Source of the DNA: Sulfuritalea hydrogenivorans sk43H
Lineage (GTDB): Bacteria; Pseudomonadota; Gammaproteobacteria; Burkholderiales; Rhodocyclaceae
Direction of reading: 5' to 3'
NCBI RefSeq assembly: GCF_000828635.1
Contig: NZ_AP012547.1
Location: 2,356,001-2,420,000 of the forward strand
DNA length: 64,000 nt
In this document: piece by piece, positions 1 to 64,000 of the stretch
How the letters are laid out: every line of letters begins with the position of its first letter
Numbering within the stretch: the first letter of the stretch is position 1
The notes under the pieces: model-generated
Seen by the model: only the letters and a program-made list of their open reading frames with translations
The model's database searches: none
What the model was told of the DNA's origin: nothing
Position numbers and translations under genes: made by a program

Positions 1-20
1 AATCTGCGAAATCTGCGGAC
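1..20. repeat. Right end of a CGCAGAT-heptamer element, cut by the window
   Basis: AATCTGCGAAATCTGCGGAC holds two reversed heptamers and the same GCGGAC tip as the right ends at 41697 and 48388. It lies just downstream of potB. Confidence 0.6.
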
Positions 21-38
21 AAAATGCCTTTGGCAACT

Positions 39-881
39 TCACGAAACCGCCTCCGTCCCGTGCAGCCCTCGCTTCGAGGCCCAGGCGGTGAGCCCCGCCA
101 GCGCCAGCACGCAGGCCGTTAGCATGATCGACAGCGCCGAGCCGAGCGGCCAGTCGCGGTTTTCCAGGAACTGTTCCTTGATCAGGTTGCCGATCAGGAT
201 GTCGCCGGTGCCGCCGAGCAGTTCCGGCACGGCGAACATGCCCAGCACGGGGATGAAGACCAGCGCCGAACCGGAGAAGATGCCGGGCAGCGAGAGCGGA
301 AAGGTCACGCGCCAGAAGCGCGTCCAGGCATTGGCGCCGAGGTCCTGCGCGGCTTCGAGCAGGGCTGGATCATGTTTTTCGAGGTTGGTGTAGAGCGGCA
401 GCACCATGAAGGGCAGGTGCGCATAGACCATGCCGACAATCACGGCGAAGGGCGTGTACAGCAGGTTGACCGGGCCCAGCAGCATGATCCAGGCATAGAT
501 GCGCACCAGGAAATTGCTGGCGAAGGGCAGGATCACCAGCAGCACCAAAAAGTCGCGGCGCTGCCTGGGGCTTCGCGCGATCAGCCAGGCCAGCGGGTAG
601 GCGAGCACGATGCAGAGCAGCGTGGTCAGCGCGGCGACCAGAAAGGAACGGGCGAAGATTTCGAGGTAGATGACGTCGCCGCCGAGGAAGCGGTAGGCAT
701 CCAGCGTCAGCGCGGCGAGGCTGTCGATGGGCGCGAGGCCGCCGAACTCGCCGGTTTCGCGAAAGCCGGCGACCACCACGATCAGCGCCGGGACGAGGAA
801 GAAGGCGAGCAGGAACAGCGTGGGCGGCAGCGTGACGATCCACTTGGTCAGGCCCGCCGGCTGGCTTCTCGGTGCGGACAC
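39..881 (-). CDS. potB: Polyamine-type ABC transporter permease (PotB-like)
   Basis: This is an inner-membrane permease of the spermidine/putrescine (PotB/CysTW) family, 280 residues, the usual length. An N-terminal membrane segment (about residues 14-37) is followed by a soluble loop and five further hydrophobic segments; the cytoplasmic EAA-type loop is visible as EAAQDLGANAWTRFWRVTFP. The start is GTG at 881, with a gcgagg ribosome site seven bases upstream and only 11 bases after the stop of the ATPase gene, so the two are one operon. A PotC-type partner and perhaps the binding protein would lie left of the window. The exact substrate (spermidine, putrescine or another polyamine) cannot be read from the sequence. 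Confidence 0.88.
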   Translation of the reverse strand: MSAPRSQPAGLTKWIVTLPPTLFLLAFFLVPALIVVVAGFRETGEFGGLAPIDSLAALTLDAYRFLGGDVIYLEIFARSFLVAALTTLLCIVLAYPLAWLIARSPRQRRDFLVLLVILPFASNFLVRIYAWIMLLGPVNLLYTPFAVIVGMVYAHLPFMVLPLYTNLEKHDPALLEAAQDLGANAWTRFWRVTFPLSLPGIFSGSALVFIPVLGMFAVPELLGGTGDILIGNLIKEQFLENRDWPLGSALSIMLTACVLALAGLTAWASKRGLHGTEAVS

Positions 882-892
882 AGGCGGCCTCG

Positions 893-1978
893 CTAGCTTC
901 TGAGGTACACGCCGGCGTCATGCCGCCAGCAGACGGTGACGGCGTCGCCGACTTCGTGGAACTTGGCGCGGCCCGGCGCGGCGTTGGGCATCAGTGCCTC
1001 TATCACGCGACCGTTGGCCAGCTCGACCTTGTACAGCGTGACATCGCCCAGATACAGCAGTTCGCGCACCACGCCCTCGAAGCTGTTTTTCAGGTCGGCG
1101 GATTCCTTGTGGCCGAAGACGCGGATCAGTTCCGGGCGCAGGGCAAAGGCGCCGCGCTCGCCCACTGCGATCGGGCGCGGGTCGGTGGCGGCGATGTCGC
1201 CGAGGCCTTCCGCATGCAGGCCGAGCAGCACCTTGCTCGACGACGTCACTTCGACGTCGAGCAGGTTGATCTTGCCGATGAAGTCGGCGACGAAGCGGTT
1301 GGCGGGCTGGGTGTAGAGCTGGTCCGGCTCGTCGCATTGCTCGATGCGGCCGTCCTTCATCACGGCGATGCGATGCGACAGGGCCAGCGCCTCCTGCTGC
1401 GAATGCGTGACGAAGATGAAAGTGATGCCGACTTCGCGCTGCAGTGCGATCAGTTCGATCTGCATTTCGACACGCAGCTTGGCGTCGAGCGCGCCCAGCG
1501 GCTCATCGAGCAGCAACAGGCGCGGCTGGTTGACCAGGCCGCGCGCCAGCGCCACGCGCTGCTTCTGGCCGCCGGAGAGTTCGTGGGGAAAGCTGTCGGC
1601 CTTGTCTTCGAGATGCACCAGGGCCAGGGTTTCGCCGACGCGACGCCGTATCTCCGGCGCCGACTTTCCGGCCATCTCCAGCGGGAAGGCGATGTTGCCT
1701 GCCACCGTCATGTGCGGAAACAGCGCGTAGCTCTGGAACACGGTATGCAGCGGGCGTTTTTCCGGCGGCACGCCGGCCAGCGATTGGCCGTCGAGCAATA
1801 TCTCGCCTTCGTCCGGTTCGTCGAAGCCGGCGATCATGCGCAGGATGGTGGTCTTGCCGCAGCCCGAAGGCCCGAGCAGAGTGAAGAATTCTCCCTGCTC
1901 GATGGCGATGGAAACGTCCTTCACCGCTTCGAGCGAACCGAAGCGGCGCGTTAGGTTGCGGATTTCGAGCAGTGCCAT
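893..1978 (-). CDS. potA: Polyamine-type ABC transporter ATP-binding protein (PotA-like)
   Basis: This is the cytoplasmic ATPase that powers the adjoining permease, 361 residues. Walker A GPSGCGKTT lies at residues 36-44, the Q-loop in FQSYALF near 81, the LSGGQ signature at 134-138 and Walker B LLLLDEP at 154-160, with the switch histidine in VTHSQ. The C-terminal 130 residues form the TOBE regulatory domain typical of PotA/MalK ATPases. Residues GKSAPEI (104-110) are encoded by a copy of the 25-base dispersed repeat described below, in a loop where family members vary. It is first in the visible operon; the DHH gene upstream is separated by 61 bases with a hairpin. Confidence 0.92.
   Translation of the reverse strand: MALLEIRNLTRRFGSLEAVKDVSIAIEQGEFFTLLGPSGCGKTTILRMIAGFDEPDEGEILLDGQSLAGVPPEKRPLHTVFQSYALFPHMTVAGNIAFPLEMAGKSAPEIRRRVGETLALVHLEDKADSFPHELSGGQKQRVALARGLVNQPRLLLLDEPLGALDAKLRVEMQIELIALQREVGITFIFVTHSQQEALALSHRIAVMKDGRIEQCDEPDQLYTQPANRFVADFIGKINLLDVEVTSSSKVLLGLHAEGLGDIAATDPRPIAVGERGAFALRPELIRVFGHKESADLKNSFEGVVRELLYLGDVTLYKVELANGRVIEALMPNAAPGRAKFHEVGDAVTVCWRHDAGVYLRS
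1644..1668 (-). repeat. 25-base dispersed repeat, copy 1 (inside potA)
   Basis: It matches the window consensus at 23 of 25 bases. It lies sense to potA and is read in the frame that gives K-S-A-P-E-I. Confidence 0.8.
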
Positions 1979-2005
1979 GTCGGGTCCGCCGTTCTTCTAC
2001 CGGCG

Positions 2006-2027
2006 CCGGCAGGCGGCTGCCTGCCGG
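2006..2027. terminator. Hairpin between DHH gene and potA
   Basis: A perfect nine-base-pair stem, CCGGCAGGC against GCCTGCCGG, with a four-base loop lies just after the DHH stop codon. There is no T-run, so it may be a weak or Rho-assisted terminator or an mRNA 3'-end stabiliser rather than a classic intrinsic terminator. Confidence 0.45.
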
Positions 2028-2039
2028 TGAAGCAAACGC

Positions 2040-2972
2040 TCAGCCGTCGGCGTTGATGTTGGTGATCAGCTCCTTCAAAACCGTATCGGCGCGATCGTTG
2101 GCGATCTGGCAGGTGCCGGCATTCTCATGGCCGCCGCCGCCGTAGAACAGCATCAGTTCGCCGACGTTGGTGCCGGAGGTGCGATTGATGATCGATTTGC
2201 CGGTGGCGAACACGGTGTTCTGCTTCTGCACGCCCCACATGATGTGGATCGAGATGTTGGTCTCGGGGAACAGCGCGTAGATCATGAAGCGATTGACGGC
2301 GTAGATCGTCTCCTCGTGGCGCAGGTCGAGCACCGCGAGATTGCCGTACACCGTGGTGCAGCGCTTGATCTGCTCCTTGGCCTTTTCGGCATGCTCGAAA
2401 TAAAGGTCGACCCGTTCCTTGACATCCGGCAGGGCGAGGATGTCGTCGATGCCGTGATTGCGGCAGTAGGCGATCAGGTCCATCATCAGCTGGTAGTTGC
2501 TGACGCGGAACTCGCGGAAACGGCCCAGCCCGGTACGCGAATCCATCAGGTAGTTGAGCAGCACCCAGTCTTTCGGGTCGAGGATTTCCTGGCGCGTGAA
2601 GTTCGCCGAGTCGGCCTTGTCGACGGCGATCATCATGTCGTTGAACGACGAAGGGAAGCGCCCCTTGCCGCCGTAGTGCTCGAACACCACGCGCGCGGCG
2701 GACGGCGCATCCGGATAGATGATGTGGTTGGGGCGCTCGCCGGGATTGCGGAAAGTCTCGGAGAGATGGTGGTCGAACGCCAGATGCACGCCCGGCACGA
2801 AGGGCAGGTTGGTGGTGATGTCGCGTTCGGAGATTTCGATCTTGCCATCCTGCATGTCCTTCGGATGGACGAACTTGATCTCGTCGATCAGATCCAGTTC
2901 ATTCAGCAACACCGCGCAGGCCAGACCATCAAAATCGCTGCGGGTCACCAGGCGGTATTTTTTGTCGGACAT
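2040..2972 (-). CDS. DHH-family phosphoesterase (exopolyphosphatase-like)
   Basis: The protein has 310 residues and the DHH/DHHA1 two-domain plan. RSDFDGLACA near residues 12-21 is the first metal site, FDHHLS near 66 is the DHH motif, DKADSAN near 118 supplies another metal ligand, and GGGGHENAG near 280 is the DHHA1 substrate motif. Family members are Mn-dependent phosphoesterases acting on polyphosphate, oligoribonucleotides or cyclic dinucleotide products; which of these applies here is not shown. The ATG start has a GGGAG site seven bases upstream. It sits alone between the transporter operon and the AddA-like gene. Confidence 0.8.
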   Translation of the reverse strand: MSDKKYRLVTRSDFDGLACAVLLNELDLIDEIKFVHPKDMQDGKIEISERDITTNLPFVPGVHLAFDHHLSETFRNPGERPNHIIYPDAPSAARVVFEHYGGKGRFPSSFNDMMIAVDKADSANFTRQEILDPKDWVLLNYLMDSRTGLGRFREFRVSNYQLMMDLIAYCRNHGIDDILALPDVKERVDLYFEHAEKAKEQIKRCTTVYGNLAVLDLRHEETIYAVNRFMIYALFPETNISIHIMWGVQKQNTVFATGKSIINRTSGTNVGELMLFYGGGGHENAGTCQIANDRADTVLKELITNINADG

Positions 2973-2990
2973 GTCTTTCTCCCGGAAAAC

Positions 2991-5900
2991 TCACTCGAAA
3001 GTCGGATTGTATTCCAGACTTGCCAGGATGCCATGGGCGACATAAAACACCGCCAGACGCAGCGGCAAACCATCGCCGGCGAACAGCGCGGCGTAGGACT
3101 CCAGTTGCGATTGGTAACGCGCGGCATGGGCTTGCAGGCGCGAGCCATCGGCCGCCGCACCCAGGTCGGCGGTCTTGTAGTCGATGATCCAGCGCTCGCC
3201 GTTTTCGACGAAGCTGCGGTCGACGACGCGGGTTATCGCCGTACCGCCGGCGCCGACTCCGGTCAGCGCCAGTTCGGCGGCCGCATCGGCACGGCGGCGC
3301 AGCACCCATTGGCCGTCGGCGCTGGCCAGCGTCGTCGCCAGCATCGCGGCGACGCGCGACGCGCCGGTCCGCGCATCGGCCGGCGACCAGCCGCGGCTGG
3401 CGAGCCAGCGCTCGAAGCCCGGCTGGCGCTCGGCCATGCGCTGGGGCGACCAGGCTTCCGGCTCGGCGGCGATCAGTTCCAGCACGGCATGGGCCAGCGT
3501 GCCCACCGCGGCGGCCAGCGGGTCGACGGTTTCTTCCGGCGCATCCAGTGCCGGCAACGGCAATGCAGGCGCGCGCCACTCGGACGGCACGGCCGGCGCC
3601 TTCAGGCGCATCAATTGCGGCACGAAATCCCTCAGCTCGCCGTCGAAAGCGGGAGTCGGCGCTGGCGGTGCGGCGATTGCGGCATGGAAATCCGGTTCGA
3701 CGGCCGGCCACAGCCGTGCCAGCGGCGAGGCGGCGCGCGGGGCGACCAGCGCGCCCTGCTCGTCGCGGAAGGCCACGCCCACCAGATGCAGGCGGCGCAC
3801 CGCGCGCGTGGCGGCGACGTAGAGCACGCGGGCGTCCTCGTTGCGGCTGCGCTCCTTCTCCATGCGCTGCAGGAAGTCATACACCGTCGGCTCGCCGGCC
3901 TTGCCCGCGCTGCGCCGATTCACCGGCGCGGCGACCAGGCGCTCGCCGCAGGCCAGCGGAAAGCTGTCCCAGGCCAGCAACGGCATGTCGCGCGCCGGGG
4001 TTTCGCGGTGCAGGCCGGGCAGGATCACGGTGTCGAATTCGAGGCCCTTGGCCTTGTGCACCGTCATCAGTTGCAGCAAGCCGTCGGCCTGCGCATCGGG
4101 CGCGGCGAACAGGCGGGCCATGTCGTCTTCGAGGCTGTCGAGGACGAAGCGCCCCGCCGCGTCGAGCGCGTCGAGACGATTGAAGAAGGCCTGCGCGTCG
4201 GACAGGTCGTTCGCAGCGTTCAGGCAATGGGGGCCGCCGAGCTTTTTCCAGGCGTCCTCGACCCAGCGCCGGCGCCGCTGGCGGCCCTGCCCGGCCAGCG
4301 CCTCGGCCAGCACCTCGCGCACGTGGCCCAGCCGCTGCCGGCCATCGGCCGACAGGCGACTGATGCGCTCGGCATCCTGCATCAGCGACCAGATCGTGGC
4401 CTGATGGTCGTCGCCGGCAAGCGCGTGCAGATCGGCCAGCGTCATGCCGCACCACGGCGCGCGCAGGATCGCCAGCCAATGCACGCGGTCGGCGCGGTGA
4501 TGCAGGGCGCGGGTCAGCGAGATCAGGTCCTGCACCGCCTGGCGCCCGGCCAGCGGCTCGATTTCCACGGCAGAGAAGCGCCAGCCGGCGCCATGGCGGC
4601 GAATCGCGGCGACCAGCGCCGCCAGATGCGCGCGGGCGCGCACCAGCACGGCAATGTTGCGCGTCGGGTCCTCGCGCCACTCGGCTTCGATCAGGGCGAC
4701 GATGGCTTGCGCCTCGGTGCGCTCGGCGGCGGCGCCCTCGCCCTTTTCGGCCAGCACCGGATGCATGGCGACGCCGGCCTGCGGCAGCGCCCCCCGCGTG
4801 GCGACGAACTCGCGATAGCGGATCTCGCCGCGCAGCGGATCGTCGGCGACGGGGAACACTTCGGGGAAGCAGGCATTGATCCAGTCCACCACTTCCGGGC
4901 AGGAGCGGTTGTTGCGCGACAGGCGCAAGGGTGTCAGCCGCAGCGCGCCGATGCCGATTTCGGCCACGCGCAGGAAGAGGCCGACGTCGGCCTTGCGGAA
5001 GCGGTAGATCGACTGCATCGGATCGCCCACCGCAAACAGCGTGCGACCATCCTCTGGCTGCCAGCCGGCGGTGAGGCGTTCGAGCAGCTCGATCTGCGTC
5101 GGACTGGTATCCTGGAATTCGTCGACCAGCAGGTGGCGGATGCGGTAATCGAGACGCAGGCCAAGTTCCGAGGGGTCGAGTTCGTCGCCCAGCGCCGCGA
5201 TCGCGCGCGCCGCGAGTTCGCCGAAATCGACTTCGCCGCTTTCGCGAAACACCAGCCACAGTTCGGCGGCGGCGAGCTTCATCAGTCGCGCCAGCGCGCG
5301 CACCACCTCGTCGTGGTCGTGATCGGACGCCGGCAGTTCGCGCAGACGCTGCAACGCTGCGATCGCCCGGACATCGAGCGCGGCCAGCCGTTCCAGCATG
5401 GCGTCCTTCTGCGGCTTGAATTCCTTGCCGGCGGGGAAGCCGTTGTTCACCGTCACGGTCTTGCGCGCCGTGCCTTCCTTGGTCAGCAGGAAATCGGCCA
5501 GCGCCCGCCAGCGCGGCAATTCTTCGGGCGCGGCGGTCAACGGCTCGACCCAGTCGACGAAATGGCCATCACCGAGATTGTCCGCGGCATAGCGCGCCAG
5601 CGGCATCCACTGCCGCTGCCATCCATCGTCGAGCACCCCGGCGACCAGCGCCAGTTCTTCGCCAACCATCTCGCGCAGGGCTGCGCCGATCGCCGACTCG
5701 GGATCATCGAGTTCCGCTATCGCGCGCCATTGCTCGCGCCGTGCCAGCATCTCGGCCAGCAGACGCGCCAGCCGCGCCGCGTCGTTGTCGAGGTGCGCCA
5801 GCGCCGTGGCGACCGCCTCGGCATGTTCGCGCTCTTCTTCCCCCTGGCTTTCCAGATGGTCCAGCGCGCGCCGCGCGGCTTCTTCGTAATGCCGCGCGGC

Positions 5901-6338
5901 CTCGTCGGCCACGGCCGGCTGCGCGCCGAAGCGCGACAGCAGCGGCATCTGCCGTGCCAGGCTGGCGCACAGGGCATCGATGGTGGTCAGGCGCAGCCGC
6001 CCCGGCTGGGTCTCGATCTGCCAGCCCAGTTCGCCCGATCGCGCCAGCGCCGCGCGCGCCAGCTCGAAAGTGATGCGCTTGTGCGGCTGCTCGGGCAGCT
6101 TGCCTGCGCGCGCCAGTTCGAGGCTTTCGGCAATGCGCTGGCGCATTTCGCCCGCGGCCTTGTTGGTGAAGGTGATGGCGATGATTTCTTCGGGCGCGTC
6201 GACGGTGGCCAGCAGGCGCAGGTAGCGCTGCGTCAGCAGCTCGGTCTTGCCCGCGCCGGCCGGCGCCTCGACGATGAAGGAGTCGAGTTCCAGCGCGCGG
6301 CGGCGGTTTGCCTCATCGTCGAGCAACAGGTCGTTCAT
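2991..6338 (-). CDS. AddA/RecB-like UvrD-family helicase-nuclease
   Basis: A 1115-residue superfamily 1 helicase with a C-terminal nuclease, acting on double-strand DNA ends in recombinational repair. Walker A EAPAGAGKT is at residues 24-32, motif Ia ITFTNKAA at 55-62, Walker B DEFQDTS at 406-412, and motif III GDPMQSIYRFRKADV about 30 residues later. The late motif LMTVHKAKGLEFDTVILPG marks the second RecA domain. The PD-(D/E)XK nuclease core appears near the end as VVDRSF...IIDYKT, preceded by the GTLAHAVLE helix. It overlaps the stop of the AddB-like gene by four bases (ATGA), so the two are coupled. Two copies of the 25-base repeat lie in it. Confidence 0.88.
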   Translation of the reverse strand: MNDLLLDDEANRRRALELDSFIVEAPAGAGKTELLTQRYLRLLATVDAPEEIIAITFTNKAAGEMRQRIAESLELARAGKLPEQPHKRITFELARAALARSGELGWQIETQPGRLRLTTIDALCASLARQMPLLSRFGAQPAVADEAARHYEEAARRALDHLESQGEEEREHAEAVATALAHLDNDAARLARLLAEMLARREQWRAIAELDDPESAIGAALREMVGEELALVAGVLDDGWQRQWMPLARYAADNLGDGHFVDWVEPLTAAPEELPRWRALADFLLTKEGTARKTVTVNNGFPAGKEFKPQKDAMLERLAALDVRAIAALQRLRELPASDHDHDEVVRALARLMKLAAAELWLVFRESGEVDFGELAARAIAALGDELDPSELGLRLDYRIRHLLVDEFQDTSPTQIELLERLTAGWQPEDGRTLFAVGDPMQSIYRFRKADVGLFLRVAEIGIGALRLTPLRLSRNNRSCPEVVDWINACFPEVFPVADDPLRGEIRYREFVATRGALPQAGVAMHPVLAEKGEGAAAERTEAQAIVALIEAEWREDPTRNIAVLVRARAHLAALVAAIRRHGAGWRFSAVEIEPLAGRQAVQDLISLTRALHHRADRVHWLAILRAPWCGMTLADLHALAGDDHQATIWSLMQDAERISRLSADGRQRLGHVREVLAEALAGQGRQRRRRWVEDAWKKLGGPHCLNAANDLSDAQAFFNRLDALDAAGRFVLDSLEDDMARLFAAPDAQADGLLQLMTVHKAKGLEFDTVILPGLHRETPARDMPLLAWDSFPLACGERLVAAPVNRRSAGKAGEPTVYDFLQRMEKERSRNEDARVLYVAATRAVRRLHLVGVAFRDEQGALVAPRAASPLARLWPAVEPDFHAAIAAPPAPTPAFDGELRDFVPQLMRLKAPAVPSEWRAPALPLPALDAPEETVDPLAAAVGTLAHAVLELIAAEPEAWSPQRMAERQPGFERWLASRGWSPADARTGASRVAAMLATTLASADGQWVLRRRADAAAELALTGVGAGGTAITRVVDRSFVENGERWIIDYKTADLGAAADGSRLQAHAARYQSQLESYAALFAGDGLPLRLAVFYVAHGILASLEYNPTFE
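3237..3261 (-). repeat. 25-base dispersed repeat, copy 2 (inside AddA-like gene)
   Basis: It matches at 20 of 25 bases. It is sense to the gene and read as V-G-A-G-G-T-A, just before the nuclease core. Confidence 0.65.
3651..3675 (+). repeat. 25-base dispersed repeat, copy 3 (inside AddA-like gene, antisense)
   Basis: It matches at 21 of 25 bases. It is antisense to the gene and encodes the proline/alanine-rich linker A-P-P-A-P-T-P-A. Confidence 0.7.
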
Positions 6339-9148
6339 GGGTGCTCATCCTTGGGAGCCGCCACGGACGGCGAACAACCGTCACCCCCTTTCGCGGAAAG
6401 GGGGCCGTGGGGTATGCCGTCCAATTGGCCCGCCTCGTCGAATTGCTGCTGCCGTTCGGCGACGCGCAGCAGTGCGCGCACGTCGCAGTATTCGATGTCC
6501 TTCTCGGCATCGAATACCACCGCGGCGGCGCCGTCGCGCACCTCGCGCGCGACGGCGGTAAGGCGTTGCGCCCAAAGGCTGCGCAGGGCCGGCCAATCGG
6601 GGAAATCCTCCTCCGCGTAGAGCCTGCGCTGCGCTGCGAGCGGCTTCACTTCGGGCAGCAGGCCTTCGTCCTCGCTGACGCCGAGGAAACCCGGTTTGTC
6701 CGGCGTGACGCGGGCCAGCGCCACGGCGGCCACATCGCGATCGGGAAACGCCAGCGCGGCGTAGATCGGCAGTTGCGGCTCCTTGATGCGTGCCTCGGCC
6801 CAGCTTGCGGCGGAGTCGTTGCGGCCGCTCTTGTAGTCGATCACCACCAGCCGGCCGTCGGCGAGCTGGTCGATGCGGTCGATCACGACGCGCACCGGCA
6901 GGCCTTCGATGTCGAGTTCGTGATGCTCCTCGCAGGCGATCACGCGGAAGGGCGCGCGCCTGGCTTCGACCTCCAGCCAGATTGCCAGCAAGGCCTGCAG
7001 CCGCTCGTCTTCCAGTTGCCGCAAGCGCGGCGGTAGCGGCTCGGCGGCGCGGCGGTCATGCTCCGCCAGCGCATGGGCCACCACGCGCCGGATCTCCGCG
7101 CTGCGGGTGGCGGCATCCATCCGGTTCAGATCGACGAGGCTGCGTCCGCGCCAGAACTCCTCCAGCGCGGCATGCAGCAGCGAGCCGCGCGTTCGCGCGT
7201 CGAGGCCGAAAGTCGGCGCCGGCAACACGGCGGCACCGAGCCGGTATTGATAGAAACCCCAGGCCGGGCACACCGCCTGCGCCTTCAGCAGCGCCGTGCC
7301 GCCGCGAATGTGCTCGTTCGCGCCGACCGGAGGCGCCCGCGCATCATCGATGCGCGCCAAGCCGGGCTCTTCCGCATGCGGTGGTATCGGCGCAGTTGCC
7401 AACTCGCGGCGCGATATGTTCGCCAGCAGCGGACTCGACCGCAAAGGCCGCTCGCCTTCGCGCTGCGCCCACGAAAACACCACTTCACCCGCGCTGGCGC
7501 ACCACGCGGCTTGCAGGGCTTGCGCCTCGACGGCAAGGCTGTCGGCGCGGGCGGCAGAGATGCCGGCGCGACGCTGCAACTCGGCGGGCAGCAGCGGATT
7601 TGGACGCGGCGCCGGCGGCCAGGCGCCTTCGTTGAGCCCCATGACCCAGAGCGCATCGACGGCGCCGGCCAGCGCATCGTCCACAGTGCAAACCTCGATC
7701 CGCGCCACAGTGCGACGCGGCGGCTCGAAGGCGTGGTCGCGACACTGCCGCTGCAACTGGCGCAGGGCTTCGCCGGCATCGACCCGGCCCATGACGGCGT
7801 CCAGCGCCAGCAGGCCGCCCAGGCCTTCGCGCAATTTATCGCAGGCCGCGCGTTCGGCAACGAGCAAGGCGCGTTGCCCGGGCCAGCCGAGCGCCGCCAG
7901 CCACTCGCCGAAGCTCTTGCCCCAGGCCGACGGCGCTTGCCGGCGCGGCGCACGCCTTGCGGCTTCGAGCAGCGCGCCGAGATGCGCCACCAGTTGCGGC
8001 GCCTGCAGGCGCAAGGCCGGGTCGGCGCAGAGGCGGCCGACGCCGCGCTGCAAGCGTTCGAGGCTGGTTTCGGGTGGCAGCAATTCGCGCAAGCCGGCCT
8101 CGATGCGGGCGCGGGCATCGGCTTCGTCAACATCGGCCGACCAGCCTGTTCCGCAGAGCAGGGCGCCGAATTCGACCTGCGCCACGCGCTGCGAATGCAC
8201 CAGCACTTGCAGCAGGCGCAAGGCGACATCGACCAGCGGCTCGGCTGCCAGCGGGGACCCGGCGACGAAGGCATGATCGCGCTCCTGCGCGACCCACCCG
8301 GCGCCCACCGCGCCGGGATGGAGCACATCGTCGAGCGCGGCTTCGAGCAGCCGCCGGCGTACCTGCAGGTCGGCGACGGCGATGCGAACGCGAGTCGAGG
8401 CGTCGCGCGCCAGCCAATCGCGCGCCCACTTCGCGGCATCCATGCATTCAGCTTCGGCATCGGCCAGTTCGGCGCCCGCCGCAGGCACGGTTTCGCCACG
8501 GGCGAAGTCGAGTTGGAACAGCTCGACGCCGCGCGCCTCCAGCACCACCAGCAGGCGCGAAATCATCGGATCGGGTGCAATGAAGCCGGCAATGCCGATC
8601 CGCGCCGGCAGGCCGCCGATGCCGCGCTCGATGCACTCGATGCGCCAGGCCAGCGTTTCGTCCGCCGTGCGCCAGCCGCCGACCCGGCAGGCCTCGGCCA
8701 CTTTTTCCCGCCAGCGCCGGAAGGCGCGGTATTCCTCGGTTTGCAAGGCGTCGGCCACCTCGATGCGCCACGCGCGCTCCAGATTCGCCGCCTCCATCGC
8801 GGCCAGCGCCATGCCCTCGCGGTCGAACAGTTCCGCCGCCGCGCCGGCATCGGTGGCGATGGCCTGCTCCCACAGGCTGCGTTCCTGCGCCCGGGTGAGG
8901 AAAGCGCCGGGCACGCCAGCCGGGGGAATTTCGCCGCGCAGCAGCGCGCCGGACGTAACGTGATCGAGCCACTGCGCCGGCGTCGCGCTCTGCAGCGCCT
9001 GCCAGGTGACGGCGCCACGCGCGGCCTGCAATGCTCCATGCGCCCGCCGCAGGCTGCCCGCCAGCCGCGCCGTGGCGCACAGCACCACCGGCTCCGGACC
9101 TCCGCGCAGTTCGGCCAGATTTACTTCGGGCAGATCGGGACGAATCAT
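6335..9148 (-). CDS. AddB-like PD-(D/E)XK nuclease, probable DNA repair protein
   Basis: This 937-residue protein resembles the betaproteobacterial 'probable DNA repair protein' family that pairs with AddA-like helicases in place of AddB. The N-terminal half is a diverged helicase-like scaffold with no intact Walker A. The C-terminal nuclease has GSLLHAALEEF, then VIDRIDQ and VIDYKSG, giving the D...D-x-K catalytic set. It is translated immediately upstream of the helicase gene with an ATGA overlap, so the two products very likely form one complex. The last 25 or so residues (from DGIPHGP) are glycine/proline-rich and are encoded by a perfect hairpin sequence at 6384-6404, which looks like an added tail. 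Confidence 0.82.
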   Translation of the reverse strand: MIRPDLPEVNLAELRGGPEPVVLCATARLAGSLRRAHGALQAARGAVTWQALQSATPAQWLDHVTSGALLRGEIPPAGVPGAFLTRAQERSLWEQAIATDAGAAAELFDREGMALAAMEAANLERAWRIEVADALQTEEYRAFRRWREKVAEACRVGGWRTADETLAWRIECIERGIGGLPARIGIAGFIAPDPMISRLLVVLEARGVELFQLDFARGETVPAAGAELADAEAECMDAAKWARDWLARDASTRVRIAVADLQVRRRLLEAALDDVLHPGAVGAGWVAQERDHAFVAGSPLAAEPLVDVALRLLQVLVHSQRVAQVEFGALLCGTGWSADVDEADARARIEAGLRELLPPETSLERLQRGVGRLCADPALRLQAPQLVAHLGALLEAARRAPRRQAPSAWGKSFGEWLAALGWPGQRALLVAERAACDKLREGLGGLLALDAVMGRVDAGEALRQLQRQCRDHAFEPPRRTVARIEVCTVDDALAGAVDALWVMGLNEGAWPPAPRPNPLLPAELQRRAGISAARADSLAVEAQALQAAWCASAGEVVFSWAQREGERPLRSSPLLANISRRELATAPIPPHAEEPGLARIDDARAPPVGANEHIRGGTALLKAQAVCPAWGFYQYRLGAAVLPAPTFGLDARTRGSLLHAALEEFWRGRSLVDLNRMDAATRSAEIRRVVAHALAEHDRRAAEPLPPRLRQLEDERLQALLAIWLEVEARRAPFRVIACEEHHELDIEGLPVRVVIDRIDQLADGRLVVIDYKSGRNDSAASWAEARIKEPQLPIYAALAFPDRDVAAVALARVTPDKPGFLGVSEDEGLLPEVKPLAAQRRLYAEEDFPDWPALRSLWAQRLTAVAREVRDGAAAVVFDAEKDIEYCDVRALLRVAERQQQFDEAGQLDGIPHGPLSAKGGDGCSPSVAAPKDEHP
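6384..6404. repeat. Perfect hairpin inside the AddB-like C-terminal tail
   Basis: CCCCCTTTC (6384-6392) pairs perfectly with GAAAGGGGG (6396-6404) around a three-base loop. It lies within the coding sequence, about 50 bases before the stop. Confidence 0.6.
7208..7232 (+). repeat. 25-base dispersed repeat, copy 4 (inside AddB-like gene, antisense)
   Basis: It matches at 22 of 25 bases and is antisense to the gene, encoding A-A-V-L-P-A-P-T-F. Confidence 0.75.
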
Positions 9149-9154
9149 CGCGGA

Positions 9155-9709
9155 TCAGAGGAAACCAATGGCGCGCTTGGGTTTGGCCTTGCGTGCCTGA
9201 TCGTCCGCGATCAATTGCTTGATGGCATCGAAGATCGTCGAGAACTGCTCGTCGTATCGCATTTCCATGGCCTCGATCTTGCGGGCGAGGTCGCGATTCG
9301 AGTCCATCAGCCGGCGCAACTGGACGAAGGTGCGCATGATGGCGATGTTCACTTCAACCGCACGCGGCGAGCGCAACACGCTGGAGAGCATGGCAATCCC
9401 TTGCTCGGTGAAGACGTAAGGCACAGCACTGATCTTGCGCCGCGATGCGGTCGCGGGTTGGGGCCTCGCGGGGCTGGCCTTGGTGGATGAGGTCACAGAT
9501 TGTGACCTCATCTGCGCCCATTCCTCGGCCGTAAGCTGGAACATGAAATCTACCGGAAACCGCTCCAGATTTCTCTTTACTGCCTGGTTGAGAACTTTTG
9601 TGCCCACACCATAAAGTTCCGCGAGGTCAGCATCCAGAAGTACTTTCTCGCCACGAATCACCAGAACGAGCGGAGCAAGATTTTCAGGTTTGGGAGTGAG
9701 CTTGGGCAT
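9155..9709 (-). CDS. ORF6N domain protein
   Basis: A 184-residue protein with an ORF6N DNA-binding domain (about residues 10-115), a module of phage anti-repressors that also occurs singly on bacterial chromosomes. Diagnostic stretches are VLLDADLAELYGV, FPVDFMFQLT and VFTEQGIAMLSSVLRS followed by AVEVNIAIMRTFVQLR. Family members usually read LRSQ, then a few residues, then LPYAFTEQG; here about 20 extra Pro/Ala/Ser-rich residues separate the two. The rest is a coiled-coil ending in a basic tail. An in-frame GTG at 9724 overlaps the stop of the small gene upstream as GTGA, so coupled initiation there is an alternative. Function beyond DNA binding is unknown, and no other phage genes are nearby. 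Confidence 0.75.
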   Translation of the reverse strand: MPKLTPKPENLAPLVLVIRGEKVLLDADLAELYGVGTKVLNQAVKRNLERFPVDFMFQLTAEEWAQMRSQSVTSSTKASPARPQPATASRRKISAVPYVFTEQGIAMLSSVLRSPRAVEVNIAIMRTFVQLRRLMDSNRDLARKIEAMEMRYDEQFSTIFDAIKQLIADDQARKAKPKRAIGFL

Positions 9710-9720
9710 TGAAGGAATGA

Positions 9721-9822
9721 TCACCCGGCCAGCGGCAACATCAGCGCACCAATGGCGCACAGCGTGGTGGTGACGATGAACACGGCGAGATCGACGGGAT
9801 AGACGGCTTGATCGGCAGACAT
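9721..9822 (-). CDS. Small membrane protein, 33 residues
   Basis: A 34-codon open frame runs from ATG 9822 to TGA 9721. It is preceded by AAGGAGGAAG, a near-perfect ribosome site six bases before the start, stronger than those of its neighbours. The product begins MSADQAVYPVDLAV and is then almost wholly hydrophobic to its end (LPLAG), which is one membrane-spanning helix. It lies 46 bases after the rmuC stop and its own stop overlaps a possible GTG start of the ORF6N gene. I do not recognise the family. The ribosome site and the helix are seen; that the peptide is made is inference. Confidence 0.6.
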   Translation of the reverse strand: MSADQAVYPVDLAVFIVTTTLCAIGALMLPLAG

Positions 9823-9868
9823 GGCACTTCCTCCTTGAGAATGGAGAACAGTCTGCACGACCCAAGGC

Positions 9869-11221
9869 TCATGGGATGAGCCTGTCGTCCCTAGTCAGCA
9901 ATTCGGGCGCCTGCACGTCGCGCGGCAGCGCCTCGACCGGATTCAGGTCGGCGATTTCCTTGTCCTCGCCGGCCACCTTGAGGTCGCGGAACTTGCGGGC
10001 GGAGACGAGGACGCGCGTCTCCATCGAGGCCACCGACTTGTTGTAGGCGCCGACCGCCTCGCCGAGGTTCCTGCCGACGCGGCCCCAGTGCTCGGTCACC
10101 GTGGCGATGCGCTCGTACAGCTCCCGCCCGAGCAGGCTGATGCGCTCGGCGTTCTCGGTCAGCGCCTGCTGCGTCCAGCCATAGGCGACGGCGCGCAGCA
10201 GCGCGATCAGTGTGGTCGGCGTGGCGAGGATGACGCGCGCATCGACCCCGGCCTCGATCAGCGAGGGGTCGGCTTCCAGCGCCGCCGAATAGAACATTTC
10301 GCCGGGCAGGAACAGCACGACGAAATCGGGCGAAGGCTGGAACTGCTCCCAGTAGGCCTTCTGGCCGAGCTTTTTCAGATGGTCGCGCACCTGCCGCGCA
10401 TGGTCGAACAGCTTGCGCTTCTTCTCTTCCTCGTCGCTCGCTTCCAGCGCTTCGAGGTAGGCGGCCAGCGGCGCCTTGGCGTCGACCACGATGTTCCTGC
10501 CGCCGGGCAGCTTGACGATCATGTCGGGGCGCAGGCGGCCGTCTTCGGTGGTGGTGCTTTCCTGTTCGAAGAAGTCGCAGTGGTCGAGCATGCCGGCCAT
10601 TTCGACCACGCGCTTGAGCTGCAGCTCGCCCCAGCGGCCGCGCGTCTGCGGCGCACGCAGGGCCTTGACCAGGTTGCCGGTCTCCATGCGCAGGGCGCCC
10701 TGCGCCTCGGCCATGGCGCGCACCTGTTCGGTCAGCGTGGCGTAGGCATCGACCCGCGATTTCTCGATGCCCTGGATCTGCTGCTCGAATTTCTCCAGCG
10801 AAGTCTTGACCGGCGCCACCAGTTCGCCGATGGCGAGCTGCCGCTTGTCGAGATCGGTCTTCGCCGATGCCAGCGCCGCCGCCTGCTGCGCCTCCAGCGT
10901 AGCGCGCGCGAGTTCGAGGAAGGACTGGTTGTTCTTCGCCAGCGCGTCGGCGGAGATCACCTTGAAGGCGTCGGCGAAGCTGTCGCGCGCGGCTTCGAGC
11001 GTGGCCTGGCGTTCGGCGAACAGCGCCTGGTCCTTTTCCAGTTCGGTTTGCAGCGTGGCGCACCGTACCGCCAGCGCCGACTCCCGGCCACGCAAGGCCG
11101 CCAGTTCGCCTTCCTGCGCCGCCAGCCGCGCCTGCGCTTCCTTCAGACGCGCGGCGAGAACCACGGCGACCAGTCCGCCGCCGATCAGGAGTCCAACCAC
11201 CAATGCAATGCCGATTTCCAT
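9869..11221 (-). CDS. rmuC: DNA recombination protein RmuC
   Basis: A 450-residue RmuC homologue, a restriction-fold protein that limits inversions at short inverted repeats. An N-terminal membrane anchor (residues 4-24, IALVVGLLIGGGLVAVVLAA) is followed by a long coiled coil to about residue 165. The RmuC nuclease-like domain then shows RGRWGELQL, LPGGRNIVVDAKAPL and ATPTTLIALLRAVAYGW. Length and order are normal. A copy of the 25-base repeat encodes residues ESALAVR in the coiled coil, a place where sequence is not constrained. Confidence 0.9.
   Translation of the reverse strand: MEIGIALVVGLLIGGGLVAVVLAARLKEAQARLAAQEGELAALRGRESALAVRCATLQTELEKDQALFAERQATLEAARDSFADAFKVISADALAKNNQSFLELARATLEAQQAAALASAKTDLDKRQLAIGELVAPVKTSLEKFEQQIQGIEKSRVDAYATLTEQVRAMAEAQGALRMETGNLVKALRAPQTRGRWGELQLKRVVEMAGMLDHCDFFEQESTTTEDGRLRPDMIVKLPGGRNIVVDAKAPLAAYLEALEASDEEEKKRKLFDHARQVRDHLKKLGQKAYWEQFQPSPDFVVLFLPGEMFYSAALEADPSLIEAGVDARVILATPTTLIALLRAVAYGWTQQALTENAERISLLGRELYERIATVTEHWGRVGRNLGEAVGAYNKSVASMETRVLVSARKFRDLKVAGEDKEIADLNPVEALPRDVQAPELLTRDDRLIP
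11061..11085 (-). repeat. 25-base dispersed repeat, copy 5 (inside rmuC)
   Basis: It matches at 21 of 25 bases. It is sense to the gene and read in the frame giving E-S-A-L-A-V-R, a third frame relative to copies 1 and 2. Confidence 0.7.
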
Positions 11222-11289
11222 GCCGTGCTCAACCCGAATTCATTGTCAAAAGCGAGAGTATCACTCGTGCATGGCTCACGGGACGAGCC

Positions 11290-11682
11290 TTACTCGTTGA
11301 AGCCGCGAATCAGCCGCCCCGCCTTCTTGGTCGGCCGGCCTTTCAGGTCGGCGCCGGGCATCGGCGCCAGGCGGCGAAGCTCCTGCTGCCGGGCGCGCCG
11401 GGCCGTGCTGTCGGCGGTCTCTTCATAGAGCAGGCGGGCTTCGGCCGCCGGGCGGCGCTGCGCATTGAGGCCCTGCACGATAACCGTCCAGCGCACTTCG
11501 CCGGCGACAATTTCGAGTTCGTCGCCCGGCTGCAGTTCGCGCGCCGGCTTGACCTGCTGGCCGTTCCACTTGACCTTGCCGCCATCGACCGCCGCCGCGG
11601 CCAGGCTGCGCGTCTTGAAGAAGCGCGCGGCCCAGAGCCACTTGTCGATGCGCTGGCGTCCGTGTTCGCCAGCCTCACTCAT
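11290..11682 (-). CDS. hslR: HSP15, ribosome-associated S4-domain heat shock protein
   Basis: A 130-residue HSP15 homologue. This family binds free 50S subunits carrying a nascent chain and recycles them. The S4 RNA-binding domain fills the first 65 residues, with RIDKWLWAARFFKTRSLA and then GKVKWNGQQVKPARELQPGD. The basic C-terminal tail (GRPTKKAGRLIRGF) is typical. The start ATG at 11682 lies inside the 3' end of the nitroreductase gene (eight-base overlap), so translation is probably coupled. Confidence 0.9.
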   Translation of the reverse strand: MSEAGEHGRQRIDKWLWAARFFKTRSLAAAAVDGGKVKWNGQQVKPARELQPGDELEIVAGEVRWTVIVQGLNAQRRPAAEARLLYEETADSTARRARQQELRRLAPMPGADLKGRPTKKAGRLIRGFNE

Positions 11683-12373
11683 GGAACACGACAAATTCCG
11701 CGAGTCCGGCACGCTCCGTCTGCAGGCTGTTTTCGATCGCCGCCGGATCGGCGTGGCCCAGCGACATGCCGCAGACCAGTTGCTCCCTCGGTCCGAAGCC
11801 GAGGACGTCGGCGATGATGCGGTGGTAGTCGAGCCAGGCCACCTGCGGGCAGGTATCGAGGCCGCGGGCGCGGGCCGCGAGCATGACGTTTTGCAGGAAC
11901 ATGCCGTAGTCGAGCCAGCCGCCCTGCCCCATGCGCCGGTCGATGCTGAAGATCAGGCCGACCGGCGCGCCGAAGAATTCCAGGTTGCGCCGCATCTGCG
12001 CCTTCATGCGCTCCGCGTCGCCCTTGCGGATACCGAGCAGGCCGTAGAGATCCCAGCCTATCTTGCGCCGGCGCGCCAGATAGGGCTCGAAGAACTCGGC
12101 GGGATAGTAGTTGTATTCGGCCTGGTGGCCCGGTTCGGCGGCATCGTAGGCGGCGCACACCGCGTCGACCAGGGTCTGCCGCGTGGCGCCGGTCAGCACA
12201 TGCACGCGCCAGGGTTGCAGGTTGGTGCCGGAGGGCGCGCGGGCGGCGATGCCCAGGATCTCGGCAATCGTTTCGCGGGGAATCGCCGTCGGCAGGAAGG
12301 CGCGCACCGCATGGCGTCCGGCCATGGCCGCATCGACCGCGGCTTGCAGGGTTTCGGGCGTCAAGTCCGGCAA
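11675..12373 (-). CDS. Nitroreductase-family FMN oxidoreductase
   Basis: This 232-residue protein belongs to the nitroreductase fold family, FMN-dependent and usually dimeric. RHAVRAFLPTAIPRETI near the N-terminus is the family's FMN phosphate motif, followed by ARAPSGTNLQPWRVHVL, and GLDTCPQVAW and CGMSLGHAD at the C-terminal FMN-binding segments. The start appears to be TTG at 12373, since no in-frame ATG lies close by; the ribosome site is weak. It is 16 bases downstream of the MaoC gene. The natural substrate (nitroaromatic, quinone or enone) is not evident. Confidence 0.8.
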   Translation of the reverse strand: MPDLTPETLQAAVDAAMAGRHAVRAFLPTAIPRETIAEILGIAARAPSGTNLQPWRVHVLTGATRQTLVDAVCAAYDAAEPGHQAEYNYYPAEFFEPYLARRRKIGWDLYGLLGIRKGDAERMKAQMRRNLEFFGAPVGLIFSIDRRMGQGGWLDYGMFLQNVMLAARARGLDTCPQVAWLDYHRIIADVLGFGPREQLVCGMSLGHADPAAIENSLQTERAGLAEFVVFHE

Positions 12374-12389
12374 CCGGATCGGCGCGGAA

Positions 12390-12839
12390 CTACTTGCCGG
12401 CCGCTTCGCGCCTGGCGCGCGAAGTGGCCATCACCATCGCCTCGCCGTCGATGACCACCTTGCCGGCCACGGTGCAGACGGTGTCGAGCACGACGCGGCA
12501 CTTTTCGGCTATCACTTCCTTGACGGTGACCCGGGCATGAACCGTGTCGCCGGGCCGCACCGGCGCGCGGAAACGCAAAGACTGGCTCATGTAGATCGTC
12601 CCCGGCCCCGGCAGCCGGTTGCCCAGCACCGACGACAGCAGGCTGGCCGACAGCATGCCGTGCGCGATGCGGCCGCCGAAGGGCGTGCTCCGGCCGAATT
12701 CCTCGTCCATGTGCACCGCGTTGCTGTCCATCGACACGGCCGAAAACAGCACGATGTCGGCGTCGGTGATGGTCTTGGCGATTTCCGCGCTCATGCCGAC
12801 GGTGATGTCTTCGATGTCGTGGCCGTTCTGGGGATTCAT
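12390..12839 (-). CDS. MaoC-family (R)-specific enoyl-CoA hydratase
   Basis: A 149-residue single hot-dog protein of the PhaJ type that hydrates trans-2-enoyl-CoA to (R)-3-hydroxyacyl-CoA. The hydratase-2 motif is present: D38-S-N-A-V-H43 followed by FGGRIAHGML. AAAGGA sits eight bases before the ATG. It heads a short run with nitroreductase and hslR. It could feed polyhydroxyalkanoate synthesis or act in a side path of beta-oxidation; the neighbours do not decide. Confidence 0.82.
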   Translation of the reverse strand: MNPQNGHDIEDITVGMSAEIAKTITDADIVLFSAVSMDSNAVHMDEEFGRSTPFGGRIAHGMLSASLLSSVLGNRLPGPGTIYMSQSLRFRAPVRPGDTVHARVTVKEVIAEKCRVVLDTVCTVAGKVVIDGEAMVMATSRARREAAGK

Positions 12840-12858
12840 TGTTGTCCTTTGTCCTGTC

Positions 12859-14835
12859 CTACGGCCGGCGCCATTCGATCTTCTTGAGCGTGCCGGATAC
12901 CACCAAATTTCCCCGGCGCTGCTCGGCGGACATCTTCAGATCGACCGCAAACCGCCCGCGGACAGTGTTGTCCGCATCGACCTCGACCGAGCCATTGGCG
13001 GAAATCGCGCCTTCGCCCAAGCGCACCTGTCTGAGCTGGGTCGCGCCGCGATCATGCACGAAGCTTCCCGCGGCTTCGGCAAAGCGCGTTTCACCGGTCA
13101 TCCCCCCGCCCTGCATCATGCGTCCCAGGTCCACCCCGAGCAGGGTTCCCCGCGCGACGCTGAAGTTGCCCTCCAGGTGGTTCGAGGCAAAGAGTTTGGC
13201 GGCATCCGGCGCCTGCATCGAGTACGCGCCATCGCCCACCAGCCTGCCACCGTCCACGATGCCGGGAAGGAGTCGCGCGGTATCGATCTGTTTGGCGTTC
13301 AGGTTTCCGGCAAGAGTCCACTGCTTGCCCCATTTCAGGCTGGCGTTGCCGCCGAGGATGCCACCGTAGGCAAAGCCCTTGAACTCCGTCACCACAAGCC
13401 CGTCGGGGGTTGCGCTGGCGCTGGCAACCACATCGTCAAGGGTCAGGTCGGAACCGAAGGGAATCTTGAACGACCTGGCCTTGAACTCGATCTGCACCGA
13501 CTCGCCTTTCGGCGCCAGCTCGGCGCTGAGGTTCTTGTCGGTCGATTCGATGATCATCGAGCCCCACGAGCCGTCGCCTCCGGATTTCAGTTTGGCGTCG
13601 AAAGCCGGCAGGCTGAGGTTCTTCGATTCAAGACGGGCGTTCGATGCGCTGACCTCGCCCACCAGCAGGTCGGCCGCCGCCGGCTCGCCGAACAGGAGCC
13701 AACCCAGGGCGGCTTCCGCGATCACCGGTGAATCGAGCGCGATCGACTTGAACACCTTCTTGTCGCTGAACAGATTGCCAAGATCGCCCTTTGCCTTGAC
13801 CTGGGGAATCCTGACCTGCCCTTCGGCACCGATTGAAACGCCTTCGAGCCGCAACTCGACATGCGGCAACAGCGAGAGGCGCAGCGCCTTGATCTTCACC
13901 GGCTGCTGGAACTGCGCCGTGGCGGCTTTTTCGAACTTCGGAATCTGCCCGTCGTACGAAATCAGATGAGCGGCCACCAGGCCGATCACGATCAGCGCAA
14001 GCAGCCCCAGCGCGATCGCCAGCCCCAGATTGCGCGGCCTGGTCGAACCGGCTTTGACTTCCTTCGCCGCCGCACGCTTGCGCTTTTCTTCCGCGGCTTC
14101 CGCTTCCTCGCGGCGATACTTTTCCTCTGCCTCGCGCCAGGCCTGCTCCTCAGCCATCACGCGGGCACGCTCCTCGGCTTCCTGACGCGCGCTTTCGTCT
14201 TCACGGCGAGCCGCTTCCTCGGCCTCCCGACGAAGCCTGTCCTCGGAATCGCGCCGCGCCAGTTCCTCGGCCATTCGTTGCGCCTGGGCTTCGGCGTCTT
14301 GCCGTGCACGCGTTTCCGCCTCGCGCCGGGCCTTGTCCTCGGCGTCGCGTCGCGCCAGTTCGGCCGCCATCAATTTCGTCCGGGCTTCGGCTTCCTGCCG
14401 GGCACGTTCCGCGGCTTCCCGCAGCGCCCTCTCTTCGGCCAACCTGCGCGCCTGCACCTCGGCGTCCTGCCGGACACTTTCGGCGACTTCGCGCCGTGCC
14501 TGTTCTTCCGCCTCGACATCGTGCGGTTCGCCGTCCTGCGGCGAGCGATCCGCCCCCTCGCGCCGCGCCTTGATCTTGGCGCGCAACTCCTGCGCCTTGC
14601 GCTCGGCTTGCACGCTCTCGGCATCGCGGATCAGATCATCCGCAACCAGCGTCGCCAGGGCCTCGAAAAAGGCGACGGGAGACAGAAAGTCGAGCTTGCC
14701 TTGCAGCACCTCGACCGGGGAGCTTCCATCGATTGCATCCAGTATCTTGCGCAAATCGCCGGAAAGCTCGCTGGATGCCGAGGCCGCCGCGCGTGCGCCC
14801 TTGTCAGTCCTGGTATAGATGGTGGCTTTGTTCAT
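12859..14835 (-). CDS. AsmA-like protein with N-terminal helical domain and charged coiled coil
   Basis: A 658-residue composite protein. Residues 1-75 form a compact helical domain of unknown role. Residues 80-260 are an extremely charged heptad-like coiled coil built of variants of ARREAEERARQ-type units. One membrane helix follows (about 270-295, LAIALGLLALIVIGLVAAHL), and the rest is an AsmA-like periplasmic domain (IKALRLSLLPHVELRLEGVSIG, then a tail resembling AsmA_2 with GNASLKWG and GSVEVDADNTVRGRFAVDL). AsmA proteins are linked to lipid transport and outer-membrane assembly. The cytoplasmic coiled coil is not part of classical AsmA. It stands alone between maoC and the CZB gene. Confidence 0.75.
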   Translation of the reverse strand: MNKATIYTRTDKGARAAASASSELSGDLRKILDAIDGSSPVEVLQGKLDFLSPVAFFEALATLVADDLIRDAESVQAERKAQELRAKIKARREGADRSPQDGEPHDVEAEEQARREVAESVRQDAEVQARRLAEERALREAAERARQEAEARTKLMAAELARRDAEDKARREAETRARQDAEAQAQRMAEELARRDSEDRLRREAEEAARREDESARQEAEERARVMAEEQAWREAEEKYRREEAEAAEEKRKRAAAKEVKAGSTRPRNLGLAIALGLLALIVIGLVAAHLISYDGQIPKFEKAATAQFQQPVKIKALRLSLLPHVELRLEGVSIGAEGQVRIPQVKAKGDLGNLFSDKKVFKSIALDSPVIAEAALGWLLFGEPAAADLLVGEVSASNARLESKNLSLPAFDAKLKSGGDGSWGSMIIESTDKNLSAELAPKGESVQIEFKARSFKIPFGSDLTLDDVVASASATPDGLVVTEFKGFAYGGILGGNASLKWGKQWTLAGNLNAKQIDTARLLPGIVDGGRLVGDGAYSMQAPDAAKLFASNHLEGNFSVARGTLLGVDLGRMMQGGGMTGETRFAEAAGSFVHDRGATQLRQVRLGEGAISANGSVEVDADNTVRGRFAVDLKMSAEQRRGNLVVSGTLKKIEWRRP

Positions 14836-14907
14836 GGTGTCCGGATAGGCAGGTTCGATGAAGGTCGATGGATCAACGGGCCGGGGAAGGGAAGACTGTA
14901 ATCCAAC

Positions 14908-15273
14908 TCATCCGGCCTGCCGGATTTCCTTTTCAAGCTGCTGCAACAAGGCTTCAATCCTTGCCGAGAGCACACCAAACCCGACAATGGCCTGGTCCGT
15001 CAGGTTAACGATTTTTTCGTTCCGGATGGCGTCCGCAATCGATTCCGACTGGCGGTGGAATTCCTGATGGACCGCCAGGAGTTCCCTGGTCGCCCCGTAT
15101 CCTTCCAGTTCGCGGGCATTGGCCGCCAGCCATTGGCCGAGGCTGCAGCGTGCCTCGTCGCCGATCGGCTGCGTGTCGAAGTCCTTGCCGCGGATGGTGT
15201 CGAGCGCCATGTGGAATTTCATTTTCCACGCCCGGTGCATTGTTATGGCACTGTCAAAATCAAATGCTTGCAT
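14908..15273 (-). CDS. CZB-domain protein (zinc-binding chemoreceptor-type module)
   Basis: A 121-residue stand-alone CZB (chemoreceptor zinc-binding) domain. The expected ligands are visible: His13 in MHRAWK, Cys43 in ARCSLGQWL and the paired histidines in AVHQEFH, in the H-C-H-H order of the family. Such modules sense zinc or hypochlorous acid and are found alone or fused to chemoreceptors and diguanylate cyclases. The start is ATG 15273 with a gagg site upstream. No receptor is fused here; its partner is unknown. It lies 75 bases downstream of the FeoB-like gene. Confidence 0.72.
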   Translation of the reverse strand: MQAFDFDSAITMHRAWKMKFHMALDTIRGKDFDTQPIGDEARCSLGQWLAANARELEGYGATRELLAVHQEFHRQSESIADAIRNEKIVNLTDQAIVGFGVLSARIEALLQQLEKEIRQAG

Positions 15274-15347
15274 GCTTGAGGCCTCGTCTCCCGGAACTTG
15301 CAGGCTGTAAGTTACCACTGTTGGCTGCAACTGGCGCAGGAGCTGTT

Positions 15348-17390
15348 TCAGTTCGCCAGCATCTGCACCCCGCCCAGTACCAGCCGTGCCCCACCGCTCA
15401 GCAGCAGCGCCGCCGCCACCGACAACGCCACGGAGAAGAATGCGTCCCGGCGCCCGACTGTTTTCAGCATCACGGCGAAGGTGGAAACGCAGGGAATGTA
15501 GAAGGTGAGGAACAGCAACAGGGTGACGATCTGCGCCGGGTCGAGCAGGCCGCCGATTTCCTGGGTGCCCAGCGCCTGGTAGATCATCAGCAGCGAAAGC
15601 TCCTTGCGCAGCACGCCGAACAGCAGCGGCACGCCCAGGGCCAGCGGCAGGCCGAGCCACCAGACCGTGACCGGCGTCAGCAGGGTGTTGATGAGGCCGT
15701 CGGCACCGACGTGGTTGAGCAGCGCCAGCACCACGCTGCCGCCCACCAGCAAGGGGGTGACGATGGTCAGGATGTCGCTGGTGCGGGCCCAGGTCTCGGC
15801 CAGCAACGGCCGCCACGCCGGCAGCGCATAGGCCGGAATTTCCTGCACCTGGCCGGGGCCGAGTTCGCGATTCTGCCGCGACAGCAGGCGGCCCATGCCG
15901 GCAATCACGACCAGCGTCAGGGCAAAGATGCCGAACACGCCGGCGGCGCCGAGATACTTGCCGGCGACGGCGAGGATGATCGCGGAGCGCGCCGAACAGG
16001 GCACGAAGGTGATCAGCACCGAGGCGATCACCCGCTCGCGACCGCTGGTGGCCCGGGCCGCGCCGGAAATGGCCGGCACGTTGCAGCCCAACCCGAGCAG
16101 GAAGGGCACGGCAACGCCGCCGTGCAAACCGATCTGGTGGAAACCCCGATCGACCACGAAGGCGATGCGCTGCATCAGACCCACCTGCTCCAGGCTCACC
16201 AGCAGCATGACCAACGGAATCATGTAGGGCACCACGATCCCGACCAGGCCGATCAGGCCGTCCAGCACCGCACGCGCGATGATGCCGCCGCCGGCCTCCG
16301 GCCGCCAGTCGGCAAAGGCTTCGGCGAGGCGCGCCGTGGTCATCGAATCGATCCAGCCGCTGATCTCGAACACCACGAACAGCACCGCCGCAAACACGGC
16401 CAGGCTGCCGATCAGGCCCCAGTGCGGATGCAGGAACAACTCGTCCAGCCAGTAGCGCCAGCCGTGGGTATCGGTCGGCGAACCCATGCGCAGCGCCGCC
16501 TCGACCAGGGTCGCGGCGCGATGGTGGCGATCGGCGTGCAATTCGTCCGCCAGCGGGCGCGGCAGCCGCAGCCCGGCCGCTTCGCGCAGGGCGCGTAACT
16601 CCGGCAGCACGCCCGGAAAATGCTGGCCGAGTTCTTCCTCGATGAAGCCGTCGGCAGCGGCAAAGTGGCACACCAGCATGGGGTGCGGGACGCGGAAGGC
16701 GGCATGGATCTCGGGCCGGTTGAGCGCCGTCGCGAGCGGTTGCAGGCTCTCGGCGATATGCCGGCTTGGAGGTTGCGGCAAGGGGCAGGTGGCTTCGCGC
16801 GCCGCGTTCATGGCAGCGCTGAAAAGTTGCGTGAGGCCCTGCCCCATCAGGGCCACGGTGGGCACCACCGGCATGCGGAGCAGCTCTTCAAGGGATTTTA
16901 TGTTGATGTAGAGGCCCTTCTTCGCCGCCTCGTCCATCTGGTTCAGCGCCAGAACGATGGGCCGGCCGAGTTGGCTCAGCTCCAGCGTCAGTTCGAGATG
17001 GCTTTGCAGGCTGCTGGCATCGACCACCTGGATGATCAGGTCCGGCGGCGCGAAAGGCGCGGGCGGGGCCGAATCCTCATGCATCGAGACGGGCGGACGC
17101 TCGTCGCCCCAGAGCAGGTATTTCAGGGCGGAAAGATCATCGCCTTCCAGATGATGCAGGGAATGAACGCTCGGCAGATCGACCACGCTGGCTTCGTCGA
17201 AACCGATCTGCACAGTGCACTCGCGATAGACGCGATGCGTTCCGGTCAGCGTCCCGCTGTGCGGCGAGGTACTCGACACGGCATCGAACAGCGTCGTCTT
17301 GCCGCTGCCCGGCAGCCCGACCAGGGCGATGCGCAGGCGGCGCTCGCCGCGCAGCAGCGGTGTACGTAGAGGGACGACGACTTCCGTCAT
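15348..17390 (-). CDS. FeoB-like GTPase transporter
   Basis: A 680-residue FeoB-family protein, an inner-membrane Fe(II) transporter with an N-terminal G domain. G1 GLPGSGKT is at residues 25-32 and G4 NQMD at 150-153. The G3 motif, normally DLPG, reads DLPS (71-74). About ten membrane segments fill residues 345-680, including the gate motif GLGCNVPAISGARAT-like stretch and FYIPCVSTFAVML with the expected cysteines. It is shorter than the usual 750-770 residues, and no FeoA or FeoC is adjacent. Substrate is therefore Fe(II) by homology only. The upstream region carries a mobile-type repeat at 17403-17592. Confidence 0.8.
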   Translation of the reverse strand: MTEVVVPLRTPLLRGERRLRIALVGLPGSGKTTLFDAVSSTSPHSGTLTGTHRVYRECTVQIGFDEASVVDLPSVHSLHHLEGDDLSALKYLLWGDERPPVSMHEDSAPPAPFAPPDLIIQVVDASSLQSHLELTLELSQLGRPIVLALNQMDEAAKKGLYINIKSLEELLRMPVVPTVALMGQGLTQLFSAAMNAAREATCPLPQPPSRHIAESLQPLATALNRPEIHAAFRVPHPMLVCHFAAADGFIEEELGQHFPGVLPELRALREAAGLRLPRPLADELHADRHHRAATLVEAALRMGSPTDTHGWRYWLDELFLHPHWGLIGSLAVFAAVLFVVFEISGWIDSMTTARLAEAFADWRPEAGGGIIARAVLDGLIGLVGIVVPYMIPLVMLLVSLEQVGLMQRIAFVVDRGFHQIGLHGGVAVPFLLGLGCNVPAISGAARATSGRERVIASVLITFVPCSARSAIILAVAGKYLGAAGVFGIFALTLVVIAGMGRLLSRQNRELGPGQVQEIPAYALPAWRPLLAETWARTSDILTIVTPLLVGGSVVLALLNHVGADGLINTLLTPVTVWWLGLPLALGVPLLFGVLRKELSLLMIYQALGTQEIGGLLDPAQIVTLLLFLTFYIPCVSTFAVMLKTVGRRDAFFSVALSVAAALLLSGGARLVLGGVQMLAN

Positions 17391-17402
17391 TTAATGGGGA
17401 AA

Positions 17403-17592
17403 AACTCGTTCGGAGCGACGGATGATAGTCGAGCGAAGCGAGCTGATCAGAAGCCTCCCCGTGAGGGGGCGAGGCGGGAATTCGCGACGCATGCGTCGCG
17501 CCGCCGCAGCCGGCCGGCTGTGCAAAGCCAGCCGTGGGCCGTGCAGCGGATGGGAGGGGTGGGCCTTCAATTCGCCTTTCGCATGTTTCATC
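17403..17592 (+). repeat. Dispersed intergenic element, long copy
   Basis: Its two ends match, in order, the two halves of the element at 63286-63397 (opposite orientation): AACTCGTTC, then CGAGCGAAGCGAGC, AGAAGCCTCCCCGTGAGGGG, and after a gap GATGGGAGGGG.GGGCC, AATTCG and CTTTCGC. Between the halves this copy has roughly 80 extra bases containing a perfect 16-base palindrome (GCGACGCATGCGTCGC) and a CGGCTG/CAGCCG hairpin. It fills most of the space between feoB and the DUF294 gene. Confidence 0.75.
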
Positions 17593-17622
17593 ACCGGCGG
17601 ATAACTTGCACTGACATGCGCG

Positions 17623-19080
17623 TTACAGCCTGTATTCGAGCTGCAATCTCGACTGCAAGCGCTTGGCGTGCTTGAAGGCCTGCCGCAACACCAGCCGGCC
17701 CAGTTCATTGAGGCCGTCCGGGTCGACGCGGTTGGCGGCGCCCTCGCTGACATCGCCCTGCTGGTTTTTCAGGCGCAACTGCTGGATGTAGAAAAAACTC
17801 TCGATGACGGCGTTGACGTCGTCGCTCCCCAGTTTGCCGCGCGCGGCCACCGCGCGCAAACGCTGCGCGGTCCCGGTTTCGGTCACCCCGTTGGCAAGTG
17901 CGAGGATGCGCGCGGCATCGACGAACAGGCGCGCCCCGCCGGCTTTGAGGTCGAGGGTGTGGGGAAAGTCCGGATTCTTGTCGAAGGTGAACTCGCGAAT
18001 GAAGCCGATCGGCGGCTCGACCTGGACGGCGTTGCCGGCCATGAAGCGCAGGAAAAGGGTTTCGCCGGGCACGCGATTCAGCACCCATTCGCGCAACTGG
18101 TCGGCGAGTTCTTCCTCGCCATAGATGGGGCGGAAATCGAAATAGATCGTGGCGTCGAGCAGCGCCTGCGGACTGTTGGCGCGCATCCAGCCGCCGAACT
18201 TGTCCTGCCACTCGTTCACCGACAGGCACAGTTCGGGGTTGCTGGCCATGACGTTACCCTTGCACAAGGGGAAACCACACTGCGCCAGCCGCTCGTTGAC
18301 GGCCCGGGCAAAGGGCAGGAAGGCCTCGCGCATCGCGGCCGCATCCTTGTCCGGCGCGGCGAATACCAGTCCGTTGTCCTGGTCGGTGGACAAGGTCTGC
18401 TCGAAGCGCCCTTCCGAACCGAAGGCGAGCCAGCACCATTCCACCTTGGGCAACTCGAAATCATCACGCGTCAGTTCGATGATGCGCACGGCGAGGTGGT
18501 CGTTGAGGTTGGAGATCAGTTGCGTCAGTTGCTCGGCCGCCGCTCCTTCGGCCAGCATGCCGACCGCCAGCCGGCGGATGCCCTCGGCCGCCGCCACCAG
18601 GGCGTTCATGTCGCGCGCGGTGCGGATGGCGCCGGAAATCGCCTTGCCGCCGCCGCCTTGCAGTTCGTAGATGTCCTCCTGCGACACGATGCCGGCGAGC
18701 TTGCCGGCGGCATCGACGATGATCACGTGATGCACGCCGTGGCGCGCCATGATCAGCGCGGCCTGGTAGATGGTGGATCGCCAGTTGAGCATGAGCAGGC
18801 CCGTGCCGCTCATCACCGACATCACCATCTGGTCGAGGTCGCAGGATTTTGCGGCGACCCGGTGCAGCAGGTCGCGCAGGGTGAAGATGCCGAGCGGGCT
18901 GCCGCTTTCGGGCTCGACGATGATGATGGAGCCGACATGGTTCTCCGCCATCGCCTGCACGGCCTCGCGCAGAGGGGTTTCGGGCGTGGCGGTGATCGGT
19001 TTCCTGCGCGCCAGCGCGGCGAGCGGACTGTGCAGGTTGGGGCGGTAACTCGTGCTACGGGCTTGCTGGGTTTCACTCAT
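17623..19080 (-). CDS. CBS-domain DUF294 nucleotidyltransferase-like protein
   Basis: A 485-residue signal-transduction protein. Two CBS domains occupy about residues 25-150 (KPITATPETPLREAV..., HGVHHVIIVDAAGKLAGIVSQEDI). They are followed by the DUF294 nucleotidyltransferase-like domain with GSEGRFEQTLSTDQDNGLVF, and the DUF294_C domain at the end. CBS pairs usually bind adenine nucleotides. Homologues recur beside acetate-metabolism regulators and DnaQ-like exonucleases, as here. I chose ATG 19080; an in-frame ATG at 19143 would add 21 unconserved residues. A shorter paralogue follows upstream in the same direction. Confidence 0.82.
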   Translation of the reverse strand: MSETQQARSTSYRPNLHSPLAALARRKPITATPETPLREAVQAMAENHVGSIIIVEPESGSPLGIFTLRDLLHRVAAKSCDLDQMVMSVMSGTGLLMLNWRSTIYQAALIMARHGVHHVIIVDAAGKLAGIVSQEDIYELQGGGGKAISGAIRTARDMNALVAAAEGIRRLAVGMLAEGAAAEQLTQLISNLNDHLAVRIIELTRDDFELPKVEWCWLAFGSEGRFEQTLSTDQDNGLVFAAPDKDAAAMREAFLPFARAVNERLAQCGFPLCKGNVMASNPELCLSVNEWQDKFGGWMRANSPQALLDATIYFDFRPIYGEEELADQLREWVLNRVPGETLFLRFMAGNAVQVEPPIGFIREFTFDKNPDFPHTLDLKAGGARLFVDAARILALANGVTETGTAQRLRAVAARGKLGSDDVNAVIESFFYIQQLRLKNQQGDVSEGAANRVDPDGLNELGRLVLRQAFKHAKRLQSRLQLEYRL

Positions 19081-19173
19081 TGCGGACTCATCCTCTATTT
19101 CGAAAACGGAAGCGACGGCGCGGGAAGGCGGGAATGTCCCCACGGGTTTCGACTGCCATGGGATTTTCTCGAT

Positions 19174-20235
19174 TCAGGTTTCGATGTGGTAACGGGATTT
19201 CAGCAGTTGCTGCATGGCGCGCGCCTGGCGCAGCCCTTCAAGCAGGACGCGGCGGTCAAAATCGTTGAGCTGCAACGGATCGACCAGGTTGCCCGACCTC
19301 GCCTCGGCAGCGACCTGAGACGCAAGGCGGCCCCCCTGAACCGCATGAAAGGCATGAATCCAGGCCTCGGCGTCGGTCCCCGTCATGACGCCTTCCGCGG
19401 CAGCCCGGCGCAGGCGCGGCGCGGTGCCGGTCTCGGGAATGCCGGCGCCGAGCGCCAGGATGCGTGCCGCGTCGACAAAAATGCGCGAGCCGAACTTCTT
19501 CAAATCGATCATTCCGCCGGAGCCGGCCTCGACGGCGAAATCGCGCAGGCGCCCGAGCGGGGGCTGTGCGGCGAGGGCATTGACGGTCATCATGCGCAGA
19601 AAAATCTCGTTGCCGCGCGTGAGATCGGACAAGGCCCGGCGCAATACCGCGGCCAGTCCATGATCGCCGGCCAGCGGCCGGAAATCGAAGAAGATGGCCG
19701 CGTTGAGCAGGGCCTCGGGCTCCGGCGTGCGCACCCAGCCGGAAAAGCTCTCCAGCCATTCCGACAAGGAAAGGCACCAGCGCGGATTGCCGGCCATCAC
19801 CTCGCCGTCGCACAACGGAAAACCGCATTCGGCCAGCGCCTGGTTCGCCGCCCGGGCAAAAGGCAGAAACAGCTCGCGCAACTGGCGCGCCTCGCCGTCA
19901 TCCAGCGCGGAAAACACCAGCCCGTTGTCCTGATCGGTGGCCAGGGTCTGCTCCAGACGTCCTTCCGAGCCGAGGCCTAGCCAGCACCAGCGCGCCGGCG
20001 GCAACCGAAAGCGGGGCATCAGCACCGCCAGCACGCGCTCGCCAATGGCGTCGTTGAGGCGGGACAGCGCTTGCGTCACCAGCGCCGGCCCGGCTTCCTC
20101 GCGATGCAGGGCCACGGCCAGCTGGCGCACTTCGGCCGCGCATGACACCAGCGTGGCGACATCGGGCGCGGCCGCGATCCTGGCGGAAGCCCTGGCGATG
20201 GCGCCGGCCTGCGGGAGGATTTCGTCGTACGTCAT
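19174..20235 (-). CDS. DUF294 nucleotidyltransferase-like protein lacking CBS domains
   Basis: A 353-residue paralogue of the next gene downstream, aligned to it over the whole DUF294 and DUF294_C parts but with no CBS domains. It keeps the signature GLGSEGRLEQTLATDQDNGLVF, CGFPLCDGEVMAGNP and FFDFRPLAGD. The order of the two genes and their parallel sequence imply tandem duplication. The protein probably shares the nucleotidyltransferase-like role without direct nucleotide sensing. Start ATG 20235; 93 bases separate it from its paralogue. The 155-base space upstream to the exonuclease gene shows no clear signal. Confidence 0.8.
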   Translation of the reverse strand: MTYDEILPQAGAIARASARIAAAPDVATLVSCAAEVRQLAVALHREEAGPALVTQALSRLNDAIGERVLAVLMPRFRLPPARWCWLGLGSEGRLEQTLATDQDNGLVFSALDDGEARQLRELFLPFARAANQALAECGFPLCDGEVMAGNPRWCLSLSEWLESFSGWVRTPEPEALLNAAIFFDFRPLAGDHGLAAVLRRALSDLTRGNEIFLRMMTVNALAAQPPLGRLRDFAVEAGSGGMIDLKKFGSRIFVDAARILALGAGIPETGTAPRLRRAAAEGVMTGTDAEAWIHAFHAVQGGRLASQVAAEARSGNLVDPLQLNDFDRRVLLEGLRQARAMQQLLKSRYHIET

Positions 20236-20390
20236 TACAAAGGCCGGAAGCCGTGAAGAAATCGTAGCGAGCGGGCCGCAGCAGGGTGCGGCCGGAGCAC
20301 AGCTACCGGAACATATGTTTCTATATGTGAGGATAGCGAGCACCGCCAAAACCCTGATCCGGCACGCGCAGTAGATTTACTCATGGCTTC

Positions 20391-22644
20391 TCAGTATTTT
20401 ATGCGGGCGAAGTAGGTCTGCTGCGCGGCATCCAGCGCCTGACGCAGGGTGACGATGCCCATGTCGGCGAGCAGCGGAATCATTTTGAGGAAGACTTCGC
20501 CGGTGACATAGGCATCGCCCAGCGCGGTGTGGCGACCGATGACATTGATGCCGAGGCGCTCGGCAATGATCTCCAGGCGGTGCGTCTCCTGGTTGGGATG
20601 AATCACCGCCGACAGCAGCAGCGTGTCGAGCACCGGCTGGGTGAAGCGCACCCCCAGGCTGTCTTCCTTCAACTGGAAGAAGCGCATGTCGAAGGCGGCG
20701 TTGTGCGCCACCAGCACGGTTTCGTGACAGAACTCGTGGAAAGCCGGCAGCACCACATCCAGCGTCGGCTGGCCCTTGACCATGGCCTCGGTGATACCGT
20801 GGATCGGAATGCCCTCGGGCTTCAGCGGAATCCGCGGATCCACCAGCTGATCGAAGATTTCCTGCCGCAGCAGGCGCTGGTTCACGATCCGTACCGCACC
20901 CATCTGGATGATCTCGTCGCCGTTGGAAGGCTCCAGACCCGTGGTTTCGGTGTCGAACACCGAGTAGGCAAGGTCGGCCAGCCGCCGATCGAGGTCGATG
21001 CCGGAGCCCTCGGCATCGCGCGAAGCGAATAGATCGAAGTCGTAATACTCGGGGCGGCTTTCGCTGTGGAGATGCTGCGCCTGGTCGGTGGCCTGCACCT
21101 CGGGCGTGGCCGCCGCCGGCAGGACGATGCGGAAGAAGGCATTGTGCGCGGCCTTGTCGCGCTGGTACCAGATTTCCGCGCCATGCCGGTCGATCACGTC
21201 GCGCAGTGTCAGCGGACTGATCTCGGCGCCGACGTTCATCGGCTCCAGCTCCCATGCATACAGCGTCTCCGAGGAAACCGGCGTGCCCGACCAGATCAGG
21301 TCCACGAATACCATCCTGCCCTCGGCCGAAAGCCGCAGCCGTAATTCGCGAATGGCATAGTGGTCCTGCAGGCGCGAGGCAAGGAAGGTGATGGCCTGGA
21401 TCAGCGCAAAGCTGTCCACCCGCATCCACAGGCTGGCATCCTGGTCTTCGTGCTTGATCGGCAATTTCAGCGCGTCTTCGATGCGCCGCTCGGCAGCGGC
21501 AAGGATGTCGATCGCCAGCACGTCTTCCAGCGGCCAGCGCGTCTTCCAGCGGCCAGCGCGTCTTCAGCGAGTCGGCAAAGCGGCTCATGGTCGTTTCGAG
21601 GCGCTCGCTCATGGTCGAGGCTTCGTCCGCGATCACGCGGGTGAAGCGCTCGCGGTAGTCCGGTTCCATGTCCGGCGTGTCGATCAGCGTCTCCACCGCG
21701 GCGCGGATGTTGGCCAGCGCCGCGCGGTTGCCGTCGGTCAGAAGTTGCAGGACCTGGTCGCGCTCGGCTTCGCGTTCGAAATTGCGCGTGATGTTTTCGA
21801 TGGTCAGGACGTAACCCGTCACTTGCAGTTCGGTGCCCATCGAATCGGCAGCGGACAATGTTGCAGCGGTCGAATCCTCATCGCCCTGGCGACTCTCTGC
21901 CTTGCCAAGTACCGGTGCCATCTGCGCCCTGAGCAACTGCCCCCCGCGCGTGGAAGTGATGAAATTGGCCGTCGGTTCTGCGCTGCCCTTGCGCAAGCGC
22001 TGCTGGATTTTCTCCAGTGAATGGGTGATCTGCCCGCGCTCGAGGATGGAAAATATCGATCGTCCCAGCCCGATCAGCGCGCCGCCGCTCATCGACGTCG
22101 GCCCCTGCGCCAGCGCCTTGAACTGCAGCCGGGCGCGGCTGTTGTAGAGCAGGATGCGGCCGTCGAGGTTGCACACCACCACCGCCATCGCCAGCTCCGA
22201 CATCAGCGCGGCCAACCGGTTTTTCTCTTCTTCGACAGTGGCCTTGGCCAGCCTGATCTGCTCCTCGACATCGGTCAGCAGCTCGTCGCGCTGCTGTGCC
22301 AGATCGTTGGCGGCCCGCGCCAGTTCGCGCACTTCGGGAGGGCCTTCGGGCGCGACGCGGAAGTTGCGATTGGCGCCGAGCATCAGGCGCAGGGTTTCGG
22401 CCATGCGCAGCAGGCCATGGACATATTGCTGGAACAGGCTGCGCAACAGGATCAGCCCGGCCATGAAGCCGAAAAGCGTCATCAACCCGCCCAGAGGCAG
22501 GCGCGGCAGCAGGAATTCGGCAAACGCCGCGCGCTCGGCGTCCTTTGCATCGGCGAACAGCAGGACGGCGGTAAGCGCAAAGGGGCCCGTCATCAGCAAG
22601 CCGAGGACGCACGCGGCAATGATGAAACGGAATTTCGCTTTCAT
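20391..22644 (-). pseudogene. Sensor/DnaQ-like exonuclease gene split by a frameshift
   Basis: The intact product would be about 745 residues. The first part (from ATG 22644) has two membrane helices, a PAS domain (LAMAVVVCNLDGRILLYNSRA) and a diverged histidine-kinase-like region. The second part has a degenerate ATPase region, then a DnaQ-type 3'-5' exonuclease with FDTETTGL, HNAAFDMRFF and HTALGDAYVT. The two parts are in different frames. The break coincides with an exact 19-base tandem duplication at 21522-21559; one copy would restore the frame. Downstream of it a GTG at 21521 could give a separate 376-residue product. The start overlaps the response-regulator stop (ATGA). It may be a real mutation, a reversible slippage site or an assembly error. 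Confidence 0.75.
21522..21559. repeat. 19-base perfect tandem duplication causing the frameshift
   Basis: GTCTTCCAGCGGCCAGCGC occurs at 21522-21540 and again at 21541-21559, with the first six bases starting a third time. Nineteen is not a multiple of three, and the two reading frames of the gene exchange exactly here. Confidence 0.9.
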
Positions 22645-23006
22645 GCCAGCAGCGACTTGATCTGGAGCACGAGATCCTTGGTCGAGAACGGCTTGGTGAT
22701 GTAGGCATCGACGCCCAGCGCCAGGCCCTTGGTCACTTCCGTCTCGCGGCCGCGGGCGGTGAGCATGATGATCTTCACCGCCGCCTGCGCAGGGTCGGCG
22801 CGCAACGCCTGGCAGACTTCGAAACCGGATTTTTTCGGCATCATCACGTCGAGCAGGATCAGGTCGGGGGCGAATGCCGCTGCCTGCTGCAACGCGGCTT
22901 CGCCGTCGGCCGCCACGGCGACCTGGAATCCTTCCTTCTTCATCAGGTACTCAAGCGAAATGACAATGTTGGGCTCGTCATCGACAATCAGGATGCGATG
23001 GCTCAT
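22641..23006 (-). CDS. CheY-like response regulator (receiver domain only)
   Basis: A 121-residue single receiver domain. The acidic pocket DDE is at residues 9-11, the phospho-acceptor aspartate in LILLDVMMPKK near 53, the switch threonine in MLTARG and the conserved lysine in ITKPF. It has no output domain, so it acts through protein contact, as do the stand-alone receivers next to SSS-type kinases. GGAGGAG lies five bases before the ATG at 23006, and that ATG overlaps the kinase stop. The kinase upstream is its evident partner. Confidence 0.9.
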   Translation of the reverse strand: MSHRILIVDDEPNIVISLEYLMKKEGFQVAVAADGEAALQQAAAFAPDLILLDVMMPKKSGFEVCQALRADPAQAAVKIIMLTARGRETEVTKGLALGVDAYITKPFSTKDLVLQIKSLLA

Positions 23007-25765
23007 CAAACTCCTCCCGGTAATTTGCCATTATCGCCCGCCTGTCGCGGCAGTGTGAACACAAAACAGGCGCCGGCACCCGGCGTGCTTTCCGCCCACA
23101 GGCGGCCGTTGAAATACTCGATGATCTGGCGGCTGATCGGCAGGCCGAGGCCGGTACCCTGCGGCTTGTCGGTGAGCACGTCGGTGGTGCCCGCGCCCTG
23201 CCGGAACTTGTCGAAAATCACTTCCTGATCCACCAGCTGGATACCCGGCCCGTTGTCGGTGACGCTGACGCGCACCTCGCTCGCCGTGCCGCCAGCGCCG
23301 ACTTTCACGCGACCGCCCTCGGCCGGAACGAACTTGAGCGCATTCGACAGCAGATTGACCATGACCTGCATCAGCCGGTCCCGGTCGGCAGCCACGACGA
23401 GCCCGCTCTCGCAGCCGTCGAGTTCCAGTGCAACGTGCTTTTCGGCGAAAAGGGCAGCCAGCGAATCGGCTGCTTCACGAACCACTTCTGCCACGTCAAC
23501 CGCGGCCACGGTCCATTCCGCACGACCCGATTCGAGCTTGGCCAGATCGAGGATCTGGTTGATCAGGCGCGACAGGCGCACGGTCTCGCTGACGATGATG
23601 CCGAGAAACCGCGCGCGTTGGGCCAGGTCGATCTTGGGATCCTCCTGCAGCATTTCCGAGAAGGCGCGGATCGAGGTCAGCGGCGTGCGCAGCTCGTGCG
23701 TCACGGTCGAGATGAAATCGTCCTTCATGCGATCCAGTTCGCGCAGGCGGGCGTTCGCCTCGCGCAGGTCGTTGGTGGCACGGGTCAGCTCCAGCGACTT
23801 CTGTTCCAGCTCCCGGGTGTAGGCTCGCACCTGCGACGCCTCGTCGAGGATGTTCATCACTTCGTCGATGCCCAGCGGCTCTTCGGTCACGACCGAGGCC
23901 ACCATCGCGCGTGCCGAGGCCGATCCGATGGCACCCGCCAGCAGGGTTTCGGCAAAACTCACCAGCCGGGTGTCGGCGGGAAGATCTTCAAGGCCCCTCA
24001 GACCGCGTTGCTGCGCGTGACGGGTGAAGGCGTCCTGCGCCCGATCGAGGCCGAGAAAGCGCCCCGCCAGCGGCAACAGGTCGGCGACCCCGGCACTGCC
24101 GCGCCAACCCGAAACCCCCGCCGCCTCGGCGCCGCCGACAAACAGCGTCGCCTGCCGCGCCTCGCGGACGTTCGGTACCCGCTGCAAGGAGACACCGATG
24201 TAGGCGCCCAGATTCGCCAGCAGGCTCCACACCAGACAGTGGGTGATTTCATCGAGTCCGGTGAGACCGAACAGATGCTGCGGACGCAGCAGTTCGTTGC
24301 CGAACAGGCCATGCGCGATGAAGCCGTCGGGCAACCAGCCAGATTTGGCAAAGGACGGCAGGAGCAAGGTGTAGCTCCACAACACGAAGCCCGCCGCCAG
24401 GCCTGCCAGCGCGCCCTCGCGGGTACCTCCCTTCCAGAACAGGCCGCCAATCACCACCGGCGCGAACTGGGCCACGGCGGCGAAGGAGATCAGTCCGATC
24501 GACACCAGCGCGTAGGCTTCGCCGGCGACGCGGAAATACAGGTAGCCAAGACCGAGGATGATGGCAATGGCCCAGCGCCGGATCTCCAGCAGGAGGCCCG
24601 ACAGATCGGCACGCGCAGCCAGGCCCAGTACCGGCAGGCGCAGCAGAACTGGCATCACCAGGTCGTTGCAAACCATGGTGGACAAGGCGATGGTCTCGAC
24701 GATCACCATGCCGGTTGCCGCCGACAGGCCTCCGATATAAACAAACAGGGCCAGCGCCTCTTGCTGGTGAGCCATCGGCAAGGTCAGCACAAAGGTGTCG
24801 GCATCGACGGTGGCGCCCTGGAAATGCATCAGGCCGGCCAGGGCGACAGGCAGCACGAACAGGTTGATCAGGAACAGGTAGAGCGGAAACATCCACACCG
24901 CGCGACGCAAATGGCTGGGATCGACGTTTTCCACCACCGCGATCTGAAACTGGCGCGGCAACAGCAGCGCGGCGAACAGCGAGAGGAATATCAGCGTGCC
25001 CCAGGTGCCATAGGCGGCCGGGGAGTCGGCGGTGGCCAGACGGCGGGCGACTTCAGGCACCTTCGCCGCCTGCGCGAAAATGTCGCCGATGCCGTCGTGC
25101 ATGCCCCAGATCACGAAAACTCCCACCGCCAGAAAGGCCGCAAGCTTCACCACCGACTCGACGGCAATCGCGGCCACCATCCCTTCGTGGCGTTCGGTGG
25201 CATCCAGGTGGCGGGTGCCGAAGAGAATGGTGAAGGCGGCCAGGATCATCGCCACATACAACGCGCTGTCCTGGAACAGTGGCACGGCGCCGGCCGTGGC
25301 CGGCATGATGATCTCGGGGTAACTGGTGAGGATCGCAAAACTGTTCGACACCGCCTTGAGTTGCAGCGCGATGTAGGGAATCACGCCGATCACCGCAATC
25401 ACCGTGACCAGGCCACCGAGCAACTGGCTCTTGCCGTAGCGCGAGGCGACGAAGTCGGCAATCGAGGTAATGCGATTGGCTTTGGCCACCCGGATCATCT
25501 TGTGCAGGACGAAGCCGGCCAGTGCGAACAGCAGGGTCGGCCCGAGATAGATTGGCAGGAAGCCGATGCCGCTGGCGGCGGCCCGCCCGACGCTGCCGTA
25601 GAAGGTCCAGGTCGTGCAGTACACCCCCAGCGATAGCGCATAGACCACCGGACTGGCGATCAGCGAGCGCCCGGTATCCGCGCGCCGATCTGCATACCAG
25701 GCGATGGCGAACAAAATCCCCAGATAGAGGAAGGAGGCGAGGACGATGACCCAGCCTTGCAGCAC
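23006..25765 (-). CDS. SSS-type membrane sensor histidine kinase (CbrA/CrbS-like)
   Basis: A 919-residue kinase whose first 500 or so residues are a sodium/solute symporter domain with about 12 membrane segments. A linker and coiled coil follow, then the HisKA domain (FISTVTHELRTPLTS, phospho-His near residue 687) and HATPase with N-box NLLSNALKF, DNGPGIQ and GTGLGLPIS. In Vibrio and Pseudomonas the CrbS/CrbR system with this architecture controls acetyl-CoA synthetase, and acs lies just upstream here, so an acetate-sensing role is likely. Start is GTG 25765 behind GGAGGG. A 25-base repeat copy encodes KVGAGGTA in the ATPase domain. Confidence 0.88.
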   Translation of the reverse strand: MLQGWVIVLASFLYLGILFAIAWYADRRADTGRSLIASPVVYALSLGVYCTTWTFYGSVGRAAASGIGFLPIYLGPTLLFALAGFVLHKMIRVAKANRITSIADFVASRYGKSQLLGGLVTVIAVIGVIPYIALQLKAVSNSFAILTSYPEIIMPATAGAVPLFQDSALYVAMILAAFTILFGTRHLDATERHEGMVAAIAVESVVKLAAFLAVGVFVIWGMHDGIGDIFAQAAKVPEVARRLATADSPAAYGTWGTLIFLSLFAALLLPRQFQIAVVENVDPSHLRRAVWMFPLYLFLINLFVLPVALAGLMHFQGATVDADTFVLTLPMAHQQEALALFVYIGGLSAATGMVIVETIALSTMVCNDLVMPVLLRLPVLGLAARADLSGLLLEIRRWAIAIILGLGYLYFRVAGEAYALVSIGLISFAAVAQFAPVVIGGLFWKGGTREGALAGLAAGFVLWSYTLLLPSFAKSGWLPDGFIAHGLFGNELLRPQHLFGLTGLDEITHCLVWSLLANLGAYIGVSLQRVPNVREARQATLFVGGAEAAGVSGWRGSAGVADLLPLAGRFLGLDRAQDAFTRHAQQRGLRGLEDLPADTRLVSFAETLLAGAIGSASARAMVASVVTEEPLGIDEVMNILDEASQVRAYTRELEQKSLELTRATNDLREANARLRELDRMKDDFISTVTHELRTPLTSIRAFSEMLQEDPKIDLAQRARFLGIIVSETVRLSRLINQILDLAKLESGRAEWTVAAVDVAEVVREAADSLAALFAEKHVALELDGCESGLVVAADRDRLMQVMVNLLSNALKFVPAEGGRVKVGAGGTASEVRVSVTDNGPGIQLVDQEVIFDKFRQGAGTTDVLTDKPQGTGLGLPISRQIIEYFNGRLWAESTPGAGACFVFTLPRQAGDNGKLPGGV
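23282..23306 (-). repeat. 25-base dispersed repeat, copy 6 (inside sensor kinase)
   Basis: It matches at 23 of 25 bases and is sense to the gene, read as K-V-G-A-G-G-T-A between two strands of the ATPase domain. Confidence 0.8.
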
Positions 25766-25766
25766 C

Positions 25767-25967
25767 TCAGTCCCTCCGGCTTTCGACCACCCAGGCCATT
25801 TGCACGATCAATGCCAGCCAGGAACCCATCAGCCACGCATACAGCGGCGGCAGGCCGAAGAACTCGCCATGCCGATTGAATACCGACAGCAGCGGATAGT
25901 TGAAGAAGAAGCAGCCGAGCAGAAACAGAAAGGCGAGACGTTGCGCGGTCAGCCGGGCCAGTGTCAT
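25767..25967 (-). CDS. Small two-helix membrane protein next to the SSS kinase
   Basis: A 66-residue protein with two hydrophobic segments (about residues 9-26 and 40-61) separated by the short loop SVFNRHGEFFG. Small proteins of this look, including the FNYPLLSVFNR stretch, are commonly encoded just before SSS-domain transporters and kinases and may be their small subunit. The stop is one base from the kinase start, so the two are translationally coupled. No enzymatic motif is present. Confidence 0.65.
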   Translation of the reverse strand: MTLARLTAQRLAFLFLLGCFFFNYPLLSVFNRHGEFFGLPPLYAWLMGSWLALIVQMAWVVESRRD

Positions 25968-26038
25968 GGCATCACCTCCAAAGCGTCAGTATCAGCCGAA
26001 ATCCTACTCCCCGACGTCATGTCCGCCGCGCTCGGGAC

Positions 26039-26073
26039 GAAAAAAAAGCGCCCGTCTTGCGAGGGGCGCTTTT
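26039..26073 (-). terminator. Intrinsic terminator of acs
   Basis: On the minus strand AAAAGCGCCCC pairs with GGGCGCTTTTT across a loop of about nine bases, followed by a run of T. It starts 17 bases after the acs stop and separates acs from the kinase operon. Confidence 0.9.
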
Positions 26074-26089
26074 CCGTCATGGCACGGCG

Positions 26090-28072
<1,983 letters not shown>

Positions 28073-28215
28073 TTACAGCTCTCCTTTCGCATGCACCCGG
28101 ATGGAATCCGGATGAAATGTTCTTCCGCCACTTCGGCCAAAACCTGCAGTCAGGCAAGCCGGCGCTTCCTTCGTCAATGCCGAGTATGCCGAGCCTGCAA
28201 ACCATGTTGATTTTA

Positions 28216-28236
28216 TTCGTTTTCACATTAAACGAA
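28216..28236. promoter_or_regulatory. Candidate operator dyad between acs and yqhA
   Basis: TTCGTTT (28216-28222) and AAACGAA (28230-28236) form a perfect seven-base dyad with a seven-base spacer. It is 144 bases upstream of the acs start in an otherwise AT-poor region. The binding protein is unknown. Confidence 0.4.
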
Positions 28237-28329
28237 AAGTGGCTTACATGCGACTTACGCTGTTTGCGGGCCTTGCGCTGCGGCGCCTGGGGTAATATTG
28301 CTGCCCCGCATCACTCCTGCCTGCCCGCC

Positions 28330-28857
28330 ATGAACAAAATCATCAAACCCATGGAGTTTTTCATCTTCTGGAGCCGCTGGCTGCAAGCGCCGCTGTATCT
28401 GGGACTGATCATCGCCCAGGGCGTCTATGTGTATCAATTCATGCACGAACTGGGGATCCTGGTGACCAAGGCCGGCAGCCTCAGCGAAAACGAGGTGATG
28501 CTGATCGTGCTGGGCCTGATCGACGTGGTCATGATCGCCAACCTGCTGATCATGGTCATCATCGGCGGCTACGAAACTTTCGTTTCGCGCCTCGACCTCG
28601 AAGGCCACCCCGACCAGCCCGAGTGGCTGTCCCACGTCAATGCCGGCGTGCTCAAGGTCAAGCTGGCGGTCGCGCTGATCAGCATTTCCTCGATCCACCT
28701 GCTGCGTACCTTCATCAACGCGGCGCAAACCGACGACAGGGTGATCATCGCGCAGATCGCGATCCACGCTTCTTTCCTGATTTCCGCCATCGCCATCGCC
28801 TACACGGACAAGATCATGATGCAGACCCTGACCGTGAGCCACGCGACCAAACACTAA
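28330..28857 (+). CDS. YqhA/UPF0114 family membrane protein
   Basis: A 175-residue integral membrane protein of the UPF0114 (YqhA) family with four hydrophobic segments (about residues 15-38, 58-84, 110-130, 140-160). Family hallmarks are [18 protein letters not shown] near the start and [14 protein letters not shown] in the middle. Function is unknown in the family. It lies 19 bases before fumarase in the same direction and may be co-transcribed. TAATAT at about 28293 could be a -10 box. Confidence 0.82.
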
Positions 28858-28876
28858 TTCGCCAACGGAGCCTGCC

Positions 28877-30397
28877 ATGCCCGCAATCCGCCAGGAAGAT
28901 TTCATCCAGTCGATCGCCGATGCCTTCCAGTTCATCAGCTACTACCACCCGCTCGACTACATCACCGCGCTGGGCGCCGCCTATGAGCGCGAAGAGTCGC
29001 CCGCAGCCAAGGACGCCATTGCGCAGATCCTGACCAACAGCCGCATGTCGGCCGAAGGCCACCGCCCGATCTGCCAGGACACCGGCATCGCGCTGGTCTT
29101 CCTCAAGGTCGGCATGCAGGTGCAGTGGGACGCCACGCTCTCGGTGCAGGCCATGGTCGATGAAGGCGTGCGCCGCGCCTACGGCAATGCCGACAACCCG
29201 CTGCGCGCCTCGGTGCTGGCCGACCCCGCCGGCGCTCGCCGGAACACCAGGGACAACACCCCGGCCGTGGTGCATTACGAGATCGTTCCCGGCCATCATG
29301 TCGAAGTCATCTGCGCGGCCAAGGGCGGCGGCTCGGAAGCCAAGGCCAAGTTCGCCATGCTGAACCCGTCCGACGACCTCGTCGAATGGATACTCAAGAC
29401 CGTGCCGACCATGGGCGCCGGCTGGTGCCCGCCCGGCATCCTCGGAGTCGGCATCGGCGGCACGCCGGAAAAGGCCATGCTGCTGGCCAAGGAAGCCATC
29501 ATGGCGCCGGTGGACATCCAGGACCTGAAAGCCCGTGGAGCGAAAAATCGTGCCGAAGAGCTGCGCCTCGAATTGCACGAAAAGGTCAATGCGCTGGGCA
29601 TCGGTGCGCAAGGCCTCGGCGGCCTCACCACGGTGCTCGACGTCAAGGTGCTCGACTACCCGACGCACGCCGCCAACCTGCCCGTGGCGCTGATCCCCAA
29701 TTGCGCCGCGACGCGCCACATCCATTTCGAGCTCGACGGTTCCGGCCCGGCGAAGCTGACGCCGCCCAGCTTGGAAGACTGGCCGAAGGTCACCTGGCAG
29801 GCCGATGCCGCCACGGCCACCCGTGTCGACCTCGACAGCCTGACCAAGTCCCAGGTCGCCGCCTGGAAGCCCGGCCAGAAGCTCTTGCTCAACGGCAAGA
29901 TGCTCACCGGCCGCGACGCCGCCCACAAACGCATCGCCGACATGCTGGCGAAAGGTGAAAAGCTCCCGGTCGATTTCACCAACCGGGTGATCTACTACGT
30001 CGGTCCGGTCGATCCGGTCGGCAAGGAAGTGGTCGGCCCCGCCGGCCCCACCACCGCGACGCGGATGGACAAGTTCACCCGCATGATGCTGGAGCAGACC
30101 GGCCTGATTTCCATGGTGGGCAAGGCCGAGCGCGGCCCGGCAGCGATCGAGGCGATCAAGGACAACAAGTCGGCCTACCTGATGGCCGTCGGCGGCGCCG
30201 CCTACCTCGTCGCCAAGGCGATCCAGTCGGCCAAGGTCGTCGGCTTCGCCGATCTCGGCATGGAAGCCATCTACGAGTTCGACGTGAAGGACATGCCCGT
30301 CACCGTCGCCGTGGATTCACTGGGCACTTCGGTACACATCACCGGGCCGAAGGAATGGCAGGCGAAGATCGGCAAGATTCCGGTCAGAGTGGCTTGA
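28877..30397 (+). CDS. Fumarate hydratase, class I (iron-sulfur)
   Basis: A 506-residue class I fumarase, oxygen-sensitive, converting fumarate to malate in the citric acid cycle. The three cysteines expected to hold the [4Fe-4S] cluster are in RPICQDTG, AGWCPPG and IPNCAATRH. The C-terminal beta domain carries GPTTATRMDKFTRMML and GKAERGP. It begins with ATG behind AACGGAG. The length matches FumA/FumB-type enzymes. Confidence 0.93.
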   Translation: MPAIRQEDFIQSIADAFQFISYYHPLDYITALGAAYEREESPAAKDAIAQILTNSRMSAEGHRPICQDTGIALVFLKVGMQVQWDATLSVQAMVDEGVRRAYGNADNPLRASVLADPAGARRNTRDNTPAVVHYEIVPGHHVEVICAAKGGGSEAKAKFAMLNPSDDLVEWILKTVPTMGAGWCPPGILGVGIGGTPEKAMLLAKEAIMAPVDIQDLKARGAKNRAEELRLELHEKVNALGIGAQGLGGLTTVLDVKVLDYPTHAANLPVALIPNCAATRHIHFELDGSGPAKLTPPSLEDWPKVTWQADAATATRVDLDSLTKSQVAAWKPGQKLLLNGKMLTGRDAAHKRIADMLAKGEKLPVDFTNRVIYYVGPVDPVGKEVVGPAGPTTATRMDKFTRMMLEQTGLISMVGKAERGPAAIEAIKDNKSAYLMAVGGAAYLVAKAIQSAKVVGFADLGMEAIYEFDVKDMPVTVAVDSLGTSVHITGPKEWQAKIGKIPVRVA

Positions 30398-30415
30398 TAG
30401 CCTGACGCGGAACAG

Positions 30416-30853
30416 CTACGGCAACTGTTCGAGATCGTCGATATCACGTGGCCGGCCACTGGCCCGCTTGTTGGCCTTGAGATCGGTGAGCGCAACAAAA
30501 TGAATCGACAGCCCATCATGGACTGTGGTTTCTCGATTCGGCCAGGCGGCGTCAAAATCCACGCCGTCGATGTCGGTCAGCAGGTCGATGCGAAATGGCG
30601 GATAGCCGAGCTGCACCACGTTTTCGCGAAGCTCGAAATCCTGCTGCGAGAGCCCCACGTCGCCAAAGCCGAAGTCGCTCAACGCAGCCATCAATCGTTG
30701 GGCATTTTCCGGGCTGCGGCGAATCCAGATATCGAGATCGCCGGTATGGCGCGGCCGGCCATACAGCGCCATGGCATAGCCGCCCACTACGAGGTATTCA
30801 ACCCCGCGAGCGTTTAGTAACGCGACAAACTCTTTGAAGTCCCTGGACAGCAT
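30416..30853 (-). CDS. Nucleotidyltransferase-fold protein (MNT/AbiEii-like)
   Basis: A 145-residue protein with a minimal nucleotidyltransferase fold. VVGGYAMALYGRPRHTGDLDIWI gives the GG and D-x-D metal motif, and FRIDLLTDIDGVDFD supplies the third acidic position. Such proteins often form the toxin or antitoxin half of two-gene modules. The 62-residue gene upstream overlaps its start by 56 bases, so translation is coupled. It is isolated among housekeeping genes, convergent with fumarase. Confidence 0.72.
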   Translation of the reverse strand: MLSRDFKEFVALLNARGVEYLVVGGYAMALYGRPRHTGDLDIWIRRSPENAQRLMAALSDFGFGDVGLSQQDFELRENVVQLGYPPFRIDLLTDIDGVDFDAAWPNRETTVHDGLSIHFVALTDLKANKRASGRPRDIDDLEQLP

Positions 30854-30986
30854 CGGGATGGGATTCCAGCCAAGCCAGACGCAACATCTCGACGGCGTCA
30901 AGGCGCTGCGAGGGTGCGCGCGACAGCCAGTATTCGGTGTCGCGTGGTTGCTGATGAAGCGGGTGGCGAGCCACGACCTTTTCCAT
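30798..30986 (-). CDS. Small partner of the nucleotidyltransferase, 62 residues
   Basis: An open frame from ATG 30986 encodes a 62-residue basic protein with the stretch EYWLSRAPSQRLDAVEMLR followed by LQRVCRVTKRSRG. Short proteins of this pattern (YWLSRP-type motif, a helix, then LQRV-RV) commonly precede small nucleotidyltransferase genes. It overlaps the nucleotidyltransferase gene in another frame. A toxin-antitoxin-like or accessory role is inference. Confidence 0.6.
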   Translation of the reverse strand: MEKVVARHPLHQQPRDTEYWLSRAPSQRLDAVEMLRLAWLESHPDAVQGLQRVCRVTKRSRG

Positions 30987-31106
30987 GCCGTCATTGTAAC
31001 CCGAGCGAAGACTGGCAATGCTGGCATCAAGCGGCCCGCGACAAGCTAAACTGCCGGCCATGAATGCCTCATTCGCTCCAGAATCGGTGCTCCGCCCGGC
31101 ACAAAT

Positions 31107-31131
31107 CGCCGTATCGCCAGCGCCGACTTTC
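31107..31131 (-). repeat. 25-base dispersed repeat, copy 7 (upstream of murI)
   Basis: It is identical to the consensus. It is intergenic and ends six bases before the murI start codon, where a ribosome site is expected. Confidence 0.9.
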
Positions 31132-31136
31132 ACATC

Positions 31137-31898
31137 ATGATCGGTGTCTTTGATTCCGGCCTCGGCGGCCTATCGGTACTGGCGGCGCTGATCGATACGC
31201 TGCCGCGTGCCGACTTCAGCTATTACGCGGACACGGCCCACGTTCCCTACGGCAACAAGAGCGAGGAACAGATTCAGCGCCGCGTGCTGGCCATCGGCGA
31301 ACATCTGGCAGAGCGCGGCTGCAGCCTGCTGGTAGTGGCCTGCAATACCGCCACCGCCGCCGCGGTGCAGGCCCTGCGTGCCGCCCATCCGGGCGTCCCG
31401 GTGGTTGGCGTCGAACCCGGCATCAAACCTGCGGCGCAGGAGACGCAGAGCGGCCGCATCGCCGTGCTGGCGACGGAAGCCACCGCCAAGAGCCAGCGCC
31501 TGAAGCACCTGATCCGAGACCACGCCGGCCGCATCGAGGTCTTCGTCGAGCCCTGCCCCGGCTGGGCCACCCACGTCGAAATGCTGCAACTTGACGACCC
31601 GGCGCTGGCCGCCGACGTGCGCACCCGGGTCGAACCGCTGCTCGACCAGGGCGTCGATCGCATCGTGCTGGGCTGCACGCATTACAGCTTTCTTGCGCCG
31701 CTGCTGCGGAAAATCGTCGGCAGCCGCGCGCAGCTGGTCGATGTCGCCGATGCGGTCGCCCGCCAGACGCGGCGCCTTGCGGGCGGCCTGGCCGACGGCA
31801 CCGGCAAGCTGCACCTGCACGCTTCGGCGCATCCGGAGCGGCTGCACGCCGCCCTGCCGCGCCTGCACCTGGGGCACCTCTCGGCACGGATCGCCTGA
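31137..31898 (+). CDS. murI: Glutamate racemase
   Basis: A 253-residue glutamate racemase supplying D-glutamate for peptidoglycan. The N-terminal GVFDSGLGGLSVL, the first catalytic cysteine in VACNTATA and the second in LGCTHYSFL are all intact. The start is ATG 31137. It has no recognisable ribosome site, because the six bases before it adjoin a copy of the 25-base repeat. The next gene begins one base after its stop. Confidence 0.93.
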   Translation: MIGVFDSGLGGLSVLAALIDTLPRADFSYYADTAHVPYGNKSEEQIQRRVLAIGEHLAERGCSLLVVACNTATAAAVQALRAAHPGVPVVGVEPGIKPAAQETQSGRIAVLATEATAKSQRLKHLIRDHAGRIEVFVEPCPGWATHVEMLQLDDPALAADVRTRVEPLLDQGVDRIVLGCTHYSFLAPLLRKIVGSRAQLVDVADAVARQTRRLAGGLADGTGKLHLHASAHPERLHAALPRLHLGHLSARIA

Positions 31899-31899
31899 C

Positions 31900-32550
31900 A
31901 TGCGAATCGCGGCCCTCCTCGGCGCCAGCGGAGCGACAGGGCAAAAGCTCCTGCCACTGCTGCTTGACGATCCGCGCTACGACAAGATCATCACCCTGGG
32001 CCGCCGGGCGACGGGCCTGCGCCACCGCAAACTGGAAGATCGTGTCGTCGATTTTGAAAATCTGGCCGCCGGCTTCGACGGCCTGAAGGTCGATGATTGC
32101 TACTGCACTTTCGGCACGACGATCAAGATCGCCGGCTCGGAGGCCGCGATGACCCGCATCGACCATGACTTCGTCCTGGCATTCGCCAAAGCGGCCCTCG
32201 CGGCCGGCGCAACACGCTTCGCCTACCTCTCCGCCGCGAACGCCGACTCGCGATCGCCGGTGTTCTACGCCCGCCTGAAAGGCCGCACCGAGGAAGCGCT
32301 CAAGACGCTGGACTTCGCCGACTTGGGCATCTATCGCCCCGGCATGATCGTCGCCGAACGTACCGACCGGCGCTGGGCCGAATCGCTGCTCTTCCCCGCC
32401 CTGCCCCTGCTCGACAAGGTCATGATCGGCGGCCTCGCGAAATTTCGCTCGATCCCGGTGGAAACCCTTGCCGCGGCCATCGCCGCCTTCTCCATGCAAC
32501 GCGGGTGCGGGACAAGAATCCATCATTGGCAGGACATGGTCACCGCCTAA
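31900..32550 (+). CDS. NAD(P)-binding Rossmann protein (HTATIP2-like)
   Basis: A 216-residue atypical short-chain dehydrogenase-like protein. LLGASGATGQKLLPLLL at the N-terminus is the dinucleotide-binding loop, followed by TLGRR, CTFGTT and RFAYLSAANADSRSPVFYARLKGRTEEAL with the Y-x3-K pair. Family members bind NADPH, and some act as quinone or nucleoside-diphosphate-sugar oxidoreductases. It follows murI by one base and its stop overlaps that of relA on the other strand. Confidence 0.75.
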   Translation: MRIAALLGASGATGQKLLPLLLDDPRYDKIITLGRRATGLRHRKLEDRVVDFENLAAGFDGLKVDDCYCTFGTTIKIAGSEAAMTRIDHDFVLAFAKAALAAGATRFAYLSAANADSRSPVFYARLKGRTEEALKTLDFADLGIYRPGMIVAERTDRRWAESLLFPALPLLDKVMIGGLAKFRSIPVETLAAAIAAFSMQRGCGTRIHHWQDMVTA

Positions 32551-34748
32551 CGCCGCTGCGCGCTGATTACCCCCGGTACTTCGCGCAGGGCAGACAAGGC
32601 CTTTTGCAGCGCTGCCGTGCCCGACAGTTCGACGGTGAAGCCCATGTGGGCGACGCCCGCCTTGGACTGCGTCCTGACCGCCGTGACGTTGATTTTCTCG
32701 CGCGACAGGATGTCGGAAATGTCGCGCAGCAGGCCCTGCCGGTCGCCGGCATCCACCAGCAGATCGACCGGATAGACGGCGCCCGACTGCGCCCCCCACT
32801 CCGCGCTGATGACGCGCTCCGGATTGCGCGCCGCCATGTTGCGGAAGTTGATGCAGTCGACGCGGTGGATCGAGATGCCCTTGCCGCGCGTGACGAAGCC
32901 GGTGATGGCGTCGGGCGGCATCGGCTTGCAGCACTTGCCCACCTGCGTCAGCAGCTTGTCCACGCCGACCACGAGGATGCGGCTGTCGCCGGCCTTGCTC
33001 TTGCGCGTCTGGATTTCCGGCTCGGGTGGCAGTTCTTCGGCGCCGCCGCGCAAGGCGACGTCGATCGCCCGCATGCCGACTTCGCCGCGCGCCGCCGCGA
33101 GGAACAGCGCATCGGCGCTCTTCAGCCCGAGCTTCACCGCCAGTTCGTCGAGGTTGGCCTGGCTCTGCCCTTCGCGCTGCAATTCCTTGGTCACCAGAGC
33201 GCGGCCCTGCGCCAGCATCTCGGCTTCGTCCTGCGCCGCGAACCACTGTTTGGCCTTGGATCGGGCGCGCGACGTGACGAGGTAGCCCTGCGCCGGATTC
33301 AGCCAGTCGCGCGACGGACCGCCGCTCTTGATGGTGCTTATCTCGACGCGCTGCCCGTTGGCGAGCGGCGTGTTGAGCGGCACCATGTGGCCGTCGATCT
33401 TCGCGCCGCGGCAGCGGTGGCCGAGGTCGGTGTGCAGCCGGTAGGCGAAGTCGAGCGGCGTGGCGCCGCGCGGCAGGTCGATCACCTTGTCCTGCGGCGT
33501 CAGCACGTAAATCGTGTCGTCCAGCGCGGCGCGCTTGAACTGCTGCACCCATTCGGCGGAATCGGCGATTTCGTCGCGCCACGACAGCAACTGGCGCAGC
33601 CAGGAAATCTTGTCTTCATAGGCGCCACCGGCCTTGGCCGAACTGCCGGATTCCTTGTAGCGCCAGTGCGCGGCGACGCCCAGTTCGGCATGCTCGTGCA
33701 TCTCGCGGGTGCGAATCTGCACCTCCAGCGAGCGGCCGTCCTCGGCCTCCACCGCCGTGTGCAGCGAACGGTAGTAATTGCCCTTGGGATGCGAAATGTA
33801 GTCGTCGAATTCGCCGTGGATCGGCTGCCACAGATGATGGACGATGCCCAGCGCCGTGTAGCAATCCTTCACTTCGTCGACGATGATGCGCACGGCGCGC
33901 ACGTCGTAGACCTTCTCGAAGTCGATGTCCTTGCCGCGCATCTTGTTCCAGATGCTGAAGATGTGTTTGGGCCGGCCATAGATTTCGGCGCGCACGCCGA
34001 CCGCCGCCATTTCCGCCCGCAGGCGCGCCACGGCTTCGTCGATGAAGCTCTCGCGTTCCGAGCGCTTCTCGTCGAGCATTTTCGCAATGCGCTTGTAGAC
34101 TTCCGGCTCCAGATAGCGGAAGGACAGATCCTCCAGCTCCCATTTCACATGCCAGATGCCGAGCCGGTTGGCCAGCGGCGCATAGATCAGCAGGCTTTCG
34201 CGCGCCATCTCGTCGCGCTGGGCGCCGGGCTGGTTGTTGAGGAAGCGCAGGGTCTGCACCCGGCTGGCCAGCCGCAGCAGCACCACCCGAATGTCATCGA
34301 CCATCGCCAGCAGCATTTTGCGCAGGATCTCGGCTTGAGTCTTGACATCGACCCCGACCTCCGCCGCGCCTTCGCCTGCCGCCGCGCGCGTCAGCGGGCG
34401 CAAGCCGCCAAGCCGATGCAGCCCGGAGACCAGCCCCGTCACCGTGTCGCCAAAGCCGACTTTCAGGCGTTCGTTGCAGTCCTTGACGTGGTCGCTGGCG
34501 GCAAACAGCAAGGCCGCGATGCGTGCATCGGCATCGAGGTCGAGCGAAGCCACGATCAGGGCCATGCCCAGGGCGTGCTGCAAAATCGGTTCCCCGGTGC
34601 CGAGCAGCTTGTCGCCGTAAGCTTCGCGCGCCAGCGTCAGCGCTTCGTCGGCGCGCGCGACCGCGGCCTCGGGCAAGCCGAGACACAATTGCGACAGCGC
34701 GTCGGCTTCGCCGTTCGCCTGCCGGAGGGAATGCACCACGGAGACCAT
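32547..34748 (-). CDS. relA: GTP pyrophosphokinase RelA
   Basis: A 733-residue long RelA/SpoT homologue that makes (p)ppGpp in the stringent response. The HD hydrolase region is degenerate: ILQHALGMA...LLFAASD replaces the H...HD set, so the protein should be a synthetase only. The synthetase core shows EIYGRPKHIFSIWNKM, VYDVRAVRIIV and NYYRSLHT. TGS, zinc-finger (CCKPMPPD) and C-terminal ACT domains follow in order. A copy of the 25-base repeat encodes KVGFGDTV in the HD region. The start used is ATG 34748; its ribosome site is poor. Confidence 0.92.
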   Translation of the reverse strand: MVSVVHSLRQANGEADALSQLCLGLPEAAVARADEALTLAREAYGDKLLGTGEPILQHALGMALIVASLDLDADARIAALLFAASDHVKDCNERLKVGFGDTVTGLVSGLHRLGGLRPLTRAAAGEGAAEVGVDVKTQAEILRKMLLAMVDDIRVVLLRLASRVQTLRFLNNQPGAQRDEMARESLLIYAPLANRLGIWHVKWELEDLSFRYLEPEVYKRIAKMLDEKRSERESFIDEAVARLRAEMAAVGVRAEIYGRPKHIFSIWNKMRGKDIDFEKVYDVRAVRIIVDEVKDCYTALGIVHHLWQPIHGEFDDYISHPKGNYYRSLHTAVEAEDGRSLEVQIRTREMHEHAELGVAAHWRYKESGSSAKAGGAYEDKISWLRQLLSWRDEIADSAEWVQQFKRAALDDTIYVLTPQDKVIDLPRGATPLDFAYRLHTDLGHRCRGAKIDGHMVPLNTPLANGQRVEISTIKSGGPSRDWLNPAQGYLVTSRARSKAKQWFAAQDEAEMLAQGRALVTKELQREGQSQANLDELAVKLGLKSADALFLAAARGEVGMRAIDVALRGGAEELPPEPEIQTRKSKAGDSRILVVGVDKLLTQVGKCCKPMPPDAITGFVTRGKGISIHRVDCINFRNMAARNPERVISAEWGAQSGAVYPVDLLVDAGDRQGLLRDISDILSREKINVTAVRTQSKAGVAHMGFTVELSGTAALQKALSALREVPGVISAQRR
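34440..34464 (-). repeat. 25-base dispersed repeat, copy 8 (inside relA)
   Basis: It matches at 21 of 25 bases and is sense to relA, read as K-V-G-F-G-D-T-V. It lies in the inactive hydrolase domain. Confidence 0.65.
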
Positions 34749-34826
34749 GAGCGAATTATCCCATGCCGTGCATATCGCCTGGATACCGTCCCAGGCGCAG
34801 GCGCACTGGGACATAATCCCCCGTTC

Positions 34827-35717
34827 ATGAGGAATCCACTGCACGTCTCCCCCTACCTGCTGCTGACGCTGGCCAACCTGTTCTGGGCCGGCAACTGGGT
34901 CATCAGCCGCGCCTTTCGAGGCGAATTGCCGCCGGTCGCGCTGTCGTTCTGGCGCTGGGTGGTCGCGCTGCTGTGCCTGCTGACGATATCCCTGCCGCAT
35001 GTGCGGCGCGACTGGCCGCAACTGCGCGCCGCCTGGCACTGGCTGCTGCTGTTCGGCGCGCTCGGTACCGGCGGCTACAACGTGCTGGTCTATGGCGGCC
35101 TGCAATACACCACCGCGATCAACGGCACGCTGCTGAACTCCTTCATTCCCATCATGATCGTGCTGATTTCCTGGCTGCTGCAGGGCAAGCGCCTGCATGG
35201 CCGCGAGGCCGCCGGCATTGTGGTCTCCTTCATCGGCGTGCTGGGCATCGTCGCCCACGGCGACCTGCAGCGCCTGCGCGAACTGACGCTGAATGTCGGC
35301 GACCTCTGGATACTGGTCTCGGTGCTGGCGTGGTCGACCTATACCCTGCTGCTGTCGCGCCGGCCGGCCGTGCATGCGCTGTCCTTCCTGACGGCCATCA
35401 CCGTTACCGGGCTGGTCTTCCTGTTTCCCTTCTACGTCTGGGAAATGGCCCAGGGCCGCCATGTCATCGCCACGCCCGGATCGATCGCCGGCATCGTCTA
35501 TACCGGCGTCGGTCCCGCCTTCCTCGGCTACATCCTGTGGAATCGCGGCGTCGCCGAAGTCGGCCCGGCGCGCGCCGGGCTGTTCATGCACCTGGTGCCG
35601 GCCTTCGGCATCGTGCTGTCGATGATTTTCCTCGGCGAGACGCCGGCGCTCTACCACGCCATCGGCATCGGCCTGATCTTCGCCGGCATCTGGCTCAATA
35701 CCCGGCGCGTGACATGA
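34827..35717 (+). CDS. EamA-family (DMT) transporter
   Basis: A 296-residue inner-membrane protein with ten hydrophobic segments in two EamA repeats, the normal plan for drug/metabolite transporters. Typical stretches are ANLFWAGNWVISRAF in helix 1, TTAINGTLLNSFIPIMIVL and the second-repeat AWSTYTLLLSRR and YTGVGPAFLGYILWNRGV. Substrate unknown. It overlaps the mtfA start by four bases (ATGA), so the two genes are co-translated. CATAAT at 34812 may be a -10 box. Confidence 0.87.
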   Translation: MRNPLHVSPYLLLTLANLFWAGNWVISRAFRGELPPVALSFWRWVVALLCLLTISLPHVRRDWPQLRAAWHWLLLFGALGTGGYNVLVYGGLQYTTAINGTLLNSFIPIMIVLISWLLQGKRLHGREAAGIVVSFIGVLGIVAHGDLQRLRELTLNVGDLWILVSVLAWSTYTLLLSRRPAVHALSFLTAITVTGLVFLFPFYVWEMAQGRHVIATPGSIAGIVYTGVGPAFLGYILWNRGVAEVGPARAGLFMHLVPAFGIVLSMIFLGETPALYHAIGIGLIFAGIWLNTRRVT

Positions 35718-36478
35718 TCCGGAAACTCTCCGAATGGTGGCGGCAGCGGCAGGGAGAACGCCTCGACATCCCGGAGTCGCTATGGGATGAGGTCGAGGCC
35801 GGCCTGCCCTTCCTTGGCCACCTGAGCCCGGATGAGCGCGCGCACCTGCGCCAGCTTGCCCGCGAATTCATCGCCGAAAAGCAGTGGAGCGGCGCGCAGG
35901 GGCTGCAACTGACGCCCCACATCCAGTTGGCGATCGCCTTGCAGGCCTGCCTGCCGATCCTGCATCTGGGGCTGGGCTGGTATGCGGGCTGGGTCGGCAT
36001 CGTGGTCTATCCGGGCGATTTCATCATTCCGCGGCAAATGATGGACGAGGATGGCGTGGTGCATGAGTTCGACGACGAAGTCATGGGCGAGGCCTGGTAC
36101 GGCGGCCCGGTGCTGATTTCCTGGTTCGAGCATCCGGAGGACACCGACGGCATCAACGTCGTGATCCACGAATTCGCCCACAAGCTGGACATGAAGAGCG
36201 GCGACGCCGACGGCATGCCGCCGCTGCATGCCGGCATGTCGCGGCAGCGCTGGAGCGACGTCATGAGCACGGCCTTCGAGGATTTTCAGCGGCGCGTGGA
36301 TGGCGGCGAACAGACGCTGCTCGATCCCTACGGCGCCGAACTTCCCACCGAATTTTTCGCCGTCGCCAGCGAGGCCTTTTTCGAGACGCCGGAATTGCTG
36401 CGATGCGAATATCCGGAGGTCTATGAACAGTTGCGCAGCTTCTACTGCCAGAACCCTCTGATTCATGGCGCGCATTGA
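35714..36478 (+). CDS. mtfA: MtfA-family zinc peptidase
   Basis: A 254-residue M90-family protein. In E. coli MtfA binds and titrates the glucose regulator Mlc and has aminopeptidase activity. The zinc site HEFAH near residue 152 and the downstream glutamate in FFAVASEAFFETPELL are present. The N-terminal half has the expected DIPESLWDEV...LPFLGHLSPDERAHLRQLAREF. It is translationally coupled to the EamA gene. No Mlc or PTS gene is in the window. Confidence 0.9.
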   Translation: MIRKLSEWWRQRQGERLDIPESLWDEVEAGLPFLGHLSPDERAHLRQLAREFIAEKQWSGAQGLQLTPHIQLAIALQACLPILHLGLGWYAGWVGIVVYPGDFIIPRQMMDEDGVVHEFDDEVMGEAWYGGPVLISWFEHPEDTDGINVVIHEFAHKLDMKSGDADGMPPLHAGMSRQRWSDVMSTAFEDFQRRVDGGEQTLLDPYGAELPTEFFAVASEAFFETPELLRCEYPEVYEQLRSFYCQNPLIHGAH

Positions 36479-36560
36479 AAAACCTGATGACGGATCACCG
36501 AATGCGTAGTACAAATATGCCTTACTTAAGTTAGACGTTGCGTTGGCAAGGGCAAACCAC

Positions 36561-38837
36561 ATGAAGGGATGGGGATCCCTCCAGCTCGGGCTGGGGGTCG
36601 TGGTTCTGGTCGCACTGGGCCTTTTTGGCTGGGTCGGGTGGGATCTGCTCCAGGCAAGCCAGAACGAACAGGTCGCAGCCACCTGGCATCAGCGCCGGGC
36701 GATCTACGCCGGGCTCGGCATGGTGCTGCTCGGCGCCTTGTCGGCCATCGCCTGGAACTGGAAACGCAACTACCACCAGACAACGGCTCTGGCCCAAAAG
36801 CTGACCGAGGCTTTCAACGAAAAATCGCGCGAGAGCCGCGCATTGCTCGATGCGATCCCGGATCCGGCCTGGCTGGTGGATACCTCAGGACGGTTTCTGG
36901 CAATCAACGAAGCGCTCTGCCGAATTGCGCACAAGCCGATGGACGCGATCCTCGGCACCACCGCCAAAGACCTCTGGTCGCCCGAGGTCGCAAGGAAACT
37001 CCTGGAAAGCCAGGCCGCCGTCTACCGGGAAGGCCGTCCGCTGCGCGAGGAGCAGTGGTTCGACATCGGCAACGGGCCGCAGCCCTTCGAAATCGTGCGC
37101 GCCCCGGTCTACAACGAAAGAGGCGACCCCACCGGCATCGCCGGCGTGGCCTGGGACATCTCGGAACGCTATATGGCCGAGGAAAGACGCCGGCTGATCG
37201 CGCATGTCTTCGACCACAGTGCCGAGGCAGTCCTCATCATGGACGCCGAAGGCAAGATCATCGCCCTCAACAAATCCTTCTCGGGCATCACGGGCTACGT
37301 CATCGATGAGGCCAAAGGCCACCTGCCCACACTGGTCGCCGCCGAGCGCCACGACACCAATTTCTTCGAATCGATCGCCCGCAGCCTTGCCGCGCAAAAT
37401 GCATGGCGTGGCGATGCCTGGCTGAAACGCAAGAGCGGTGCGGATTGTCCGGTGTTCTGCAACGTCAGCCTGATCAAGGACGAGCAGGGCAAGATCGTCA
37501 ACCTGATCGCCTTCATCACGGACCTTTCCGAACGCAAGGCGGCCGAAGCCCGCATCGAATCGCTGGCCAACGTTGACCAGATGACGCTGCTGCCCAACCG
37601 CCAGGGCTTCTCCCGCGCACTGGACGACTGGCTGGCGACAAACCCCAGAGGCGCGCTGCTGGTGTTCGACATCGACCAGCTGGGTCGCATCAACGATGCC
37701 TTCGGCCATATGGCCGGCGACGAATTGCTGGGCACGATCTGCATTCGCCTGCGTGCCTTGCTGAAACAGGATGACCTGCTTGGCCGCCTCGTCGGCGGGC
37801 AATTTGCGATCCTCGTCAAACAAGCCGCCGACCGGCAGGCAATGGCGGCGATGACCCGGCGACTGATCGAAGCGATTGCGCAGCCCGTGACGATTCATGG
37901 CAGCGACATCGTTGCCAAGGCCTGCGCCGGAATCTGCATGATTCCCGAGGATGGCACCAGCAGCGCCGCGCTGCTGAGGAACGCCGGGGCCGCCATGCAC
38001 AACGCCAAGACCAGCGGCCAGAGCGTCCACCGGTTCTTTGCGGCCGACATGAGCGTCGGCGTGGCGGAACGCCTGCGCCTGGAAAGCGATCTGCGCTGGG
38101 CGCTGCAACGCAATGAACTCGTACTGCACTACCAGCCGCAAGTCGATATCGCCAGCGGACGAATCATCGGCTTCGAGAGCCTGTTGCGCTGGCGCCATCC
38201 CGAACTCGGCATGCTGATGCCCGACAGCTTCATTCCGCTCGCCGAGGAAAGCCGCCTGATCCTCCCGATCGGCACCTGGGTCATGGAAGAAGCCTGCCGG
38301 CAGAACCGCGCCTGGCAGCATGAAGGCCTGCCGCCGCTGGTCGTGGCGGTCAATCTCTCCGCCGTCCAGTTCCACGAGCACGATATCGTTTCCATCGTGG
38401 CGAGGACACTCGCCGCATCAGGCCTGGAACCGTGCTGGCTGGAACTCGAGATCACAGAGGGTGTCGTCATGCAGGAGCCGGAACGGGTGATCCGCGTCTT
38501 GCAGGAATTGCGCGACCTCGGCGTCAGGCTGTCGATCGACGATTTCGGCACCGGCTATTCCAGCCTGTCCTATCTGAAGCGCTTCCCGATCGACAAGATC
38601 AAGATCGACAAGTCCTTTGTCCGCGATCTCGATCGCAGCGCCGGCGATGCCGCGATCGTGCGCATGGTGATCGCGATTGCCGGCGAACTGGAACACAAGG
38701 TCATCGCCGAGGGGGTGGAAACCGAGGCTCAGCTGGAATTCCTGCGACAGCACAACTGTCTCGAATACCAGGGCTATCTTTGCAGTCAGGCGGTCCCGGC
38801 CGACAAGGTCAGCCACCTGCTGGGTCGAGGCTCCTGA
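36561..38837 (+). CDS. PAS-GGDEF-EAL protein, probable c-di-GMP phosphodiesterase
   Basis: A 758-residue membrane signalling protein. Two membrane segments (about residues 8-26 and 46-65) are followed by two PAS domains (LLDAIPDPAWLVDTSGRF; VFDHSAEAVLIMDAEGKI), a GGDEF domain and an EAL domain. The GGDEF signature is replaced by VGGQFAIL, so the cyclase should be dead. The EAL domain keeps the Glu of FESLLRWRHP, NLSAVQF, ELEITE, DDFGTGYSSL, KIDKSFV and AEGVET, so it should hydrolyse c-di-GMP. I chose ATG 36561 because AAGGG lies eight bases upstream; TTG 36543 is possible. Confidence 0.88.
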   Translation: MKGWGSLQLGLGVVVLVALGLFGWVGWDLLQASQNEQVAATWHQRRAIYAGLGMVLLGALSAIAWNWKRNYHQTTALAQKLTEAFNEKSRESRALLDAIPDPAWLVDTSGRFLAINEALCRIAHKPMDAILGTTAKDLWSPEVARKLLESQAAVYREGRPLREEQWFDIGNGPQPFEIVRAPVYNERGDPTGIAGVAWDISERYMAEERRRLIAHVFDHSAEAVLIMDAEGKIIALNKSFSGITGYVIDEAKGHLPTLVAAERHDTNFFESIARSLAAQNAWRGDAWLKRKSGADCPVFCNVSLIKDEQGKIVNLIAFITDLSERKAAEARIESLANVDQMTLLPNRQGFSRALDDWLATNPRGALLVFDIDQLGRINDAFGHMAGDELLGTICIRLRALLKQDDLLGRLVGGQFAILVKQAADRQAMAAMTRRLIEAIAQPVTIHGSDIVAKACAGICMIPEDGTSSAALLRNAGAAMHNAKTSGQSVHRFFAADMSVGVAERLRLESDLRWALQRNELVLHYQPQVDIASGRIIGFESLLRWRHPELGMLMPDSFIPLAEESRLILPIGTWVMEEACRQNRAWQHEGLPPLVVAVNLSAVQFHEHDIVSIVARTLAASGLEPCWLELEITEGVVMQEPERVIRVLQELRDLGVRLSIDDFGTGYSSLSYLKRFPIDKIKIDKSFVRDLDRSAGDAAIVRMVIAIAGELEHKVIAEGVETEAQLEFLRQHNCLEYQGYLCSQAVPADKVSHLLGRGS

Positions 38838-38867
38838 CGAACCGGAACCACGCCGGGAGTCCGCAAA

Positions 38868-38900
38868 AAGAAACGGAGCCCGCGGGCTCCGTTTCTGTTT
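38868..38900. terminator. Bidirectional intrinsic terminator
   Basis: A perfect stem runs from AGAAACGGAGCCCGC to GCGGGCTCCGTTTCT with almost no loop (38870-38896). A T-rich tail follows on the plus strand for the EAL gene, and AAAAAG precedes it for the tRNA on the minus strand, so it serves both. Confidence 0.88.
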
Positions 38901-38904
38901 TGGG

Positions 38905-38981
38905 TGGGGTGGCCGATGGGACTCGAACCCACGACAACTGGAATCACAATCCAGGACTCTACCAACTGAGCTACGACCACC
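38905..38981 (-). tRNA. tRNA-His (anticodon GTG)
   Basis: Read on the minus strand the 77-base gene folds as a cloverleaf. It has the extra 5' G of histidine tRNAs, D-arm AGCTCAGTTGGTAGAGT, anticodon loop TTGTGAT between CTGGA and TCCAG, T-arm GTGGGTTCGAGTCCCAT, and an encoded CCA end. It is nearly identical to the E. coli tRNA-His. The terminator at 38868-38900 follows directly. Confidence 0.97.
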
Positions 38982-39029
38982 ACCGAAACTGTGTGCCTTG
39001 CGGAAAACTCCCCGGCAGGCAGGGGGCGA

Positions 39030-39058
39030 ATTATGGGAGAAGGCAGGAAAAGAATCAA
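39030..39058 (-). promoter_or_regulatory. Promoter of tRNA-His
   Basis: On the minus strand TTGATT (39053-39058) and CATAAT (39030-39035) are spaced by exactly 17 bases, about 50 bases upstream of the tRNA. Confidence 0.65.
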
Positions 39059-39072
39059 GCCTTGACTCACGC

Positions 39073-39097
39073 AAGAGTCGGCGCCGGCGACACGGCG
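39073..39097 (+). repeat. 25-base dispersed repeat, copy 9 (intergenic)
   Basis: It matches at 21 of 25 bases. It is intergenic, between tRNA-His and the first acyl-CoA dehydrogenase operon. Confidence 0.7.
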
Positions 39098-39154
39098 GCA
39101 CCTGCGGCAACGAAGAAATCCATCATCCGCACACCGGAATCGGCCATCCCGTCC

Positions 39155-39183
39155 TTGTCATCGGCTGCGAATTCGCGTACCAT
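39155..39183 (+). promoter_or_regulatory. Candidate promoter of the first acyl-CoA dehydrogenase operon
   Basis: TTGTCA (39155-39160) and TACCAT (39178-39183) are separated by 17 bases. Five and four of six bases match the sigma-70 boxes. The operator dyads begin six bases downstream. Confidence 0.55.
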
Positions 39184-39186
39184 ATT

Positions 39187-39223
39187 TGCAGAACTATGTT
39201 CCACTGTGCAGTTCTGCACTGCA
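39187..39223. promoter_or_regulatory. Overlapping operator-like dyads, operon 1
   Basis: CAGAAC-TAT-GTTCCA (39189-39203) resembles the perfect dyad before operon 2. It is followed by a second half-site, so that TGCAGAACT (39187-39195) and AGTTCTGCA (39210-39218) are also inverted partners. TGCAGT/ACTGCA (39207-39223) is a third dyad. All lie just downstream of the -10 box, where a repressor would block transcription. Confidence 0.55.
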
Positions 39224-39253
39224 ATACCGCACACGCCAAAGGACTCAATACCC

Positions 39254-40462
39254 ATGGATCTCAATTTCACTGCCGAAGAGCAGGCTTTCCGGGAAGAAGT
39301 GCGCAGCTTTCTGCGTGCCGAATTGCCCCCCGCCACCAGCAGCAAAGTGCTCGGCGGCAAGCGTCTGGAAAAGGGCGATTACGTCGCCTGGCAGAAGATA
39401 CTGCACAAGCGGGGCTGGGGCGCCGTGGCCTGGCCCACCGCCTTCGGCGGCACCGGCTGGAACGCCGTGCAACAGCATATTTTCGACGAGGAATGCGCCG
39501 ACGCGGGCGCCCCGATGCAACTCCCCTTCGGCCTGAAAATGGTGGCGCCGGTGATCATGGCCTTCGGCAATCCGGCGCAGCAGCAACACTATCTGCCGCG
39601 CATCATCGACGGCACAGACTGGTGGTGCCAGGGTTACTCCGAACCGGGTTCCGGTTCCGACCTGGCGTCGCTCAAGATGCGCGCTGTTCGCGAAGGTGAT
39701 CATTACGTGGTCAACGGCCAGAAAACCTGGAACACGCTCGGCCAGTACGCCGACTGGATTTTCTGCCTGGTCCGCACCAGCACCGAAGGCCGCCAGCAGG
39801 AAGGCATTTCCTTCCTGCTGATCGACATGAAGACGCCGGGCATCGAAGTGCGCCCGATCATCATGCTCGACGGCGAACACGAGATCAACGAAGTCTGGTT
39901 CGAGGACGTCAAGGTTCCGGTGCAGAACCTGATCGGCGAGGAAAACAAGGGCTGGACCTACGCCAAGTTCCTGCTTGGCCACGAGCGCACCGGGATCGCC
40001 GGCGTCGGCCGCTCCAAGCGCGAGTTGAAGAAGCTGAAGGACATCGCCAGGAAGGAAACAGCCAACGGGCGGCCGCTGATCGAGGACCAGCGTTTCCGCG
40101 ACCGCATCGCGCAGGTCGAACTCGAACTCATGGCGCTGGAGATCACCAACCTCCGCGTGATTTCCGCCGAGGGCGAGAAGAAGCGCGCACCGGGACCGGA
40201 GGCCTCGATCCTCAAGATCAAGGGCTCCGAAATCCAGCAGATGCTGACCGAGCTGAAAATGCAGGCGCTGGGCCACTATGCCCTGCCCTACGTCCACGAC
40301 GCGCTGTACGCCGACTGGCAGGGCGACCCGCTGATGGAGCACTACGGCGACCATGCCGGGCCGCTTTCGGGCCAGTACTTCAACGTCCGCAAGACCACCA
40401 TCTACGGCGGCTCCAACGAAATTCAGAAAAACATCATCTCGCAGATGATTCTGGGACTCTGA
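39254..40462 (+). CDS. Acyl-CoA dehydrogenase, large subunit type (PimC-like)
   Basis: A 402-residue flavin acyl-CoA dehydrogenase that desaturates an acyl-CoA at C2-C3. FAD and substrate motifs are clear: WWCQGYSEPGSGSDLASL, GQKTWNTLGQYADWIFCLVRT and EVWFEDVKVPVQNLIG. The C-terminal IYGGSNEIQKNIISQMILGL has Gly where MCAD-type enzymes have the catalytic Glu. It resembles the large subunits of alpha2beta2 dehydrogenases such as pimeloyl-CoA (PimCD) and steroid side-chain enzymes. The small subunit gene follows after two bases. Substrate not determined. Confidence 0.87.
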   Translation: MDLNFTAEEQAFREEVRSFLRAELPPATSSKVLGGKRLEKGDYVAWQKILHKRGWGAVAWPTAFGGTGWNAVQQHIFDEECADAGAPMQLPFGLKMVAPVIMAFGNPAQQQHYLPRIIDGTDWWCQGYSEPGSGSDLASLKMRAVREGDHYVVNGQKTWNTLGQYADWIFCLVRTSTEGRQQEGISFLLIDMKTPGIEVRPIIMLDGEHEINEVWFEDVKVPVQNLIGEENKGWTYAKFLLGHERTGIAGVGRSKRELKKLKDIARKETANGRPLIEDQRFRDRIAQVELELMALEITNLRVISAEGEKKRAPGPEASILKIKGSEIQQMLTELKMQALGHYALPYVHDALYADWQGDPLMEHYGDHAGPLSGQYFNVRKTTIYGGSNEIQKNIISQMILGL

Positions 40463-40464
40463 CC

Positions 40465-41589
40465 ATGGACTTCAACTACACCGAAGAACAACTCGCGCTG
40501 CAGGACACCCTGCGTCGTTTCATTGCCAAGGACTACGCCTTCGAACACCGTCGCGCGCTGGCGAAATCCGCCGACGGCTTCGACCGCGAGGCCTGGAAAA
40601 CCTTCGCCGACTTCGGCATCCTCGCCCTGCCCTTCCACGAGGATTTCGGCGGACTGAATGGCAACGCGGTCGACAGCATGCTGGTCATGGAAATGCTCGG
40701 CCGCGGCCTCGCGCTGGAGCCCTATGTGTCTACCGTGGTGCTCTGCGGCGGACTGATCCGCGATGCCGGCAGCGCCGCGCAGAAGGAAGAACTGCTGCCC
40801 GCCATCGCCGGCGGCGAACTGATGCTGGCGCTGGCCCACCATGAAGCCGGCGGCCGCTACGAACCCGATCGCATCGCCACCACCGCCACGGCATCCGGCA
40901 GCGGCTGGCAGCTAGACGGCACCAAGGCCGTGGTGCTGGGCGCGCCTTCGGCCGACAAGCTGATCGTCTCGGCGAAGGACGGCAAGGGTCTCTCGTTGTT
41001 CCTGGTCGACGCCAGGGCCGACGGCGTCACGCTGCGCGCCTATCCGACGCAGGATGGTGCGCGCGCCGCCGACATCAGGCTGGCCAATGTCACCGTCGGC
41101 GCCGAGGCGCTGATCGGCACGGCCGGCAAAGCGCTGCCGGCCATCGAACGCGCCATCGACTACGCCAACGCGGCGTTCTGCGCCGAAGCCGTCGGCATCA
41201 TGTCGGCGCTCAACGAAGTGACGCTGGAATACCTCAAGACCCGCAAGCAGTTCGGCGTGCCGATCGGCAAGTTCCAGGCGCTGCAGCACCGCATGGCCGA
41301 CATGGTGATCGCCACCGAGCAGGCGCGCTCGATGGCCACGCTGGCCGCGGTGCGCGCCGACTCGACCGATGCCGCCGAGCGCAGCCGCGCCGTGGCCGCC
41401 GCGCGTGCCTACATCGGCACGCAAGCCCGCTTCGTCGGCCAGCAGGCGGTGCAACTGCACGGCGGCATGGGCGTCGTCGACGAACTCAACGTCGGCCATT
41501 ACTTCAAGCGCCTGACCATGATCGGCCTGACTTTCGGCGATGTGGATTTCCACCTCGGACGTTTCAGCGATACCCTGCTCGCCGCATGA
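40465..41589 (+). CDS. Acyl-CoA dehydrogenase, small subunit type (PimD-like)
   Basis: A 374-residue partner of the preceding dehydrogenase. The N-terminal pattern MDFNYTEEQLALQDTLRRFIAKDY and the core YLKTRKQFGVPIGKFQALQHRMADM are typical of small subunits. AVQLHGGMGVVDELNVGHYFKRL closes the fold without the usual Y-E-G-T catalytic segment. By analogy with heterotetrameric dehydrogenases it pairs with the upstream subunit in one active site. The stop is followed by a 91-base inverted element. Confidence 0.86.
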   Translation: MDFNYTEEQLALQDTLRRFIAKDYAFEHRRALAKSADGFDREAWKTFADFGILALPFHEDFGGLNGNAVDSMLVMEMLGRGLALEPYVSTVVLCGGLIRDAGSAAQKEELLPAIAGGELMLALAHHEAGGRYEPDRIATTATASGSGWQLDGTKAVVLGAPSADKLIVSAKDGKGLSLFLVDARADGVTLRAYPTQDGARAADIRLANVTVGAEALIGTAGKALPAIERAIDYANAAFCAEAVGIMSALNEVTLEYLKTRKQFGVPIGKFQALQHRMADMVIATEQARSMATLAAVRADSTDAAERSRAVAAARAYIGTQARFVGQQAVQLHGGMGVVDELNVGHYFKRLTMIGLTFGDVDFHLGRFSDTLLAA

Positions 41590-41606
41590 TTCAGGAACGG
41601 CAATCT

Positions 41607-41697
41607 TCCGCAGATGTCGCAGATTTTCACAGATTGAAATCCGAACTGTTATCGCAAGCATCTTGATCTTTCTGCGCAAATCCGCGAAATCTGCGGA
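41607..41697. repeat. Inverted element of CGCAGAT heptamers, copy A
   Basis: The left end has three spaced CGCAGAT-type heptamers (TCCGCAGAT, GTCGCAGAT, CACAGAT). The right end has three in reverse (TCTGCGC, TCCGCG, ATCTGCGGA). The arms could form a long imperfect stem around a spacer of about 35 bases. It separates two dehydrogenase genes of the same operon direction. Confidence 0.75.
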
Positions 41698-41715
41698 CCC
41701 AAAAACACCTTCAAC

Positions 41716-43512
<1,797 letters not shown>

Positions 43513-43516
43513 ACCT

Positions 43517-44299
43517 ATGACCCACCCCAACATCCTAGTCACCGACAACGACGGCGTCTTCAGCATCGAGATCAGCCGCCGCGAGAAAAAGAACGCCATC
43601 ACCGGCGACATGTACCGCGCCATGAGCGCTGCACTGTGTCATGCACGTGAACAGCATCACGTCCGTGTCGTGCTGATTCGCGGCCAGGACGACCTGTTCA
43701 CCGCCGGCAACGACCTGGGCGACTTCCTGCACCGCAAAGCCGGCGACCCCAGCGCGGCGATTCCCTTCCTGCATCTGCTGTCCGCCTTCGAGAAGCCGCT
43801 GGTGGCTGCCGTCGCCGGCAATGCCGTGGGCATCGGCACGACGATGCTGCTGCACTGCGACCTGGTCTATGTCGCGGACAACACGCTGTTCCAGCTGCCC
43901 TTCGTCAATCTCGCGCTGTGCCCCGAGGCCGGCTCCAGCCTCCTGCTGCCGCGCGTCGCCGGCCACCAGCGGGCCGCCGAACTGCTGCTGCTGGGTGAGC
44001 CCTTCGACGCCGCGACGGCCTGCTCCGCCGGCTTCGTCAATCGCGTGGTCGCCGCCGGACAATTGATGGACACGGCGCTGGCCGCAGCGAAGAAACTCGC
44101 CGCGCTGCCGGCCCAATCGCTGGCCGTGACCAAGGCGTTGATGAAGCGCCCGCCCGAGCGCAGCGCCATCGAGGCCATGGACGAGGAGGTCATTTTCTTC
44201 TCCGACCTGGTCGCGGCCCCCGCCGCCAAGGAAATCTTCAGCGCCTTCCTCGAAAAGCGCACCCCCGATCCGGCAAAAATTCACGGACACAAGCCATGA
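43517..44299 (+). CDS. Enoyl-CoA hydratase/isomerase family protein
   Basis: A 260-residue crotonase-fold protein. The oxyanion-hole segments are visible as TAGNDLGDFL near residue 60 and GNAVGIGTTMLLHCDLVYV near 105. EAGSSLLLPRVAGHQRAAELLLLGEPF follows. The first catalytic Glu is retained in the PEAGSS segment, as in isomerase-type members. It hydrates or isomerises enoyl-CoA produced by the dehydrogenases upstream. Its stop overlaps the next start (ATGA). Confidence 0.85.
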   Translation: MTHPNILVTDNDGVFSIEISRREKKNAITGDMYRAMSAALCHAREQHHVRVVLIRGQDDLFTAGNDLGDFLHRKAGDPSAAIPFLHLLSAFEKPLVAAVAGNAVGIGTTMLLHCDLVYVADNTLFQLPFVNLALCPEAGSSLLLPRVAGHQRAAELLLLGEPFDAATACSAGFVNRVVAAGQLMDTALAAAKKLAALPAQSLAVTKALMKRPPERSAIEAMDEEVIFFSDLVAAPAAKEIFSAFLEKRTPDPAKIHGHKP

Positions 44300-44751
44300 G
44301 CGACACCATTCCGGAAGGCTTCAAGCTGCTCAAGCGCGGCGGCGGTTTTCTCTCCAGCCTCGGTCCCTGGTACTACCGCATCGACGAAACCAAAGGCGGC
44401 GAGCGCGGCCAGCTGGTGCTCGCGATCCGCGTCGAGGACCGCCATTGCAACATCCGCCACATCGCCCACGGCGGCTTCCTCGTCACCATGGTCGACTCGG
44501 CGCTGGGTGTGGTTGTCTCCAGTTCGCGCGAGCCGGCGCAGCCCATCGTCACGGTCAGCCTCACCACCAACTTCGTCACCAGTGCCGAGCCCGGCGACTG
44601 GGTCGAGGCCCATGTCGACATCGACCGCATCGGCGGCCGCCTGGCCTATGCCAGTTGCACGCTGCGCACCGGAAATCGCACCATCATGACCGGCAGCGGC
44701 GTGTTTGCGCTGATGCCACCGGTGGTGCCGAAAGAGCAGCCCGACGGCTGA
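44296..44751 (+). CDS. PaaI-type hot-dog thioesterase
   Basis: A 151-residue single hot-dog protein. RHIAHGGFLVTMVDSALGVVV is the active-site helix with the HGG motif, and the sheet residues TVSLTTNFVTSAEPGDWVEAHVDI follow. Such enzymes hydrolyse acyl-CoA thioesters and free CoA in stalled degradation pathways. It overlaps the hydratase gene by four bases and is followed after 37 bases by a second thioesterase-like gene. Confidence 0.83.
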   Translation: MSDTIPEGFKLLKRGGGFLSSLGPWYYRIDETKGGERGQLVLAIRVEDRHCNIRHIAHGGFLVTMVDSALGVVVSSSREPAQPIVTVSLTTNFVTSAEPGDWVEAHVDIDRIGGRLAYASCTLRTGNRTIMTGSGVFALMPPVVPKEQPDG

Positions 44752-44788
44752 GCACAACCGCAGCCCCCTAACCCCAACCGAAAAAACA

Positions 44789-45250
44789 ATGTCCGCCAGA
44801 GACCCCTTGATTCCCGCCGACCCCGATTTCGCCGCGGCCATCCGCCGCGGCACGCTGGGCATGCCGATCGCACGCTTTTTCGGTGTCGAGTTCACCGACA
44901 TCCGACCCGGTCATCTCGAAGCTGTGCTGCCCTATCGCGACGAACTCAGCTACCGCCCCGGCCACTTCCAGGGCACAGCCGTATCCGCCGTCGCCTACTT
45001 CGCCGCCACCTCGGCGCTGTCCACCCTGCTGGCCGCCGACCGGATCGGCCTGACGCTGGACCAGAACGTCAAGTTCCTCGCCCCCGCTGTCGGCGAGAAG
45101 CTGGTGGCACGCGGCCGCGTGATCAGCGCCGGCCATTCGATCAGCGTCGGCGCCTCGGATGTCTATGCGGTAAAGGACGGCAAGGAAACGCTCTGCGCGA
45201 CGGCGCAGGTCACCGTGCGCAATGTCGACCGCAAGAAACTGGAAGGCTGA
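44789..45250 (+). CDS. Hot-dog fold thioesterase family protein
   Basis: A 153-residue hot-dog protein distinct from the preceding one. YRPGHFQGTAVSAVAYFAATSALSTLL is its central helix, with QG in place of HGG. LTLDQNVKFLAPAVGEKLVARGRVI and a C-terminal strand ETLCATAQVTV complete the fold. Thioesterase activity is by family only, since the catalytic HGG is altered. It is two bases from the ComB-like gene. Confidence 0.75.
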   Translation: MSARDPLIPADPDFAAAIRRGTLGMPIARFFGVEFTDIRPGHLEAVLPYRDELSYRPGHFQGTAVSAVAYFAATSALSTLLAADRIGLTLDQNVKFLAPAVGEKLVARGRVISAGHSISVGASDVYAVKDGKETLCATAQVTVRNVDRKKLEG

Positions 45251-45252
45251 AC

Positions 45253-45972
45253 GTGCAAAAAATCCACGTCCTGCTGAAGAAGGAAGAACTCGACGCCCAG
45301 CGCCTCGAAGGCAAGGTGGTGGTGGTGCTCGACATCCTGTTCGCCACCTCGTCGATCGTCACCGCGCTGGCCCACGGCGCCAGCGAAGTCATCCCCACCC
45401 TCGATGGCCGCGCCGCGCAGGAAGCGGCGAAGACCTTTCCGGAAGGCTCCTATGTGCTGTCCGGCGAACTCAACGCCGACACGTTGCCCGGCTTCGTGCA
45501 TCCGACTCCCAAGGCGCTGCTCGCGGAAGGCATTGCCGGCCGCCGCCTGATCTACTGCACCACCAACGGCACCGTCGCGCTGGCCAAGTCGAAAGGCGCC
45601 GCGTACGTCTATGCCGCCGCGCTGCTCAACGGCCGCGCCGTGGTCGAACACATCGTCGCGAACCATCCGGAGAGCACCATCCTGATCGTCTGCTCCGGAT
45701 CCGCCGACAACTTCAACCTGGAAGACTTCTACGGCGCCGGCTACCTGGTTTCGCTGTTCCGTCACCGTGCCGCCGACGCCGACTTCTCGGATGCGGCACT
45801 TGCCGCCGAACTGCTCCACGACCACTGCGACGGCCTCGACGCGCTGCGCCGCGCCCGCGTCGGCCGCATGATGCTGGCGCGGAAACTCGATGAAGAAGTC
45901 GCCTTCGCCGCACAGGAGAGTTGCTACGACGTGGTACCGCTGCTGCAGGACGGCGTGCTGCGGCCCATCTGA
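45253..45972 (+). CDS. ComB-family protein (2-phosphosulfolactate phosphatase-like)
   Basis: A 239-residue ComB homologue. ComB removes phosphate from 2-phosphosulfolactate in coenzyme M synthesis, but bacterial homologues occur with no such pathway. The motif TTNGT (residues 97-101) and VCSGSADNFNLEDFYGAG are kept, while the first motif, usually D-V-L-R-A, reads DILFATSSIV with Phe for Arg. The start is GTG 45253. It sits in a string of acyl-CoA genes two bases after a thioesterase, so its substrate here is probably different. Role unknown. Confidence 0.78.
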   Translation: MQKIHVLLKKEELDAQRLEGKVVVVLDILFATSSIVTALAHGASEVIPTLDGRAAQEAAKTFPEGSYVLSGELNADTLPGFVHPTPKALLAEGIAGRRLIYCTTNGTVALAKSKGAAYVYAAALLNGRAVVEHIVANHPESTILIVCSGSADNFNLEDFYGAGYLVSLFRHRAADADFSDAALAAELLHDHCDGLDALRRARVGRMMLARKLDEEVAFAAQESCYDVVPLLQDGVLRPI

Positions 45973-46123
45973 GAGGCTGTGAAAAATTCAAAATCCGACG
46001 CAAAGACGCGAAGGCGCAAAGGAAAAGCAATGAAGACGAAATTGATTCTTCAGGATTTTTCTGTTGGCCTTCTTTGCGTCTTTGCGCCTTTGCGTCAAAA
46101 GATCGGTTTTTTCACAAGCTCTG
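45971..46123. repeat. Inverted element of CGCAAAG heptamers
   Basis: The left end carries CGCAAAG, CGCGAAG and CGCAAAG in tandem with one-base spacers. The right end carries CTTTGCG three times in tandem. The outermost bases are also inverted: GAGGCTGTGAAAAA against TTTTTTCACAAGCTC. The element is about 153 bases and lies between comB and maoC, starting inside the comB stop region. Confidence 0.78.
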
Positions 46124-46142
46124 ATTTCAAGGAAAGCAAAAC

Positions 46143-46631
46143 ATGACGACCCCGACCAAGACCTACAAATACTACTGGGAAGATTTCCCCGCCGGCAGCG
46201 TGCGCGAGTTCGGCGGCAAGACCATGACCGCCGAAGAAATCATGGATTTCGCCCGCCAGTTCGACCCGCAGCCCTTCCATCTTTCCGAGGAAGCCGGCAA
46301 GAACAGCCTGTTCGGCGGCCTCTGCGCCAGCGGCTGGCATACCTGCGCGCTGGCCATGCGCATGATGTGCGACGCCTACCTGCTGGAATCGGCCAGCCTC
46401 GGCTCGCCGGGGCTGGAAAACATCCGCTGGCTGAAGCCGGTGCGCCCCGGCGACACCCTGCACGTGCGCTCCGTGGTGCTCGAAGCGCGCCCGATGGACA
46501 GCAAGCCCCATGTCGGCCTGTTGCGCACGCGCTGGGAGATGATCAACCAGAACAACGAGGAAGTGATGCAGATGGAAGGCTACGGCATGTTCCGCCGGCG
46601 CGACGTGGCGAAACCAGACGCATCCGCATGA
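46143..46631 (+). CDS. MaoC-family dehydratase
   Basis: A 162-residue hot-dog hydratase. FARQFDPQPFHLSEEAGKNSLFGGLCASGWHTCALAMRM carries the D-x4-H pair and the FGGLCASGWHT loop of the MaoC family. It probably hydrates a 2-enoyl-CoA, giving the (R)-hydroxyacyl isomer. AAGGAAAGC precedes the ATG. Its stop overlaps the ligase start by four bases (ATGA), so the two are co-translated. Confidence 0.85.
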   Translation: MTTPTKTYKYYWEDFPAGSVREFGGKTMTAEEIMDFARQFDPQPFHLSEEAGKNSLFGGLCASGWHTCALAMRMMCDAYLLESASLGSPGLENIRWLKPVRPGDTLHVRSVVLEARPMDSKPHVGLLRTRWEMINQNNEEVMQMEGYGMFRRRDVAKPDASA

Positions 46632-48232
46632 GCCCGACCGGCTTGATCGAACAGCCCTTCGCCACGTACGCGGAACTGATTCGCGAACAGGCGCGCACCC
46701 GGCCCGGACATCCGGCGCTGATCCAGGACCGGCGCAGTGTTTCCTTCGCCACGCTGGATGCGATGATGGATCGCGTCGCCGCGACGCTGCAGCGCGACGG
46801 CATCCGCCCCACCGAGGCGGTGGCGATCTGCGCCGGCGCCTCGCTCGAATATGCCGCCGTGTTTCTCGGCGCCCTGCGCGCCGGCGTGGCGGTAGCGCCG
46901 CTGGCGCCGTCCTCGACGCCGCAAAGCCTGGCCGACATGGCGGCCAATGCCGAAGCGGAATTGATGTTCGTCGACGCCGCGACGGCGCGGGAACTCGCTG
47001 CGGTCCGCGCCGACATCAAGGCGCGCTTCATCGCCCTCGACGACAGCACGGGCGGCGAAGCCTTTTCACGCTGGCTGGCGCCCGCCGGCAGCGTGCCGAC
47101 GCCGGTGCAAGTTCGCCCCGAGTGGCCCTTCAACATCATCTATTCCTCGGGCACCACCGGCACGCCCAAGGGCATCGTGCAGCCTCATGGCATGCGCTGG
47201 TCCCACGTCCAACGAGCGCGGCGGCAGGGCTACGGACCTGGCTCCGTAACCGTGATCGCCACGCCGCTCTACTCCAACACCACGCTGGTCAGCTTCTTCC
47301 CCACCGTCACGCTGGGCGGCACGGTGGTGCTGATGGCGAAATTCGATGCCGCGAAGTACCTGGCGCTGGCCGAGAAGCACCGCGCCACCCACACCATGCT
47401 GGTACCGGTGCAGTACCAGCGCCTGATGGCGCATCCCGATTTCGATCGACACGACCTGTCCAGCTTCCGCATGAAGCTGTGCACCAGCGCGCCGTTCCCG
47501 GCGGCGCTCAAGGCCGACATCCTCAAGCGCTGGCCGGGCGGCCTGGTCGAGTACTACGGCATGACCGAAGGCGGCGGCACCTGCATCCTCGCCGCCCACG
47601 AGCACCCGGACAAACTCGCCACCGTCGGCACCCCGGCCGAGGGCCACGACATGCGCCTGATCGACGAGGCCGGGCACGAAGTCGCGCGCGGCGAGATCGG
47701 TGAAGTGGTGGGCCATTCGCCGGCCATGATGAGCGGCTACCACCGCCAACCGGACAAGACCCGCGAGGCCGAGTGGTATGCGCCCGACGGCAAGCGCTTC
47801 ATTCGCACGGGGGATGTCGGCCGCTTCGACGAAGACGGCTTCCTGACGCTGATGGACCGCAAGAAGGACATGGTCATCTCGGGCGGCTTCAACGTCTATC
47901 CGAGCGACCTCGAAGCGGTGCTGATCCAGCATCCCGCCGTAAGCGAGGCCGCCGTGGTCGGCGTTGCCTCGGAACGCTGGGGCGAGACGCCGGTAGCTTT
48001 CGTGACCTTGAGAGTCGGCGCTGGCTCGCTTTGCGTACCTGGGAATCCGCTTCGCGGGCAGGCAACGGCGAAATGCACGACCGATGAGCTGCGCGAATGG
48101 GCCAATGCACAACTCGGCAAGACCCAGCGCCTTGCCGCCGTCGAGATCGTCGACGCCCTGCCGCGCAGCGCCATCGGCAAGATACTCAAGCGCGAACTGC
48201 GCGACAGCTTCGCTCCAGCTGAACCGCTCTGA
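46628..48232 (+). CDS. AMP-forming acyl-CoA ligase
   Basis: A 534-residue class I adenylate-forming enzyme activating a carboxylic acid as its CoA ester. The P-loop IIYSSGTTGTPKGIV, VEYYGMTEGGG, the hinge RTGDVGRFDEDGFLTLMDRKKDMVISGG and the catalytic Lys in SAIGKILKREL are intact. Near the C-terminus, between VTLRVGAG and ATAKCTTDELR, twelve residues (SLCVPGNPLRGQ) interrupt a loop that is short in the family; they are encoded by a 36-base insertion within a copy of the 25-base repeat. Substrate unknown; context suggests an aliphatic or alicyclic acid. Confidence 0.88.
   Translation: MSPTGLIEQPFATYAELIREQARTRPGHPALIQDRRSVSFATLDAMMDRVAATLQRDGIRPTEAVAICAGASLEYAAVFLGALRAGVAVAPLAPSSTPQSLADMAANAEAELMFVDAATARELAAVRADIKARFIALDDSTGGEAFSRWLAPAGSVPTPVQVRPEWPFNIIYSSGTTGTPKGIVQPHGMRWSHVQRARRQGYGPGSVTVIATPLYSNTTLVSFFPTVTLGGTVVLMAKFDAAKYLALAEKHRATHTMLVPVQYQRLMAHPDFDRHDLSSFRMKLCTSAPFPAALKADILKRWPGGLVEYYGMTEGGGTCILAAHEHPDKLATVGTPAEGHDMRLIDEAGHEVARGEIGEVVGHSPAMMSGYHRQPDKTREAEWYAPDGKRFIRTGDVGRFDEDGFLTLMDRKKDMVISGGFNVYPSDLEAVLIQHPAVSEAAVVGVASERWGETPVAFVTLRVGAGSLCVPGNPLRGQATAKCTTDELREWANAQLGKTQRLAAVEIVDALPRSAIGKILKRELRDSFAPAEPL
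48010..48070 (+). repeat. 25-base dispersed repeat, copy 11, split by a 36-base insertion
   Basis: The first 16 bases (48010-48025) and last nine bases (48062-48070) together match the consensus at 22 of 25. The 36 bases between, 48026-48061, keep the reading frame and contain a nested palindrome, CCTG...CCGC-TTC-GCGG...CAGG. Confidence 0.78.
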
Positions 48233-48255
48233 CTTGAGCTTGCAAAATGCATTTG

Positions 48256-48388
48256 TCCGCAGATTTCGCAGATTGACGCAGATGGGGCGGAGTCATTCCT
48301 CATGGATATTGCCTTTTGCAGATTCCGATCACCGCTGGTCTCGGTTTGTTCTTTTGCCTAATCTGCGTAATCTGCGCAAATCTGCGGA
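48256..48388. repeat. Inverted element of CGCAGAT heptamers, copy B
   Basis: The left end reads CCGCAGAT, TTCGCAGAT, GACGCAGAT. The right end mirrors it as ATCTGCGTA, ATCTGCGCA, AATCTGCGGA. The element is 133 bases with a spacer of about 75 bases and lies between the ligase and hydratase genes. Confidence 0.82.
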
Positions 48389-48421
48389 CTAACTGTTTTT
48401 TCCAGGATGAAAGGACCACAA

Positions 48422-49234
48422 ATGGAATTCAGCACCCTCGAAGTCAGCCTCGACGCCGGCGTCGCCACCATCGCGCTGAACCGGCCGGACAAGGCCAACG
48501 CCATGAGCGAGCCGATGTGGTACGAAATCGAGCAGGCCATGGAGTGGCTCGACACCACAGCCGAAGCCCGCGTCGGCGTGCTGGTCGGCCGCGGCAAGTA
48601 TTTCACCTCGGGCATCGACCTCTCACTCTTGATGGGCCTCGGCGCCAAGATCGAGGACGACTGCGACGGCCGCCGCCGGGAAAAGCTGCGCCGCCTGATC
48701 CTCAAGCTGCAGGACACCCTGACTTCCATCGAGCGCTGCCGCAAGCCGGTACTGGCCGCCGTGCATGGCGCCTGCATCGGCGGCGGCATGGACCTGATCA
48801 CCGCCTGCGACATGCGCTACTGCTCGGCCAATGCGTACTTCACGGTCAAGGAAATCGACGTCGGCATGACCGCCGACGTCGGCACCCTGCAGCGCCTGCC
48901 GCGCCTGATCGGCGAAGGCATGGCGCGCGAACTGGCCTACACCGGGCGCAAGGTCGACGGCACCGAAGCGCAGCAGATGCAACTGGTCAACCGTTGCTTC
49001 GAAACCCCCGAGGCACTCGAGGCCGGCGTCATGGAAATCGCGCGGACCATCACCGCCAAGTCGCCGCTGTCCATCCGCGGCTGCAAGGAGATGATCACCT
49101 ACGGCCGCGACCACTCGGTGGCCGACGGCCTCAACTACATCGCCACCTGGAACGCCGCGATGCTGATGTCGAAGGACCTGTTCGAAGCCGGCGCGGCGAA
49201 CATGCAGAAGCGCGATCCGGTGTTCAAGGACTGA
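48422..49234 (+). CDS. Enoyl-CoA hydratase/isomerase (crotonase family)
   Basis: A 270-residue crotonase-fold protein resembling dienoyl-CoA isomerases. KYFTSGIDLSLL and AVHGACIGGGMDLITACDMRYCS give the oxyanion hole. FTVKEIDVGMTADVGTLQRLPRL holds the acidic residues characteristic of delta3,5-delta2,4-dienoyl-CoA isomerases (E and D). It would reposition double bonds during degradation of unsaturated chains. I chose ATG 48422 because AAAGGA lies seven bases upstream; ATG 48407 has no such site. The element at 48256-48388 lies just upstream. Confidence 0.86.
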   Translation: MEFSTLEVSLDAGVATIALNRPDKANAMSEPMWYEIEQAMEWLDTTAEARVGVLVGRGKYFTSGIDLSLLMGLGAKIEDDCDGRRREKLRRLILKLQDTLTSIERCRKPVLAAVHGACIGGGMDLITACDMRYCSANAYFTVKEIDVGMTADVGTLQRLPRLIGEGMARELAYTGRKVDGTEAQQMQLVNRCFETPEALEAGVMEIARTITAKSPLSIRGCKEMITYGRDHSVADGLNYIATWNAAMLMSKDLFEAGAANMQKRDPVFKD

Positions 49235-49238
49235 GCCC

Positions 49239-50135
49239 GTGGAACACTTCTTCGCGCCGGCGGGCGGCATCAAGCTGCACTGCGTTGCGGAAGGCGCCGC
49301 CGACGCCCCGCTGATGCTGTTCATCCACGGTTTCCCGGAGTTCTGGTACGCGTGGAAAAGCCAGCTCGAAGAGTTCGGCGCGGACCACCGCGCCGTGGCC
49401 TTCGACCTGCGCGGCCACAACCTTTCCGACAAGCCCGAAGGCGTCGCCGCCTATCGCCACAAGCCGCTGCTGGAAGACCTGCGACAACTGATCGAACACC
49501 TGCAGGCGGATCGCACCGACAAATCCTGCATCCTCGTCGCCCACGACTGGGGCGGCGCGATTGCCTGGACCTTCGCCGTCGCGTTTCCGCAGTATGTGAA
49601 GAAGCTGGTCATCATCAACGCGCCGCACACCGTGCCCTTCGCCCGGGCATTGGCAAGTGACCCGGTGCAGCAGGAAGCCAGCCACTACATGCTGCTGCTG
49701 CGCCACGCCAAGGCCGAGCGCGTGCTCGAAGCCAACAATTACGAGCGCCTGCTGAAAATGTTCAGCCGCACCGCCGACGGCCACTGCGCGCTTTCCGACG
49801 AGGAAATCCCGCTCTACCGCGAGGCCTGGTCGCAACCCGGTGCACTGACGTGCGCACTCAACCTCTACCGCGCCTCGCCGCTCTATCCGCCGACGCCGGA
49901 TGACCCCGGTGCAGCCGCCCTCAAGCTCGACCCGGCGACGCTGACGGTGCGCGTGCCGACGCTGGTGATCTGGGGCGAAGCCGACACCGCGCTGGGTACC
50001 GTGCTGCTCGACGGACTCGAAGAAGTCGTGCCCGACCTGCGCGTCAAGCGCATCCCCGAGGGCAGCCACTGGGTGATCCACGAGCAGCCGCGGCAGGTGA
50101 ATGCGGCGATACGGGCTTTCCTGCGGGAAGGCTGA
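49239..50135 (+). CDS. Alpha/beta hydrolase, epoxide hydrolase-like
   Basis: A 298-residue alpha/beta hydrolase. FIHGFPEFWYAWKSQLEEF contains the HG-x-P oxyanion motif, VAHDWGGAIAW the nucleophile Asp, and GSHWVIHEQP the catalytic His. The aspartate nucleophile points to epoxide hydrolase or haloacid dehalogenase chemistry rather than esterase. GTG start, four bases after the hydratase stop, so in the same operon. A role in opening an epoxide or ring during degradation is inference. Confidence 0.85.
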   Translation: MEHFFAPAGGIKLHCVAEGAADAPLMLFIHGFPEFWYAWKSQLEEFGADHRAVAFDLRGHNLSDKPEGVAAYRHKPLLEDLRQLIEHLQADRTDKSCILVAHDWGGAIAWTFAVAFPQYVKKLVIINAPHTVPFARALASDPVQQEASHYMLLLRHAKAERVLEANNYERLLKMFSRTADGHCALSDEEIPLYREAWSQPGALTCALNLYRASPLYPPTPDDPGAAALKLDPATLTVRVPTLVIWGEADTALGTVLLDGLEEVVPDLRVKRIPEGSHWVIHEQPRQVNAAIRAFLREG

Positions 50136-50138
50136 GAA

Positions 50139-50618
50139 TCAGTCGGCAACCAGGACTGTCGGTTCGATCGTCACCGGAAAGTTCACCGAGTTGGCGATGA
50201 AGCACAGGCGATGCGCCTCCTCGTGCAAAGCCTTCGCCAGGACCGCATCGCCGCCCGCGGCAATCGTCGCCACCGGCCGCAGCACGGCTTGGGTGAATCG
50301 CCCGCCGTCATGGTCACCCTCGACCATCGTTCCCGCCGCGTCGTCGTGGTAGGCCAGCAACACTATCTTCGCTTGCGCACACAGGTGCAGGTACCACAGC
50401 ATGTGGCAGGACGACAGCGAGGCGACCAGCAGGTCTTCCGGATTCCAGCGCGAGGCATCGCCGCGAAATGCCGGATCGGACGAGCCGAGCAGGTCCGGCC
50501 GGCCCGCCGCCGAAATCACATGGTCGCGCGAGTAGGCCCGGTAGTTCGCGGTTCCTTCGCCGAGGTTTCCGCTCCACTCGGTGCGGGTGGCATAGCGGTG
50601 TTGTTTGTCGTGGGACAT
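50139..50618 (-). CDS. OsmC/Ohr-family peroxiredoxin-like protein
   Basis: A 159-residue OsmC-family protein, thiol peroxidases for organic hydroperoxides. The two expected cysteines are in LLVASLSSCHMLWYLHLC and AHRLCFIANSVNFPV. The N-terminal region NYRAYSRDHVISAAGRPDLLGSSDPAF is typical of the YhfA-like branch. It is convergent with the hydrolase gene (three bases apart) and stands 21 bases after the DUF2784 gene. Confidence 0.85.
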   Translation of the reverse strand: MSHDKQHRYATRTEWSGNLGEGTANYRAYSRDHVISAAGRPDLLGSSDPAFRGDASRWNPEDLLVASLSSCHMLWYLHLCAQAKIVLLAYHDDAAGTMVEGDHDGGRFTQAVLRPVATIAAGGDAVLAKALHEEAHRLCFIANSVNFPVTIEPTVLVAD

Positions 50619-50639
50619 GGCAAAACCTCCAGGATTGCG

Positions 50640-51044
50640 TCAGCAGTTGGATGAGCCGCCGCGCCCAGCTTTTTCGGACCTGTGACAACTGCGCCGGTAG
50701 AACACCCATGCATAGACCGCGAGATTGATGACGACGACCAGCGTGCCGATCAAATACTGTGTCGACTCGTCGAGCCTCGCAGGATAAATGATCGGCATCA
50801 GGTAGTGTTCGATGAAGCTGCCCGAATATCCCGCCTCGCCCGCCGCCGCGCGGAGCCGCTGTTCCAGCGGTGTCAACGGGCAGATGCCATGGCGAAATTC
50901 GATCGCCGCACCCCACAGCGCGGCCGGCAGGTGCAGCAACGGCGCCCGCTTCCAGCGCAGGGACAGGAACGCGCCGAGGCCGACAAAGAGAATGAAACCG
51001 AGATGCAGGATGACAATGAAGTCTGCCGCAACGCGTTCGATCAT
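50640..51044 (-). CDS. DUF2784 membrane protein
   Basis: A 134-residue membrane protein with three hydrophobic segments (about residues 7-27, 37-50, 98-116). Family residues include ADFIVILHLGFILFVGLGAFL and the Cys-containing EFRHGICPLTPLEQRLR. Function of the family is unknown. It is followed by the OsmC gene in the same direction. Confidence 0.78.
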   Translation of the reverse strand: MIERVAADFIVILHLGFILFVGLGAFLSLRWKRAPLLHLPAALWGAAIEFRHGICPLTPLEQRLRAAAGEAGYSGSFIEHYLMPIIYPARLDESTQYLIGTLVVVINLAVYAWVFYRRSCHRSEKAGRGGSSNC

Positions 51045-51229
51045 GGAGGTTCAGGGCAGAGGAAGACCGGGCTCCATTGTTTCACTTCTGCCGACCGGAT
51101 GGTTCGATCCGCATCGGTTCGCCGACAATCATCGGAGACACGGTGGCGTAGAATCTCCCGTGACGGGCAAGAGACGGTTGCCGACACGGTCCGCGTTGAC
51201 GCGATCCTGGACAAACACGGGTTGAAACC

Positions 51230-52156
51230 ATGAAGAAACCATTGATCATGCTGATGCTGCTGGTATCACACGGCACCTTCGCCCAGGGCCGATTGCCGGC
51301 GTGCCCGGGTGCATACGGTACCGACTGGAGCAACTGTTCCGGAACCGACATTTCGCCGAACGGCGACCGCTACGTCGGCGACTTCTGGAACGGCATGCGC
51401 CACGGCCAGGGCAGCTATGCGTGGACCAGCGGCGACAAGTACACCGGCGAGTTCAGGAACGATGCCCGCAACGGACAAGGGACGCTGATATCGGCCAACG
51501 GCGACCGGTATGCGGGCCAGTTCAAGGACGACCAGTTTCACGGACAGGGCACCCTGACCTCGGCCAATGGCGACAAATACGTCGGCGAATTCAAGAACCA
51601 CCAGCGCGACGGCAAAGGCACCCTCGTCTCCGCCAAGGGCGACAAATACGTTGGCGAATTCAGGAACGACCGCTTCAACGGGCAAGGCACCCTCACCTCC
51701 GCCAACGGCGACAAATATGTCGGCGAGTTCAGGGACCACCAGCGCAACGGCAAGGGCACCTACACCTGGCCCAATGGCAACGTCTATGTCGGCGAATTCC
51801 GGAACGACACGCGCAACGGACAAGGCACCCTGACCCTATCCAGTGGCGAGAAATATGTCGGCGAGTTCCGGGACGGCGCACGCAACGGACAAGGCACCCT
51901 GAGCTTCCCCACCGGCAACAAGTACGTCGGCCAGTTCAAGGACGACAAGCGCCACGGCAAGGGCACCCAGACCTCGCCCGATGGCCACAAGTACACCGGC
52001 GACTTCAGGGACGACAAGTTCAACGGGCAAGGCACCCTGAGCTTCCCCAATGGCACCGAGTACGTCGGCGAGTTCAGGGACGGCGTGCGCAACGGGCCGG
52101 GGACGGAATACCGTGCCGACGGTTCGGTCCTCAGATCAGGAATCTGGCAGGAATAA
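51230..52156 (+). CDS. Secreted MORN-repeat protein
   Basis: A 308-residue protein with a signal peptide (residues 1-19, cut after FA-QG likely). Eleven tandem 23-residue units follow, each of the form Y-x-G-E-F-x4-R-N-G-Q-G-T-L with G-D-K between units. Each unit is 69 bases, and neighbouring units are very similar in DNA, which suggests recent expansion. MORN arrays bind lipids or proteins; bacterial secreted ones are poorly known. The unit count may vary between strains. It is transcribed away from the flanking genes and convergent with iclR. Confidence 0.83.
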   Translation: MKKPLIMLMLLVSHGTFAQGRLPACPGAYGTDWSNCSGTDISPNGDRYVGDFWNGMRHGQGSYAWTSGDKYTGEFRNDARNGQGTLISANGDRYAGQFKDDQFHGQGTLTSANGDKYVGEFKNHQRDGKGTLVSAKGDKYVGEFRNDRFNGQGTLTSANGDKYVGEFRDHQRNGKGTYTWPNGNVYVGEFRNDTRNGQGTLTLSSGEKYVGEFRDGARNGQGTLSFPTGNKYVGQFKDDKRHGKGTQTSPDGHKYTGDFRDDKFNGQGTLSFPNGTEYVGEFRDGVRNGPGTEYRADGSVLRSGIWQE

Positions 52157-52189
52157 AACGGTGCGCTCCGATGCGCGGTCGCATGGAAC

Positions 52190-53017
52190 CTAGGCCCGCA
52201 TCCCCAGCGAAGCCTCCAGTTGCCTGACCAGCTCGATCAGCCTCGGCCGCACTTCGCCCAGCAGAAATTCCTTCGACAGGGAAAACGCCGCGCCGCCGCA
52301 GTTGATCGCCATCGGCGGCAGGCCGCCGCCGGGGCGCAAGGGCACGGCGATGGCATTGACATCGCTCTGCCATTCGCCGAACGAGCTGACGCAGCCGGTT
52401 TCGCGGTATTCCTGCAGCGAGCGCTCGATGCCGGCGCGAATTGCCGGCCAGGCCACTTCGTCGAGTTCGCGCACCCGCTCCATGATGTCTTCGCGTTCGC
52501 GCTCCGGAATCAAGGCCAGATAGGCACGACCCATTGCCGTGGTGGCGATCGGAATGCGCGAACCGACATCGAGCGAGAGCGTCAGCGCGGCCGAACTGCG
52601 CGCATTGCCGACATAGATCATCGACAAACGGTCGCGGCTGCCCAGCGATACCATGGCCTTGGAAAAGTCGGCGAGTTCCTGCATCAGCGGCCGCGACAGG
52701 TCGCGCACGTCCAGCCGCGCCAGCATGGCGCTGCCCAGCGCCAGGGTGGAAGTACCCAACCGGTATTTCCCGGTCTCCTCGACGAACACCAGGTAGCCGA
52801 GTTTGGTCAGCGTGTAGGTCAGCCGCGAAACGGTGGATTTCGGCAGCTTGCAGCGCTTGGCGATGTCGAGGTTGCCGAGCATCTTCTCGCCGGAGCTGAA
52901 GCAGGACAGTACCGACAGCCCGCGCGCCAGCGCGGTGACGAAATGGCGATCTTCCTTGCCGGCGGCTTTTTCCGCGACCGCGGCGGAGGCAGTGACGACC
53001 TTGTTCTGTTTGCTCAT
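52190..53017 (-). CDS. IclR-family transcriptional regulator
   Basis: A 275-residue IclR-type regulator. An extended N-terminus precedes the winged helix (residues 25-90, GLSVLSCFSSGEKMLGNLDIAKRCKLPKSTVSRLTYTL). The effector domain shows RIPIATTAMGRAYLAL, SFGEWQSDVNAIAVPL and a C-terminal helix. It is the last gene of the ligase-MFS-monooxygenase operon, one base after the monooxygenase stop. It is the only transcription factor in the two acyl-CoA clusters, so it probably controls them, perhaps at the dyads near 39190 and 57186. That link is inference. Confidence 0.88.
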   Translation of the reverse strand: MSKQNKVVTASAAVAEKAAGKEDRHFVTALARGLSVLSCFSSGEKMLGNLDIAKRCKLPKSTVSRLTYTLTKLGYLVFVEETGKYRLGTSTLALGSAMLARLDVRDLSRPLMQELADFSKAMVSLGSRDRLSMIYVGNARSSAALTLSLDVGSRIPIATTAMGRAYLALIPEREREDIMERVRELDEVAWPAIRAGIERSLQEYRETGCVSSFGEWQSDVNAIAVPLRPGGGLPPMAINCGGAAFSLSKEFLLGEVRPRLIELVRQLEASLGMRA

Positions 53018-53018
53018 G

Positions 53019-53981
53019 TCAGTCCTTTATCGCGCATAGCGCATCGCGTGCGGCCCGGTATTCACGCCCGAGCTGCGCCACCACTTCACTTACGGGAAGA
53101 ATCCGGTCTATCGAACCGATGCCCTGGCCGACACCCCAGATGTCGCGCCAGGCCTTGGTCCGGTCGGAGCCGAAACTCATGCTGCTCTTGTCGCGCTCCG
53201 GCAGGTTGTCGGGGTCGAGCCCCTGCGCGGCAATGCTCGGCCGCAGGTAATTGCCATGCACGCCGGTGAAATAGGGAGTATAGACGACGTCCGCCGCGCT
53301 GCTTTCGACGATCATCTGCTTGTAGCCATCGACCGCGTTGTCCTCCGGCGTCGGGATGAAGCGCGTGCCCATGTAGGCCAGATCGGCGCCCATGGCCTGT
53401 GCCGCCAGAATCTGTTCGCCGCGCGTGATGGCGCCGGACAGCGCGATCGGCCCGTCCCAGAAGCGCCGCACCTCCGACACCAGCGCGAACGGGCTCAGCG
53501 TGCCGGCATGGCCGCCGGCGCCGGCGGCGACCAGGATCAGGCCATCGACGCCGGCCTCCAGCGCCTTTTGCGCATGGCGCACGTTGATCACGTCGTGAAA
53601 CACGATGCCGCCGTAGGCATGCACTTCCTTGACCACATCGCCCGGCGCGCGCAGGCTGGTGATGATCATCGGCGCCTTGTGCTTGACGCACAAAGCTACG
53701 TCGTGGTCGAGCCGGTCGTTCGAGTGATGCACGATCTGGTTCACCGCGAAGGGCGCGATCCTGCGGCCGGGATTGGCGCGGCGCGCAGCGTCGATTTCCG
53801 CCGTCATCATGGCCAGCCATTCGTCGAGCAGTTCCTTGGGCCGGGCGTTCAGCGCCGGAAAGGAGCCGACGATGCCGGCCATGCATTGCGCCAGCACCAG
53901 CTGCGGCTGGGAGACGATGAACATCGGCGCGCCGATCACCGGCAGGGCCAGATTGTCTTGCAGGACTTTCGGCAAACTCAT
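53019..53981 (-). CDS. Nitronate monooxygenase family flavoprotein
   Basis: A 320-residue FMN protein of the nitronate monooxygenase (2-nitropropane dioxygenase) family. PVIGAPMFIVSQPQLV at the start and GLILVAAGAGGHAGTLSPFALV are the FMN phosphate-binding segments. GADLAYMGTRFIPTPED follows. Some family members are instead enoyl reductases or unknown oxidases in lipid pathways, and the acyl-CoA context favours such a role. Eight bases after the MFS stop, and one base before iclR. Confidence 0.83.
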   Translation of the reverse strand: MSLPKVLQDNLALPVIGAPMFIVSQPQLVLAQCMAGIVGSFPALNARPKELLDEWLAMMTAEIDAARRANPGRRIAPFAVNQIVHHSNDRLDHDVALCVKHKAPMIITSLRAPGDVVKEVHAYGGIVFHDVINVRHAQKALEAGVDGLILVAAGAGGHAGTLSPFALVSEVRRFWDGPIALSGAITRGEQILAAQAMGADLAYMGTRFIPTPEDNAVDGYKQMIVESSAADVVYTPYFTGVHGNYLRPSIAAQGLDPDNLPERDKSSMSFGSDRTKAWRDIWGVGQGIGSIDRILPVSEVVAQLGREYRAARDALCAIKD

Positions 53982-53989
53982 GAATGCTC

Positions 53990-55420
53990 CTATGCGGATT
54001 GGGCGCGTTGCCCGCGACCGGTCATCATCCAGGCGGGTATCAGGGCCAGACAGTAAACAACGGCGATCAGGAAGAAGCCTTCCTGCATCGGCTGCAGACC
54101 ATGCACGGCATTCAGCTGCCGCTCACGTCCTTCGAGGAACAGCGCCAGCAGCGTGACGCCGAGCGCGCCGCCGAGCTGGCGAAAGAAATTGATCGAGGCC
54201 GAGCCGGCGGCCTCGGTGCCGCGGGGCAGCAAGCGCAAGGCACCGGCATTCAGCCCCGGAATGATCAGCCCGAGGCCGACGCGGCCGATCGCCACCCACA
54301 GCGCCAGCAGCCAGAAACCCGTGACGGCGGAAGACAGGCCCATCAGGATGGCCGAGACGGAAAAGAAGGCCAGTCCCGCCATCGCCACGCGGTTCGACGG
54401 AAAACGATCGGCCAGGCGTCCGGCGAGCAGCAGCACCACGGCCAGCACCACGCCGCCCGGCACCAGCATCATGCCGGCTTCATAGGCCGAAAAGCCGGCG
54501 CCGATCTGGGCGAAGATCGGCGCCAGATAGGTCGAGCCGTAAATGCCGATGCCATAGGCCAGCGCCACCAGCACCGCCGCGCCGAAGCCGGCCTCGCGGA
54601 AGATGCTGAAATCCAGCAAGGGATGCAGCGTGCTGCGCTCCCACACGACAAAACCCAGGGCCAGCGCGACGCCGAGCGTGACCGCGGCGGCGCCCAGCAT
54701 CGGCTGCCGGATCAGCGCCGCCAGCCCGCCGAGCAAGGCACACAGCGCCGCCACCACCAGCACCAGGCCGATCGCGTCGAAGGGGCGCTTGCTCGCGCCC
54801 GGCAGGGGCCGGCCCGCAATCACGAAGCGCGGCGCCAGCGCAATGGCGGCAAGGCACAGCGGCACGGTGACGAGGAACACCGCGCGCCAGCCGAAGTGGT
54901 CGACCAGCAGGCCGCCGGCCACCGGGCCCACGGCCGGCGCCAGCACGATGCCGAGGCCGTAGGCACCCATGGCGCGGCCGCGTTCCTGCGACGGAAAGAC
55001 GTCGATGATGACCAGCATCGCCAGCGGCTGGATCAGGCCGGCAATGCTGCCCTGCCCGATGCGGCACAGCGCCAGCAGTTCGAAACGATCGGTCAGCGCG
55101 GCGAGCACCGAGAACATCACCAGCAACGCCAGCGCGCCGACATAGGTGCGCCTCACGCCGAAGCGCTGCATGGCCCAGGTGGCCAGCAGCATCGAGGCCG
55201 TGGTGGCGGCGAGGAAGCCGGTGGACAAAAGCTGCACCTGGTCGTGGCCGACCTGAAAGACGCGGATGATTTCCGGCAGTGCGACATTCACCACCGTGGC
55301 TTCCATGATCGCCGAGACCGTGCCCAGCATCACGGTGAGTACGGCCCACCAGCGGTAGTTCGAGCCGTGGCGGTCGAACATCGCGGCCACCTCGGCCTGA
55401 CGCTGATCGCTGGCGTTCAT
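53990..55420 (-). CDS. MFS transporter, 14-helix DHA2 (EmrB/QacA) type
   Basis: A 476-residue major facilitator with 13-14 hydrophobic segments. The motif LSTGFLAATTASMLLATWAMQRFGVRRTYVGAL and GPVAGGLLVDHFGWRAVFLVTVP (motif C of drug:H+ antiporters) are present. The ATG at 55420 overlaps the ligase stop (ATGA). In this operon it may import the acid that the ligase activates or export a toxic intermediate; direction is not shown by sequence. Confidence 0.86.
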   Translation of the reverse strand: MNASDQRQAEVAAMFDRHGSNYRWWAVLTVMLGTVSAIMEATVVNVALPEIIRVFQVGHDQVQLLSTGFLAATTASMLLATWAMQRFGVRRTYVGALALLVMFSVLAALTDRFELLALCRIGQGSIAGLIQPLAMLVIIDVFPSQERGRAMGAYGLGIVLAPAVGPVAGGLLVDHFGWRAVFLVTVPLCLAAIALAPRFVIAGRPLPGASKRPFDAIGLVLVVAALCALLGGLAALIRQPMLGAAAVTLGVALALGFVVWERSTLHPLLDFSIFREAGFGAAVLVALAYGIGIYGSTYLAPIFAQIGAGFSAYEAGMMLVPGGVVLAVVLLLAGRLADRFPSNRVAMAGLAFFSVSAILMGLSSAVTGFWLLALWVAIGRVGLGLIIPGLNAGALRLLPRGTEAAGSASINFFRQLGGALGVTLLALFLEGRERQLNAVHGLQPMQEGFFLIAVVYCLALIPAWMMTGRGQRAQSA

Positions 55421-57003
55421 CGCTGACCGACCCCGGCGCCGGCGGCCATCTGGCGCAGCTGGTTCTTCAGTATCTTTCCCGTCGCCGTCGCCGGCAGGTG
55501 TTCGAGCAGTTCGATGTGCGAGGGAATCTTGTAGGGCGAGAGGCGCTCGTGCAGCCAGGCGGCCAGCGCCTGCGGCGCGAGGCTGCGGCCCGGCACCAGC
55601 TCGACATAGGCCACCACTTCCTCGTTGCCCGGCACATCGCGTCCGACCACGGCGCAATGCACGACGTCGGGATGGCTGTTGATGGCCTGCTCGACCTCGA
55701 TCGGATAGACGTTGAATCCGGAGCGGATGATCAGCTCCTTGGAGCGCCCAACGATGAACAGCGCACCGTCCCCGCCTTCCTCCTGCTCCTGCCGCGCCAG
55801 ATCGCCGGTGTTGAGCCAGCCCTCGGCATCGACCGCCTCGCGCGTGAGTTCCGGCGCCTTGTAGTAGCCCTTCATGACGCCGGGCCCGCGCACGTGCAGC
55901 TCGCCGACCTCGCCCGGCGCAACATCGGCACCATCCTTGACGATGCGGATCCCGATGCCGGGAATCGGCGGCCCCACCGAGCAGTCGCGGCGCGGCGCAT
56001 CGAGCCGCGTCTGCGCGATCGAGGGCGATGCCTCGGTCATGCCGTAACCGTTGTGCAGGGTGATCCCTACCGCCGCCTCGAAATCGTCCTTGAAACTCTG
56101 GTCCAGCGGCGCGCCACCGCCCTGAGCGATGCGCAGGGCCGGCGCGCACAGGCGATTGCCGGGGCGCCGGCCCCATTCCAGCAGCTTGGCGTACATCGCC
56201 GGCACGCCGTGCAGGATGGTGACGCGGCCTGTCTCCAGCGCCGCCGCCACCGCGGCCGGTTCGAAACGCGGCGCCAGCACGAGGCTCGCTCCCGCGTGCA
56301 GCGCCGACAGGGCCATGGTCGCCAGGCCATAGATATGCGACAGCGGCAGCACCGCATACACCCGGTCGGCCGGGGTCTGGCGCCGCATGCAGCGGCCGTT
56401 CTCGGCGATGAACAGCAGGTTGCGATGGGTGAGCATGACGGCCTTGGGCGCGCCCGAGGTGCCCGAGGTGTAGATCAGCGCTGCAACCTGTTCGCCGTCC
56501 GCAATAGTCGGCTCTGGCGCAACGGCGATGTTGGCGCTGGTGAGGTGGAAGCGGCCGCAGCCGGGCCAGTCGACTTCGGCCGCGCCGAGGCGTTGCGCGT
56601 GCGCTTCGGCTTCGGGCGAAACCGCGCTGGTGAACACCACGAGACGCGCGCCCGAATGATCGACGAAAGTATCGATCTCGCGTTGCGACAGGCGCGCATT
56701 GATCGGCACCAGCCAGGCGTCGAGCCGGCTGCAGGCCAGCGCCAGCACCACGACCGGAATGCTGTTCTCGGCCACCAGCAGCAGGCGGTCCCCCGCGCGC
56801 AGGCCCAGTTGGGTTAAACGGCGGGCTGCCTCGCTGGCCGCCGCATCGAGTTGGCCGAAGCTCATCACAGTCCCGCTCTGCAAGAGTGCGGGCGCGTCGG
56901 GCTGGCGGCTCACCCAGGGCTCGATGATCTGATGGATGCGCCGCGGCAAGTCGCCGCGCGGAACAAACGCGGGGCCGGACGGCAGAGCGGAAGATGCAGT
57001 CAT
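55417..57003 (-). CDS. AMP-forming acyl-CoA ligase
   Basis: A 528-residue adenylate-forming acid:CoA ligase. The P-loop LIYTSGTSGAPKAVMLTHRN, GYGMTEASPSIAQ, NTGDLARQEQEEGGDG...RSKELIIRSGFNVYP and the catalytic Lys in TATGKILKNQLR are intact. The start used is ATG 57003, giving MTASSALPSG; an upstream extension in the same frame has no family likeness. It heads the operon with MFS, nitronate monooxygenase and IclR genes, divergent from the second dehydrogenase operon. A degenerate copy of the 25-base repeat lies in it. Confidence 0.88.
   Translation of the reverse strand: MTASSALPSGPAFVPRGDLPRRIHQIIEPWVSRQPDAPALLQSGTVMSFGQLDAAASEAARRLTQLGLRAGDRLLLVAENSIPVVVLALACSRLDAWLVPINARLSQREIDTFVDHSGARLVVFTSAVSPEAEAHAQRLGAAEVDWPGCGRFHLTSANIAVAPEPTIADGEQVAALIYTSGTSGAPKAVMLTHRNLLFIAENGRCMRRQTPADRVYAVLPLSHIYGLATMALSALHAGASLVLAPRFEPAAVAAALETGRVTILHGVPAMYAKLLEWGRRPGNRLCAPALRIAQGGGAPLDQSFKDDFEAAVGITLHNGYGMTEASPSIAQTRLDAPRRDCSVGPPIPGIGIRIVKDGADVAPGEVGELHVRGPGVMKGYYKAPELTREAVDAEGWLNTGDLARQEQEEGGDGALFIVGRSKELIIRSGFNVYPIEVEQAINSHPDVVHCAVVGRDVPGNEEVVAYVELVPGRSLAPQALAAWLHERLSPYKIPSHIELLEHLPATATGKILKNQLRQMAAGAGVGQR
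56513..56537 (+). repeat. 25-base dispersed repeat, copy 12 (inside ligase, antisense)
   Basis: It matches at 20 of 25 bases, including AGTCGGC, CTGGCG and ACGGCG. It is antisense to the gene, giving A-P-E-P-T-I. Confidence 0.55.
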
Positions 57004-57137
57004 GCGATGAAAATCGGAATTTCGAAACCGGGAGGATGTTCCGAATGGTGGCACAAGCCTAATCCGCACGTCAAGCGTGTCCGGAGGCCGCCAATCCCTC
57101 GCCAACCCCAATATGGCAGCGCAATATTGGCGGCTTA

Positions 57138-57166
57138 TTGACATTTGTCCGAAGTCCTAGAAGAAT
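57138..57166 (+). promoter_or_regulatory. Candidate promoter of the second acyl-CoA dehydrogenase operon
   Basis: TTGACA (57138-57143), a perfect -35 box, is followed after 17 bases by AAGAAT (57161-57166). It lies in the 242-base divergent space shared with the ligase operon. Confidence 0.6.
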
Positions 57167-57185
57167 CCGCAGTATGCCATTTTTA

Positions 57186-57200
57186 CAGAACCGTGTTCTG
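57186..57200. promoter_or_regulatory. Operator-like palindrome, operon 2
   Basis: CAGAAC-CGT-GTTCTG is a perfect six-base dyad with three-base spacer, 20 bases downstream of the -10 box. The same CAGAAC-N3-GTTC pattern stands at the equivalent place before operon 1 (39189-39203). Confidence 0.6.
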
Positions 57201-57244
57201 CATAGCGGGCCTATTGAGCCCATTAGCGCCTGGACAATCACACC

Positions 57245-57517
57245 ATGAACATGGAACTTCTCGACCGCGGACGGCAGGTCCTCCGGCAACAGCCATTCAG
57301 TGTGCTGCTGGAGGCCGAACTCACGGTCTTCGAGCCCGGCCGCGCCGAATTGCGGTTGCCCATTCGCCATGAGCTCAAGCAGCAGCATGGCTTCGTGCAT
57401 GGCGGCGCCGTCAGCTACCTGGCCGACAACGCGCTGACCTACGCCGGCGAAAAACTCTGCGCCACCGCGCAAGGCACCATCGCGCCGCTCGGCGCGCCCT
57501 CCCCATCCGAGACCTGA
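57245..57517 (+). pseudogene. PaaI-type thioesterase with an internal deletion
   Basis: Only 90 residues are encoded, against about 140 in the family. The N-terminal half is normal, up to the active-site helix HGFVHGGAVSYLADNALTYAG. The next residues EKLCATAQGTI are what is expected at the last strand of the fold (compare ETLCATAQVTV at the end of the protein at 44789). About 50 residues, two or three central strands, are missing while the frame is kept. The product is unlikely to fold as a hot-dog enzyme. It is the first gene of the operon and stops two bases before the dehydrogenase start. Confidence 0.65.
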
Positions 57518-57519
57518 CA

Positions 57520-58674
57520 ATGGATCTGCAATTCAGTCCCGACGAAAATGCCTTCCGCGAGGAAGTGCGTCGCTTCGTCGCCGAGAAACTGCCCTCGCCG
57601 ATCCGCGACAAGGTGATGAACGGCGCCCATCTGAATCGCGACGAACACGTGCAATGGCAGCGTATCCTGCACCAGCGCGGCTGGGGCGGCCCCGGCTGGC
57701 CCAAGGAATTCGGCGGCCCCGGCTGGACGCCGACCGAGCAGTACATTTTCGAAGAGGAGTGCGCGGCGGGCGGCGCGCCGCGGCTGATTTCCTTCGGCCT
57801 CAAGATGATCGCGCCGGTGCTGATGGCCTTCGGCAGCCCCGCGCAGCAGCAGCGCTATTTGCCGAAGATCCTGGCGGCCGAGGAATGGTGGTGCCAGGGC
57901 TATTCCGAGCCGGGCGCAGGCTCCGACCTGGCCTCGGTGAAAACCCGTGCGGTACGCGAAGGAAACCACTACATCGTCAACGGCCAGAAAACCTGGACCA
58001 CGCTCGGCCAGTATGCCGACTGGATTTTCTGCCTGGTCCGCACCGACCCCGAGGCCAAGAAGCAGAGCGGCATTTCCTTCCTGCTGATCGACATGAAGAC
58101 GCCGGGCGTCACGGTGCGCCCGATCATCACGCTCGACGGCGCGCACGAGGTCAATGAAGTCTGGCTCGAAGACGTCAGGGTACCCGTCGAAAACCTGATC
58201 GGCGAGGAGAACAAGGGCTGGACCTATGCCAAGTTCCTGCTCGGCCACGAGCGCACCAACATCGCCGGCATCGGCATCGCCAAACGCGAACTGGCGCGCC
58301 TGAAGCGCATCGCCGAAGCCGAAGGCCGCCTCGACGATCCGCTGTTCGCCGCCCGCGTGGCGCAGGTCGAGATCGACCTCATCGCGCTGGAGATCACCAA
58401 CCTGCGTGTGCTCTCCGCCGAACGCACGAAGAAGGCACCGGGGCCGGAAGCCTCGATCCTCAAGATCAAGGGCACTGAAATCCAGCAGGCCATCGCCGAG
58501 CTGATGATGCAGGCCGTCGGGCCCTACGCCCTGCCCTTCAGGCAGGCTGATGTCGGCCCCGATTACGCAACCAACCTCGCCACCGGCTACTGCAACCAGC
58601 GCAAGCTGTCGATCTTCGGCGGCTCCAACGAAATCCAGAAGAACATCATCTCGCAGATGATCATGGGGCTCTGA
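57520..58674 (+). CDS. Acyl-CoA dehydrogenase, large subunit type (PimC-like)
   Basis: A 384-residue paralogue of the protein at 39254, with very similar sequence throughout. WWCQGYSEPGAGSDLASV, GQKTWTTLGQYADWIFCLVRTDP and EVWLEDVRVPVENLIG are the FAD and substrate segments. The C-terminal SIFGGSNEIQKNIISQMIMGL again has Gly at the MCAD glutamate position. It forms the large half of a heteromeric dehydrogenase with the next gene, one base away. Substrate unknown. Confidence 0.87.
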   Translation: MDLQFSPDENAFREEVRRFVAEKLPSPIRDKVMNGAHLNRDEHVQWQRILHQRGWGGPGWPKEFGGPGWTPTEQYIFEEECAAGGAPRLISFGLKMIAPVLMAFGSPAQQQRYLPKILAAEEWWCQGYSEPGAGSDLASVKTRAVREGNHYIVNGQKTWTTLGQYADWIFCLVRTDPEAKKQSGISFLLIDMKTPGVTVRPIITLDGAHEVNEVWLEDVRVPVENLIGEENKGWTYAKFLLGHERTNIAGIGIAKRELARLKRIAEAEGRLDDPLFAARVAQVEIDLIALEITNLRVLSAERTKKAPGPEASILKIKGTEIQQAIAELMMQAVGPYALPFRQADVGPDYATNLATGYCNQRKLSIFGGSNEIQKNIISQMIMGL

Positions 58675-58675
58675 C

Positions 58676-59761
58676 ATGGACTTCGACTTCAACGAAGATC
58701 AACGCGCGCTGGCCGACACGGTGCAGCGCTTCGTGACAAAAGACTACACATTCGAGAAGCGCCGCGCCATCCTCGATTCCGGCGCCGGCTGGAGCCGCAC
58801 GGTCTGGCGGGAACTGGCCGACCTCGGCGTGCTGGCGCTCACCATCGACGAGGACCACGGCGGCCTCGGCTACGGCCCGCAGGAAACCGGGCTGGTGATG
58901 GGCGCGTTCGGCGCCGGCCTGCTGCTGGAACCGTATCTGGCCAGCGCGGTGATCGCCCCGGCGCTGATTCGCCGTATCGCCAGCGCCGACTCTCAGGCCG
59001 AATGGTTGCCACGAATCGCTGCCGGAGAAAGCATCGTGATACTCGCCCATGCCGATGCGCGCGGCGAGATGGTCACAGAGAAGAGCGGCAAGCTCAACGG
59101 CCGCAAGGCCGTCGTCACCCACGGCGCCTGCGCCGACCTGCTGCTGGTTTCGGCGCGAACCGCCGACGGCGATACCGGCCTTTTCGCCGTCACGCCGGAC
59201 GCGGAGGGTGTCAGCTTGCGCGACTATCCGACGCTCGACGGCCAGCGCGCGGCCGACCTAGTGCTGAGCAATGCGCCCGCCTGGAAAGTCGGCGCTGGCG
59301 ATACGGCGAATGCCATCGACGCGGCCCTCGACATCGGCCTCGCCGCCCTGTGCAGCGAAGCCGTCGGCGTCATGGAAGCCACCGTCGCCGCGACCACCGA
59401 TTACCTCAAGACGCGCCAGCAGTTCGGCCAACCGATCGGCCGCTTCCAGGCGCTGCAACACCGCATGGCCGACATGCTGCTGCATCTGGAGCAGGCGCGT
59501 TCGATGAGCTATCTTGCCGCCATGCATTGCACCAGCGAGGACGCGTCCGCGCGCCGGCGCAGCCTCTCGGCGGCCAAGGTGACGATCGGCCAGGCCTGCC
59601 GCTTCATCGCGCAGAACGCGGTGCAATTGCACGGCGGCATGGGCATGACGGACGAATTGATGCTCAGCCACTGGTTCAAGCGCCTCACCGCCATCGAAAT
59701 GTCGTTCGGCGACACCGACGCGCATTTGCAGCGCTTCGCCAGACTGAGCCGCGCCGCGTGA
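58676..59761 (+). CDS. Acyl-CoA dehydrogenase, small subunit type (PimD-like)
   Basis: A 361-residue partner subunit, paralogous to the protein at 40465. MDFDFNEDQRALADTVQRFVTKDYTFEKRR, YLKTRQQFGQPIGRFQALQHRMADM and AVQLHGGMGMTDELMLSHWFKRL are shared. It holds two copies of the 25-base repeat: one antisense (LIRRIASADS), one sense (KVGAGDTA), both in loops where the paralogue differs. Its stop overlaps the GTG start of the next gene. Confidence 0.86.
   Translation: MDFDFNEDQRALADTVQRFVTKDYTFEKRRAILDSGAGWSRTVWRELADLGVLALTIDEDHGGLGYGPQETGLVMGAFGAGLLLEPYLASAVIAPALIRRIASADSQAEWLPRIAAGESIVILAHADARGEMVTEKSGKLNGRKAVVTHGACADLLLVSARTADGDTGLFAVTPDAEGVSLRDYPTLDGQRAADLVLSNAPAWKVGAGDTANAIDAALDIGLAALCSEAVGVMEATVAATTDYLKTRQQFGQPIGRFQALQHRMADMLLHLEQARSMSYLAAMHCTSEDASARRRSLSAAKVTIGQACRFIAQNAVQLHGGMGMTDELMLSHWFKRLTAIEMSFGDTDAHLQRFARLSRAA
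58970..58994 (-). repeat. 25-base dispersed repeat, copy 13 (inside small-subunit gene, antisense)
   Basis: It matches at 24 of 25 bases and is antisense to the gene, giving R-R-I-A-S-A-D-S. Confidence 0.88.
59284..59308 (+). repeat. 25-base dispersed repeat, copy 14 (inside small-subunit gene, sense)
   Basis: It is identical to the consensus and sense to the gene, read as K-V-G-A-G-D-T-A. It lies 290 bases from copy 13 and in the opposite orientation. Confidence 0.9.
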
Positions 59762-60564
59762 GCGACTTCGCGCACCCCTTCGACGCGGCCATCGCACTGG
59801 CGGCCGCAACGCCGAACCGCCGGCTTGGCCGCACCAGCGCCGACTACTGGAACATGGTCAGCCCTTACGGCGGCATCACGGCCGCGGTGATGATGCAGGC
59901 GATGCTCGACCATCCCGATCGGCGCGGCACGCCACTGGCCTTCACCATCAACTACCTCGCGCCGATCGACGCCGGCGACTTTGTGATCGAGACCGAACTG
60001 GTGCGGTCCAACCGCAGCAGCCAGCACTGGGCGATCCGCCTGCTGCAGGGCGAGCCGGGGCGCGTGCTGGCCCAGGTGATCGCGATCTGCGCCGTGCGCC
60101 GCGAAACCTGGAGCCACGTCGAAGCCACCCGCCCCGAAGTGCCGCCGGCCGACGCCTGCGCGGTCGCGCCGCCGCGCAACGCAACCGGCTTTCTGCAGCG
60201 CTATGAATTCCGCATCGTGCGCGGCAAGCCCTTTGCCGCCAATGAAGACAGCCTCTCCCACGTCTGGGTCGCCGACAATCCGCCGCGCCCGCTCGACTTC
60301 GCGTCGCTGACGGCGCTGTGCGACAGCTTCCTGCCGCGCATCTTCCTGCGCCGGCCCGAGTTCGTGCCGATCGGCACCGTCTCGATCAACATCTATTTCC
60401 ACGCCGGTGAAGAAGCGCTGATCCGCCAGGGCGCCGCGCCGCTGCTCGCCGTGGCCCAGGCCCAAGCCTTCAGCGACGGCCACTTCGACCACCACGGCCA
60501 CGTCTGGAGCACCGATGGCGAGCTGCTGGCGACAACGCAGCAATTGGTCTGGTACAAGGAATAG
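59758..60564 (+). CDS. Acyl-CoA thioesterase, double hot-dog (TesB-like) type
   Basis: A 268-residue protein with two hot-dog domains in tandem. The first has MVSPYGGITAAVMMQAML and TPLAFTINYLAPIDAGDFVIETELVRSNRSSQHWAIRL. The second has SHVWVADNPPRPLDFASLTALCDSFLPRIF and GTVSINIYFHAGEEAL. This plan is typical of TesB-like thioesterases. GTG start inside the preceding stop (GTGA). It would release CoA from pathway intermediates; it may compensate for the damaged thioesterase at 57245. Confidence 0.83.
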   Translation: MSDFAHPFDAAIALAAATPNRRLGRTSADYWNMVSPYGGITAAVMMQAMLDHPDRRGTPLAFTINYLAPIDAGDFVIETELVRSNRSSQHWAIRLLQGEPGRVLAQVIAICAVRRETWSHVEATRPEVPPADACAVAPPRNATGFLQRYEFRIVRGKPFAANEDSLSHVWVADNPPRPLDFASLTALCDSFLPRIFLRRPEFVPIGTVSINIYFHAGEEALIRQGAAPLLAVAQAQAFSDGHFDHHGHVWSTDGELLATTQQLVWYKE

Positions 60565-60601
60565 CGGCACCGTCTTTCATTCATTTCAAGAGGAGTCCAT
60601 C

Positions 60602-61708
60602 ATGACCCAGCAAGCCCGTGCCGTCCTTTGCCGTGAAGTCGGCAAGCCCGTCGTCGTCGAAACCGTCAGCGTCGATGCGCCGCAGCGCGGCGAAGTGATG
60701 ATCAAGCTTGCCGCCTGCGGCGTCTGCCACAGCGACCTTTCCGTCACCACCGGCACGCTGCCGCTGCCGCCGCCCGTGGTGCTGGGCCACGAAGGCGCCG
60801 GCAGCATCGTCGCGGTAGGCGAAGGCGTCAGCAGCTTTGCCCTGGGCGACCACGTCGTCAGCTCCTTCGTCAGCATGTGCGGCAAGTGCCGCTACTGCCA
60901 GACTGGCCGCCCGCAGCTCTGCGACCAGGCCGCCAAGGCCGGCTTCACGCTACCCGACGGCACGACGCGCTTCAAGGATGCCGCCGGCAAGCCGCTCAAC
61001 ATTTTTTCCGGCTGCGGCGTGATGGCCGAATACGCGACGCTGCACGTCGACAACGTGATCAAGATCGATGCCGCCGTGCCGCTCGACAAGGCCGCGCTGA
61101 TCGGCTGCGGCGTGATGACCGGCGTCGGCGCCGCGGTCAACACGGCGAAGGTCGAGCCGGGCTCGGCCACCGTGGTCTTCGGCTGCGGCGGCGTCGGCCT
61201 CAATGCCATCCAGGGCTGCGCGATTGCCGGCGCCCGCATCATCGTCGCGGTCGATACCTCGGATGCAAAACTTGAAATGGCGAAGCAGTTCGGCGCGACC
61301 CACACGGTGAACCCGAAGAACGAAGAGAACATCGTCAAGGCCCTGAAGAAACTCACCGAAGGCGGCGCCGACTATGCCTTCGAGTGCGTCGGCTTCGGCG
61401 AGATCGCGGCGCAGGCCTATGGCTGTTTGCGCAAGGGTGGCACGGCGGTCGTGGTCGGTGTCGCCGGCCCCAAGGACACGACCACGATCCGCACCGCAAC
61501 CCTGACCTTCGAGGAAAAGACCCTGAAGGGCAGCTACTTCGGCTCGGCGCGCCCGCAGCAGGACTTCCCGCGCCTGATCGGCCTCTACCGCAGCGGCCGG
61601 CTCAAGCTCGACGAACTGATCACGCGCACCTACAGCGTCGAGGAAGCACCGCAGGCCTTTGCCGATCTCGCCGAGGGGCGAAACGCACGCGGCGTGATAC
61701 TGTTCTGA
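60602..61708 (+). CDS. Zinc-dependent alcohol dehydrogenase (MDR superfamily)
   Basis: A 368-residue medium-chain dehydrogenase. The catalytic zinc ligands are in CGVCHSD (Cys) and GHEGAG (His). The structural zinc site is CGKCRYCQTGRPQLC. The NAD-binding loop VFGCGGVGLNAIQG is followed by VDTSDAKL, where Asp indicates NAD(H) preference. It resembles class III/ Zn-dependent ADHs used for (hydroxy)acyl or primary alcohol oxidation. AAGAGGAG lies before ATG 60602. It follows the thioesterase gene by 37 bases. Confidence 0.9.
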   Translation: MTQQARAVLCREVGKPVVVETVSVDAPQRGEVMIKLAACGVCHSDLSVTTGTLPLPPPVVLGHEGAGSIVAVGEGVSSFALGDHVVSSFVSMCGKCRYCQTGRPQLCDQAAKAGFTLPDGTTRFKDAAGKPLNIFSGCGVMAEYATLHVDNVIKIDAAVPLDKAALIGCGVMTGVGAAVNTAKVEPGSATVVFGCGGVGLNAIQGCAIAGARIIVAVDTSDAKLEMAKQFGATHTVNPKNEENIVKALKKLTEGGADYAFECVGFGEIAAQAYGCLRKGGTAVVVGVAGPKDTTTIRTATLTFEEKTLKGSYFGSARPQQDFPRLIGLYRSGRLKLDELITRTYSVEEAPQAFADLAEGRNARGVILF

Positions 61709-61736
61709 CCCCAAGCCACACTTCCGGAGTTCACCC

Positions 61737-62552
61737 TTGAGTCACCGCAAACTGCACACCCTGCATCGCCCGGCAAAGAAGCACAACGGACATCCGCCGC
61801 TGGTTTTCGTACATGGCGGCTACGTCCATGCCGGTTGCTGGGACGTGAACTTCCTGCCGCATTTCAGCAAGCTGGGCTATCACTGCCACGCCATCGATCT
61901 ATCGGGCCACGGCAAGAGCGAGGGTCGCGAGAACCTCAACAGCTACGACCTCGACCACTACGCCGCAGACGTCGCGCAAGTGGTCGCCGAGCTGCCCGCG
62001 CCGCCGGTGCTGATCGGGCATTCGATGGGCGCACTGGTGGTGCAGCGCTTCCTCGAAAAAGGCAACGCAGCGGCGGTCATCATGATGGCGCCCGTGCCGA
62101 CCACCGGCCTGGCCGGTTGCAGCGCCCAGTTGAACGCCCGGCAGCCGGATTTCCTGCGGGAGGCCGCCTACGCCGTGCGCGGCAAGTACACCGCGAACAC
62201 CGTCAAGGTGATGCGCGAAGTGTATTTCTCGCCCGACGTGACAGCGGAACAATTCGCCGCCTTCAAGCCGCTGGTGCAGGACGAATCCATGACCGCCGTA
62301 ACCGAGATGATGACGCTGGCCTGGCGCTCGCCCAAGCGCCGGCCGAAGATTCCGGCGCTGGTCATGGGCGGCGAACTCGACGCGCTGTTTCCGTCCAACC
62401 AGCTTTACTTCACCGCCTCCGGCTGGAACGCGGAAACCTGCGTCATCCCGCGCGCCGGCCACATGATCATGATGGAGCCGCAATGGACCGCGGCCGCCGA
62501 GAAGATCGACAACTGGCTCGATCGCCGCCTCGGGCAGAAAGCGGCGGCGTAA
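61737..62552 (+). CDS. Alpha/beta hydrolase with serine nucleophile
   Basis: A 271-residue alpha/beta hydrolase. FVHGGYVHAGCWDVNFLPHF is the oxyanion region, LIGHSMGALVVQRFL the Ser nucleophile elbow, VMGGELDALFPSNQL gives Asp and GHMIMMEP the catalytic His. It is an esterase, thioesterase or lactonase-type enzyme by this triad. The start is TTG 61737 with GGAG nine bases upstream; no ATG or GTG fits better. Last gene of the second catabolic operon. Confidence 0.84.
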   Translation: MSHRKLHTLHRPAKKHNGHPPLVFVHGGYVHAGCWDVNFLPHFSKLGYHCHAIDLSGHGKSEGRENLNSYDLDHYAADVAQVVAELPAPPVLIGHSMGALVVQRFLEKGNAAAVIMMAPVPTTGLAGCSAQLNARQPDFLREAAYAVRGKYTANTVKVMREVYFSPDVTAEQFAAFKPLVQDESMTAVTEMMTLAWRSPKRRPKIPALVMGGELDALFPSNQLYFTASGWNAETCVIPRAGHMIMMEPQWTAAAEKIDNWLDRRLGQKAAA

Positions 62553-62580
62553 GACAATCGCAGCGAAGGACAGGACCGCC

Positions 62581-63255
62581 ATGTTCAGCAAAGCCACCTT
62601 CAAGTTCCTCGACGAACTCGCCGCCAACAACGACCGCGGCTGGTTCGAGGCCAACAAGCCGCGCTACGAAGAACTGGTGCGTGAGCCGGCACTGGATTTC
62701 ATCGCCGCGATGGGCGATCCCCTGGCAAAGTTCGCCCCGCACTTCCGCGCCGAGCCGAAGAAGATGGGCGGCTCGCTGATGCGCGTGTTCCGCGACACGC
62801 GCTTCGCCCGCGACAAGAGCCCCTACAAGACCAACATCGGCATCCAGTTCCGCCACGAGCTGGGCAAGGACGTTCATGCGCCGGGCTTCTACATGCACAT
62901 CGCGAGCGACGAATGTTTCTTCGGCGCCGGCTGCTGGCATCCCGAGGCCGACATGCTGGGGCACATCCGCGACCTCATCACGGCGAATCCGAAACGCTGG
63001 TTCGCCGTGCGCGACGACAAGAAGTTCGCCGCGCACTGGGCGCTGGCCGGCGACAGCCTGACGCGGCCGCCGCGCGGCTACGCCGCCGAGCACCCGGCGA
63101 TCGACGACCTCAAGCGCAAGGACTTCATCGGCTTGGCATCCTTGTCCGCCGCCGAGGTGACGGGTTCCGGGCTGGTCAAACTCGCGACCGAGCGTTTCGC
63201 CGCCGCCACACCGCTGATGAAGTTCCTCTGCGAGGCGCAGGGCGTCCAGTACTAA
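62581..63255 (+). CDS. DUF2461 family protein
   Basis: A 224-residue protein of the DUF2461 (TIGR02453) family. Characteristic parts are FKFLDELAANNDRGWFEANKPRYEELV, MRVFRDTRFARDKSPYKTNIGIQF and GFYMHIASDECFFGAGCWHPE. The function is unknown; it is widespread in bacteria. It begins 28 bases after the hydrolase gene and may be a passenger of that operon. An intergenic element follows at 63286. Confidence 0.85.
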   Translation: MFSKATFKFLDELAANNDRGWFEANKPRYEELVREPALDFIAAMGDPLAKFAPHFRAEPKKMGGSLMRVFRDTRFARDKSPYKTNIGIQFRHELGKDVHAPGFYMHIASDECFFGAGCWHPEADMLGHIRDLITANPKRWFAVRDDKKFAAHWALAGDSLTRPPRGYAAEHPAIDDLKRKDFIGLASLSAAEVTGSGLVKLATERFAAATPLMKFLCEAQGVQY

Positions 63256-63285
63256 CGCTCATGGCCGCGAGAGCCGCCCGCCGAG

Positions 63286-63397
63286 GATCAAACACGCGAA
63301 AGACGAATTAATGGCCCGCCCCTCCCATCCTCCCCTCACGGGGAGGCTTCTTATTTGCTCGCTTCGCTCGGCTATCGCCAATCACTTTGAACGAGTT
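63286..63397 (-). repeat. Dispersed intergenic element, short copy
   Basis: This 112-base sequence matches both halves of the element at 17403-17592 in reverse orientation, without that copy's internal insertion. CCTCCCC and GGGGAGG form a perfect hairpin in its centre. It fills the space between the DUF2461 gene and truC. Confidence 0.78.
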
Positions 63398-63422
63398 GTT
63401 TCACGTTAACGCCAGCGGCGGC

Positions 63423-64000
63423 ATGCTCGACATCCTTTACCGCGACGACTTCCTCGTCGCGATCAACAAACCCGCCGGCCTGCTGGTCCATCGCAGCGAC
63501 ATCGACCGCCACGAAACGCGCTTCGCCGTGCAACTCCTGCGCGACCAGATCGGGCGGCGCGTGCACCCGCTGCATCGGCTCGACAAAGGCACCTCGGGCG
63601 TGCTGCTGTTCGCGCTCGATGCCGACAGCGCGCGCGAGGTCGGCGGGCAGTTCCAGCGCGACGAAGTCGGGAAGCGCTACCTTGCCATCGTGCGCGGCTG
63701 GCCGCCCGAATCCGGCACCATCGACCATCCGCTGTCGCGCCAGTTCGACGACTACGGCCGCAAGCTCGGCGCCGAGAGCAAAACCGAAGCCCTGCCCGCC
63801 GTCACCGACTATCGCCGCCTGGCCACCATCGAGCTTCCCGACGTCGTCGACCGCTACCCGAGTTCGCGCTATGCGCTGGTGGAACTTCTGCCGAAGACCG
63901 GCCGCCAGCACCAGTTGCGCCGCCACCTGAAGCACATCGCCCACCCCATCATCGGTGATGCCACCTGGGGCAAGGGAATCCACAATCGCTTCTTTCAGCA
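63423..64000 (+). CDS. truC: tRNA pseudouridine synthase C (partial)
   Basis: The first 192 residues of a RluA-type pseudouridine synthase, cut by the window end. The start MLDILYRDDFLVAINKPAGLLVHRS closely resembles E. coli TruC, which modifies U65 of tRNA. The catalytic motif HRLDKGTSGVLLFAL holds the nucleophilic Asp, and LLPKTGRQHQLRRHLKHIAHPIIGD is the second conserved segment. The last codons (NRFFQ) are the usual end of the core, so some tens of residues at most are missing. Ribosome site weak. Confidence 0.92.
   Translation, partial: MLDILYRDDFLVAINKPAGLLVHRSDIDRHETRFAVQLLRDQIGRRVHPLHRLDKGTSGVLLFALDADSAREVGGQFQRDEVGKRYLAIVRGWPPESGTIDHPLSRQFDDYGRKLGAESKTEALPAVTDYRRLATIELPDVVDRYPSSRYALVELLPKTGRQHQLRRHLKHIAHPIIGDATWGKGIHNRFFQ

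What the first reader, a model, noticed from the sequence alone, without database searches (positions are those of the whole stretch)
1644..59308. A 25-base repeat, 14 copies in 64 kb, mostly inside genes and in every reading frame
Copies at 1644(-), 3237(-), 3651(+), 7208(+), 11061(-), 23282(-), 31107(-), 34440(-), 39073(+), 42837(+), 48010(+, split), 56513(+), 58970(-) and 59284(+) match a consensus at 20-25 of 25 bases. The consensus begins GAAAGTCGGC, has core AGTCGGCGCTGGC and ends ATACGGCG. Two copies are identical, and two more differ by one base. In genes it is read as KVGAGDTA, KSAPEI, ESALAVR or antisense, so selection or copying acts on DNA, not protein. All coding copies that I can judge fall in variable loops or linkers. 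Density is about one per 4.6 kb in both orientations. I know no described family with this sequence; possibilities are a DNA-uptake-type signal, a nucleoid or chromosome-organisation site, or a mobile micro-element that tolerates coding insertion.
Basis: seen in the sequence. Interest (0 to 1): 0.88.

Follow-up and report, generated by a model that had tools for sequence, protein, structure and literature searches.

The report
Genome-wide 26-base uptake-like signal
A 26-base DNA word recurs hundreds of times in these freshwater bacteria, apparently made in place by ordinary mutations rather than pasted in, with its own dialect in each of several related genera; it looks like the 'self' labels some bacteria use when taking up DNA, but its job is not yet shown.

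Summary
The complete genome holds 328 copies of the 26-mer at <=3 mismatches (reversed control 0), or 683 at <=2 mismatches to its core, in both orientations. The motif carries about 35 bits, has sharp borders and shows no replichore bias.

It is abundant in 7 of 68 genera sampled in the family, with genus-specific 'dialects'. Against a motif-poor congener and another genus, 13 of 16 well-anchored comparisons lacking it have exactly the same length; none shows the ~26-base gap an insertion would leave. So it arises by substitution in place. Its core is more conserved than its flanks at 14 of 14 sites. It is scarce in low-GC, partly mobile DNA.

These are traits of DNA uptake sequences, stated in print to be known only in Neisseriaceae and Pasteurellaceae. 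Best reading: a third, much longer uptake-type self-motif (confidence 0.5). Against it: no ComEA-model match in this genome, no receptor identified, unusually high information, copies in phage contigs. Also found: a 36-base hairpin element sits in the middle of the motif (6 of 7 own-sample copies).

The parts
1643..1668 (-). S motif, 3/26 mismatches, in ABC-transporter ATPase gene 893-1978(-)
   Evidence: orthologue in G032 (another genus) same length without motif
3236..3261 (-). S motif, 5/26 mismatches, in UvrD-helicase/PD-(D/E)XK nuclease gene 2991-6338(-)
   Evidence: G016 orthologue same length, 6 core mismatches
3651..3676 (+). S motif, 4/26 mismatches, antisense in the same gene
   Evidence: G016 orthologue 21 nt longer, no motif
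7208..7233 (+). S motif, 4/26 mismatches, antisense in PD-(D/E)XK gene 6335-9148(-)
   Evidence: G016 orthologue same length, 5 core mismatches
11060..11085 (-). S motif, 5/26 mismatches, in RmuC gene 9869-11221(-); G016 keeps an S-like sequence here (3 core mismatches)
23281..23306 (-). S motif, 2/26 mismatches, in histidine kinase gene 23006-25765(-)
25021..25046 (+).
31106..31131 (-). S motif, exact, intergenic, just before gene 31137-31898(+)
   Evidence: S at the same site in G004, G012, G003; G023 carries 120 extra nt inside it
34439..34464 (-). S-like, 4/26 mismatches, in RelA/SpoT gene 32547-35657(-); may be protein conservation
39073..39098 (+). S motif, 5/26 mismatches, intergenic before gene 39254-40462(+); S-like at this site in 6 of 17 congeners with both anchors, whose sequence downstream of it no longer aligns; the other 11 lack it, 8 of them with almost no intervening sequence recovered
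42837..42862 (+). S motif, 1/26 mismatch, in acyl-CoA dehydrogenase gene 41716-43512(+); of 16 congeners seen 8 have S or near-S, 5 have extra DNA inside it, 3 have no motif
48010..48071 (+). Composite M: S interrupted by a ~36-nt hairpin element at its variable dinucleotide; reads in frame RVGAGSLCVPGNPLRGQATA in called gene 46628-48232(+)
56503..56528 (+). S motif, 5/26 mismatches, antisense in AMP-binding enzyme gene 55417-56949(-)
58969..58994 (-). S motif, 1/26 mismatch, antisense in acyl-CoA dehydrogenase gene 58676-59761(+)
59284..59309 (+). S motif, exact, in the same gene (WKVGAGDTA)
   Evidence: a congener (L042) has the same length and no motif
45762..45787 (-). weak S-like site (7/26 mismatches); S-like in several congeners at the same site, others have unrelated bases of the same length or 12 more

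Best explanation
The repeat ('S', GAAAGTCGGCGCTGGCGnnACGGCGA in this genus) is a genome-wide self-recognition motif that works like a DNA uptake sequence. A DNA-binding factor, most simply a type IV minor pilin that captures DNA during natural transformation, prefers DNA bearing S. Imported S-bearing alleles replace resident ones by homologous recombination. Mutations toward S are therefore favoured wherever the protein or the intergenic sequence tolerates them, until S lies about every 4 kb in ordinary DNA. Shown: abundance, in-place origin at the sites tested, conservation beyond the flanks, lack of polarity, even spacing, scarcity in low-GC DNA, dialects by genus, near-absence in one congener. 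Inferred: that the sequence-specific step is uptake, that a pilin is the receptor, and that transformation supplies the drive.
For: In-place origin: in 16 well-anchored comparisons (15 sites) lacking S, 13 have length difference 0, one -3, one +21, one +104, none near -26; the same kind of gap test showed that H. influenzae USS are not insertions (PMC1626085, passages). Dialects: distinct consensuses in seven genera, as in Neisseriaceae (PMC3630211, passages). Conservation: core 0.950 against flank 0.794 and variable positions 0.763, 14 of 14 sites. Scarcity in stretches below 0.60 GC: 1.17 against 4.94 per 20 kb, P 1e-5; two of three S-free stretches carry TraN/HipA or IS66/integrase genes; predicted horizontally transferred DNA has few DUS in Neisseria (PMC2397512, passages). 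Orientations 343/340. Insertion of elements at S has a precedent in ICENmu using DUS sites (PMC7371117, passages). ComEC in 17 of 17 genomes scanned.
Against: ComEC is present in motif-poor genomes too, so it does not discriminate. The ComEA model TIGR00426 gave no match in this genome and passed its cut-off in only 3 of 25 genomes (its sensitivity for this family is unknown). No receptor was found; GspH-type pilins occur in 30 of 31 genus genomes including motif-poor G016. The motif is 26 bases and about 35 bits, against 9-12 nt for known ones (PMC12616744, passage). No excess of copies at 4-6 core mismatches is seen, although gradual accumulation is described for known uptake sequences (PMC1939737, passages). 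Phage contigs carry S. A G+C-rich motif may be rarer in low-GC DNA for composition alone. Inverted pairs acting as terminators, frequent for DUS, were not seen: closest inverted pair 254 bp in the 464-kb sample. One of 230 S-lacking pairs in the wider run differs by -23 and three by -42 or -43. No paper on transformation in Sulfuritalea was found.
Confidence: 0.5

Rival explanations
1. S is the binding site of a chromosome-organising, recombination or segregation protein. Sites evolve in place under selection for even spacing, and dialects follow drift of the protein.
For: Counts per 20 kb in ordinary-GC bins are more even than Poisson (index of dispersion 0.35, P 0.008, 17 bins). In-place origin and core conservation fit any bound site. 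No ComEA-model match in this genome.
Against: About 35 bits is more than a binding site needs (inference). No polarity along the replichores, so not KOPS- or Chi-like; little symmetry (6 of 26 identities to its reverse complement, 10 at the best shift), so not parS- or matS-like. Near-absence from one congener (G016) and absence from one g32 genome (G655, 87% complete) would be surprising for an essential architecture site.
Confidence: 0.25
2. S spreads by templated rewriting: a repeated short DNA or RNA copy anneals to partly matching sites and overwrites them without changing their length, for example by ectopic short-tract conversion or a reverse-transcribed single strand.
For: High information, sharp borders and few intermediates with mostly no length change. 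Exchange of S for S-plus-hairpin at the same site in several congeners.
Against: Variants are mostly unlinked: 3 of 91 position pairs at p<0.01, 86 of 94 copies distinct, and apparently orthologous copies in two g32 genomes share private deviations, so copies evolve site by site. No template locus was looked for or found.
Confidence: 0.12
3. S is a mobile micro-element inserted by transposition, like RPE or REP/MITE elements.
For: High copy number, sharp borders, both orientations, sporadic copies in other families, copies in phage contigs, and insertion-type relatives (the hairpin element) in the same genomes. One of 230 S-lacking pairs differs by -23.
Against: S-lacking orthologues have the same length in 13 of 16 comparisons and none lacks ~26 bases. 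The weak inverted repeat inside S is not supported: fold z-scores -0.99, 0.07, -0.23, 0.72, -2.58 for five dialects and pairing no better than shuffled columns. No decay tail of copies. Low-GC stretches, two with mobile genes, are S-poor.
Confidence: 0.08
4. Chance, codon usage or conserved protein sequence.
For: The copy at 34439 lies in a conserved RelA/SpoT stretch.
Against: 328 against 0 in the reversed control; intergenic and antisense copies; distant orthologues have other residues.
Confidence: 0.01

Closest known systems
Neisseriaceae DNA uptake sequence (DUS) and its dialects
   Same: Many copies, coding and intergenic, few in horizontally acquired DNA, highly conserved in permissive places, dialects by lineage, used as insertion site by a mobile element (passages of PMC3630211, PMC2397512, PMC7371117)
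   Different: About 10-12 bases against 26; thousands of copies against hundreds; no inverted terminator pairs seen here; DUS has a known receptor (ComP) and role, S has neither
Pasteurellaceae uptake signal sequence (USS)
   Same: Arises by substitution in place, not insertion, by the same kind of gap test (PMC1626085, passages); dialects (PMC12616744, passages)
   Different: 9-base core with A+T-rich extension; S is G+C-rich, rigid over 21 positions, in another family
Rickettsia palindromic elements, REP/BIME, ERIC (recalled, not from a call)
   Same: Short dispersed repeats, some tolerated in genes
   Different: Those are insertions and mostly palindromic; S is neither at the sites tested. 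The 36-nt hairpin element found inside S is closer to these
Chi, KOPS, parS, matS, HIP1 (recalled, not from a call)
   Same: Chromosomal motifs thought to evolve in place
   Different: Shorter, palindromic or strand-polarised; S is none of these

Membership tests
DNA uptake sequence (DUS/USS) | Strong over-representation genome-wide in both orientations | tested here: met
   328 against 0 control; 343/340 by strand
DNA uptake sequence (DUS/USS) | Arises by substitution in existing sequence, not by insertion | tested here: met
   13 of 16 S-lacking comparisons same length, none near -26; 13 further rows with loose anchors were set aside
DNA uptake sequence (DUS/USS) | Conserved beyond flanking sequence | tested here: met
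   core 0.950, flank 0.794, 14 of 14 sites
DNA uptake sequence (DUS/USS) | Scarce in recently acquired DNA | tested here: met
   1.17 against 4.94 per 20 kb by GC; mobile genes in two of three S-free stretches. Composition is a possible confounder, and phage contigs carry some copies
DNA uptake sequence (DUS/USS) | Lineage dialects | tested here: met
   consensuses of seven genera, 7-95 copies each
DNA uptake sequence (DUS/USS) | Competence machinery present | tested here: inconclusive
   ComEC 17 of 17; ComEA model none in this genome
DNA uptake sequence (DUS/USS) | Sequence-specific receptor and preferential uptake | not testable with these tools
   needs laboratory work
Insertion-type mobile element (RPE, MITE, REP) | Empty sites lack the element's length | tested here: not met
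Insertion-type mobile element (RPE, MITE, REP) | Dyad symmetry or terminal inverted repeats | tested here: not met
   6 of 26 identities to reverse complement; an imperfect 5-bp stem is possible but has no fold or covariation support
Replication-polarised motif (Chi, KOPS) | Orientation bias along replichores | tested here: not met
   39 on the G-rich, 53 on the C-rich strand of the sampled stretches

The most novel reading that the evidence does not exclude
S is not an uptake signal but the first known case of a long (about 35-bit) genomic word that is written in place, at hundreds of unrelated sites, by a templated copying process, with each genus carrying its own template dialect; hairpin elements, and temperate phages, ride on the same process.
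Probability: 0.12. Interest if true: 0.95.

Novelty: new variant of a known kind. Interest (0 to 1): 0.82.

Why it matters
[quoted passage not shown] A third lineage, environmental and with a motif twice as long, would allow comparison of how such signals start, change dialect and die. The motif-poor species inside motif-rich genera (G016, G655) are natural knock-outs for finding the receptor. If it is not uptake, a 35-bit word made at hundreds of sites without insertion has no ready explanation.

Tried and rejected
Mobile insertion: rejected for the sites tested by the gap test. First idea that S is the closed form of a two-ended element, from hairpin-bearing versions at the same site: dropped, because S-lacking orthologues mostly have the same length and the hairpin family also exists outside S. 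Replichore polarity: none; the apparent strand blocks in the listing come from its truncated list. Inverted-pair terminators: closest inverted pair 254 bp. A hairpin of S itself: an imperfect 5-bp stem was noticed late and is not supported. Subfamily linkage: weak. Another high-copy word in motif-poor relatives: none as frequent in samples of 20-172 kb, though G035 has a different repeated word. GspH pilin, ComEC and ComEA as discriminators between motif-rich and motif-poor genomes: none discriminates; most TIGR00426 matches lie in open frames near 800 aa and are probably not ComEA. The PWM run on motif-free genus g3 converged on an unrelated word and was ignored. Named phages and plasmids: no full-length match. 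The hairpin-in-S criterion is loose: 897 of 5000 random window positions satisfy it; it held for 6 of 7 own copies, 6 of 8 in other congeners (four of the six being one orthologous site) and 1 of 3 in G016. The tree left G016 unresolved among motif-rich species. Rows set aside in the gap test for anchors ending more than 20 bases away: 13 of 31, with differences -85, +6, +138, -3, +2, -1, 0, -3, -6, +6, -18, +12, +5.
Full report
What was checked. In the window, 13 full-length copies lie within 5 of 26 mismatches, one more at 6 (25021) and one at 7 (45762); an order-4 Markov control of four windows gave nothing at <=5 and one at 6. The 13-base core occurs 35 times at <=2 mismatches against 7.2 expected. 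The 'split' copy at 48010 is a composite, described below.

Where the window lies. It is bases 2,356,001-2,420,000 of a complete 3,802,648-base genome. Exact 26-mers were found in 62 stretches of the named species collection, all titled as metagenome-assembled: most are titled Sulfuritalea, Rhodocyclaceae, Rhodocyclales or Betaproteobacteria; seven stretches come from one MAG titled Burkholderiaceae, two from Rugosibacter, one from Sulfuricella and one from an unnamed Pseudomonadota. Several of these contigs have the same length as contigs of the unnamed genus-mates (for example 117,761 bases in a Sulfuritalea MAG and in G010). I infer a Sulfuritalea genome; NCBI files the genus under Betaproteobacteria, Sterolibacteriaceae.

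Numbers. The genome holds 166 forward and 162 reverse copies at <=3 mismatches, control 0 and 0, and 343 + 340 at <=2 mismatches to 20 specified core bases. In 464 kb of own sequence (window plus 20 stretches of 20 kb) the number of copies at 0, 1, 2, 3, 4, 5 mismatches over 21 informative positions is 29, 28, 27, 8, 3, 11; the Markov control begins with 4 at four mismatches and 20 at five, the reversed control with 6 at five. The family is thus clearly separate from background. Borders are sharp at 26 bases, with only a weak T preference at the next two, and the motif holds about 35 bits. It has 6 of 26 identities to its reverse complement. An imperfect stem of positions 10-14 with 21-25 is possible, but fold z-scores are ordinary for four of five dialects tested and the columns pair no better than shuffled ones.

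Context. Of 92 copies at <=3 core mismatches, 55 are coding and 37 intergenic although 86% of the sequence is called coding by my simple gene finder; frames are uneven, 22 sense frame 2 (KVGAGxTA), 15 antisense 1, 8, 8, 1, 1. Convergent intergenic regions hold 11 copies in 7.7 kb against 25 in 45.4 kb for the other types. There is no orientation bias with GC skew (39 against 53). Counts in ordinary-GC 20-kb bins are more even than Poisson (index 0.35, P 0.008). The six stretches with GC below 0.60 hold 7 copies in 120 kb, the others and the window 85 in 344 kb. Three of the 20 stretches hold none: one carries TraN and HipA proteins, one IS66 transposase, an integrase and a RecD2-type helicase, the third sulfatase and GMC oxidoreductase genes with low GC.

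Origin in place. One congener, G016, is almost free of S (8 hits at <=3 mismatches, while the other 29 congeners have 40-337). I compared own copies with G016 and with other genera of the family by anchoring both flanks (24 sites of 124 copies had an orthologue in the stretches held, 31 rows). Keeping only rows whose anchors end within 20 bases of the motif leaves 18 rows from 17 sites; in two of them G016 still has an S-like sequence. Of the other 16 (15 sites, mostly coding; 12 against G016, 4 against genus g3), 13 have the same length, one is 3 bases shorter, one 21 and one 104 longer. None shows the gap expected if S had been inserted. An earlier all-against-all run is less clean but agrees: of 230 pairs lacking S, 86 differ by 0, 33 by -3, 105 are longer (mostly the insert-bearing versions of one site) and 6 are shorter by 6-43 bases, one of them by 23; these pairs come from few sites. 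Where both orthologues have S, its core is 95.0% identical against 79.4% in the 40 flanking bases and 76.3% at the variable positions, core above flank at 14 of 14 sites. Redfield and colleagues used the same kind of gap argument for H. influenzae USS (PMC1626085, passages). Most intergenic sites could not be tested.

Distribution and dialects. In 395 genomes of the family S is abundant in 22 of 23 sampled members of this genus (279-670; G016 35), 18 of 19 of genus g32 (213-721; G655 has 0), 4 of 4 of g36 (255-512), 9 of 9 of g215 (242-403), the single genomes of g166 (736) and g192 (721), and, with a variant base that the pattern counts as a mismatch, g199 (65). The other genera have 0-16, except one g179 genome with 35. 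In 399 genomes of the order only the own genome, g32 and g36 exceed 6. Consensuses differ: own genus GAAAGTCGGCGCTGGCGnnACGGCGA; g32 AAAAGTCGGCGCTGGCGGGACGGCAC; g36 with T or C at position 13; g166 AAAAGTCGGCGCTGGCGGGACGGCGG; g192 ending GA; g199 with A at position 9; g215 with T at position 16 (small samples, 7-25 copies per genome outside the own genome). Sporadic copies in other families (0-2 core mismatches), often a few kb apart, lie in genes for HlyD-type, proton-antiporter, nitrate-reductase-delta and mannose-phosphate proteins, and one in a DUF3987/primase-type gene that may be mobile; gene transfer from S-rich donors is my inference.

Hairpin inside the motif. A 36-nt hairpin element (GCTTTGCGTACCTGGAATTCCGCTTCGCGGGCAGGTA and variants) sits at the variable dinucleotide 18-19 of S in 6 of 7 own-sample copies (the criterion is met by 18% of random positions). 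The window's 48010 copy is one, read in frame as RVGAGSLCVPGNPLRGQATA. At window site 42837, of 16 congeners seen, 8 have S or near-S (G005, G010, G012, G017, G018, G025, G027, G030), G022, G007 and G009 have S with the hairpin, G015 has it reversed, G006 another insert, and G028, G023 and G021 no motif. Other inserts of 21-120 nt also lie inside S. In Neisseria an ICE uses DUS sites as insertion hot spots (PMC7371117, passages), a precedent for elements targeting such a motif.

Phages. I analysed 80 of the 120: 119 copies in 712 kb, a sample selected for having one. Ten proteins from six of these stretches all match phage families such as terminase, primase, RecT and integrase. The viral copies most often end in GG, like genus g166, and the own-genus exact word occurs in none (records very near the window's genome may be left out).

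Mechanism. The set of traits matches DNA uptake sequences: abundance, both orientations, in-place origin, conservation, scarcity in acquired DNA, dialects, loss or lack in single species. I therefore think S most likely biases DNA uptake or another step of exchange between relatives, with recombination spreading it. This is inference. ComEC is found in 17 of 17 genomes, S-rich or not; GspH pilins in 30 of 31; the ComEA model found nothing in this genome. The 35 bits, the lack of intermediates and the phage copies are not typical. A bound chromosomal site, or templated rewriting, remain open.

Literature. Searches for Sulfuritalea with uptake sequence or competence, for the family name with uptake sequence, and for parts of the motif's letters returned no paper; a search for Sulfuritalea with repeat terms listed three papers with unrelated titles; only open-licence full texts are covered. 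A 2025 paper states that the two known families are the only ones with such motifs (PMC12616744, passage). All papers cited were seen as passages only.

Noticed in passing
window 51288-52173: Ten tandem copies of a 69-nt (23-residue) unit, 60-74% alike over the 265-nt repeat compared, in a region open in several frames.
   Followed up: no
window 39473-41540 and 57739-59712: Two paralogous blocks of acyl-CoA dehydrogenase-type genes, 73-83% identical in pieces, about 18.2 kb apart.
   Followed up: no
window 2991-9148: Adjacent UvrD-helicase/PD-(D/E)XK and PD-(D/E)XK genes, resembling AddA/AddB (recalled), with three copies of the motif.
   Followed up: partly
L175, L176, L177 (G016): Tandem arrays of the 36-nt hairpin unit in the motif-poor congener; the L175 array is flanked by what look like decayed motif halves, hinting at secondary loss.
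   Followed up: partly
L112, L135, L071, L142, L167, L050, L074, L100: Further insert types of 21-120 nt inside the motif, several with short inverted repeats.
   Followed up: partly
L217, L246, L251, L216, L283, L288: Phage contig stretches with three to six copies of the motif; the six in L217 all lie between called genes.
   Followed up: partly
L235: Viral contig stretch with five copies spaced mostly 316 bp apart.
   Followed up: no
G655 (genus g32): A motif-free genome inside a motif-rich genus, 87% complete.
   Followed up: no
G035 sample (L197-L200, L031): Another dispersed word, around TCTTTGCGAGGAGCG, repeated in a related genus.
   Followed up: no
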